From positions 1 through 33,196 of the forward strand of contig NZ_JAAMFN010000041.1 of NCBI RefSeq assembly GCF_013376095.1: a stretch of DNA of 33,196 nt, in the 5' to 3' direction. The notes beneath the pieces were generated by a model that was given only the letters and a program-made list of their open reading frames with translations, was not told the origin of the DNA and did no database searches. This stretch comes from Arthrobacter sp. SDTb3-6. GTDB lineage: Bacteria > Actinomycetota > Actinomycetes > Actinomycetales > Micrococcaceae. Shown piece after piece: positions 1 to 33,196 of this stretch; positions within the stretch are counted from its first letter, which is position 1, and every line of letters starts with the position of its first letter. The position numbers and the translations under genes were made by a program.

Positions 1-81
1 TTCTCCTTGATTGTTTGGTTCCTGCACCGCCATGCGCTGCGACGGCTGCCGCCCGGGAATTATTCTGCGCCGGACCGGGGC

Positions 82-118
82 CGGGTTTGGCGCAGCGCGT
101 CCACCGGCGCCAAACCCG
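82..118 (-). terminator. Hairpin downstream of sdaA, possible operon terminator
   Basis: A perfect 12-bp inverted repeat (82-93 pairs with 107-118, 13-base loop) lies about 55 bases beyond the sdaA stop. It has no clear U-tract on the minus strand, so it is a terminator-like hairpin rather than a proven intrinsic terminator. I see no gene in the rest of 1-174. Confidence 0.45.
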
Positions 119-174
119 TTGCGGGTCCGGCGCCTGCCGAAAGCGGCCTCAGCCTGCGGACCGCTTCGGTACGG

Positions 175-1584
175 TCAGCATTCGACGACGTTGACGGCGA
201 GGCCGCCCATGGCTGTTTCCTTGTATTTGGAGGACATGTCCTTGCCTGTTTCACGCATCGTGACGATGACCTCGTCGAGCGAGACGCGGTGCTGCCCGTC
301 GCCCCACAGCGCCATCTTGGCGGCGTTGATGGCCTTCGCAGCGGCTATCGCGTTGCGTTCGATGCACGGGACCTGCACGAGCCCGCCGATGGGGTCGCAG
401 GTCAGGCCCAGGTTGTGTTCCATCGCGATCTCCGCGGCGTTTTCCACCTGCCCGGGGGTGCCGCCCATGACCTCGGCCAGGCCTGCGGCGGCCATGGACG
501 ATGCCGAGCCGACCTCGCCCTGGCAGCCCACCTCCGCCCCGGAAATCGACGCCTGTTCCTTGTACAGCACCCCGACGGCACCGGCGGCCAGCAGGAACCT
601 CACCACAATGTCCTCCACCACGGCATCGTGCCGGTCGGCGGGGGCGTTGCGGACGGCGTCGAGGTAGTGGGTGGCGTAGAACATCACGGCCGGGATGATC
701 CCCGCCGCCCCGTTGGTCGGGGCCGTGACCACGCGCCCGCCGGAAGCGTTTTCCTCGTTCACGGCCAGCGCCACCAGGTTCACCCATTCCTGCCAGAACT
801 TCGGGTCCCGGTCCGGGTCCTCCTCCAGCAGCCGGGCGTGCCAGGCGGGGGCGCGGCGGCGGACCTTCAGCCCGCCCGGGAGCAGCCCTTCGCGGGTCAG
901 GGAGGAGTTCTTGCAGTCCTCCATGACGTCGCGGATGTGCAGCAGCCCTTCCCTGACTTCCGCCAGGGTGCGGGAGGCACGTTCGTTGGCGAGCATCACG
1001 TCCGAAAAGTTCCCGCCCACCGCCCCACAATGCTCCAACAGCTCGGCGGCCGTGCGGAACGGGTGGGGCAGCTTCGCCTTGGAGGACTCCAGCTCGGCCA
1101 CGGCGGCCTCCACCCCGCCTTCGCGGATGATGAAACCCCCGCCCACGGAAAAATACGTCGCCTCGGCCAGCACGGCCCCGGCAGCGTCCAGAACGGCGAA
1201 CTTCATCCCGTTGGTGTGGCGGGGCAGCACGGTCAACGGATGCAGGACCATGTCCCCGGCGCCATACGCCAGGGCCACGCTGCCGCCCAGCAGCAACGGC
1301 CCGCCCGCGGCGAAGGAACCCAGCCGGGACTCCACCTCTGCCGGCAGCACCAGCTCCGGTTCCCGGCCTTCGAGCCCCAGCAGCACCGCCGTCATGGTTC
1401 CGTGCCCGCGTCCCGTCGCGGCCAGCGACCCGTACAGGTCCACGCGCAGGCCGCCGACCCGGTCCAGGAGCCCGGCCCCGGCCACCTCCGCCACAAACGC
1501 CGCAGCCGCCCGCATCGGCCCCACCGTGTGCGAGCTCGACGGGCCGATCCCCACGGAAAACAAGTCAAAAACACCAACAGACAT
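175..1584 (-). CDS. sdaA: L-serine ammonia-lyase, iron-sulfur dependent, single chain
   Basis: Deaminates L-serine to pyruvate and ammonia in the cytoplasm. The 469-residue product starts [20 protein letters not shown], the characteristic N-terminal 'beta' domain. The 'alpha' domain carries the family's conserved cysteines in [12 protein letters not shown], in LTCDPIGG and in [10 protein letters not shown], which ligate the [4Fe-4S] cluster in characterised homologues. The frame is open 48 codons further upstream, but homology begins at this ATG and AAAGGGA precedes it at a suitable distance. It is the last gene of the glycine operon, 164 bases after glyA with a hairpin between, so it may also have its own promoter. 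In context it drains the serine made by GlyA into pyruvate. Confidence 0.93.
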
Positions 1585-1712
1585 GACAACATCCCTTTCA
1601 AGGTCCGCCAGTGCTTCCCCGGCGAAGAGCCGTGGAACTGGGGATACTGCGAGCGGAAGAAAATTTGCACCTTGGGATTCCAACACCCCCAACAGGCTGG
1701 AACCCCACGGCG

Positions 1713-1742
1713 CGGTTGGCCGGCACAACGGCCGGCCAACCG
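1713..1742 (-). terminator. Hairpin between glyA and sdaA
   Basis: An 11-bp perfect stem (1713-1723 with 1732-1742, 8-base loop) begins six bases after the glyA stop. There is no U-tract on the minus strand. It could be a partial terminator or RNA-stability element setting lower sdaA expression relative to the gcv genes. That role is inference. Confidence 0.45.
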
Positions 1743-1748
1743 TACCGG

Positions 1749-3068
1749 TCAGGACAGTGCGGAAACCCCCGGGTACAGGGGATGCGCAGCCGCCAGCGCA
1801 GCGACCCGTGCGCGCAGCGGCGCAAGGTCGGCACCGGCGTCGGCCGTGAGGGCCTCGGCGATGATGTCCGCCACCTCGGCAAACGCCGCCTCGCCAAAGC
1901 CGCGCGTGGCCAAGGCCGGCGTGCCGATGCGCAGCCCGGAGGTGACCATGGGCGGACGGGGGTCAAACGGCACGGCGTTGCGGTTGACGGTGATGTCGAT
2001 GGCCGCCAGGCGGTCCTCGGCCTGCTGCCCGTCAAGCTCGCAGTTGCGCAGGTCCACCAGGACCAGGTGGACGTCGGTGCCGCCGGAGACGACGGAGATC
2101 CCGCGCGCTGCAACGTCCGGCTGGATGAGGCGCCCGGCGAGGATGCGCGCGCCTGCCAGCACCCGCTCCTGCCGTTCGGCGAACTCGGCGGAGGCGGCGA
2201 TCTTGAAGGCCACGGCCTTCCCGGCGATGACGTGCTCCAGCGGCCCGCCCTGCTGTCCGGGGAACACGGCGGAGTTGATCTTCTTCGCGATCTCGGGATC
2301 GTTGCTGAGGATGATGCCGCCGCGCGGACCGGCCAGGGTCTTGTGCGTGGTGGACGTGGTGACGTGGGCGTGCGGCACCGGTGAGGGGTGCAGCCCCGCG
2401 GCCACCAGGCCGGCAAAGTGGGCCATGTCCACCATGAGGTAGGCGCCCACGAGGTCCGCGATGCGCCGGAATTCGGCAAAGTCCAGCTGCCGGGCGTAGG
2501 CGGACCAGCCGGCCACGATCAGGGCCGGCTTGTGCTCCAGCGCCAGGCGCTCCACCTCGGCCATGTCCACCTGGTGGGTGTCCTCGCGGACCTGGTACGG
2601 GACCACGTTGTACAGCTTGCCGGAGAAGTTGATCCGCATGCCGTGCGTCAGGTGGCCGCCATGGGCCAGGTTGAGCCCCATGATGGTGTCGCCGGGCTTG
2701 ATCAGCGCGTGCATGACCGAGGCGTTGGCCTGGGCCCCGGAGTGCGGCTGCACGTTCGCGTACTGCGCACCGAACAGGGCCTTGACCCGGTCGATGGCAA
2801 GTTGTTCAATGACATCGACGTTCTCGCAGCCGCCGTAGTAGCGCCGTCCCGGGTAGCCCTCAGCATACTTGTTGGTCAGCACGGAGCCCTGGGCCTGCAT
2901 GACGGCGGCCGCCGTGTGGTTTTCCGAGGCGATCATTTCCAGGCCGTTGCGCTGGCGTGCCAGCTCGGCGTCGATCTGCACGGCGACATCCGGGTCCAGG
3001 GCGGACAGCGGCGCGTTCAGGCTCGGTGAGGCCACCTGGACGAAGTCCGTTGCAGCGGCGGCCGTCAC
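1749..3068 (-). CDS. glyA: Serine hydroxymethyltransferase
   Basis: PLP enzyme interconverting glycine plus 5,10-methylene-THF with serine plus THF. The 439-residue protein shows the family landmarks: [42 protein letters not shown], and the PLP-lysine segment [14 protein letters not shown] with Lys243. I chose the GTG at 3068: it overlaps the gcvH stop as GTGA, and the protein then begins [20 protein letters not shown] just ahead of the conserved core. The frame is open further upstream inside gcvH, but that part does not look like GlyA. Placed directly after gcvPTH, it uses the methylene-THF released by the cleavage system to turn a second glycine into serine. Confidence 0.95.
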
Positions 3069-3448
3069 AGTTCGCCGCCGTTGGCTGCGGCGTACTCGGC
3101 CGCGGTCAGCAGCGGGCCTTCGGAGGCAACGGCCACCTTGAACAGCCATCCGGCCCCGTACGGGTCGGCGTTGACCACGGCCGGATCCTCCACCATGGCG
3201 GTGTTCACTTCGGTGACCTCGCCCGTGACGGGGGCGTAAAGGTCGGAGACGGACTTCGTGGACTCAATCTCCCCGCAGGTCTCGCCTGCGGTGATGGTGG
3301 CGCCCACCTCGGGCAGGTCGACATAGACGATGTCGCCGAGGGCGTCGGCGGCCACGGCGGAGACGCCCACGGTGGTGGGGCCGGCGCCGTCGGAGGCGAT
3401 CCACTCGTGCTCGGCGGAGTATTTCAGTTCTGCTGCTACCTTGCTCAT
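3065..3448 (-). CDS. gcvH: Glycine cleavage system H protein
   Basis: Small lipoyl carrier that shuttles the aminomethyl group between the P, T and L proteins. It is 127 residues, the normal length. The lipoyl attachment site is Lys65 in [16 protein letters not shown], and [15 protein letters not shown] and EWIASD also match the family. It overlaps glyA by 4 bases, so the two are translationally coupled. A 101-base gap containing a REP-like sequence separates it from gcvT upstream. Confidence 0.96.
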
Positions 3449-3473
3449 ATTGTTCCTTTGGGTCAGGTGCGGT

Positions 3474-3538
3474 GGGTTGCGGTCTCGACAAGCTCAACCA
3501 GCGAAAAACATGAATGCGGGTCTTGATGCTCGACCAGC
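3474..3538. repeat. REP-like intergenic element between gcvT and gcvH
   Basis: The gap holds GGTCTCGACAAGCTCAACCA (3481-3500), flanked by GGTTG just before it (3475-3479) and a related GCTCGACCAGC (3528-3538). From memory, this sequence family recurs many times between genes of Arthrobacter and relatives as a REP-like palindrome. Only this copy is seen in the window, so the repeat status comes from recall, not from the sequence. Confidence 0.45.
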
Positions 3539-3549
3539 AAAAGGGGCGG

Positions 3550-4686
3550 CTACTTTTGGCGCTTGTAGAACGGCAGGGCGACAACCTCGAAGGGCTCGGC
3601 CTTGCCGCGCAGGTCGACGTCGACCTGCGTGCCCAGGCCGGCGTGTTCGACGTCGACATAGGCCAGGGCAACCGGGTAGCCCAGGGTGGGGCTCGGCTGG
3701 CCCGAGGTGACCTCGCCAATGGTGGCGCCGTCCTTCAGGACCGAATAGTGGCCGCGGGCGGCCCGGCGCCCCACGCCCTTCAGGCCCACGAGCTTGCGGC
3801 CCGTGGTGACGCCCGCCCCGGATTCCTTGATGGCAGCCAGGGCGGCCTTGCCGACAAAGTCGCTTTCCTTCGCCAGGGACACGACGGGTCCCAGCCCGGC
3901 GGAGTAGGCGTGGCCTTCCGTGGAGAGCTCGTTGCCGTACAGCGGCATGCCGGCTTCCAGGCGCAGGGAGTCGCGCGCCGCCAGGCCGGCCGGAATGAGT
4001 CCGTGCGGGGTGCCTTTTTCCAGCAGTGCCTGCCACAGGGCCGGCGCGTCCGCGTTGGGCAGGTAGATCTCGAAGCCGTCCTCGCCCGTGTAGCCGGTGC
4101 GGGCCAGCAGCAGCTGCTGGCCGTTGATCCCGACCTCCACCGCGGCGTAGTACTTCAGTCCGGTCACGAGTTCGTGCTGCGCTTCCGGCACCAGCGTCAG
4201 GAGGATGGCCTCAGCCTCGGGCCCCTGCACGGCGATGAGGGACGTCTCGGCGGAGGCATCCCGGACGGTGGCGTCAAAGCCGGCGGCGCGCTCGGCCAGC
4301 AATGCTGCCACGGTGGCGGCGTTGCCGGCATTCGGAACCACCAGGTAGTTGGTCTCGGAGCGGCGGTAGGAGATCAGGTCGTCGACAATGCCGCCGTCGG
4401 CGTTGCAGATCAACGAATATTTCGCCTTGCCCACGGCCACGGCGGACAGCTTGCCGGCCAGCGCGTAGTCCAGGAAGGCGGCCGCATCGGGGCCGTCCAC
4501 CCACACCTCGCCCATGTGGGACAGGTCGAACAGGCCCGCGGCGTTGCGCACGGCGTGGTGTTCGGCCAGCTCCGAGGAGTACTTCAGCGGCATCTGCCAG
4601 CCGCCAAAGTCGGTGAACGAGGCGCCGGCCTTTTCGTGTTCGCCGTAAAGGGCTGTGTGGTTCTCAGTCTGTGATTTCTCAGTCAT
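3550..4686 (-). CDS. gcvT: Glycine cleavage system T protein (aminomethyltransferase)
   Basis: Transfers the methylene group from aminomethyl-lipoyl-GcvH to tetrahydrofolate, releasing ammonia. The 378-residue length is normal. Landmarks are the N-terminal FTDFGGWQMPLKYSSELAEHHAVR, FDLSHMGEVWVDGPDA, the folate-domain ARTGYTGEDGFEIYLP and ARDSLRLEAGMPLYGNEL. The C-terminal barrel domain has VGLKGVGRRAARG, TSGQPSPTLGYPVALAYVD and PFYKRQK. It begins 18 bases after the gcvP stop. Confidence 0.96.
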   Translation of the reverse strand: MTEKSQTENHTALYGEHEKAGASFTDFGGWQMPLKYSSELAEHHAVRNAAGLFDLSHMGEVWVDGPDAAAFLDYALAGKLSAVAVGKAKYSLICNADGGIVDDLISYRRSETNYLVVPNAGNAATVAALLAERAAGFDATVRDASAETSLIAVQGPEAEAILLTLVPEAQHELVTGLKYYAAVEVGINGQQLLLARTGYTGEDGFEIYLPNADAPALWQALLEKGTPHGLIPAGLAARDSLRLEAGMPLYGNELSTEGHAYSAGLGPVVSLAKESDFVGKAALAAIKESGAGVTTGRKLVGLKGVGRRAARGHYSVLKDGATIGEVTSGQPSPTLGYPVALAYVDVEHAGLGTQVDVDLRGKAEPFEVVALPFYKRQK

Positions 4687-4704
4687 GGGAATTCCTTTGC
4701 GGTG

Positions 4705-7599
4705 TTAGTTTGCGAAGTCTTCGGCGAAATCTTCGATCGGGGGGCAGGAGCAGACCAGGTTGCGGTCCCCTGCGGCCCCGTCGATGCGGCCCACGGGCGG
4801 GAAGTACTTGTCCTGGCGCAGGGAATCCACGGGGAACACGGCCTGTTCGCGGGTGTAGCCGCGGTCCCAGGCGGAATCGACGACGGCGGCCGCCGTGTGG
4901 GGCGCGTTGCGCAGCGGGCTGTCCTCGAGGGTGAAGGTGCCCGCGGCCACCTCGTCGATCTCCTGGCGGATGGAGACCATGGCGGTGATGAAGCGGTTGA
5001 TTTCGCCCAGGTCCTCCGACTCGGTCGGCTCCACCATGAGCGTGCCGGCCACGGGGAAGGACAGGGTGGGGGCGTGGAAGCCGAAGTCGATCAGGCGCTT
5101 GGCCACGTCTTCGGCGGTGACCCCCGTCTGGGCGGTCAGTTCGCGCAGGTCCAGGATGCACTCGTGCGCCACCAGGTCCCCGGCGCCCGTGTAGAGGACG
5201 GGGAAGTGCTCGTTGAGCTGCGAGGCGATGTAGTTCGCTGCCAGCAGCGCGGACTTGGTGGCCTCGGTCAGCCCCCGCCCGCCCATGAGCTTCACGTAGG
5301 CCCAGGAGATCGGCAGGACGCCGGCCGAGCCGAAGCGCGAGGCGGAGATCGGGATCCCGGCCGTCGAACCAGCCGTCGCGGGCGCCGCCGGGCTGTTGGC
5401 GTCGCCGGGCATGAACGGCGCCAGGTGCGCCTTGGCCGCCACGGGGCCGACGCCGGGGCCTCCGCCGCCGTGCGGGATGCAGAACGTCTTGTGCAGGTTC
5501 AGGTGGGACACGTCGCCGCCGAACTTGCCCGGCTGGGCAAGCCCCACGAGGGCGTTGAGGTTGGCACCGTCAACGTAAACCTGTCCCCCGGCGGCGTGGA
5601 CGGCGTCGCAGACGTCACGGACATCGGCGTCGTACACGCCGTGCGTGGACGGGTAGGTGATCATGATGGCCGCGAGCTGCTCCCGGTGGGCCTCGATCTT
5701 GGCCGTGAGGTCGTTGTGGTCAATCGTGCCGTCGGCCGCGGTGGCCACGACCACCACCTTCATGCCGGCCAGCACGGCGGAGGCCGCGTTGGTGCCGTGG
5801 GCCGATTGCGGGATGAGGCACACGGTCCGCTGGCCCTCGCCGCGGGAGACGTGGTAGCCGCGGATGGCCAGCAGGCCCGCCAGTTCGCCCTGCGAACCGG
5901 CGTTGGGCTGGATGGAGACCTGGTCGTAGCCGGTGATCTCGGCAAGGTCCGCTTCCAGGCCGCCGATGAGTTCGCGCCACCCTTCCGTCTGGGAATCGGG
6001 GGCGAAGGGGTGGATGGAGGCGAAGCCGGGCCAGGAGATGGCTTCCATCTCGGCCGTGGCGTTGAGCTTCATGGTGCAGGAGCCCAGCGGAATCATGGTG
6101 CGGTCCAGTGCCAGGTCGCGGTCGCTGAGGCGGCGGATGTAGCGCAGCAGCTGGGTTTCGGAGCGGTGGCTGTTGAAGACGGGGTGCGTGAGGAAGTCCG
6201 AGGTGCGCAGGGTCTCCGCCGGCAGCGCGAAGGCCGCCCCGCCCTGGTGGTCGGTGCCGTCGCCGGCGGGGGCCGCGCCAAACAGGGCGGCCACGCGGGC
6301 CACGATGTCCGCCGTCGTCGTTTCATCCACGGAGATGCCCACGAGGTCGGCGTCGATCGGGCGCAGGTTGATGCCGTCGCGCTCGGCGAGGGCAACAATC
6401 GTGCCGGCCCGGCCCGGAACCCGGACCGTCAGGGTGTCGAAGAAGGACGTGTGCAGGACCTCGACGCCGGATGCGTCCAGGGCCGCGGCGAGCGTGCGGG
6501 CATGGCCGTGGACGGTTTCGGCGATCGCCTTCAATCCGTCGGGGCCGTGGTAGACGGCGTACATCGAGGCCACAATGGCCAGCAGGGCCTGGGCGGTGCA
6601 GATGTTGGAGGTGGCCTTCTCTCGGCGGATGTGCTGCTCACGTGTTTGCAGGGCCAGCCGGTAGGCCGGGAGGCCGGTGTTGTCCGCGGAAACACCCACG
6701 ATGCGGCCCGGCAGGGACCGTTCCATGCCCTTGCGCACGGCCATGTAGGCCGCGTGCGGGCCGCCGAAGAACAACGGCACGCCGAAGCGCTGTGCCGTTC
6801 CCACGGCAATGTCCGCCCCCTGCTCGCCGGGAGGCGTGATCAGCGTCAGCGCCAGCAGGTCCGCGGCGACCGTGACGAGCGCGCCGCGTTCCTTGGCCGC
6901 GGCGATGACGGGGGCGTGGTTGAAAACACGGCCCGACACGCCCGGCTGCTGCAGGACGACGCCGTTGATCTCGCCTTCCGGAAGCCCCTGGGACAGGTCG
7001 GCGATTTCCACCTCGAAGCCCAGCGCCCGGGCCCGGCCCAGGACCACGGCAAGCGTCTGCGGCAGCAGGTCGGAGTCCAGGACGGTCTTGCCGTCCGCGG
7101 CGCCCTTGGTCTTGTTGGCCCGGCGCATGAGCAGCACGGCCTCGGCCACGGCGGTCGCTTCATCAAGCAGTGATGCGTTGGCCACCGGCAACGCGGTCAG
7201 GTCGCTGACCATGGTCTGGAAGTTCAGCAGGGCCTCGAGGCGGCCCTGGGAGATTTCGGGCTGGTACGGCGTGTAGGCGGTGTACCAGGCCGGGGCTTCG
7301 AGGACGTTGCGGCGGATGACCGCCGGCGTCACGGTGTCGTAGTAGCCCTGGCCGATCATCTGGACGGCGGTCTTGTTCTTGGCGGCGAGTGCGCGCAGTT
7401 CGGCCAGCACTTCAACTTCGCTCAGTGCCGCCTGCAGTCCCAGCGGCTTGCCTTGGCGGATGGCGTCGGGGACGGCGGTGTCGACCAGCGAATCAACGCT
7501 GTCATAACCGATGGCCTTGAGCATGCTGTCGATGTCGGCCTGCCGGCGGGCACCAATGTGCCGGTCCGCAAACACTGTCGAGTTGGATTGAATCGTCAA
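4705..7599 (-). CDS. gcvP: Glycine dehydrogenase (decarboxylating), P protein
   Basis: PLP-dependent glycine decarboxylase, first step of glycine cleavage, in the single-chain form (964 residues from the chosen start). The N-terminal [21 protein letters not shown] is diagnostic. The PLP lysine is Lys704 in [18 protein letters not shown]. The start is TTG at 7597-7599, with GGAG six bases upstream, and translation gives (M)[15 protein letters not shown]. The frame remains open to 7767, but those codons lie inside the riboswitch and cannot be coding. The riboswitch leader makes it the glycine-sensing first gene of gcvP-gcvT-gcvH-glyA-sdaA. No gcvL (dihydrolipoyl dehydrogenase) is present in the window. 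Confidence 0.96.
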
Positions 7600-7649
7600 A
7601 AGGAACTCCAAGGGAAGGCCGCCCGGTGGGTACGGCAAGGATTTGGGTT

Positions 7650-7840
7650 CCTCCCCGCTCTGTCTTGGACCTGAGAGATTCCGCAGGACTGCACGTCCGC
7701 TTGCACCGTCGGTGAGCGCGGCTTGCGCCGAGCTGCTTTCCAGAGTTGCCTCGCCGTGGCGGTACATGGGCCTGAGAGATTCCTGGGGAGGATTTGCTCC
7801 TACGGCGCCGCCAAAAATGCTTGGGAGGACTCTCCCGCCA
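7650..7840 (-). ncRNA. Tandem glycine riboswitch, gcv operon leader
   Basis: Two consecutive glycine aptamers on the minus strand. Aptamer 1 runs from GGCGGGAGAG (7840) through GTAGGAGCAAA and AATCTCTCAGGCCC. The linker is AACTCTGGAAAGCAG. Aptamer 2 has CACCGACGGTGCAAGCG, AATCTCTCAGGTCC and closes with GACAGAGCGGGGAG (about 7650). These are the conserved CTCTCAGG and GACAGAG elements of the gcvT-motif class. No U-rich terminator stem is visible between the aptamers and the gcvP start. A GGAAC in the last helix region can pair with GTTCC between the ribosome binding site and the TTG start, so control of translation initiation is plausible. In known cases glycine turns gcv expression on. Confidence 0.93.
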
Positions 7841-7865
7841 CGATTTGAAAGGCCTATGAAATTGT

Positions 7866-7909
7866 GGTGATTCCCGCCACACTATACACGAAAAACACCC
7901 GCGCCCCAA
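7866..7909 (-). promoter_or_regulatory. Probable gcv operon promoter with CRP-like box
   Basis: On the minus strand, TTGGGG (7909-7904) and TATAGT (7886-7881) are 17 bases apart, about 40 bases upstream of the riboswitch. The last T of the -10 begins TGTGG-CGGGAA-TCACC (7881-7866), which resembles the CRP/GlxR-type box TGTGA-N6-TCACA. The same arrangement occurs at the divergent permease promoter. Promoter and box are sequence matches only. Confidence 0.5.
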
Positions 7910-7971
7910 ATCAGGCCGCGGGCAACGGGGCCTGGCGTGCACCCGGGCGGACTTCACCCGGGGTGGCCGTT

Positions 7972-8015
7972 TTGCGCTCAGCCCCGCCATGCGCTACCGT
8001 GTGACTCGCGTCACC
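7972..8015 (+). promoter_or_regulatory. Probable permease promoter with CRP-like box
   Basis: TTGCGC (7972-7977) and TACCGT (7995-8000) are separated by 17 bases. The -10 runs directly into TGTGA-CTCGCG-TCACC (8000-8015), nine of ten matches to the CRP/GlxR-type half-sites. Position and spacing match the gcv promoter on the other strand exactly. A protein bound here would cover the start of transcription, which suggests repression. That is inference. Confidence 0.5.
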
Positions 8016-8042
8016 CATAAAAGTGAAGTGCCCATGACCCGC

Positions 8043-8240
8043 GGCGGGAGAGTCCTGCCGGCATGCTCGGCAGGCGCCGAAGGAGCAAACCCTCCCCGGG
8101 AATCTCTCAGGCCCCTGTACCGCCGCGGCAAGGCAACTCTGGAAAGCAGTCCGGGAAACCGGTCTCACCGACGGTGCAAGCGACCCTTGGCAGCAAGGGC
8201 GCGGAAACTCTCAGGTCCATGACAGAGCGGGGAGGAACCC
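8043..8240 (+). ncRNA. Tandem glycine riboswitch, permease leader
   Basis: A second tandem glycine riboswitch, on the plus strand. Aptamer 1 has GGCGGGAGAG, GCCGAAGGAGCAAA and AATCTCTCAGGCCC. The linker AACTCTGGAAAGCAG is identical to that of the gcv leader. Aptamer 2 has CACCGACGGTGCAAGCG, AAACTCTCAGGTCC and GACAGAGCGGGGAGGAACCC. A small perfect hairpin (8249-8262) lies between the aptamers and the ribosome binding site. There is no U-tract terminator, so control at translation initiation is more likely. Whether glycine switches the permease on or off cannot be read from the sequence. Confidence 0.93.
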
Positions 8241-8281
8241 AACCCTTCGTGGCCCCGGCCACCTGAACGATGGAGTTCCCT

Positions 8282-9754
8282 GTGACGATTCATCAACCCG
8301 GTTCCGTCCACGATGCACCACCCCAACTGCAGCGCCAGCTCAGCAACCGGCACATCCAGTTGATTGCCATTGGCGGTGCCATCGGGACCGGACTGTTCAT
8401 GGGCTCGGGCAAGACCATCTCGGCGGCCGGGCCCTCAGTCATCTTTGTCTACATGATCATCGGCTTCATGCTGTTCTTTGTCATGCGGGCCATGGGCGAG
8501 CTCCTGCTGAGCAACCTCCACTACAAGTCGTTCAGTGACTTCGCCGCGGACCTGCTGGGCCCCTGGGCCGGATTCTTCACCGGCTGGACGTACTGGTTCT
8601 GCTGGGTGATCACCGGCATCGCCGACGTCATTGCCATCGCCGGCTATTCCCAGGAACTGTGGCCGGGGCTTCCGCTCTGGATTCCCGGCCTGGTCACGAT
8701 CGGCATCCTGCTGGTGCTGAACCTGACCACGGTCCGGGCCTTTGGCGAAACCGAATTTTGGTTTGCCCTCATCAAGATTGTTGCCATCGCCGCACTCATC
8801 ATCGTGGGCCTGTTCATGATCTTCAGCGGCTTCCACTCCAACGCCGGGGCCGCAAGCTTCACCAACCTGTGGACCCATGGCGGCTTCTTCCCGCACGAGT
8901 TCATGGGCTTCGTGGCCGGCTTCCAGATCGCCGTGTTTGCCTTCGTGGGCATTGAACTGGTGGGGACCACGGCGGCCGAGGCCAAGGACCCGGAGAAAAA
9001 CCTGCCCAAGGCCATCAACTCCATCCCCGTGCGCGTCCTGCTCTTTTACGTCGGCGCCCTGGTCATCCTGATGTCCGTGATCCCGTGGACCGAGTTTGCC
9101 GCCGGGCACAGCCCCTTCATCGCCATGTTCTCGCTGGCCGGGCTGGGCGCCGCGGCAACCGTGGTCAACCTGGTGGTGCTGACCTCCGCCATGTCCTCGG
9201 CGAACTCCGGCATCTACTCCACGTCGCGCATGGTTTACGGCCTGGCCAAGGAAGGCGACGCACCCAAGCCGTTCGGCAAGCTGTCGGGCCGCAAGGTGCC
9301 CCGCAACGCACTCTTCCTCTCCTGCGTCCTCCTTCTCTCCGGCGTGGTGCTGATGTACGCCGGTCAGGACATTGGCAAGGCCTTTGAAATGGTCACCACG
9401 GTCTCCGCAGTCTGCTTCGTGTTTGTCTGGTCGATCATCCTCGCCAGCTACCTGGCCTTCCGGCGCCGCCGGCCTGAAAAGCATGCCGAATCCGCCTTCA
9501 AGATGCCCGGCGGCATTCCCATGGTTTTTGTGGTCTTTGCCTTCTTCGCCTTTGTCCTCTGGGCACTGACGACCCAGATCGACACCCTGCTGGCCCTGCT
9601 GGTCACGCCCATCTGGTTCGTGGTGCTCGGCGTGGTCTGGTTCTTCCTGCGCAAGCGCCCCCGCCACGTGTCCCGCTACGAGACGTTCCAGGGCGAGCTG
9701 CAGTCCGAACGCGACGCGTCCGTGAAACTGCAGGGCACGAACTCCGGACACTGA
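8282..9754 (+). CDS. Amino acid permease, APC family, CycA-like (glycine/D-serine/D-alanine type)
   Basis: A 490-residue integral membrane transporter. QLSNRHIQLIAIGGAIGTGLFMGSGKTISAAGPS at residues 24-57 is the APC first-helix signature. FGETEFWFALIKIVAIAALI and the central ELVGTTAAEAKDPEKNLPKAINSIPVRVLLFY loop match the CycA/AroP/LysP branch, and CycA (D-serine/D-alanine/glycine:H+ symport) is the best fit. The start is GTG at 8282, with GGAG six bases upstream. An ATG four codons earlier overlaps that ribosome binding site and is rejected. The leader and first codons (GTG ACG ATT CA) mirror gcvP (TTG ACG ATT CA). The glycine riboswitch supports glycine as the substrate. Import or export direction is not determined by the sequence. 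Confidence 0.88.
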   Translation: MTIHQPGSVHDAPPQLQRQLSNRHIQLIAIGGAIGTGLFMGSGKTISAAGPSVIFVYMIIGFMLFFVMRAMGELLLSNLHYKSFSDFAADLLGPWAGFFTGWTYWFCWVITGIADVIAIAGYSQELWPGLPLWIPGLVTIGILLVLNLTTVRAFGETEFWFALIKIVAIAALIIVGLFMIFSGFHSNAGAASFTNLWTHGGFFPHEFMGFVAGFQIAVFAFVGIELVGTTAAEAKDPEKNLPKAINSIPVRVLLFYVGALVILMSVIPWTEFAAGHSPFIAMFSLAGLGAAATVVNLVVLTSAMSSANSGIYSTSRMVYGLAKEGDAPKPFGKLSGRKVPRNALFLSCVLLLSGVVLMYAGQDIGKAFEMVTTVSAVCFVFVWSIILASYLAFRRRRPEKHAESAFKMPGGIPMVFVVFAFFAFVLWALTTQIDTLLALLVTPIWFVVLGVVWFFLRKRPRHVSRYETFQGELQSERDASVKLQGTNSGH

Positions 9755-9773
9755 CGGCAGACACTGACGGCAA

Positions 9774-9817
9774 GGGCCGGCGGCGGGGCCGGTTTTCCGG
9801 CCGACCGCCGCCGGCCC
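9774..9817. terminator. Strong bidirectional terminator-like hairpin
   Basis: A very GC-rich stem of 19 pairs, interrupted only by a GA bulge, closes a TTTT loop (9774-9792 with 9797-9817). It lies between the convergent permease and penicillin-binding protein genes, 19 bases after the permease stop. There is no long U-tract on either strand. Confidence 0.65.
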
Positions 9818-9850
9818 GCCCTGTTTCCGGCCCACCCGTCGGCCGGAAGA

Positions 9851-11797
9851 TCAGTTCCCGGCTGCCGCCTCCAGCGCGGCCTTGGCCAGCGGGCCGCCCG
9901 TGATGGCGCCAAGGTCGCCGTCCTCGACAAAGACGGCCACGGCAATGTCGCCCTGGGCGGCAATGACCCAGGAGTGGGTGTGCGGCGGGTTGTCCGTGCC
10001 GAACTCGGCCGTGCCGGTCTTGCCGATGGCCGGGGCGCCGGGCAGGTCCGCCAGGTTGGTCAGGTAGCCCTCGGTGACGGACGCCCGCATGAGGGTGCGC
10101 AGCCCCTCGGCCTCCTTGGCGGTGACGGGCGTGCCTTCGGCGGGCTTGGCCTTGCCGTCGTGGCCGGCCACGAGCACCGGCACCACCTCGGCCCCCTTCA
10201 CGGTGGAGGAGATCAGCGTGGCCATGGCAAGCGGGGAAACCAGCACGTTGCCCTGGCCGATCATGGAGGCGGCGTGCTCGGTGCCGGCCGAGTCGCGGGG
10301 CACGGAGCCCATGAAGGCGTCCAGGCCCAGGTCGTTGGCCATCCCGATGCCCAGCGCCCCTGCCGCGTCGGCCAGCTTGTCCTGGCCCAGGTTTTGGTAC
10401 TGGGACACAAAGGCGGTGTTGCAGGAGTGTGCGATGGCCAGGGTCATGGGGATCTGGCCTTCCGCATTCACGTCGTAGCCGGGGGCGTTGAAGAACTTCT
10501 TGCCGTCCGCCGTGAATTCGGGCGTGCAGCTGAGCGTGGACTGCGGGTTCCTCCCTTCCCGGAACAGGCCCAGGGACGTGGCGATCTTGAACGTGGACCC
10601 CGGGGCGTAGCGGCCCAGGAAGGCCGTGTTGTAACCGTTGCTGTCGGGCCCGTTGGCGGCGGCCAGGATGGCGCCGGTGGAGGGCTTCATGATGACGATG
10701 GAGCTGGGCGTCTTGACGTCCGCCAGGGCATCCTCGGCGGCCGTCTGCAGCGCGGGCACCAGGGTGGTCTTTACGTCCCTGCCGTTGATGGGTGCCTGCG
10801 TGAACAGCTCCTTCGCAGCGGCGGCGGGACCGGCGGCCGGGGCCCCGGCGCCGGGCGTCGGGGTGGCGGTCGGCGTGGCGGCGGCCCCGGGCACGGCCTC
10901 GATGGTGACGCCCGGGGTGCCGGCGAGCTGGGCGTCAAAGGATGCCTGCAGCCCGCTGCCGCCCACCACCTGCCCGGCCACCACCTTGCCGTTGGACTTT
11001 TTGATGTCCTCCGCGGTGGCCTCGTGGACCGCACCGAGGACCGCCTGGGCGAAGGTGCGCGACGGCGCCAGCGGCAGTGTGCCCGGCGTGGCCAGGAAGC
11101 CCTTGATGCCCTTGAGCTTCGCCTGGTCCAGCGCGGAGTAGGCCTCCGCACGCAGGGTGATGGCGTCCACGAATGCCACGGGGCCGTAGGCCTTGACCTT
11201 GGCCAGGTAGGCGGCCGGGTCAATGTCGACGACGGCGGCCAGCGCCGTGGCGGAGGCCTGGGCCTGGGCGTCGGTGAGTCCGTCCTTGTTGATGCCCAGG
11301 GTCTCCACGGGCCGGTCCTTGACAATGGCCTGGCCGTCGGCGGCCAGGATGCCCGCCCGCTGGGGATGGCTGGTGGAGATCTTCAACTGGTCCCCGGCCG
11401 CGAGCTGGGGCGCCACGATGGACGGGTTCCAGGTGACGGTCCAGCCGTCGCCGTTGCGTTTCATGTCCGCGGCCGTCTTGTACGTCCACGGCTTCGCCAC
11501 ATTCGGGATGGTCCACGAATAGCCCAGGGAGACGCGCGCGGTGTTGTCCGCCTTGACCGCGACGCCGTCCACGGTGACCTTGGGCCACACCGGGCCCATC
11601 CCCTTCGACAGTCCGGTCAGCTCCTTTTGCACCTCCGCGGCCGGCTGGTCGAAGGCCACGGAACCCACCGTGTGGGTGGAGAGCGCAGCTGCAAGGGCCT
11701 TGGCGGTGGCGGTGCCGTCGTCCTTCGGCGCGGAGCAGGCGGCCCCGGCCAGGACCAGTGAGAGGACGGACAGGAGACCCGCGGCACGACGAAGCAT
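9851..11797 (-). CDS. Class B penicillin-binding protein with MecA_N/NTF2-like N-terminal domain
   Basis: A 648-residue exported transpeptidase for peptidoglycan cross-linking. Residues 1-21 form a signal sequence ending LAGAAC, a loose lipobox, so a lipoprotein anchor at Cys21 is possible. An NTF2-like domain (about 30-130) and a dimerisation-type domain (about 140-300) precede the transpeptidase. The active-site motifs are complete: STFK (Ser401, Lys404), SCN (458-460) and KTGTAE (593-598). An Ala/Pro/Thr/Gly-rich linker at 305-330 separates the two halves, longer than I would expect for this family. The domain order resembles PBP2a-like proteins. It follows the MFS gene by 86 bases on the same strand but has no obvious functional link to it. 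Confidence 0.88.
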   Translation of the reverse strand: MLRRAAGLLSVLSLVLAGAACSAPKDDGTATAKALAAALSTHTVGSVAFDQPAAEVQKELTGLSKGMGPVWPKVTVDGVAVKADNTARVSLGYSWTIPNVAKPWTYKTAADMKRNGDGWTVTWNPSIVAPQLAAGDQLKISTSHPQRAGILAADGQAIVKDRPVETLGINKDGLTDAQAQASATALAAVVDIDPAAYLAKVKAYGPVAFVDAITLRAEAYSALDQAKLKGIKGFLATPGTLPLAPSRTFAQAVLGAVHEATAEDIKKSNGKVVAGQVVGGSGLQASFDAQLAGTPGVTIEAVPGAAATPTATPTPGAGAPAAGPAAAAKELFTQAPINGRDVKTTLVPALQTAAEDALADVKTPSSIVIMKPSTGAILAAANGPDSNGYNTAFLGRYAPGSTFKIATSLGLFREGRNPQSTLSCTPEFTADGKKFFNAPGYDVNAEGQIPMTLAIAHSCNTAFVSQYQNLGQDKLADAAGALGIGMANDLGLDAFMGSVPRDSAGTEHAASMIGQGNVLVSPLAMATLISSTVKGAEVVPVLVAGHDGKAKPAEGTPVTAKEAEGLRTLMRASVTEGYLTNLADLPGAPAIGKTGTAEFGTDNPPHTHSWVIAAQGDIAVAVFVEDGDLGAITGGPLAKAALEAAAGN

Positions 11798-11883
11798 GAA
11801 ACCCCTAGCGTTGATGGTGTGCCCAGCTTACCGATAAAGCGGGGACACCCAACGCCCGATGCGCGGCAGGCCGGGCCCGCCGC

Positions 11884-13317
11884 TCAGCCGTTGCAGGCGA
11901 AGCGCTGCTGCAGGCGCGTTGCGGTGCTGTCCGGGTTCAGCAGCAGGATGCAGCCGATCCCGACGACCACGAGATAAACGCCGATCATGGTGAAGGACGT
12001 GTTCATGCCGTGCGTCAGCAAGGTGATCATGTGGGCGCTCTCGGGCACGCCCTTGGCAGAGGGCCGGTATCCCGTGTTGTCCATCAGCATGCCCACCATG
12101 GCCGGGGCAATGACGCCGCCCAGGGACGCCAGGCCCGTGAGCGTGGCCATGACGGCGGCACGCTGCCGGGAGCCGACGCAGAAGGCCACCGCGGTCGGTG
12201 CCAGCGGGAAGACCAGGGCCAGGCCCGCGGCGACGGTCAGCAGCGACACCGCAATGAAGCCGTGGGTATGTGGCAGGACCAGGAAGCTGGCCCCGGACAG
12301 CAGCAGGGCAGCGCCGAAGAGGGCGCCCAGTGCCCACCGCACGGTGACGCCCCGGCACATGAGGAACCGCGAGGAATAGCCCAGCACCATGAGCGTCAGC
12401 GCGCCGACGGCCCACGGGAGCGTGGAGACGACGCCAATCATCTCCGGGCCCAGGGACACAACGGACGACAGGTACTTCGGCGACCAGGTGGTCAGGAAGC
12501 CCTGGGCCCAAAAGCAGCCGGCACCTGCCAACACGGCCGCCACGAACATGCCGCTGCCCAGCACCCTGCGGATGGGGACCACCTGCAGCAGGTCCGCCCG
12601 GTCCGTGATGCTGGCGCCGGCAGGCTTCAAGGGCGCCTGGTCCGCTCCCGGGGCCGCCTCCGCAAGGCCCTTGGACTGCGAGTGGTGGCTGTACGGGCCT
12701 TCCCGGCCGACCAGCAGCCAGCACAATGTCCAGGCCAGGCCGGCCAGGCCGAGGAAGCCGAAGGCCCAGCGCCAGCCGAGGGCCGGGTTCACAATGATCC
12801 ACATGAGGATGGGCGCGGCGATGATGGGGCCGAGCGTGGAACCGATGGCGATGAGGCTGCTGGGCAGGCCGCGCTCCTTGGCGGGGAACCAGCCATGGAC
12901 GTTTTGCAGCGTGATGGGCGTGGCCGGACCTTCCGCGGCGCCCAGCAGGATCCGGGCGACGAGCAGCACGGCCGCACCTCCGCCCAACAGCATGGGGAAC
13001 TGCAGCACGGCCCAGCACACGCCCATGGACACGATGATCCAGCGCGTCGGCACGCGTCCTGCCAGGAACCCCACGAGGACCGCGGAAATGGCAAAGAGGA
13101 AGAAGAAGGCGCTGCCGATGAAGCCAAACTGGCCAGCTGTTAGGCCCAGGTCGCGCATGGCCGAGTCGGCCACCAGGCCAAGCACGGCCTTGTCGGCAAA
13201 GTTGATGATCTGGAAAACCACCAGGGCCCCGGTCACCAGCCAGGCCCGGCGGTTCATGCGTCCGTGGGCGACCGCTGCCCGGAGTGTGTGTGGGGGAATC
13301 TCGCTTCGTACTGTCAT
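11884..13317 (-). CDS. MFS transporter, ACS (anion:cation symporter)-like
   Basis: A 477-residue 12-helix permease. NFADKAVLGLVADSAMRDLGLTAGQFGFIGSAFF, ILLGAAEGPATPITLQNVHGWFPAKERGLPSSLIAIGST and GWRWAFGFLGLAGLAWTLCWL are typical of the ACS branch, which imports organic acid anions. The substrate is not evident. Its ATG overlaps the stop of the MBL-fold gene by four bases (ATGA), so the two are co-translated. It probably imports, or exports a product of, the substrate of that hydrolase. Confidence 0.85.
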   Translation of the reverse strand: MTVRSEIPPHTLRAAVAHGRMNRRAWLVTGALVVFQIINFADKAVLGLVADSAMRDLGLTAGQFGFIGSAFFFLFAISAVLVGFLAGRVPTRWIIVSMGVCWAVLQFPMLLGGGAAVLLVARILLGAAEGPATPITLQNVHGWFPAKERGLPSSLIAIGSTLGPIIAAPILMWIIVNPALGWRWAFGFLGLAGLAWTLCWLLVGREGPYSHHSQSKGLAEAAPGADQAPLKPAGASITDRADLLQVVPIRRVLGSGMFVAAVLAGAGCFWAQGFLTTWSPKYLSSVVSLGPEMIGVVSTLPWAVGALTLMVLGYSSRFLMCRGVTVRWALGALFGAALLLSGASFLVLPHTHGFIAVSLLTVAAGLALVFPLAPTAVAFCVGSRQRAAVMATLTGLASLGGVIAPAMVGMLMDNTGYRPSAKGVPESAHMITLLTHGMNTSFTMIGVYLVVVGIGCILLLNPDSTATRLQQRFACNG

Positions 13318-14375
13318 GGCATGGCACCTGTCTTCATTGTCAGTCTGCTGATGGTGGTGAAGTCCGCCCCCACGGGGAACATATCGTTGTCTTCTGCGAT
13401 GGACACCTGGCCGGCGAAGTCTGCACGCACTGCCAGGAGCATTTTCGCCAGGTCCGCCGCCCCGGGCGTATTGGGCACAATGTGGTGCAGGACCAGGGCG
13501 CCGACGCCGGCGGCCCGGGCCACCAGGCCCACCTGGCCATAGGGCGTGTGCGACTCCTTGAGGTGTTCGATGATGCCGGCCCGGGCGGGGCCGTCGGGGA
13601 AGGTGGCAACAATGGCCTCGAGGTCAATCACCTCGTGGAGCAAAAGGTCCGCCCCCTCGGCCAGGCGGATGCAGTTTTCCGAATAGGCGGTGTCGCCGGA
13701 AACCACCACTGAGCCGTAGGCGGAGTCGAACCGGAAGCCGAAGGCGGGGAAGCACAGCCGGTGGTCGACGAGGATGGCGGTGACCACCACCAACTCGTCG
13801 CGGTAAATTTCAAACGGCTCCATGTGCGGATGGCGGGCCGTGACCGGATCGGCGTTGGCCGCGTCCGGGATGGCGATGTCATGGGCCGTGATCCACGCGT
13901 GCGGATCCCCGCGCCCCTCATCGGCCATGCGGACGGCCACGTCCGAGGCGAACACGGTGTCAAGCAGGGCATCCACCATTTCAACCGTCCCGGACATCCG
14001 CCGTCCGCCGAGCCGGGCGGCAATGGCCCGTGACTGTTCTTCATCCAGGGCCGGCGGCCGGGACGGGCGGCCGGGCCCGAACACGTGGACGGGGCGTGAA
14101 AACGATTCGCCGGGCACTTCCCACCCCGTGACCAAAAAGGAGCCGAGGTCGTAGATGTGGTCGGAGTGCTGGTGGGTCAGAAAGATGCCCCTCAACCCGT
14201 CCCAGCGGCACTCGTTGCGGTAGTTGCGGATGCTGCCCATGCCGCAGTCCACCACGTAGGTGGCGCCGTCGACGGTGATGGCGGTGCTGGTGCCGGCGCG
14301 TCCGCTGGAGACGATGGGGCCGCCGCCGGTTCCCAGCGTGCGGACCGTCATTCCCTTCGGGCTTGAAGTGCTCAT
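13314..14375 (-). CDS. MBL-fold metallo-hydrolase, RNase Z/arylsulfatase-like
   Basis: A 353-residue cytoplasmic hydrolase of the metallo-beta-lactamase fold. The HxHxDH zinc motif is LTHQHSDHIYD (His68, His70, Asp72, His73), with VVVSGDTAYSENC and LHEVID supplying later ligands and VLHHIVP near the C-terminus. The sequence is closest to the RNase Z/AtsA-like group, many of which are small-molecule hydrolases in catabolic clusters, not RNases. GAGG lies eight bases before the ATG. It is first in a two-gene unit with the MFS transporter and divergent from the cupin gene. The substrate is unknown; an ester, lactone or cyclic amide is possible. Confidence 0.82.
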   Translation of the reverse strand: MSTSSPKGMTVRTLGTGGGPIVSSGRAGTSTAITVDGATYVVDCGMGSIRNYRNECRWDGLRGIFLTHQHSDHIYDLGSFLVTGWEVPGESFSRPVHVFGPGRPSRPPALDEEQSRAIAARLGGRRMSGTVEMVDALLDTVFASDVAVRMADEGRGDPHAWITAHDIAIPDAANADPVTARHPHMEPFEIYRDELVVVTAILVDHRLCFPAFGFRFDSAYGSVVVSGDTAYSENCIRLAEGADLLLHEVIDLEAIVATFPDGPARAGIIEHLKESHTPYGQVGLVARAAGVGALVLHHIVPNTPGAADLAKMLLAVRADFAGQVSIAEDNDMFPVGADFTTISRLTMKTGAMP

Positions 14376-14459
14376 GGATGGTGCCTCGATTCAGGGGGAG
14401 ATGTTGTGGGGAGGGTGTCCGGCCAACGCGGTAAACGCGGTTGCGGTGATGTGAGCTAC

Positions 14460-14488
14460 AGCATATGCAGTGTTTTTCGCGATCGCAA
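14460..14488 (-). promoter_or_regulatory. Probable promoter of the MBL-MFS unit
   Basis: On the minus strand, TTGCGA (14488-14483) and TATGCT (14465-14460) are 17 bases apart, with a TGCA just before the -10. The -35 is partly inside the 14-bp palindrome at 14485-14498. Confidence 0.45.
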
Positions 14489-14498
14489 TAGCTATTGC
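14485..14498. promoter_or_regulatory. Perfect 14-bp palindrome, candidate operator
   Basis: GCAATAGCTATTGC is a perfect inverted repeat in the 181-base divergent region between the MBL-fold and cupin genes. It overlaps the predicted minus-strand -35. On the other side it abuts AT-rich DNA (TATATT, 14500-14505) that could serve the cupin promoter. The binding protein is unknown, and this motif differs from the PaaX-like boxes elsewhere in the window. Confidence 0.5.
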
Positions 14499-14556
14499 AT
14501 ATATTGTTCCGTCCGTGGCATGCTGGCTTCATCACCAGCCCGATGAAAGGAACACC

Positions 14557-15042
14557 ATGGAAATCCAGACCGGCGAGGAAATAATCCTGGGGAACTTGCC
14601 CAAGGGCATCACCCTGGCCAGCGAGGCCTACGGCAACAAGACTTGGAATGTCCTGGGCCACACGTACCTGGCCAAGGTTGAGAGCGCATCAAGCTTTGCG
14701 TGGCTGTCCCTGGATCCCACCGGGACGGGTGTCCCGCCCCATGTGCACCCCACCCAGGACGAACACATTTACATCATGGAAGGCGTCTATACGCTCTACC
14801 TTGACGGTGAATGGACGACGGCGGGCCCCGGCGACACCGTCCGCATGCCCATGGGCCTCCCCCACGCCTACTACAACAAGGGGGAAACGCCCGGCAAGTC
14901 GCTCTTTTGGGTCAGCCCCTCCGGCAGCCTGTCAACGTTGTTTGGCAAGCTCCACAACCTGACCGACCCCGAGGAAGTGGTGCGCATTTCGGCCCTGTAC
15001 GACGTCAACTTCCTGCCGCCGGGCGCCGTTCCCGGGGCGTAG
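14557..15042 (+). CDS. Single-domain cupin protein, probably metal binding
   Basis: A 161-residue beta-barrel protein with both classical cupin motifs intact. Motif 1 fits G-X5-HXH-X4-E-X6-G with His62, His64, Glu69 and Gly76. Motif 2 fits G-X5-PXG-X2-H-X3-N with Gly92, Pro98, Gly100, His103 and Asn107. A metal-dependent dioxygenase or isomerase of the quercetinase-like type is possible but not proven. The ATG at 14557 has AAAGGA upstream; the frame is open earlier but unsupported. It is divergent from the MBL gene and followed by the alpha/beta hydrolase. Confidence 0.82.
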   Translation: MEIQTGEEIILGNLPKGITLASEAYGNKTWNVLGHTYLAKVESASSFAWLSLDPTGTGVPPHVHPTQDEHIYIMEGVYTLYLDGEWTTAGPGDTVRMPMGLPHAYYNKGETPGKSLFWVSPSGSLSTLFGKLHNLTDPEEVVRISALYDVNFLPPGAVPGA

Positions 15043-15049
15043 CCCGCCC

Positions 15050-15083
15050 GGCGGCGGCAGGGACCATGGTGCCTGCCGCCGCC
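15050..15083 (+). other. Hairpin between cupin and hydrolase genes
   Basis: A perfect 12-bp stem (15050-15061 with 15072-15083) closes a 10-base loop containing CCATGG, eight bases after the cupin stop. No U-tract follows. It may attenuate or stabilise the transcript between the two genes. Confidence 0.4.
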
Positions 15084-15148
15084 TTGAGCCACTTCAGCGA
15101 CCGGCCACGGCAGCATCTTCTCCGGGCCACGAACGCAGGGAGAAACGC

Positions 15149-16030
15149 ATGAGCGTCAAACAACGGGAGCGCTTCACCATCCGGTATGGCACGGGCGGCG
15201 GGCAACATGTCCACTGCCTGCCTGCCCTTGGGCGTCCCGGCGCCGCCGCACACGGGACGGTGCTGCTGGTCCACGGCGGATACTGGCGCGCACAATTCGA
15301 CGCCGGCCTCATGGAACCGCTCGCCGCCGAGTTCCAGCGGCGGGGCTGGCAGGTCGGCAATGTTGAATACCGCCGCCACGGCAACGGCGGCGGGTGGCCG
15401 GAAACCATCGAGGACGTCCGGGCCGCGGTCCGCGCCATCACCGGGACTCCATGGTGCCGCGCCGCGCCCGGTCCGGTGGTGGGCGTGGGGCACTCCGTGG
15501 GCGGCCAGCTGGCGCTGCTCGCCGCGTCCGGGCTGGACGCCGTGGTCGCCCTGGCACCCGTGACGGATACCGCACGCACCTTCCACGAACGGCTGGGCGA
15601 AGACGCCGCTGCGGAGTTCTTTGGCGCAGGCCCGCGGGAACTGCCCGAACAGTATGCGGATTCCTCACCCGTGCGGCAGTTGCCCCTCGGCATTCCCGCG
15701 CTGGTGGTCCACGGCGCCAATGACGCGCGCGTGCCCGTCAGCCACTCGCTCGACTACGTGCGGGCCGCGCGCAGCGCGGGTGACCGCATCACCCTCCTGG
15801 AGCCCGCCGACCTTGGCCATCTGGCCGCGATCAGCCCCACGGCCGGTCACTGGGACGCCGTACTCACCTGGCTGGGCTCCCTCGCGGATGGGAAGGCACC
15901 CAACAAGTCCTGGGCGTGGGCCCGTGCCACCCCGGCAATCAGCCCGTGGACATCCAGGAATGCCTTCTTGGCCAGCGGGGCCTTCCAACCATCAGGCAGG
16001 TATTCAAACGGCAGGTTGGGGTCCCGGTAG
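15149..16030 (+). CDS. Alpha/beta hydrolase, arylformamidase-like (HGGYW motif)
   Basis: Encodes 293 residues. The catalytic set of the alpha/beta fold is visible: oxyanion motif HGGYW at 42-46, nucleophile elbow GHSVGG with Ser116, acid Asp192 in HGANDARVP, and His224 in DLGHLAAI. HGGYW is typical of kynurenine formamidases and related aryl-amidases. N-acetylanthranilate amidase (Amq) of the quinaldine pathway is a comparable alpha/beta hydrolase. An amidase releasing anthranilate or kynurenine from an N-acyl form would fit this locus, but the substrate is inferred. GGGAG precedes the ATG. The fold should end near residue 247; the last 46 residues are read antisense through the 3' end of the convergent PaaX gene and are probably a nonconserved tail. 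Confidence 0.8.
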   Translation: MSVKQRERFTIRYGTGGGQHVHCLPALGRPGAAAHGTVLLVHGGYWRAQFDAGLMEPLAAEFQRRGWQVGNVEYRRHGNGGGWPETIEDVRAAVRAITGTPWCRAAPGPVVGVGHSVGGQLALLAASGLDAVVALAPVTDTARTFHERLGEDAAAEFFGAGPRELPEQYADSSPVRQLPLGIPALVVHGANDARVPVSHSLDYVRAARSAGDRITLLEPADLGHLAAISPTAGHWDAVLTWLGSLADGKAPNKSWAWARATPAISPWTSRNAFLASGAFQPSGRYSNGRLGSR

Positions 16031-16752
16031 GGGAAACGGCGCCACACGGTCAAAATCGACACGTACGTCTTGAACGCGTCGGCGCGCTGAAGCGGGTCCA
16101 GGCCGCCGGGGCCGGCAGCGGCCAGCAGGCCGGCCCACCGCCGCGGCTCCGCCCCAAAACCGTCGAGGAATTCCTGGTACTGCGCGTCCAGTTCCGCCAG
16201 GTCCCACCACCTGGCCACCTTGCCCCTGACGTCCTCCCCGCCGGGAATGGCGGCGTCAAAATATTCCACGTACCCGTCAAGCCCCCGTTCGGCCAGCCGC
16301 GCAACTGTCTGCGGAAGCGCGGTGCCGGGTGCTATGCACACGCCCGCCGACACCGTGCCAAAGCCCAGGCTGACGAGTTCCGAGCGCAGCTCGTAGCGGC
16401 GGTTGCGCTCGGCTTCGGGGACGGAAAAGACGACCAGTGACCAGGGGTCCCCGGGCCGGGATCGCACGGGGGCAAAGATGCGCTGGTCGTCGGCATGGAA
16501 GGCGTCCAACACGGCGTCGGACAATTCGTACCTGGCCACGCGGCCTTCGCGCACGCTGCGCAGCACCCCCTTGTGCTTGAGACGCGACACCGAGGAACGG
16601 GCCGCCGGCCCGTCCACGCCCAGGTCCGCCAGCAGGGCAACGAGCCCGGCCACGGGCAGGGAACCGGCGGCGAGGCTGCCGTAGAGCCCGTACAGGGTCA
16701 CAATCAATTGCTGGTGGAGCAGCCGGGGCCCGGCTGTTGGGGTGGAGGTCAC
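15847..16752 (-). CDS. PaaX-family transcriptional regulator (paralog 1)
   Basis: A 301-residue repressor-type regulator. The N-terminal winged helix (HQQLIVTLYGLYG at 13-25, then ARSSVSRLKHKGVLRS) and the PaaX C-terminal part (VFSVPEAERNRRYELRSELVSLGFGTVSAGVCIAP, VARWWDLAELDAQYQEFL, WRRFPYRDPNLPFEYLPDGW) are both clear. Family members typically sense an aromatic acyl-CoA. MeqR2 of Arthrobacter sp. Rue61a, a PaaX-type repressor, responds to anthraniloyl-CoA. This gene lies 74 bases downstream of the ThDP-enzyme gene on the same strand, so it may be the last gene of that operon. Its final 15 or so residues overlap the convergent hydrolase gene. Confidence 0.9.
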   Translation of the reverse strand: MTSTPTAGPRLLHQQLIVTLYGLYGSLAAGSLPVAGLVALLADLGVDGPAARSSVSRLKHKGVLRSVREGRVARYELSDAVLDAFHADDQRIFAPVRSRPGDPWSLVVFSVPEAERNRRYELRSELVSLGFGTVSAGVCIAPGTALPQTVARLAERGLDGYVEYFDAAIPGGEDVRGKVARWWDLAELDAQYQEFLDGFGAEPRRWAGLLAAAGPGGLDPLQRADAFKTYVSILTVWRRFPYRDPNLPFEYLPDGWKAPLAKKAFLDVHGLIAGVARAHAQDLLGAFPSAREPSQVSTASQ

Positions 16753-16826
16753 GCAATTCCCGTCGCTTGGAGTTCTCCCCCCATCCTACGGACGGCCGCC
16801 ATGGCTGCACCCCGCCCGGCCCGGGG

Positions 16827-18485
16827 TCAGTGCCCCTTGAAGGCCTCCGCCAGCCACCAGGAGCCGGAATCGGAGGCGATTTTTGCGTCAATGACCAGCG
16901 GCCGGACCGGCTTCGAGGCCACCCACTCCCGCACCGCGTCCAGGTCCGCGAGGGTGCGCACAGTGATTCCGGTGGCGCCGAACCCGCGGCCGATGGCCGC
17001 GAAGTCGGTGTCCGGGAACTGGACGGAGCCCATGTCCGCCTCCGGGGTGTCGATGGCGAAGTGGTGCACTTCGGCGCCATAGGCGGCGTCGTTGTAGACA
17101 ATGCAGACCAGCGGCATGCCCAGCCGCACCGCCGTGTCCAGCTCGGCGATGGCCATGTAGAAGCCGCCGTCGCCGGTGCCCAGCACCGGGATCCGTCCCG
17201 GCTGCGCCAGGCCGGCCCCGATCGCCGTGTACAGGCCCAGCCCGATGGCCTGGAACGCCTGGGTGAAGTAGAAGCCGAATTCGTCCGGCACCGAGAGGAA
17301 CTGGCTGGGGTAGCCCATGAAGTTGCCCGAGTCCACGCTCACGATGCGTTCGGCCGGCAGGATCCCGTCCAAGGCCTTCGTGAGCCTGCGCGGGTCGATG
17401 GACCGCCCGTCGGAGAGATCCTCGAAGTCGACCTGCTGCCAGTGGATTGCTTCCTGGATGCGCGCTTTCACGGCAGCGTTGCGGTAGCCTTCGCGGGCCG
17501 GCACCTTGCCGGCGAGCAGTGCCTCCAGGGTGTCGATGGCGCACTGTGCCGAGTCCCCCACAACGCCCAGGTCGATGGGCCGGTTGGCGCCCAGCGCCTG
17601 CTCGTCGAGGTCAACCTGGACCACCGTGGTGCCCGCACCAATCAGGTGCCCGTGCCGCATGGTCCACATGTTCAGGGCGCAGCCAAAGCCGACGAACAGG
17701 TCCGCGTCCGTGATCAGTTCAGCGGCCAGCGGGGAGGAGAAGCCGCCGGAGATGCCCAGGTTGAAGGGGTCCTGGTTGAACAGGCCCTTGGCCACCGCGT
17801 AGGTGGCGACCAGTGCGCCCGCATGGTTGGCCAGGGCAAGGATTTCCTCCCCCGCCCCGCGTCCGCCCCGGCCCGCAATGAACACGGGGCGCCGCGCGCC
17901 GGCCAGCAGGCCGGCCAGGGCCCGGACGGAAGCGCGCGAGGGGCGGATCGGTTCGACGGCCGTGACGGCAGCGGCCGCCGCGGCGTGTTCCGCGGGGGCT
18001 TCCTGCGCCTGCACGTCCAGCGGCAGGTTCAAGACCACCGTCCGGCGGTCATTGACCGCCCGGCGGTAGGCGCGGACGGTGTCGGCCACGGCGCTGGCGG
18101 CCGAATGCACCCGCTCGGGCACCGCATAGACGGACGCGGCAAAGCCGTCCTGGTCCATGGCGAAGTTCGAGTAGACGGCGCTGGGTGCCGCCTCGGCGGC
18201 GAGCACGATCATGGGGGTGCGGGACTTGGCGGCCTCGCCGATGCCGGTGCCGGCGTTGGTGAGGCCGCAGCCCTGGTGGACCGAGACCACGGCGACCTTG
18301 CCGCTGGTGCGTGAATAGGCGTCAGCCATGGTCGCTGCGCCGCCCTCGTGCCGGGCCGCGGTAAACGGCACGCCGTGCTCCATGAGCGCATTGGTCACGG
18401 CGAAGTTCCCTGACCCCACCACCCCGAAGCAGTGCCCGACCCCGAGTCCGGCCAGCGTCCTGCCGACAAGCTGTGAAACGTTCAT
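16827..18485 (-). CDS. Thiamine diphosphate-dependent enzyme, decarboxylase/acetolactate synthase-like
   Basis: A 552-residue three-domain ThDP enzyme. The N-terminal Pyr domain has the catalytic Glu47 in RHEGGAA. The C-terminal PP domain has the ThDP/Mg motif GDG-X24-N, with Asp439 and Asn465 in GTGDGGFYM...VYNDAAYG. The length and composition suit a 2-oxo acid decarboxylase or a carboligase. It sits 49 bases downstream of the isatin-hydrolase-like cyclase. Decarboxylation of isatinate (2-aminophenylglyoxylate, a benzoylformate analogue) to 2-aminobenzaldehyde would therefore be coherent. That activity is a hypothesis, and other 2-oxo acids are possible. Confidence 0.85.
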   Translation of the reverse strand: MNVSQLVGRTLAGLGVGHCFGVVGSGNFAVTNALMEHGVPFTAARHEGGAATMADAYSRTSGKVAVVSVHQGCGLTNAGTGIGEAAKSRTPMIVLAAEAAPSAVYSNFAMDQDGFAASVYAVPERVHSAASAVADTVRAYRRAVNDRRTVVLNLPLDVQAQEAPAEHAAAAAAVTAVEPIRPSRASVRALAGLLAGARRPVFIAGRGGRGAGEEILALANHAGALVATYAVAKGLFNQDPFNLGISGGFSSPLAAELITDADLFVGFGCALNMWTMRHGHLIGAGTTVVQVDLDEQALGANRPIDLGVVGDSAQCAIDTLEALLAGKVPAREGYRNAAVKARIQEAIHWQQVDFEDLSDGRSIDPRRLTKALDGILPAERIVSVDSGNFMGYPSQFLSVPDEFGFYFTQAFQAIGLGLYTAIGAGLAQPGRIPVLGTGDGGFYMAIAELDTAVRLGMPLVCIVYNDAAYGAEVHHFAIDTPEADMGSVQFPDTDFAAIGRGFGATGITVRTLADLDAVREWVASKPVRPLVIDAKIASDSGSWWLAEAFKGH

Positions 18486-18534
18486 GGTTGCTTCCTTGGT
18501 TGCTGGGCGGCTGCGGGGTGTAGGCGGGGGCGGA

Positions 18535-19308
18535 TCACTTCTGGACCATGGCCGGCACGCGGGCCGGCGCGCCGGTTCCGCCGACGATCGGCAGCGGGGC
18601 CACCACGACCATGACGCCGTGGGTGGGCAGCTTGTCCAGGTTCTTCAGCGAGGTCATGCCGTATTTGTCGGCACCCAGCAGGAAGTGGTGCATGGGGAAC
18701 GGCGGGTTCAACGCGGCGGCGTTGCCGGCGTCGATTCCCACGGTTTCCACCCCGACGCCGGAGACCCCCGGTTGTCCGGCGATCCACCGGGCACAGTCCG
18801 CCGTGAAGCCCGGGGTGTGTGATCCGGAGTCGTCGAGGTTCAGGAAGGCCTGCTTGTCGTGCCCGAACCGGTCCCAGCCGGTGCGGAAGAGCAGCCACGA
18901 GTTGGCCGGGAAGGGCCCGTGTTCTTCCTCCCACGCCAGCAGGTGCCCGGTGTCGATGAGGAAGTCCGGGTCCACTGCGGACCTGGCACTGAAATCAAGC
19001 ACCACGGCCGGGCCCACGAGGCGCGCCGGGTCCAGTTGCGAGACGTCCTTTCCGTCGCGGCCCGAGATCCAGTGGATGGGGGCGTCGAGGTGCGTGCCGA
19101 TGTGCTCGCCCGTGTGGATGTTGTGGTGCTTCCAGTAGGGGCCCGGCCCGTTGTAGGCGGAGACCTCGGTGAGGCTGAAATCAGCCAGGTTGGCCAACGG
19201 CTCCGGCAGCACGGGCGTCGGCGTGTCCGCGGACAGCGGCACTGTCAGGTCATGGATGTCGACGGCACCGGCGGCCGGCGAGGCGAGGACTTCATGGACA
19301 GGACGCAT
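18535..19308 (-). CDS. Cyclase-family metal hydrolase, isatin hydrolase/kynurenine formamidase type
   Basis: A 257-residue member of the cyclase family. The metal-binding signature HxGTHxDxPxH is complete as HIGTHLDAPIH (His69, His73, Asp75, His79). The family includes bacterial kynurenine formamidase (about 210 residues) and isatin hydrolase (about 260), which opens isatin to isatinate. The length and the neighbouring ThDP enzyme and anthranilate-CoA genes favour isatin hydrolase; no kynureninase is present. I chose the ATG at 19308 because GGAG lies seven bases upstream. A start 13 codons earlier is open but lacks such a site. A MeqR2-like operator lies about 70 bases upstream. It is first in a probable operon with the ThDP enzyme and PaaX 1. 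Confidence 0.82.
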   Translation of the reverse strand: MRPVHEVLASPAAGAVDIHDLTVPLSADTPTPVLPEPLANLADFSLTEVSAYNGPGPYWKHHNIHTGEHIGTHLDAPIHWISGRDGKDVSQLDPARLVGPAVVLDFSARSAVDPDFLIDTGHLLAWEEEHGPFPANSWLLFRTGWDRFGHDKQAFLNLDDSGSHTPGFTADCARWIAGQPGVSGVGVETVGIDAGNAAALNPPFPMHHFLLGADKYGMTSLKNLDKLPTHGVMVVVAPLPIVGGTGAPARVPAMVQK

Positions 19309-19377
19309 TGAATCTCCAGTGTTCGATGGCGGAGGGCGCCTTGGCACCCGTCCGGGACATTGTTTGTTGAATTTTGG

Positions 19378-19389
19378 TGACGGCGGTCA
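19378..19389. promoter_or_regulatory. MeqR2-like PaaX operator upstream of the cyclase gene
   Basis: TGACGGCGGTCA matches the recalled MeqR2 palindrome TGACG-NN-CGTCA at nine of the ten defined positions. It lies in the 140-base gap upstream of the isatin-hydrolase-like gene. The surrounding promoter elements are not clear enough to call. Confidence 0.5.
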
Positions 19390-19448
19390 CGGCCAACCTG
19401 TTGCTGGACAAGGTACCGGCAATGCGGCCGGCCGCCGGGAGGGCCCCG

Positions 19449-20356
19449 TCAGACAATGTCGTAGACAGGCACCCGCGACTGGTGGTGCACCACACGCCGG
19501 GGAATGAGTGCCACGGCAGCCGCTGCGGCCACCGCAATGGCGGCAAAAGTGGCAAAGTTCCATTCAAGGGGCAGCGCCGCACTGCCGATCCACCCGCCGA
19601 TCAGCGGCCCTGAGATGGCGCCAATCCGGGCGAAGCCCAGGGCCCACCCGGTGGCCGTGGCCCGGACGCCGGCGGGATGGTGATCGGCAATGTAGCCGGT
19701 GAGAATCAGCGACGTGGAGATCGATCCAACGCCGGCAAAGGCTACGAAGAGCAGGTTCACGGCCATGTTGTTGGGGAACATCAGCAGCAGGATGCCCAGG
19801 CCGCACAACACATAGAAAACCATCAAAACCAGCTTCTGGCCATACTTGTCTGCGGCCCGGCCCAGCAGGAGTCCGCCGATGGCGGAGGCAAGGCTGAACA
19901 CCACCAGGAACACCAGGGAGGACCCGAGGTCGTAGCCGGCCGCCTTCATGATGGACGGCAGCCACGTGTTCAGCCCATACACCAACACCATTCCGCGGAA
20001 CAGGGAAATCCAGAAAAAGACGGTGGACCGAAGGTACTTCCTGCTGAACATGGTGAAAGTGGCCGCCCGCCACGGTTCCGCGGCGACGTCGGCCGGCGTC
20101 GGTTCCGGCCCGCCCGGTCGCCGAGCGTCCCAATGAGCATGGCACCGGCCAACATGCCCGCCAGCCCGTAGGCGCCCAGGGCGCCGAGGGCGAGCGGTGA
20201 CAGGCCCCAGGCCTTGTACTGTGCCAGGGCGGGCAGCACGGCGCCAAGCACGCCCACGTCGCAGCCTTCCGAGAGGAAGGCGAGCCAACAACAAAATAAG
20301 AGAATTCCGGTGGTCCCACGTGGCACGTTCCAGTCGTTCAGCGGCGCAGGGGTCAT
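19449..20356 (-). pseudogene. Aromatic acid MFS transporter (AAHS-like) with internal deletion and frameshift
   Basis: Two parts of one transporter in different frames. The N-terminal part (20356 to about 20105) reads TGILLFCCWLAFLSEGCDVGVLGAVLPALA and ends in the loop 2-3 motif GTLGDRAGR. The C-terminal part (about 20105 to 19449) begins in the central loop at PADVAAEPWRAATFTMFSRKYLRS and continues through RGMVLVYGLNTWLPSIMKAAGYD, GLLLGRAADKYGQK and the last helices. Helices 3-6, roughly 130-140 residues, are absent at the junction, and the reading frame changes there. AAHS porters normally have about 440 residues; only about 300 codons remain. It was probably an uptake system for anthranilate or another aromatic acid of this island. 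A terminator separates it from the upstream operon. Confidence 0.82.
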
Positions 20357-20425
20357 TGGTCACGCCATTTCACAGGGGCGTACATTCACTGGGGCGGTGC
20401 AGCCGGCCGGCGGCCCGGCATCGGT

Positions 20426-20465
20426 ACGGAACGGGGCGGCACGTTTCCGTGCCGCCCCGTTCCGT
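20426..20465. terminator. Terminator after the anthraniloyl-CoA operon
   Basis: A perfect 18-bp stem (20426-20443 with 20448-20465) has a GAAA tetraloop on the minus strand and lies about 20 bases beyond the monooxygenase stop. A T-rich run (TTGTTTTT) follows on the plus strand only. The stem position fits termination of the minus-strand operon. Confidence 0.75.
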
Positions 20466-20485
20466 TGTTTTTCGGGTTGTTGCGG

Positions 20486-22885
20486 TTATGCCATGGCGGG
20501 TTCGGTTGCGGGCGTGGCTGCCTGGGCCGGGGTCCAGCGCAGGTGTTCTGGCGCGCCGTCGGCGCCAGCCTCGGTGAGCAGGGACAGGCGCGGGCGCACG
20601 GCGTCCGTGCGGGCGCTCGGGGGCTTGCGGCGCCCGGCCCGGAATTGCGGGATCCACCCGGCCCCGTCGCCGCGGTAGCCCTGTTCGGCGGCGGCGTGCA
20701 GCGTCCATTGGGGGTCATAGAGGTGCGTGCGGCCCATGGCGACCAGGTCGCAGCGCCCGGCCAGCAGGATGGAGTTGACGTCGTCGTAGCTGGAGATGGC
20801 GCCTACGGCGATGACTGCCACGCCGGCGGGGGCGGCGACTTCCTGGCGGATGCGGTCCGCGAAGGGTGTCTGGTAGCTGCGTCCGTAGGCGGGCTTTTCC
20901 TCGGCGGCGACCTGGCCGGTGGACACGTCGATGCCGTCCGCGCCGTGGGCCACGAAGGCGCGGGCGATCTCGACGGCGTCGTCGGCGGTGTTGCCGCCGT
21001 CGATCCAGTCGGTGGCGGAGATGCGCACGGTCAGCGGCTTGCCGGCGGGCCAGGCGGCGCGCACGGCGTCGAAGACTTCCAGGGGGAAGCGGAGCCGTTG
21101 TGCCAGCGTGCCGCCGTATCGGTCGGTGCGCGTGTTGGATACCGGTGAGAGGAAGGAGGAGAGCAGGTAGCCGTGGGCGGCGTGGATTTCCAGCAGGTCG
21201 AATCCGGCTTCCCCGGCGCGGCGTGCCGCGGCGGTGAAGTCGGCTACGACCTTGTCCATGCCGGCCCGGTCCAGTTCCACGGGGACCTGGCTGCCGGGGC
21301 CGTAGGGCAGCGCCGAGGCGCCGGCCACGGGCCAGTTGCCGTTCGCCAGGGGCTGGTCGATGCCTTCCCACATGAGGCGGGTGGAGCCCTTGCGCCCGGA
21401 GTGGCCGAGCTGGACGCCGATCTTCGCCGTCGAGTTTCCGTGGACAAAGTCCACGATGCCTTTCCAGCTCTCGCGCTGCCCGTCCGTGTACAGGCCGGTG
21501 CAGCCCGGGGTGATGCGGCCCTCGGGTGAGACGCACACCATTTCGGTCATGACCAGCCCGGCCCCGCCGAGTGCCTTGGATCCGAGGTGGACCAGGTGGA
21601 AGTTGCCGGGGACGCCGTCCACGGCGGAGTACATGTCCATGGGGGAGACGACGATGCGGTTCTTCAGTTCCAGCCCGCCGATCCGGAAGGGCTGGAACAT
21701 GGCGGGAACGACGTCGGTGCGGCCCTGGGCGGCGGCAAAGCCGGCCTCGACGCGCCCGGCGAACCGGGGGTCGCGCAGGCGCAGGTTTTCCTGGGTGATC
21801 CGGCGGCTGCGGGTGAGCAGGTTGAAGGCAAACCGGGTGGCGTCCTGGTCCTTGTACTGGGAGATCTGCTCGAACCATTCCAGCGACGCCTGGGCCGCGC
21901 GCTGGGTGGATTCGACGACGGGGCGGCGTTCGGTCTCGTACGCCGACAGGGCGGCTTCCAGTCCGGGGTGTTCGTGCAGGCAGGCGGCCAGGGCCAGGGC
22001 GTCCTCCATGGCCAGCTTGGTGCCGGAGCCGATGGAGAAGTGGGCGGTGTGCGCGGAGTCGCCGAGCAGGACGACGTTGCCGTGCCGCCAGGTGCCGTTG
22101 CGGACCGTGGTGAAGTTCAGCCACTTGGAGTTGTTGACCAGCACCTCGTGGCCGGCGAGTTCCTCGGCGAAGATGCTGCGGATCTTCGCGACGGCCTTTT
22201 CATCCGAGGCGCCGGGCGGGAACACCTCCCCGGCGGTCTCGTCGAACCCGGCGGCACGCCAGACGTCCTCGCCCATTTCCACGATGAACGTGGAGCCCTG
22301 GTCGGAGTACGGGTAGCCGTGGATTTGCATGGTGCCCCACTGCGTGTCCTTGACGAAGAACTTGAACGCCTCGAAGACCTGGTCCGTGCCCAGCCACATG
22401 AACTTGTTCGCGCGCGGGTCCAGGGACGGTTTGAAGGTGTCGGCGTAGGTGGCACGGATCTGGGAGTTGATGCCGTCCGAGGCCAGGACCAGGTCGTAGT
22501 GTGCCTCCAGTTCCGCCACCGGCGGTGCCACCGTGGAGAACCGCAGGTCCACGCCGAGTTCGGCGCAGCGGTGCTGGAGCAGTTCGAGCAGTTCCTTCCG
22601 GCTCATGGCGGCGAAGCCCTGGCCGCCGACGGTGACCGTCTCGCCGCGGAAGTGGATGTCGATGTCGGACCAGCGGGCGAAGCGGCGGGACATGTAGTCG
22701 GCGATGACGGGGTCCGCGTTGCCGATCCCGCCCAGGGTCTCATCGGAAAAGACGACGCCGAAGCCGAACGTGTCGCTGGCGGCGTTGCGTTCCCACAGGG
22801 TGACCTGGTGGGCGGGGTCGAGCTGCTTCATGAGGGCTGCGAAGTACAGGCCGCCGGGGCCGCCTCCGACGATGGCGATTTTCAT
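20486..22885 (-). CDS. Anthraniloyl-CoA monooxygenase/reductase (bifunctional)
   Basis: Converts 2-aminobenzoyl-CoA with O2 and reduced nicotinamide cofactor into 2-amino-5-oxocyclohex-1-ene-1-carbonyl-CoA, the key dearomatising step of the aerobic CoA-dependent anthranilate pathway described in Azoarcus evansii. The 799-residue protein is a natural fusion. Residues 1-380 are an FAD aromatic hydroxylase (GGGPGG at 7-12, VVLLGDSAH with GDSAH at 275-279). Residues from about 397 to 755 are an Old Yellow Enzyme-type FMN reductase (FQPFRIGGLELKNRIVVSP, EIHAAHGYLLSSFLSP, RTDRYGG at 586-592, GRCDLVAMGR). The ATG at 22885 has AAGGAG upstream and follows the ligase stop by 10 bases. It is the last gene of the five-gene operon. 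Confidence 0.93.
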   Translation of the reverse strand: MKIAIVGGGPGGLYFAALMKQLDPAHQVTLWERNAASDTFGFGVVFSDETLGGIGNADPVIADYMSRRFARWSDIDIHFRGETVTVGGQGFAAMSRKELLELLQHRCAELGVDLRFSTVAPPVAELEAHYDLVLASDGINSQIRATYADTFKPSLDPRANKFMWLGTDQVFEAFKFFVKDTQWGTMQIHGYPYSDQGSTFIVEMGEDVWRAAGFDETAGEVFPPGASDEKAVAKIRSIFAEELAGHEVLVNNSKWLNFTTVRNGTWRHGNVVLLGDSAHTAHFSIGSGTKLAMEDALALAACLHEHPGLEAALSAYETERRPVVESTQRAAQASLEWFEQISQYKDQDATRFAFNLLTRSRRITQENLRLRDPRFAGRVEAGFAAAQGRTDVVPAMFQPFRIGGLELKNRIVVSPMDMYSAVDGVPGNFHLVHLGSKALGGAGLVMTEMVCVSPEGRITPGCTGLYTDGQRESWKGIVDFVHGNSTAKIGVQLGHSGRKGSTRLMWEGIDQPLANGNWPVAGASALPYGPGSQVPVELDRAGMDKVVADFTAAARRAGEAGFDLLEIHAAHGYLLSSFLSPVSNTRTDRYGGTLAQRLRFPLEVFDAVRAAWPAGKPLTVRISATDWIDGGNTADDAVEIARAFVAHGADGIDVSTGQVAAEEKPAYGRSYQTPFADRIRQEVAAPAGVAVIAVGAISSYDDVNSILLAGRCDLVAMGRTHLYDPQWTLHAAAEQGYRGDGAGWIPQFRAGRRKPPSARTDAVRPRLSLLTEAGADGAPEHLRWTPAQAATPATEPAMA

Positions 22886-22895
22886 GGTGGTCTCC

Positions 22896-24548
22896 TTAAG
22901 CGTTGGACGGCAGGGTGGCCGCGGGGTGTCGGGATTCGTCCCGGAGGCGGTCGCGGAGCTTGAAGTGCTGCAGCTTTCCGCTGGGGTTGCGCGGCAGTTC
23001 CGCCACGAACTGGACGTCGCGCGGGTATTTGTAGGGGGCGATTGTCTGCTTGACGAAGTCCTGGATTTCCTTGCGCTTGGCGGCGTCGCCAGGAACGCCT
23101 TCGCGCAGGACGACGAAGGCGCAGACAACGGAGCCGCGTTCCGGGTCGGGGCGGGCCACGACGGCGTTTTCCATCACGTCGGGGTGCTGGTCGATGGCCG
23201 CCTCGACCTCGGGGGCGCCGATGTTGTAGCCGGAGGAGACAATCATGTTGTCCGAGCGGGCCTGGTAGCGGAAGTAGCCCTCGTCGTCGCGCAGGAACGT
23301 GTCGCCCGTGACGTTCCAGCCGTTGCACACGTAGTTCGCCTGGCGCGGATCGTCCAGGTAGCGGCACCCGGTGGGGCCGATCACGGCCAGCCGGCCGACC
23401 TCGTTGGGGCCCAGTTCGTTGCCGTCGAAGTCAAGGATCGTGGCACGGTAGCCGGGCACCGCGACGCCGGTGGCACCCGGGCGGATGTCCTCGCCGGCGG
23501 CGGAGATGAACACGTGGAGCATTTCGGTGGAGCCGATCCCGTCCACGAGCCGGAGCCCGGTGGCCGTATATACCGCGTCCCAGGTCTCCTTGGGCAGGTG
23601 TTCGCCGGCGGACACGGCCACGCGCAGGCGGCTCAGCAGCTCGCTGCGGCCCGCCTTCAGGATGGCCCGGTAGGCGGTGGGCGCGGTAAAAAAGATGCTT
23701 GCACCGGCCGCGGCGGCCGCTTCGGCCAGTTCCACGGGCGCGGCGCGTTCGGTCAGCAGGGCCGAGGCGCCGAACCGCAGCGGGAAGACGACCAGCCCGC
23801 CCAGCCCGAACGTGAACGCCAGGGGCGGGGAACCGGCAAAGACGTCCTCGGGCGTGGGCCGCAGGAGGTGCCGGGCAAAGGTGTCCGCGTTGGCCAGGAT
23901 GTCCCGGTGGAAGTGCATCGTGACCTTGGGGACCCCGGTGGTGCCCGACGTCGGGCCCAGCAGGGCAACGTCGTCGGCGGCGGTGTCCACATTGGCGAAC
24001 TCCCCGCTCTTGGCCCCACACCGTGCCACCAGGTCCGCCTCGCCACCGCCGCCATAGGCCAGGACAGTGGTGGTCCCGGCCGCGGCGAGCAGCCCTTCCA
24101 TGAACCGGTGGTCCGACAGCGCCACGACGGGGCGGGTCAGCCCGATCGTGGCAGCGACCTCCCCGGCGCGCAGCATGGGCATCGTGGTGACGACGACGGC
24201 ACCGGCCTTGAGCACGCCGAGCCAGCACGCGACGAGCCAGGGGTTGTTGGGGCCGCGCAGCATGACCCGGTTGCCCGGCACCACCCCGAGGTCCTCGGTG
24301 AGCACCTGGGCCACCTGGTTGGCCCGGCGGAGCAGCTCCCCGTAGCTCCAGGTGCCGCCGTCGGGCGTGCGCAGCGCGGTGCGGCCCTGGCCATACGCCG
24401 CGGCCGTGTCGTCAATGAGCGCGGTGGCCGCGTTGAGCCGTTCCGGGTACTGCACCTCCGGAATGGTGAACTCCAGGACGGGCCAGCTGTCACGGGGCGG
24501 GAGGTGGTCGCGGGTGAAGGTGTCCACGTGGGCCGATGGTGCCGTCAT
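22896..24548 (-). CDS. 2-aminobenzoate (anthranilate)-CoA ligase, benzoate-CoA ligase family
   Basis: Activates anthranilate to anthraniloyl-CoA with ATP and CoA. The 550-residue adenylate-forming enzyme has LLGPTSGTTGVPKVTMHFHRD (SGTTG at 201-205), GIGSTEMLHVFIS, the hinge region YFRYQARSDNMIVSSGYNIGAPEVE, and the catalytic lysine near the end (NPSGKLQHFK, Lys525). The ligand-specific call rests mainly on the adjacent anthraniloyl-CoA monooxygenase. I chose the ATG at 24548, preceded by AAAGGA. An ATG at 24620 overlapping the thioesterase stop (ATGA) is also possible and would add a 24-residue Ala/Pro-rich extension. Confidence 0.9.
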   Translation of the reverse strand: MTAPSAHVDTFTRDHLPPRDSWPVLEFTIPEVQYPERLNAATALIDDTAAAYGQGRTALRTPDGGTWSYGELLRRANQVAQVLTEDLGVVPGNRVMLRGPNNPWLVACWLGVLKAGAVVVTTMPMLRAGEVAATIGLTRPVVALSDHRFMEGLLAAAGTTTVLAYGGGGEADLVARCGAKSGEFANVDTAADDVALLGPTSGTTGVPKVTMHFHRDILANADTFARHLLRPTPEDVFAGSPPLAFTFGLGGLVVFPLRFGASALLTERAAPVELAEAAAAAGASIFFTAPTAYRAILKAGRSELLSRLRVAVSAGEHLPKETWDAVYTATGLRLVDGIGSTEMLHVFISAAGEDIRPGATGVAVPGYRATILDFDGNELGPNEVGRLAVIGPTGCRYLDDPRQANYVCNGWNVTGDTFLRDDEGYFRYQARSDNMIVSSGYNIGAPEVEAAIDQHPDVMENAVVARPDPERGSVVCAFVVLREGVPGDAAKRKEIQDFVKQTIAPYKYPRDVQFVAELPRNPSGKLQHFKLRDRLRDESRHPAATLPSNA

Positions 24549-24616
24549 GGCCTGTCCTTTCGCTGGTGCTTCGACGGGTGCTTCAAGGTCGGCGGGTGCT
24601 CCAAGGTGTGTGGTGC

Positions 24617-25495
24617 TCATGGCCGGTCCACACTGCGGATCATGCCCTCTTGCGCGACGGTGGCCAGCAGCCTGCCTTCGCGGTCGTAAAACCGGCCCAG
24701 GGCCAGGCCCCGGTTCGACTGCCCGGACACCGCTTCCTGGGCGTAGAGGATCCAACCGTCCGCGCGGCCCTCGCGGTGGAACCACATGGAGTGGTCCAGG
24801 CTCGCGGTCGCCAGGCCCGGCGTGGACCAGTTCAGCGAGCGGACGCGCAGCAGCGGCTCCAGGATCGTGTAGTCGCACACGTACGCCAGCGCCGTCCGCT
24901 GCAGGTCCGGGTCATCGGGCAGGGCGCCAAAGGCGCGCACCCACACGCACTGGTGCGCCGCCACCCCGCCGTCCACCTCCAGGTACACCGGGCCGGGCAC
25001 ATGGCGCATGTCAAAGCTGCGCCCGCCCGACCAGTACTCCGCGGCAGGGCCCTCAACACCCTTGAGCACCTCGGCGGCGCTGCGCAGGGTTGCCGGGTCG
25101 ACGGCGGCCGGCGCGTCCCCCTGGAAGTCCGGCCCCTGTTCGGGGACCTGGAACGAGCCCATGGCGGTGAAGACGACCTTGCCGTTTTGATGGCCGCGCA
25201 CGGTGCGGGTGGAATAGCCGCGGCCGTCGCGCAGGTGCTCGACCTCGTAGCGGACCACCGAACCGACGTCGACCGGGCGCAGGAAGTAGCTGTGCATGGA
25301 ATGCATGCTCCGGTCCGCACCCACCGAGCGCATCATGGCCGCCGCGGATTGGGCCACCATGTCCCCGCCATAGGCCTTGGGCCAGGGCACGTACTGGGTG
25401 GTGGCCTCGAACGCCTCGTCGCCGTGTTCGGGGGCCACGGCAGAAAGTTCCACCGCGTTCAGGAAGGTCTGCGCGGAAAGCGTCTGGATGTCCAT
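24617..25495 (-). CDS. Acyl-CoA thioesterase II (TesB-like)
   Basis: A 292-residue double-hotdog thioesterase hydrolysing acyl-CoA to free acid and CoA. Family landmarks are FEATTQYVPWPKAYGGDMVAQSAAAM, SMHSYFLRPVDVGSVVRYEVEHLRDGRGYSTRTVRGHQNGKVVF, TASLDHSMWFHREGRADGWILYAQEA and GRFYDREGRLLATVAQEGMIR. The ATG at 25495 is used, and the gap to the cupin stop is five bases. Within the anthraniloyl-CoA operon it may release CoA from dead-end thioesters or from a late intermediate. Its specificity is not evident. Confidence 0.88.
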   Translation of the reverse strand: MDIQTLSAQTFLNAVELSAVAPEHGDEAFEATTQYVPWPKAYGGDMVAQSAAAMMRSVGADRSMHSMHSYFLRPVDVGSVVRYEVEHLRDGRGYSTRTVRGHQNGKVVFTAMGSFQVPEQGPDFQGDAPAAVDPATLRSAAEVLKGVEGPAAEYWSGGRSFDMRHVPGPVYLEVDGGVAAHQCVWVRAFGALPDDPDLQRTALAYVCDYTILEPLLRVRSLNWSTPGLATASLDHSMWFHREGRADGWILYAQEAVSGQSNRGLALGRFYDREGRLLATVAQEGMIRSVDRP

Positions 25496-25500
25496 GGTCC

Positions 25501-25983
25501 TCAAGCCCTCCGGTAGTCGGCGAGGGATTCGTCGGGGACGTCCTCGAGGTTGACCACAATGTTCTCAGGCGTGCGGGCGGTCAGCCAGACCAGTTCCTCC
25601 GTGGTGGACATGTTCGCCTCCACATGCGGCATGAACGGCGGCACGAACACCCAGTCGCCCGTCAACAGGTCCTGGAACTGCGAGTAGTTTTCCCCGTAGT
25701 AGATGCGGCCATGGCCGCGCAGCACGTAGCCGCCTGTCTCCGCCTCCCCGTGGTGGTGGGGCAGCGAACGGTATCCGGGGGTGTTGGAGACCTGGCCGAA
25801 CCAGATCTTCGTGGCCGGGGTGTGCTGGATGCTGACGCCGGAAACCCGGACGCAGTCCCCCGACTGCGCCGTGTTCGTGTCCTCCTCCCCGGCCCGGGTC
25901 ACGACGGGCACCACTGCACCGTCGGGCCCGGCATACACGGAATTGTCGCCTTCGGTGCGGTATTCCTCAATGTCGGTGGTCAT
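25501..25983 (-). CDS. Cupin-domain protein of the anthraniloyl-CoA operon
   Basis: A 160-residue single cupin. It has a His-rich motif 1 (GYRSLPHHHGEAE, His76 and His78 with Glu82) and a recognisable motif 2 (GDWVFVPPFMPH, His120), so metal binding is likely. The C-terminal tail NIVVNLEDVPDESLADYRRA is shared, as I recall, with cupins in aromatic clusters, but I cannot name its reaction. The start overlaps the FAH-family stop (ATGA) and thioesterase follows within five bases, so it is an integral part of the operon. A ring-modifying dioxygenase, an isomerase or a non-enzymatic role are all open. Confidence 0.8.
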   Translation of the reverse strand: MTTDIEEYRTEGDNSVYAGPDGAVVPVVTRAGEEDTNTAQSGDCVRVSGVSIQHTPATKIWFGQVSNTPGYRSLPHHHGEAETGGYVLRGHGRIYYGENYSQFQDLLTGDWVFVPPFMPHVEANMSTTEELVWLTARTPENIVVNLEDVPDESLADYRRA

Positions 25984-26870
25984 GCTGCGGACTCCTTCGT
26001 CACGAGTTGTTGATGCAGGTCTTGGTCTTGGGGGTGGATGCGGAGCACGTTTTCCAGCACGCCGATCCCGTCGATTTCCGTGCGCAGCACGTCGCCGTCG
26101 GCCAGGAAACGCGGCGGCACCATCCCCATCCCGACGCCGCCGGGCGTGCCCGTGAGCACCAGGTCCCCGGCACGCAGGGTGGTGAACCGGGAAATGTAGG
26201 AGAGCAGCCGGGCCGGCCCGAACACCAGGGTCGAGGTGTCTCCGGCCTGGACAGGCTCCCCGTTCACAAAGCCGCGGACCGTAAAGCCCGCGCCGGCCGG
26301 AAACTCATCGGCCGTCACCAGCACCGGGCCCACGGGCGTCGCGGCATCAAAGGCCTTGCCCTGGAACCACTGCAGTGTCCGGTTTTGCCAATCACGCATG
26401 GAGACGTCATTGGCCACCGTGTACCCGGCAATGGCGGCCGCCGCCTCCGCTTCGTCCGCCCGGTGCAGCGTGGCCCCGACGACGACGGCGAGCTCGGCCT
26501 CCCAGTCAACCTTGGCGCTGCCGGCAACCTCCAGCACATCCCTGGCACCGGCCAGCGAATCGGCAAACTTCACAAACAAGGTGGGGAACTCCGGCCGGTC
26601 CCGGCCCATCTCGGCAATGTGGTCCCCATAGTTCAGGCCGCAGCAAATGACCTTCGCCGCCCGCGGGAGCAGCGGCGCCAGGTCCGCCTCGCGCTCCGGG
26701 ACCGTGGCGCCTGCCGCGGCAGTGTCCACGGCGGCCGCAACCGTGCCGCGCCAGTCCGGGCCGGCCAACAGTCCGCCCACGTCCCCGGCCGGCAACGGCA
26801 GGAACCCGACACCGGGAAGGAGGAGCGCCGCCGTCGTGCCGTAACGGGTGCGCAGGGTGGCAAGTTTCAC
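25980..26870 (-). CDS. Fumarylacetoacetate hydrolase (FAH)-family protein
   Basis: A 296-residue member of the FAH superfamily, which hydrolyses or decarboxylates 1,3-dicarbonyl-type compounds with a divalent metal. Conserved elements are VICCGLNYGDHIAEMG (catalytic His-Glu region), VDWEAELAVVVG (metal glutamates), YTVANDVSMRDWQ, GKAFDAATPVGP and LTGTPGGVG. I favour the GTG at 26870 (MKLATLRTRYG), the usual N-terminus of the family, with GAGGG upstream. A GTG at 26900 would add ten residues. It is first in the anthraniloyl-CoA operon. It could cleave a beta-dicarbonyl intermediate after dearomatisation, which is inference. Confidence 0.87.
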   Translation of the reverse strand: MKLATLRTRYGTTAALLLPGVGFLPLPAGDVGGLLAGPDWRGTVAAAVDTAAAGATVPEREADLAPLLPRAAKVICCGLNYGDHIAEMGRDRPEFPTLFVKFADSLAGARDVLEVAGSAKVDWEAELAVVVGATLHRADEAEAAAAIAGYTVANDVSMRDWQNRTLQWFQGKAFDAATPVGPVLVTADEFPAGAGFTVRGFVNGEPVQAGDTSTLVFGPARLLSYISRFTTLRAGDLVLTGTPGGVGMGMVPPRFLADGDVLRTEIDGIGVLENVLRIHPQDQDLHQQLVTKESAA

Positions 26871-26902
26871 GGGTCTTTTCCCTCTCACATTGGTGATCAC
26901 TG

Positions 26903-26932
26903 ATTATGTATCGACTTATTTACGATCGTCAC
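26903..26932 (-). promoter_or_regulatory. Probable promoter of the anthraniloyl-CoA operon
   Basis: On the minus strand, GTGACG (26932-26927) and CATAAT (26908-26903) are 18 bases apart, about 33 bases upstream of the FAH GTG. The -35 hexamer is inside the first MeqR2-like box, as described for the meq upper-pathway promoters. Confidence 0.55.
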
Positions 26933-26939
26933 ATATGCT
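26911..26939 (+). promoter_or_regulatory. Probable promoter of the Rid-family gene
   Basis: TCGACT (26911-26916) and TATGCT (26934-26939) are separated by 17 bases. One MeqR2-like box lies in the spacer and the second just after the expected transcription start. Confidence 0.45.
26920..26931. promoter_or_regulatory. MeqR2-like PaaX operator, box 1
   Basis: On the minus strand TGACGATCGTAA fits TGACG-NN-CGTcA with the only mismatch at the weakly conserved (lower-case) position. It covers the -35 of the FAH-ligase-monooxygenase promoter. Confidence 0.62.
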
Positions 26940-26946
26940 CAACGTA

Positions 26947-26958
26947 GCACGATCGTCA
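26947..26958. promoter_or_regulatory. MeqR2-like PaaX operator, box 2
   Basis: On the minus strand TGACGATCGTGC keeps the full left half-site and the CGT of the right half. It is 27 bases from box 1 centre to centre, about 2.5 helical turns. Two boxes suggest shared control of both divergent units. Confidence 0.5.
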
Positions 26959-27014
26959 CGATCTGAACATGGATTTTTCAAAATCGCCCCAGGGGCGCCG
27001 CAAGGAGGCTGGAC

Positions 27015-27431
27015 ATGAACAACACAACAGCGACGGGCAACACCACCATCAACCCGGAATCGCTGCCCAAGCCACGCGGCTACGCCCACGGCGTGCTCGC
27101 CGGAAACACGGTGTACCTGGGCGGGCAGACGGCCCTGGACAAGGACATGAACATCGTGCCCGGCGGCATCGTGGCACAGTTCAGGCAGGCGTTCTCCAAC
27201 GTGCTGGCAACCCTCACAGAAGCCGGCGGGCAGCCCGAGGACCTCGTCAGCGTCACGATCTATCTCACCGACGTGGACGACTACATGGCCAACGGCAAGG
27301 AAATCGGGCAGCTCTGGCGCGAGATGGCCGGCTCCAAATACCCCGCCATGGCAGGCATCGGGATCAGCCGGCTTTGGCAAAAGGAGGCCCTCATCGAAAT
27401 CCAGGGCGTCGCGGTGATCCAGGAGCGCTGA
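27015..27431 (+). CDS. Rid-family (YjgF/YER057c/UK114) protein
   Basis: A 138-residue Rid-family protein, probably a trimer acting on enamines or imines. Family landmarks are YAHGVLAGNTVYLGGQTALD, FRQAFSNVLATLTEAGGQPEDLVSVTIYLTDVDDY and ALIEIQGVAVI with Glu128. The arginine that RidA uses for deamination, normally in a P-x-R-T segment, is absent: the local sequence is YPAMAGIGISRLW. It is therefore not a canonical RidA and belongs to an Arg-lacking Rid subgroup. AGGAGG lies at good distance from the ATG. It is divergent from the anthraniloyl-CoA operon and shares its operators. The dearomatised product, a beta-enamino thioester, is a plausible substrate. Confidence 0.87.
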   Translation: MNNTTATGNTTINPESLPKPRGYAHGVLAGNTVYLGGQTALDKDMNIVPGGIVAQFRQAFSNVLATLTEAGGQPEDLVSVTIYLTDVDDYMANGKEIGQLWREMAGSKYPAMAGIGISRLWQKEALIEIQGVAVIQER

Positions 27432-27470
27432 TTTCCGCAGGCGCACTGGTTTCCGCGGGCGCGCCCCGGG

Positions 27471-27521
27471 CGCAGGCGGGGCCGGGGGGCACTGTGCCCG
27501 CGCGCCCCGCCTGCGTGTTTT
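27471..27521 (+). terminator. Intrinsic terminator after the Rid-family gene
   Basis: A perfect 12-bp GC-rich stem (27471-27482 with 27504-27515) is followed by TGTTTT, 40 bases after the Rid-family stop and just before the end of the convergent PaaX 2 gene. Confidence 0.7.
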
Positions 27522-27541
27522 CCGGTTTTGAAGTGCCCCGG

Positions 27542-28438
27542 TCAGCGGCCGGCGGCGTCGATGATGCTGTGGGCGTGCGCTGCCGCCAGCCGGGAAATGA
27601 GGCGGTGCACGGTCGAGAACGCCGCCCTGGCCTGGGGGCCTTTCCAGCCGTCCGGCAGAAACTCCAGCGGCAGGCTCGGGTCCCGGTAGGGAAAGCGCCG
27701 CCACGCGGTCAGCATGGGGATGTAGTAGCGGAACGCATCGGCGCGCAGTTCCGGCGTCGACCGGGCCAGTGCCTGGTCCGGGTCGTCACCGAGCAGGCCG
27801 AGCCACTGTTCGGCGGCATCGTGGTAAAAGTCAAGGAACTCGCCAAGCTGTTCGTCCAGGGCAGCCAGGTCCCACCATTGGGCCACCTTGGTGCGCATGT
27901 CGCCTTCGGCCAGGTAGTCGCCGCGGAAGAACTCAACAAACTGGCCCAGCCCGCGCTTTTCAAGCCTCCGCCTGGTCTCGCCGAGCACGCCCGCCGGTGC
28001 AATCCACACGCCCGAGGCGACGGAACCGAACCCCAGCCAGGAGAGCTCGGAGCGCAGCTGGTGGCGCTTGTTGCGCACCGCTTCCGGCACGGAAAAGATG
28101 GCCAGGACCCACGCGTCCCCGGCCACGGACCGGGTGGGCGAGAATATGCGCGCGTCGCCTTCCTTGAACACCTCCAGGACACTTTCCGACAAGGCATACT
28201 TGGCCACCTTGTCCGTCCTGACACTTTTGAGCACGTCCTTGGCCTTGAGCCGGGACACGGAGGACCGCACACCGGGCGCGTCGTAGCCGAGGTCACCGAG
28301 CAGCGCAACAAGTGCCGAGACCGGCATCGCGGCGTCCGGCCCCCGGCTGTAGAGCCCGAAGATCGTGACAATCAGCTGCTGGTGGCGCACCGGAGGCGCG
28401 GGAAATTCCAGCCTGGCCCGGGTGCCTGTTTCCGTCAC
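27542..28438 (-). CDS. PaaX-family transcriptional regulator (paralog 2)
   Basis: A 298-residue paralog of the regulator at 15847-16752, with the same blocks: HQQLIVTIFGLYS, RSSVSRLKAKDVLKSVR, IFSVPEAVRNKRHQLRSELSWLGFGSVASGVWIAP, VAQWWDLAALDEQLGEFLDFY and WRRFPYRDPSLPLEFLPDGW. The GTG at 28438 gives (M)TETGTRARLEF and matches the N-terminal length of paralog 1. GGTGG lies a few bases upstream. An ATG at 28456 lacks a ribosome binding site. It sits downstream of the 4HBT thioesterase gene and convergent with the Rid gene. By analogy with MeqR2 it is a candidate anthraniloyl-CoA-responsive repressor of the boxes at 26920-26958. Confidence 0.88.
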   Translation of the reverse strand: MTETGTRARLEFPAPPVRHQQLIVTIFGLYSRGPDAAMPVSALVALLGDLGYDAPGVRSSVSRLKAKDVLKSVRTDKVAKYALSESVLEVFKEGDARIFSPTRSVAGDAWVLAIFSVPEAVRNKRHQLRSELSWLGFGSVASGVWIAPAGVLGETRRRLEKRGLGQFVEFFRGDYLAEGDMRTKVAQWWDLAALDEQLGEFLDFYHDAAEQWLGLLGDDPDQALARSTPELRADAFRYYIPMLTAWRRFPYRDPSLPLEFLPDGWKGPQARAAFSTVHRLISRLAAAHAHSIIDAAGR

Positions 28439-28454
28439 GGCTTTCCACCCCGGC

Positions 28455-28508
28455 ATCGCACGGCGGCACGGCAGTTCACGGCGGCACGGCATCGCACGGC
28501 GGCCCGGC
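28455..28508. repeat. Three tandem 18-bp repeats
   Basis: ATCGCACGGCGGCACGGC, AGTTCACGGCGGCACGGC and ATCGCACGGCGGCCCGGC follow one another directly at 28455, 28473 and 28491. They fill most of the 91-base gap between the thioesterase stop and the PaaX 2 start. Repeat-length variation here could alter the PaaX 2 leader. Confidence 0.7.
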
Positions 28509-28529
28509 CACGTCCCGGGCTGGCCTCCC

Positions 28530-28961
28530 TCACGGGACGGCCGGCCCGATGGCCGCCAGGATGCCGGCCGGCCAGGGGGAGGCGGCCTGGGCACCCGGGG
28601 CGACGTGGGCCGTGGTGAACGTGCCGTGGGCCGCCAGGCCTCCCCCGGCCCCCTTATGGGCCATGCCCTCGACTTCGAAGGCGAAGGTCATGGACGTGCG
28701 GCCGATGGCTTCAACGGCAACGGTGGCCCGGATCCGCTGGCCAAACCACAATTTCGCACGGTAGTTGACAACCTGCTGGACACGGGGTGCACAGGCGAAG
28801 TAGTCCGGGAGGTGCAGCGTCCTGAACAGTTCCGCCTCGGCCGCTTCCACCCAGCGCAGGACGGCGGAGTTGTGCTGGTGGCCGGAGGCGTCGGTGTCCA
28901 CCCATTCCACCGTCCGCTCAACGCAGGCCCGCGGCCCGCAGGCCTGATCCAAGGTGTGCAC
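28530..28961 (-). CDS. Acyl-CoA thioesterase, 4HBT hotdog family
   Basis: A 143-residue single-hotdog thioesterase. VEWVDTDASGHQHNSAVLRWVEAAEAELF is the 4-hydroxybenzoyl-CoA-type signature with the conserved Asp. VNYRAKLWFGQRIRATVAVEAIGRTSMTFAFEVE supplies the following strands. I chose the GTG at 28961 because AAGGA lies at normal distance and the family homology starts here. An in-frame ATG at 29039 would add 26 unsupported residues. It probably hydrolyses an aromatic or dearomatised CoA ester and may be co-transcribed with PaaX 2. Confidence 0.82.
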   Translation of the reverse strand: MHTLDQACGPRACVERTVEWVDTDASGHQHNSAVLRWVEAAEAELFRTLHLPDYFACAPRVQQVVNYRAKLWFGQRIRATVAVEAIGRTSMTFAFEVEGMAHKGAGGGLAAHGTFTTAHVAPGAQAASPWPAGILAAIGPAVP

Positions 28962-29067
28962 TGGGATCCTTTCGATGACGGAACATGTCCGCGGGGGCAG
29001 CACCGGTGCGGTGCGGCCCAGCCCGAGTCTATCGGCCATTTGGCCAATGACATATCAAATTCATTAC

Positions 29068-29085
29068 GGTGATCATTAAGTCACC
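29068..29085. promoter_or_regulatory. Inverted repeat upstream of the 4HBT thioesterase gene
   Basis: GGTGA-N8-TCACC lies about 110 bases upstream of the thioesterase start in an AT-richer stretch. It does not match the MeqR2-like boxes. The rest of 28962-29165 shows no gene. Confidence 0.3.
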
Positions 29086-29165
29086 ATGTCTTGCGTGCCG
29101 GTCAGGCCTGCGGGGTGCGGGCGTCACCGGTGCCGGTGGGCCGCACCCCCAGCCGTCCACCCAAG

Positions 29166-31223
29166 TCAGTCGGCGAGCACCAGGTACTTCCAGCTTCCGG
29201 CCAGCGCAACCCTGGCACCCCAGCGTCCCGTATAGACGGGGTAGTAGTAACGGGCTCCGGTCGCGGCGTACCGGGCGATCAGGCCCCGGCTGCCCGGACT
29301 GGCAAATCCGGGGACCGGGCTCAGGACGTCATAGCCCTGCCACCCGGATCCGATCACCTTGCGTGGTTCACTGATGATCCCGCCGGAGCCGTTGCCGCGG
29401 TAAAGCAGCATGGCACCGGTGCTGGTCCGTACCAACAGGTCAGCGCGGCCGTCAGCGTCAAAGTCCAGCTGCGTGATTTTCAGGCCGTTCCAGCCCGTGC
29501 CGATCCGCACTGCCGTGTCAACGGTTGTCCCGCGGCGGTTGGCCCAGTAATACAACCCTCCGGCGCTGTTGGTCCCGACCAGCCAAGGGTAGGGCGCCGA
29601 CGTTGTCCACTTGCCGACGGTGAGGGTGATGCCCTGCCAGCCCTGGGTCGCGATCACCGGACCGTATCCCAGGCCACCGCCTGACCCCAGGTACACGCTG
29701 ACCCGCCCGCTGCTCCATTGGACCAGCAGGTCCAGGACGCCGTCGCTGTTCCAGTCGGTGACGTGCATGTCGCGGATGCTGTAAAAGCCGTGGCCGATCT
29801 GGCGCGCGGCGCCGGACTTCATGGCCCCGGTGGCCGGGACGTCATAGAGCCGCCCGGAGGAATCGGCATACACGGTGTCGCCCGGCGAGGTGATGGCGTG
29901 CGCCGGTGGCGGTGTCGGGGTCGGAGCGGGCGTAGGTGTGGGGGCTGTTTGGGTCGCGGCGTCGGCGAATGCCGACACCCCCGAGGGCGTCCCCAGCCCG
30001 GTTGGGCCGTCATAGCCGGCGGTGCCGGAGCAGAGGTAGGACGGGGTGCAAATGCCGTTGGCGCCCGTCGTCACGTCGTTGAGCTGGGCGGGGTGCAAAT
30101 ACGGGAACTGTGCCGGATAGGAGCCTGATCCGGGGGTCCCGGCCATGGCATAGACAGCGGCGATGATGGGCGCGGAGGCGCTGGTGCCGCCCACCACCAT
30201 CCAGCCGCCGGATGAGTAGTAGACGGCCATGCCGGTGGCCGGGTCCGCCACGGCCGACACATCACTGGTGGTCCGGGTGGTGCAGCCCGTGTCCGGCTGC
30301 CAGGCGGGCTTCGCCGATGCGTAGGAGCAACCGCTGCCGGTGCCGGACCATGCGCTCTCCGACCAGCCGCGCGTGCTGCCGTCACGGACCAGGCTCGTGC
30401 CGCCCACGGCCGTGACGTAGCTTGACGCGGCCGGATAGTCCGCACCGTAGCCGTTGTCGCCGGCGCTGGCGGTGACGGCCACCCCCGGGTGGTTGTAGTA
30501 CGGGTCATAGGAGGAGTCGAGGCTGCCGGAGGGTGTGCCGTAGCTGTTCGAGACGGCCACGGCACCCTTGGCAACGGCCGTGTCCACTGCGGCTCCCAGA
30601 TCGGAGACCGCGGTGGTGTCGGACTCGACCAGCAGGATTTTGCACAGCGGGCAGGCAGCCGAAACCATGTCGAGGTCAAGGCTGGTTTCGGTGCCCCACC
30701 CGGTGTCGGGGCCAGGGTAGGCGCTGCCGCCGCGCTGGTCCACCTTGGTGAAGCACCCGCTGGCCGAGGAGCAGGGCGGCAATCCGTACTTGGCCCGGTA
30801 GGTGGCCAGGTCCGCCTCCGCGGTGGGGTCGTCATAGGCGTCGACCACCGCCACCGTCATGCCCGTTCCGGCGGTGGCCGACGGCAGCTTGTAGGCCGCC
30901 TGCAGGTCTGTGGGCGCGTATCCGGCGGGCACCGTGGCGGCGGAGGCCAGGGGGCCGCCCACGTCGAGGTCCTTGACGGAGTTGCAGCTGGCATGGCGCA
31001 GGGTGGCGGGTGCACATACCGGCCGGTGCCTGTGCCCGGCCAGGGCTGCCTTGACGTTGCGGTTGATGTCCGGGTGGACGGCCACGGACGCGGCCGCGGG
31101 GGGAGGCGGCGGGGAAGGCGTCTCGGCATGGGCCGTTCCGCCCAGGCAGACTGACAGAAGGACGCCGACGGCGGCGGCACCGGTCTTGTAAGCGAGCCTC
31201 CCGAATCTGCCTGGCTTCGTCAC
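29166..31223 (-). CDS. Secreted S53 (sedolisin) peptidase with C-terminal FG-GAP/VCBS-like repeats
   Basis: A 685-residue exported serine-carboxyl protease. A signal peptide spans about residues 1-33 (ending AHA), followed by a short Pro-rich and pro-region. The catalytic residues are present: Glu179 and Asp183 in GTETSLDLDM, the oxyanion Asp256 in ASAGDNGYG, and Ser348 in GGTSASAP. The calcium site is suggested by Asp383-Val384 and Gly403/Asp405 in TAGYDGPTGLGTP. A Thr/Pro-rich linker (427-440) leads to a C-terminal part with Asp-rich calcium loops (DWNSDGVLDLLVQW, DFDADGRADLLVRT) typical of FG-GAP/VCBS propeller repeats. The start is GTG at 31223 with AAAGGA upstream. The open frame continues further upstream into the ABC-F gene but is not coding there. 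Confidence 0.9.
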   Translation of the reverse strand: MTKPGRFGRLAYKTGAAAVGVLLSVCLGGTAHAETPSPPPPPAAASVAVHPDINRNVKAALAGHRHRPVCAPATLRHASCNSVKDLDVGGPLASAATVPAGYAPTDLQAAYKLPSATAGTGMTVAVVDAYDDPTAEADLATYRAKYGLPPCSSASGCFTKVDQRGGSAYPGPDTGWGTETSLDLDMVSAACPLCKILLVESDTTAVSDLGAAVDTAVAKGAVAVSNSYGTPSGSLDSSYDPYYNHPGVAVTASAGDNGYGADYPAASSYVTAVGGTSLVRDGSTRGWSESAWSGTGSGCSYASAKPAWQPDTGCTTRTTSDVSAVADPATGMAVYYSSGGWMVVGGTSASAPIIAAVYAMAGTPGSGSYPAQFPYLHPAQLNDVTTGANGICTPSYLCSGTAGYDGPTGLGTPSGVSAFADAATQTAPTPTPAPTPTPPPAHAITSPGDTVYADSSGRLYDVPATGAMKSGAARQIGHGFYSIRDMHVTDWNSDGVLDLLVQWSSGRVSVYLGSGGGLGYGPVIATQGWQGITLTVGKWTTSAPYPWLVGTNSAGGLYYWANRRGTTVDTAVRIGTGWNGLKITQLDFDADGRADLLVRTSTGAMLLYRGNGSGGIISEPRKVIGSGWQGYDVLSPVPGFASPGSRGLIARYAATGARYYYPVYTGRWGARVALAGSWKYLVLAD

Positions 31224-31368
31224 GTGCGGTCCTTTCACGGGTTCTGCAGCGCCGGATGTCGCCGGGCCGGGGCCGGCTTCACCGCGTGGGCCATGGGGCC
31301 ATGGCTGCGAGGTGGGGCCACTGCGATCGTACCTGTGCGGCGCGGCGGGAGGGTGGCTGCGGGCAAGA

Positions 31369-32955
31369 TTACGCCGGGAGGAATTCAACCTTCGCCGGCG
31401 CGGCCGGGTCAAAGACCAGGCGGCGCGTGGCAATCTTCTCTGTGAAGAAGCGGTCGTGGCTGACCACCAGCACGGCGCCGGGGAAGTGCAGGAGCGCGCG
31501 CTCCATGACCTGGGTGCTGGCCAGGTCCAGGTGGTTGGTGGGTTCGTCCAGGACCAGCACGGAGGCACCGGAGAGGAGGCACTGGGCCATGGCCACGCGC
31601 GCCTGCTGCCCGCCGGACAGCTGGCCGATGCGTTGCTTCAGGTCCGCCTCGGAAAACTGGAACATGGCCAGGAAGCGGTTGACGGACTTCTTGGTGGCGG
31701 TCAGCGCCAGGCTGTCCGGCAGTGCGTTGACGGCATGGGTGACGGTGTCCGCGGGATCCAGTGCGGCCAGGACCTGGTTGTAGGAGACCGGGCCGCCTCC
31801 CTTGGCCCACGCGACATGGCCGGAATCGGCGGGCTCCTCCCCCATCAGCACCCGCAGCAGCGTCGACTTTCCGGAACCGTTGGCGCCCACAACCGCAAGC
31901 CGGTTGCCGCGGCGGATTTCCAGGCTGACGTCGCGAAACAGGGTCCGGTCCCCGTACGCCTTGGCCAGCGATTCCACCCGGCACAGCACGTCCTTCACGT
32001 GCAGGCCTGCGTAGATGTCGGTGATGATCTTGTCCACGGGACGGGGTGCGCGGGCCTTCTTGATCTTGGACAGCTTCGAATCGAGCCCCTTGGAAGCGGC
32101 CTTCGCTGCCGCCCGGCGGTCGGAAATCCCCTCCGCTTCAAAGGCCAGCAGCTCGGATTCGTGCACAAACTGGCTCTCGAGGGTCTTGAGCCGGAACTGC
32201 TTGGCCACGACGTAGTCGTCAAAGTTTCCGGGGTATTCATGCAGGTGGAAGTTCTCAACCTCAATGATCCGCGTGACCACAGAATCCAGGAAGCGGCGGT
32301 CGTGGGAGACGATGATGGCGGCGCCCTGGAAGTTCTTGAACCAGCCCTCCAGCCATTCGACGCCGGCCACGTCCAGGTAGTTGGTGGGCTCGTCGAGCAG
32401 GAGGACGTCCGGGGCCTCGAGCAGGATTTTTGCCAGGGCGGCCCGGTTGCGCCAGCCGCCCGAAAGGTCGTCAATGGGGCAGCTGCGGTGGGCTTCGCTG
32501 AAGCCAAGGGTGGTCAACACCTTGTCAATGCTGCGCTGGTAGTCCCAGCCGTCCAGCCGGTCCATGTCCGCGAACAGCTCCGACTGGCGGTGGACCAGCA
32601 GGTCCAGTTCCTTCTCCGCGGGGCCGGCTGCGAGCGCGGCGTCGATGCCGGCCAGCCCGGCTTCCAGCTCCACGACATGGGCAAACACGTCCTGGAGCAC
32701 CTCAAGGATGGTGGCGGCGCCGTTGAGTTCGGAAAACTGGGAAAAGTAGCCGATCCTGGTGCCCAGTTCCACGGCCACGGTGCCGGTGTCCGGCTGCACC
32801 TGGTCCAGGACCAGTTTCAGCAGCGTTGACTTTCCCGAACCATTGCGGCCGATCAAGCCCACGCGGTCGCCGGCGTCGAGCCTGAAAAAAGCTTCGCGCA
32901 GCACCTGGATTTGGTCGAAGCGGACGCTGACGTCGTTGAGGCGGATCAAGCTCAT
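31369..32955 (-). CDS. ABC-F family ATPase (ribosome-associated type)
   Basis: A 528-residue soluble protein with two ABC cassettes and no membrane domain. Cassette 1 has Walker A GRNGSGKST, signature LSGGW and Walker B VLLLDEPTNYLD. Cassette 2 has GANGSGKST, LSGGQ and VLVLDEPTNHLD. A charged linker (about residues 240-310, rich in Lys/Glu/Arg) joins them. ABC-F proteins act on ribosomes as translation factors or in antibiotic protection; which role applies here is not evident. The ATG at 32955 has AAGGA upstream. The 241 bases after it (32956-33196) contain no gene I can support, only presumed promoter DNA. Confidence 0.92.
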   Translation of the reverse strand: MSLIRLNDVSVRFDQIQVLREAFFRLDAGDRVGLIGRNGSGKSTLLKLVLDQVQPDTGTVAVELGTRIGYFSQFSELNGAATILEVLQDVFAHVVELEAGLAGIDAALAAGPAEKELDLLVHRQSELFADMDRLDGWDYQRSIDKVLTTLGFSEAHRSCPIDDLSGGWRNRAALAKILLEAPDVLLLDEPTNYLDVAGVEWLEGWFKNFQGAAIIVSHDRRFLDSVVTRIIEVENFHLHEYPGNFDDYVVAKQFRLKTLESQFVHESELLAFEAEGISDRRAAAKAASKGLDSKLSKIKKARAPRPVDKIITDIYAGLHVKDVLCRVESLAKAYGDRTLFRDVSLEIRRGNRLAVVGANGSGKSTLLRVLMGEEPADSGHVAWAKGGGPVSYNQVLAALDPADTVTHAVNALPDSLALTATKKSVNRFLAMFQFSEADLKQRIGQLSGGQQARVAMAQCLLSGASVLVLDEPTNHLDLASTQVMERALLHFPGAVLVVSHDRFFTEKIATRRLVFDPAAPAKVEFLPA

Positions 32956-33196
32956 GGGTGCGGTCCTTGTTGTGCGGGTCGGTGGCGGGCCCTGACGGAA
33001 CACCCGCCCCCACTGTACCGGCACGGCGGATGTGCCGGGTCCCGGCGCAGCGCCAACGCCACGGACGGCCGCGCACAGCCCCTCGGGTACCCGCCGGCGG
33101 TGGAGGGCAGCCCGGAATTCACCGCACGCGTGCCGCTCGCACCCCTTGGGAGGGACGACGCCGGGCGGTGCCGTGGGCGCCCAAGGCCCCGGGCGC

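Follow-up and report, generated by a model that had tools for sequence, protein, structure and literature searches.

The DNA analysed here (the window: 33,196 nt of the soil actinobacterium Arthrobacter sp. SDTb3-6, assembly GCF_013376095.1, contig NZ_JAAMFN010000041.1, positions 1-33,196, forward strand) appears, on balance, to carry an aerobic catabolic cluster that converts isatin, which arises from indole breakdown, and anthranilate of any origin, to central metabolites. All genes named in an earlier sequence-only reading were present at the given places, each with a domain match (Table 1), and its proposals that the cluster converges on anthraniloyl-CoA and contains an isatin-type upper module were both supported. 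The same reading had held the combination to be unlike the meq genes of Arthrobacter sp. Rue61a and not known from described clusters. This was rejected, because plasmid pAL1 of strain Rue61a carries the core set, in the arrangement PaaX-RidA-FAH-cupin-TesB-ligase-monooxygenase-PaaX-hotdog. For its anthranilate half, the cluster is already known and is widespread; the novelty lies in the isatin module and in the ring-opening route proposed here, both offered as testable ideas.

Table 1. Features of the catabolic cluster, with predicted functions and the matches behind them (positions in the window).
Feature	Position	Strand	Basis or remark
MFS transporter and MBL-fold hydrolase, conserved neighbours	11884..14375	-	pathway membership putative
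Second cupin (14557-15042) and alpha/beta hydrolase (15149-16030)	14557..16030	+	pathway membership putative
PaaX-family repressor 1	15847..16752	-	PF20803/PF07848/PF08223; 43-45% to both pAL1 PaaX proteins
ThDP-dependent enzyme, proposed isatinate (2-aminophenylglyoxylate) decarboxylase	16827..18485	-	PF02775/PF02776/PF00205
Isatin hydrolase (cyclase family PF04199)	18535..19308	-	sequence match, catalytic residues
Operator-like palindrome upstream of isatin hydrolase	19378..19389		1 mismatch to TGACGNNCGTCA
MFS transporter remnant	19449..20363	-	full-length family near monooxygenase in relatives
Putative anthraniloyl-CoA monooxygenase/reductase, fusion of FAD hydroxylase and Old Yellow Enzyme (OYE) domain	20486..22885	-	NF006101, 82% to pAL1
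2-Aminobenzoate-CoA ligase (benzoate-CoA-ligase family)	22896..24620	-	TIGR02262; 79% to pAL1 ligase
TesB-type acyl-CoA thioesterase	24617..25495	-	PF02551; TIGR00189 199 bits, below the 293 cut-off
Core monocupin, proposed beta-dicarbonyl-cleaving dioxygenase	25501..25983	-	PF07883
FAH-family hydrolase, proposed acylpyruvase	25980..26900	-	PF01557
Divergent FAH/Rid promoter	26901..27014		palindromes at 26920-26931 (1 mismatch) and 26947-26958 (2 mismatches)
Rid-family protein, proposed enamine deaminase of monooxygenase product	27015..27431	+	PF01042
PaaX-family repressor 2	27542..28438	-	43-45% to pAL1 PaaX proteins
Hotdog (4HBT) thioesterase	28530..29039	-	PF13279; 64% to pAL1 hotdog gene

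The FAH, cupin, TesB, ligase and monooxygenase genes are tightly packed on a single strand, with 4-base overlaps between FAH and cupin and between TesB and ligase. Two further stretches were absent from the earlier reading. One is a conserved second block (11884-16030; MFS transporter, MBL hydrolase, second cupin and alpha/beta hydrolase); homologues (68-73%) of its MFS transporter and MBL hydrolase lie near the core in loci L007, L025, L047 and L064. Each of the Paracoccus and Ruegeria clusters contains a cupin, and both of these match the cupin of this block (49-50% identity); their identification with the core cupin was rejected. The other is the MFS remnant, which has an internal deletion: residues 1-86 and ~195-224 to 437 match its relatives in two different frames, and the middle is missing.

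Core genes and their order are the same in the window and in pAL1, with identities of 64-87% apart from PaaX, for which the 43-45% level does not settle orthology. In pAL1, one hypothetical gene separates the first PaaX gene from RidA, and the FAH-Rid promoter holds the same operator-like palindrome. The two clusters differ in what feeds them: quinaldine genes in pAL1, the isatin hydrolase/ThDP module in the window. The pAL1-type (type A) set of ligase, FAD/OYE fusion, TesB, cupin, FAH and Rid is complete in the window. All six core enzymes occur together in 69 of 80 relatives and the core cupin gene in 77 of them; because these are the best 80 of 464 loci, type A is represented too strongly among them. 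Several actinobacterial families contain the cupin, FAH, TesB and Rid genes, and core sets of relatives adjoin anthranilate-producing genes, namely aqdC1, tryptophan dioxygenase with a class-V aminotransferase-fold enzyme, or kynU. Six of 104 loci belonged to no type; among these six, a ligase of at least 50% was found in two and Rid in two.

Short loci (L091-L119, 29 in all) were excluded from the type, tree and co-localisation counts, as were L090 (a copy of the window), L134 and L135. For 14 of the 29, the genomes were refetched as L120-L133; the other 15 are uncounted. The counts 123/133, 14/27 and 14/32 contain repeats because short loci and refetched copies are both included. The tree comprised 48 of 104 sequences, with about every third type A row.

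In the proposed pathway, it is likely that isatin would be hydrolyzed to isatinate by the isatin hydrolase (step 1). The ThDP enzyme would probably convert isatinate either to 2-aminobenzaldehyde, which is then oxidized to anthranilate, or straight to anthranilate (step 2). Formation of anthraniloyl-CoA from anthranilate by the ligase (step 3) is very likely, and this thioester would be taken up by the fused monooxygenase/reductase (step 4). The chances are about even that hydrolytic deamination, assisted by the Rid protein, then gives 2,5-dioxocyclohexanecarboxyl-CoA (step 5). More tentatively, the cupin dioxygenase might cut the C1-C2 bond and TesB hydrolyze the thioester, in either order, yielding succinylpyruvate (step 6); FAH-catalyzed hydrolysis of succinylpyruvate to pyruvate and succinate (step 7) is an equally tentative suggestion. 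Steps 3 and 4 rest on close orthologues, and the other steps we infer. The core is proposed to be a dihydro-analogue of the gentisate pathway, consisting of enamine deamination, cupin cleavage, thioester hydrolysis and acylpyruvate hydrolysis. Calculated from the formulae, steps 4-7 are balanced in mass (C7H9NO3, C7H8O4, C7H8O6, then C3H4O3 + C4H6O4).

A pAL1 ligase has been demonstrated to form anthraniloyl-CoA (PMC3534580). By gene order, the pAL1 ligase compared here is taken to be ARUE_113p00220, the protein with this published activity (PMC3534580). The window ligase scored 321 bits against TIGR02262, under the cut-off of 375. The monooxygenase scored 1221 bits against NF006101 (cut-off 1078), and from orthology we infer that it would act on anthraniloyl-CoA. 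Its HAAHGY motif and the catalytic His pair of OYE are intact; of 133 monooxygenases, a number that includes repeats, 123 keep this pair. Rue61a extracts on anthranilate are described as containing C7H7NO3-CoA and C7H8O4-CoA (PMC3534580); the latter counts for the pathway because C7H8O4 is the expected deaminated product. The dihydro-gentisate proposal would fit both this published compound and the intact OYE site.

Among the features counted against the pathway are a Rid protein without the RidA Arg, a cupin without a characterized close solved relative, and three changes in the isatin pocket. Active RidA deaminases (Rid1-3) have a substrate-binding Arg, R105 in E. coli; the aligned position is Met in the window, Met in 76 of 81 rows and Leu in the remaining five. 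In the core cupin, H76-H77-H78, E82 and H120 are invariant (33 rows). A PDB search with this protein returned no close relative (best E 0.026), and its AlphaFold2 prediction (33 rows) failed, at a pLDDT of 48.7. Among solved structures, the FAH protein is closest to 6j57/6j5x (E=1.1e-59), which its depositors describe as a predicted hydratase.

Alternatively, the fused enzyme could catalyze hydroxylation only, after which TesB would free 5-hydroxyanthranilate, the cupin would open the ring gentisate-style and FAH would give pyruvate. The solved relatives of FAH, which include the acylpyruvase FAHD1 (E 3.6e-25) and a maleylpyruvate hydrolase, agree with this aromatic route, and Nocardia opaca reportedly uses 5-hydroxyanthranilate and gentisate (review PMC4539516). 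The C7H7NO3-CoA of strain Rue61a, presumed to be hydroxyanthraniloyl-CoA, points the same way (PMC3534580), and the route looks real in Caballeronia locus L136, which has a bicupin, FAH, a C-N hydrolase and an Asp/Glu racemase. However, the window enzyme keeps the OYE His pair, which is altered in L136 and in L087 (one of the 133), where the first His is Gln; both of these monooxygenases were seen beside gentisate-type bicupins. The link of L136-L140 with a bicupin reflects selection, because the bicupin was used to fetch these loci; the fused monooxygenase is annotated in L136 only, and L140 is unannotated. The type A loci yielded no bicupin homologue. Moreover, Rue61a is described as not growing on 5-hydroxyanthranilate, which it converted only cometabolically, or on gentisate, and C7H8O4-CoA was present in this strain (PMC3534580). 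We therefore consider the aromatic route unlikely for the window.

It is similarly improbable that FAH cleaves 2,5-dioxocyclohexanecarboxyl-CoA hydrolytically to 4-oxopimelyl-CoA, with beta-oxidation genes located elsewhere and the cupin and TesB as accessories. C7H8O4-CoA would indeed be a beta-keto thioester, and Azoarcus reportedly proceeds via beta-oxidation (review PMC4539516). Against this, the cupin is conserved like the other core genes among the best 80 of 464 relatives, its metal-type residues are invariant, and the window core contains no beta-oxidation gene. Dihydro-gentisate cleavage remains our preferred reading of the core.

For the upper module, the best matches of the cyclase-family protein were solved isatin hydrolases (5NMP, E=6.5e-67). 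Kynurenine formamidase matched only with E 4.6e-5, and this identity was rejected; judged by its sequence, the protein is an isatin hydrolase. All six Mn-binding/catalytic residues of LaIHA are kept (His69, His73, Asp75, His79, Asp193 and His207), a likeness shared with the enzymes of Labrenzia aggregata and Ralstonia solanacearum. In contrast to these, Trp61 is replaced by His, Tyr204 by Phe and Gln219 by Thr, so that two of the four pocket residues Trp59, Trp61, Trp80 and Tyr204 are kept; the window gene also differs in being coupled to the ThDP enzyme and to anthraniloyl-CoA degradation. In the ThDP enzyme, E47, H70-Q71 and H474-H475 are invariant within its own family (25 rows), and His70 presumably resembles the corresponding residue of benzoylformate decarboxylase (BFD). 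The best solved match was BbmA; 6qsi, a benzoylformate decarboxylase, matched at 5.4e-25. That the ThDP enzyme would work like a pyruvate oxidase and oxidize isatinate directly to anthranilate is a weak suggestion. When aldehyde dehydrogenases were sought by motif, with no positive control, 1602 ORFs of 89 loci yielded a single match (in L007), which was also counted against the pathway.

The isatin hydrolase and ThDP genes travel together: of 108 loci, 28 had both, four and four had a single one and 72 had neither (Fisher p 1.7e-17, with kinship ignored). The module was found with two lower pathways, type A and type C. It is optional: among the best 80 of 464 relatives, 25 have isatin hydrolase and 29 have the ThDP enzyme. 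In ten related genomes the ThDP enzyme reaches at least 60% (an eleventh, at 57%, lies outside this count); four of the ten lack such a monooxygenase. Both observations count against the proposal. We consider it doubtful that three things hold together: the dihydro-gentisate core, isatin as a true intermediate that enters via isatin hydrolase and the ThDP enzyme, and, in other lineages, an indolepyruvate-oxidoreductase-like enzyme in place of the ThDP enzyme, with anthraniloyl-CoA as its direct product.

The cyclase/ThDP module could instead act on another cyclic amide or an aryl-glyoxylate. The three altered pocket residues would suit such a substrate, as would a search of the organism's own genome that found no StyA family member. 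This search result also counts against the main reading, as does the lack of an indole oxygenase beside the module in the window. The kept catalytic residues and the StyA-type oxygenases in five module-carrying loci speak against it, and we regard a substrate other than isatin as unlikely. Catechol genes and a ring-hydroxylating dioxygenase occur elsewhere in the same genome, so anthranilate may also go elsewhere.

A salicylate cluster, with the fused enzyme acting as the salicylyl-CoA 5-hydroxylase of the NCBIfam name, is very improbable despite the NF006101 score above cut-off. The pAL1, Ruegeria and Cupriavidus enzymes also pass, which leaves the name without power to tell the two apart; the ligase shares 79% identity with that of pAL1, neighbouring genes in relatives make anthranilate, and no gentisate-type bicupin is adjacent. 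The NCBI salicylyl-CoA label is probably wrong for this monooxygenase type.

Operator-like palindromes, also absent from the earlier reading, were observed in the FAH-Rid and cyclase promoters. We take TGACGNNCGTCA to be the MeqR2 operator motif, and MeqR1/MeqR2 to be the regulators of the pAL1 quinaldine lower-pathway operon. The effector of MeqR2 is anthraniloyl-CoA. The palindrome was present in 48 of 68 FAH-Rid promoters, compared with a mean of 0.68 (maximum 4) at random places; in the window, this type A mark lies at 26920 with one mismatch. It also preceded 14 of 32 isatin hydrolase genes, a count with at least two repeats, none of which has a site; the reversed-string control gave 0. 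On the adverse side, ThDP genes had a site in only 3 of 33 cases, and for the first PaaX gene of the window (query PAAX1) none of 4 cases had one. Across the whole window, TGACGNNCGTCA with up to two mismatches occurred 36 times (100 shuffles gave 20.3 on average and 30 at most; a noisy comparison) and TGACGNNCGTNA with up to one mismatch 18 times (mean 7.1, largest 15). The operator argument is based on the promoter counts, not on these whole-window counts. The core is probably under the control of PaaX repressors released by anthraniloyl-CoA, and so, probably, is the isatin module. At up to one mismatch, the kynU region of the same genome (L134) had no palindrome site and its tryptophan dioxygenase region (L135) had two.

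The contrast drawn earlier with Azoarcus clusters held for the Azoarcus-type examples from Paracoccus and Ruegeria. These resemble the window in the ligase (54-55%), the fused monooxygenase/reductase (52%) and Rid (36-37%), but have an SDR, an enoyl-CoA hydratase and an acyl-CoA dehydrogenase, all absent among the window genes scanned, where the window has the core cupin, FAH and TesB; their regulator is MarR, that of the window PaaX.

The iif/ind indole clusters of Acinetobacter and Cupriavidus share anthranilate as a hub, and some relatives of the window cluster contain an indole-oxygenase-type gene and an SDR. As outlined in a 2018 review, iif reaches anthranilate via the cofactor-free oxygenase IifA, with no isatin gene in that outline (PMC6221969). 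In L042 and L043, unlike iif, an FAD oxidoreductase, isatin hydrolase and the ThDP enzyme come next. Among the open questions of this review are the real role of isatin in indole degradation and the cluster that degrades the resulting anthranilate (PMC6221969). The isatin hydrolase, the ThDP enzyme and the core, which lie together and seem to be regulated together, would provide a concrete gene set for both in culturable Arthrobacter. A worked-out lower pathway would also re-annotate many genomes, because the cupin, FAH, TesB and Rid genes are widespread and literature searches found no assigned function for those of the cluster.

In the iad auxin-degradation locus of Variovorax and Bradyrhizobium, the substrate is indole-3-acetate and a Rieske oxygenase acts at the start; the mapped genes of the window include no such oxygenase. 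The locus resembles the cluster in its anthranilate endpoint and a formamidase-annotated step, as far as the preprint describes it (PMC12633357). In Variovorax on indole-3-acetate, C8H7NO3 and C7H7NO are described as preceding anthranilate (PMC12633357); by our assignment, these are the formulae of isatinate and 2-aminobenzaldehyde.

The window, contig C81 of a 4.31-Mb genome (completeness 99.97%), was placed among Micrococcaceae close to Arthrobacter by the monooxygenase tree. Each gene that the sequence-only reading had named in the catabolic cluster was present with Pfam or NCBIfam support, which confirmed the observation. The genes for FAH, cupin, TesB, ligase and monooxygenase form a tight minus-strand array in which FAH/cupin and TesB/ligase each overlap by 4 bases. 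The Rid gene is divergent from this array, and one PaaX gene lies close to either end of the cluster. The MFS transporter remnant adjoining the monooxygenase gene has lost an internal segment and shifts frame, and its family was found in 26 of 89 loci.

Features of the window and their coordinates
Feature	Coordinates	Support
Glycine-cleavage and serine genes	175-7767	
One-mismatch palindrome TGACTCGCGTCA	8002-8013	
Block with MFS, MBL hydrolase, second cupin and alpha/beta hydrolase	11884-16030	
Catabolic cluster	15847-29039	Pfam/NCBIfam matches
Palindrome TGACGGCGGTCA of the isatin hydrolase gene	19378	
MFS transporter remnant	19449-20363	
Fused monooxygenase gene, labelled salicylyl-CoA 5-hydroxylase	20486-22885	NCBIfam
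Long ORF with FG-GAP repeats, and ABC-F ATPase	29166-33024	

The block with the second cupin has counterparts: MFS and MBL hydrolase genes again lie close to the core in four related loci (L007, L025, L047 and L064), with a second cupin in three of them and an alpha/beta hydrolase in two. The window's second cupin is 49-50% identical to a cupin within the Paracoccus and Ruegeria clusters. The FG-GAP ORF and the ABC-F ATPase apparently have no connection to the cluster.

The combination of genes had been taken as unfamiliar, but its core is already known, because plasmid pAL1 of Arthrobacter sp. Rue61a carries this gene set in the order PaaX-(hypothetical)-RidA-FAH-cupin-TesB-AMP-ligase-monooxygenase-PaaX-hotdog. 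Identity to pAL1 is high for the cupin (87%), Rid (85%), monooxygenase (82%) and ligase (79%), and lower for TesB (72%), FAH (67%), hotdog (64%) and PaaX (43-45%). The core is ordinary; the isatin module makes the cluster a new variant, and the lower-pathway scheme proposed below can be tested. According to PMC3534580, two ligases of Rue61a, one of them plasmid-borne, formed anthraniloyl-CoA upon expression in E. coli; its anthranilate-grown cells contain C7H7NO3-CoA and C7H8O4-CoA, and it does not grow on 5-hydroxyanthranilate or gentisate.

A genome scan with the monooxygenase as query yielded 464 relatives. Among the best 80 of these, all six core enzymes, monooxygenase included, recurred within the locus in 69 (ligase 79, TesB 78, Rid 78, cupin 77, FAH 70); contig ends truncate some loci. 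The monooxygenase was detected in 42 of 396 Actinomycetota genomes (E up to 1e-150) and the core cupin in nine (E up to 1e-20). Cupins of at least 60% identity occurred in three genomes, the window's own included. A monooxygenase above 70% occurred in precisely these three genomes, in each of which it lies at most 3 kb from the cupin gene.

The fused enzyme is one entry with differing exits, as three gene sets surround it. Type A (cupin, FAH and TesB; at least two of them, each at 40% or more) comprises the window, pAL1, Rhodococcus, Tsukamurella and some Streptomyces. Type B (enoyl-CoA hydratase and acyl-CoA dehydrogenase) comprises other Streptomyces. Type C, which has SDR and MarR in addition to the two type B genes, is found in Paracoccus, Ruegeria and part of the Actinomycetota. 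With the window left out, a ligase of at least 50% identity was present in 84/84 type A, 4/4 type B and 7/9 type C loci, and Rid in 83/84, 3/4 and 8/9, respectively; six loci fitted none of the types. In the monooxygenase tree, type B forms a single branch, whereas three changes are needed for A and two for C. Caballeronia and Cupriavidus show a fourth arrangement, with a bicupin and FAH next to the fused enzyme; the Cupriavidus bicupin matches a gentisate dioxygenase model with a score under the model cut-off. The row in L136, the Caballeronia locus (fused monooxygenase, bicupin, FAH, C-N hydrolase and Asp/Glu racemase), looks like a route from 5-hydroxyanthranilate to maleamylpyruvate.

NCBIfam labels the whole family of the fused enzyme salicylyl-CoA 5-hydroxylase, although its model also takes in the pAL1 and Ruegeria enzymes. 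The histidine pair of the OYE domain (H..HGY) is intact in 123 of 133 monooxygenases (repeats included), among them those of pAL1 and the window. The first histidine is Gln in both monooxygenases seen beside gentisate-type bicupins, L087 (within the 133) and L136 (outside them); these are 79% identical to each other and therefore represent one lineage, not two events. Since the pair is kept in the window and pAL1 enzymes and altered beside gentisate-type bicupins, whose substrate must be aromatic, we think that type A enzymes release a non-aromatic product. The remaining nine motif-less sequences stem from seven distinct, distant Actinomycetota genomes, two of them counted twice, and carry Asp at this position (L111-L113, L115, L116, L118 and L119). 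When longer stretches of two Asp-type loci were read, the monooxygenase was the sole core gene in G042, and G370 held homologues of acyl-CoA dehydrogenase, of SDR and, at 32%, of the ligase.

We propose a dihydro-type scheme that assigns a step to each of the six core enzymes; its deamination, cupin/TesB and FAH steps are the proposal proper. The reduced product of the fused enzyme (acid C7H9NO3) would be an enamine, and loss of NH3 would give C7H8O4, the formula detected in Rue61a. C7H8O4-CoA would be a beta-keto thioester. Acetylacetone dioxygenase cleaves beta-dicarbonyls in an O2-dependent manner; the cupin could likewise cleave this beta-dicarbonyl with O2, and thioester hydrolysis would then yield succinylpyruvate (C7H8O6), which a FAH-family acylpyruvase would split into pyruvate and succinate. 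Among solved structures, FAH comes closest to 6j57/6j5x (E 1.1e-59), whose deposition names it a predicted hydratase; the acylpyruvase FAHD1 and maleylpyruvate hydrolase rank lower. The Rid protein is without the Arg of classical RidA, and the role of that residue there counts against the Rid deamination step. No description of the functions of cupin, FAH, TesB and Rid was found in the open-access papers searched, which does not prove absence.

The isatin-type upper module was supported. Solved isatin hydrolases, four distinct sequences in all, match the cyclase-family protein at E 6.5e-67 to 4.5e-59; it retains 6/6 catalytic residues, with Trp61, Tyr204 and Gln219 substituted (numbering as in PMC6117287). 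In the family of the adjacent ThDP enzyme, the putative isatinate decarboxylase, E47 and H70-Q71 are invariant (25 rows). An isatinate decarboxylase, sought under several names, was not found in the open-access papers searched, again without proof of absence. Both module genes occurred together in 28 of 108 loci and singly in four and four. With the window added, the module belongs to 25 type A clusters, three of type C (L120, L121 and L126) and one unclassed (L042). Among 58 related genomes, ten have a ThDP enzyme of at least 60% and ten the monooxygenase, with an overlap of six (hypergeometric 8e-4, with no correction for kinship); the other four ThDP-positive genomes lack the monooxygenase.

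In Tsukamurella L082, Caballeronia L136 and Shinella L139, the partner of the isatin hydrolase homologue (39-64% identical to that of the window) is instead an indolepyruvate-oxidoreductase-like pair, a small and selected sample because L136 and L139 were fetched via the bicupin. The pair was found together with the ThDP enzyme in none of the loci compared; L066 and L068 have it without either module gene. The pair and the ThDP enzyme are both 2-oxoacid enzymes by family, which fits a shared aryl-glyoxylate substrate such as isatinate; in L082, L136 and L139, isatinate may be converted to anthraniloyl-CoA directly.

StyA-type oxygenases were found in five loci (L003, L010, L042, L043 and L055), with gene order known for three. 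In L042 and L043, a candidate indole cluster, SDR is followed by two StyA-type genes and then by the genes for FAD oxidoreductase, isatin hydrolase and ThDP enzyme, and Pfam showed nothing IifA-like in this row; in L003, these last three genes come after a single StyA-type gene at the start. One StyA-type protein of L043 is fused to a flavin reductase. StyA1/StyA2B systems are now named indole monooxygenases (PMC6165268), and these neighbors of the module suggest the sequence indole, isatin, anthranilate. A search for StyA family proteins found none in the window's genome and two in that of L043.

Tryptophan can be a further predicted source of anthranilate in the window's genome, given its genes for tryptophan dioxygenase (contig 54), an adjoining BD-FAE-family hydrolase that is perhaps a formamidase, and kynureninase (contig 57). 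The kynureninase gene adjoins catechol-pathway genes, with a ring-hydroxylating dioxygenase about 13 kb away, so these may provide a second outlet for anthranilate.

MeqR2 of pAL1 is reportedly a repressor of the PaaX type, with TGACGNNCGTcA as its binding site and anthraniloyl-CoA as its effector. When one mismatch was allowed, 48 of the 68 divergent regions between FAH and Rid, that of the window among them, contained this palindrome (random places in the same loci: mean 0.68, maximum 4). It also precedes isatin hydrolase genes (14/32) and matches to the hydratase query (14/27), both counts including repeated loci, and hotdog genes (13/54); the reversed-string control gave 0 for all three. 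The sole non-zero reversed-string control was TESB, 8 vs a real count of 1. Ten of the 14 isatin hydrolase sites match the palindrome perfectly and lie 47-78 bases upstream of the extrapolated start. The copy at the window's isatin hydrolase gene, TGACGGCGGTCA, has the form that L041, L043 and L046 carry in their FAH-Rid promoters. The one-mismatch copy TGACTCGCGTCA is flanked by the genes for glycine decarboxylase and an amino-acid permease.
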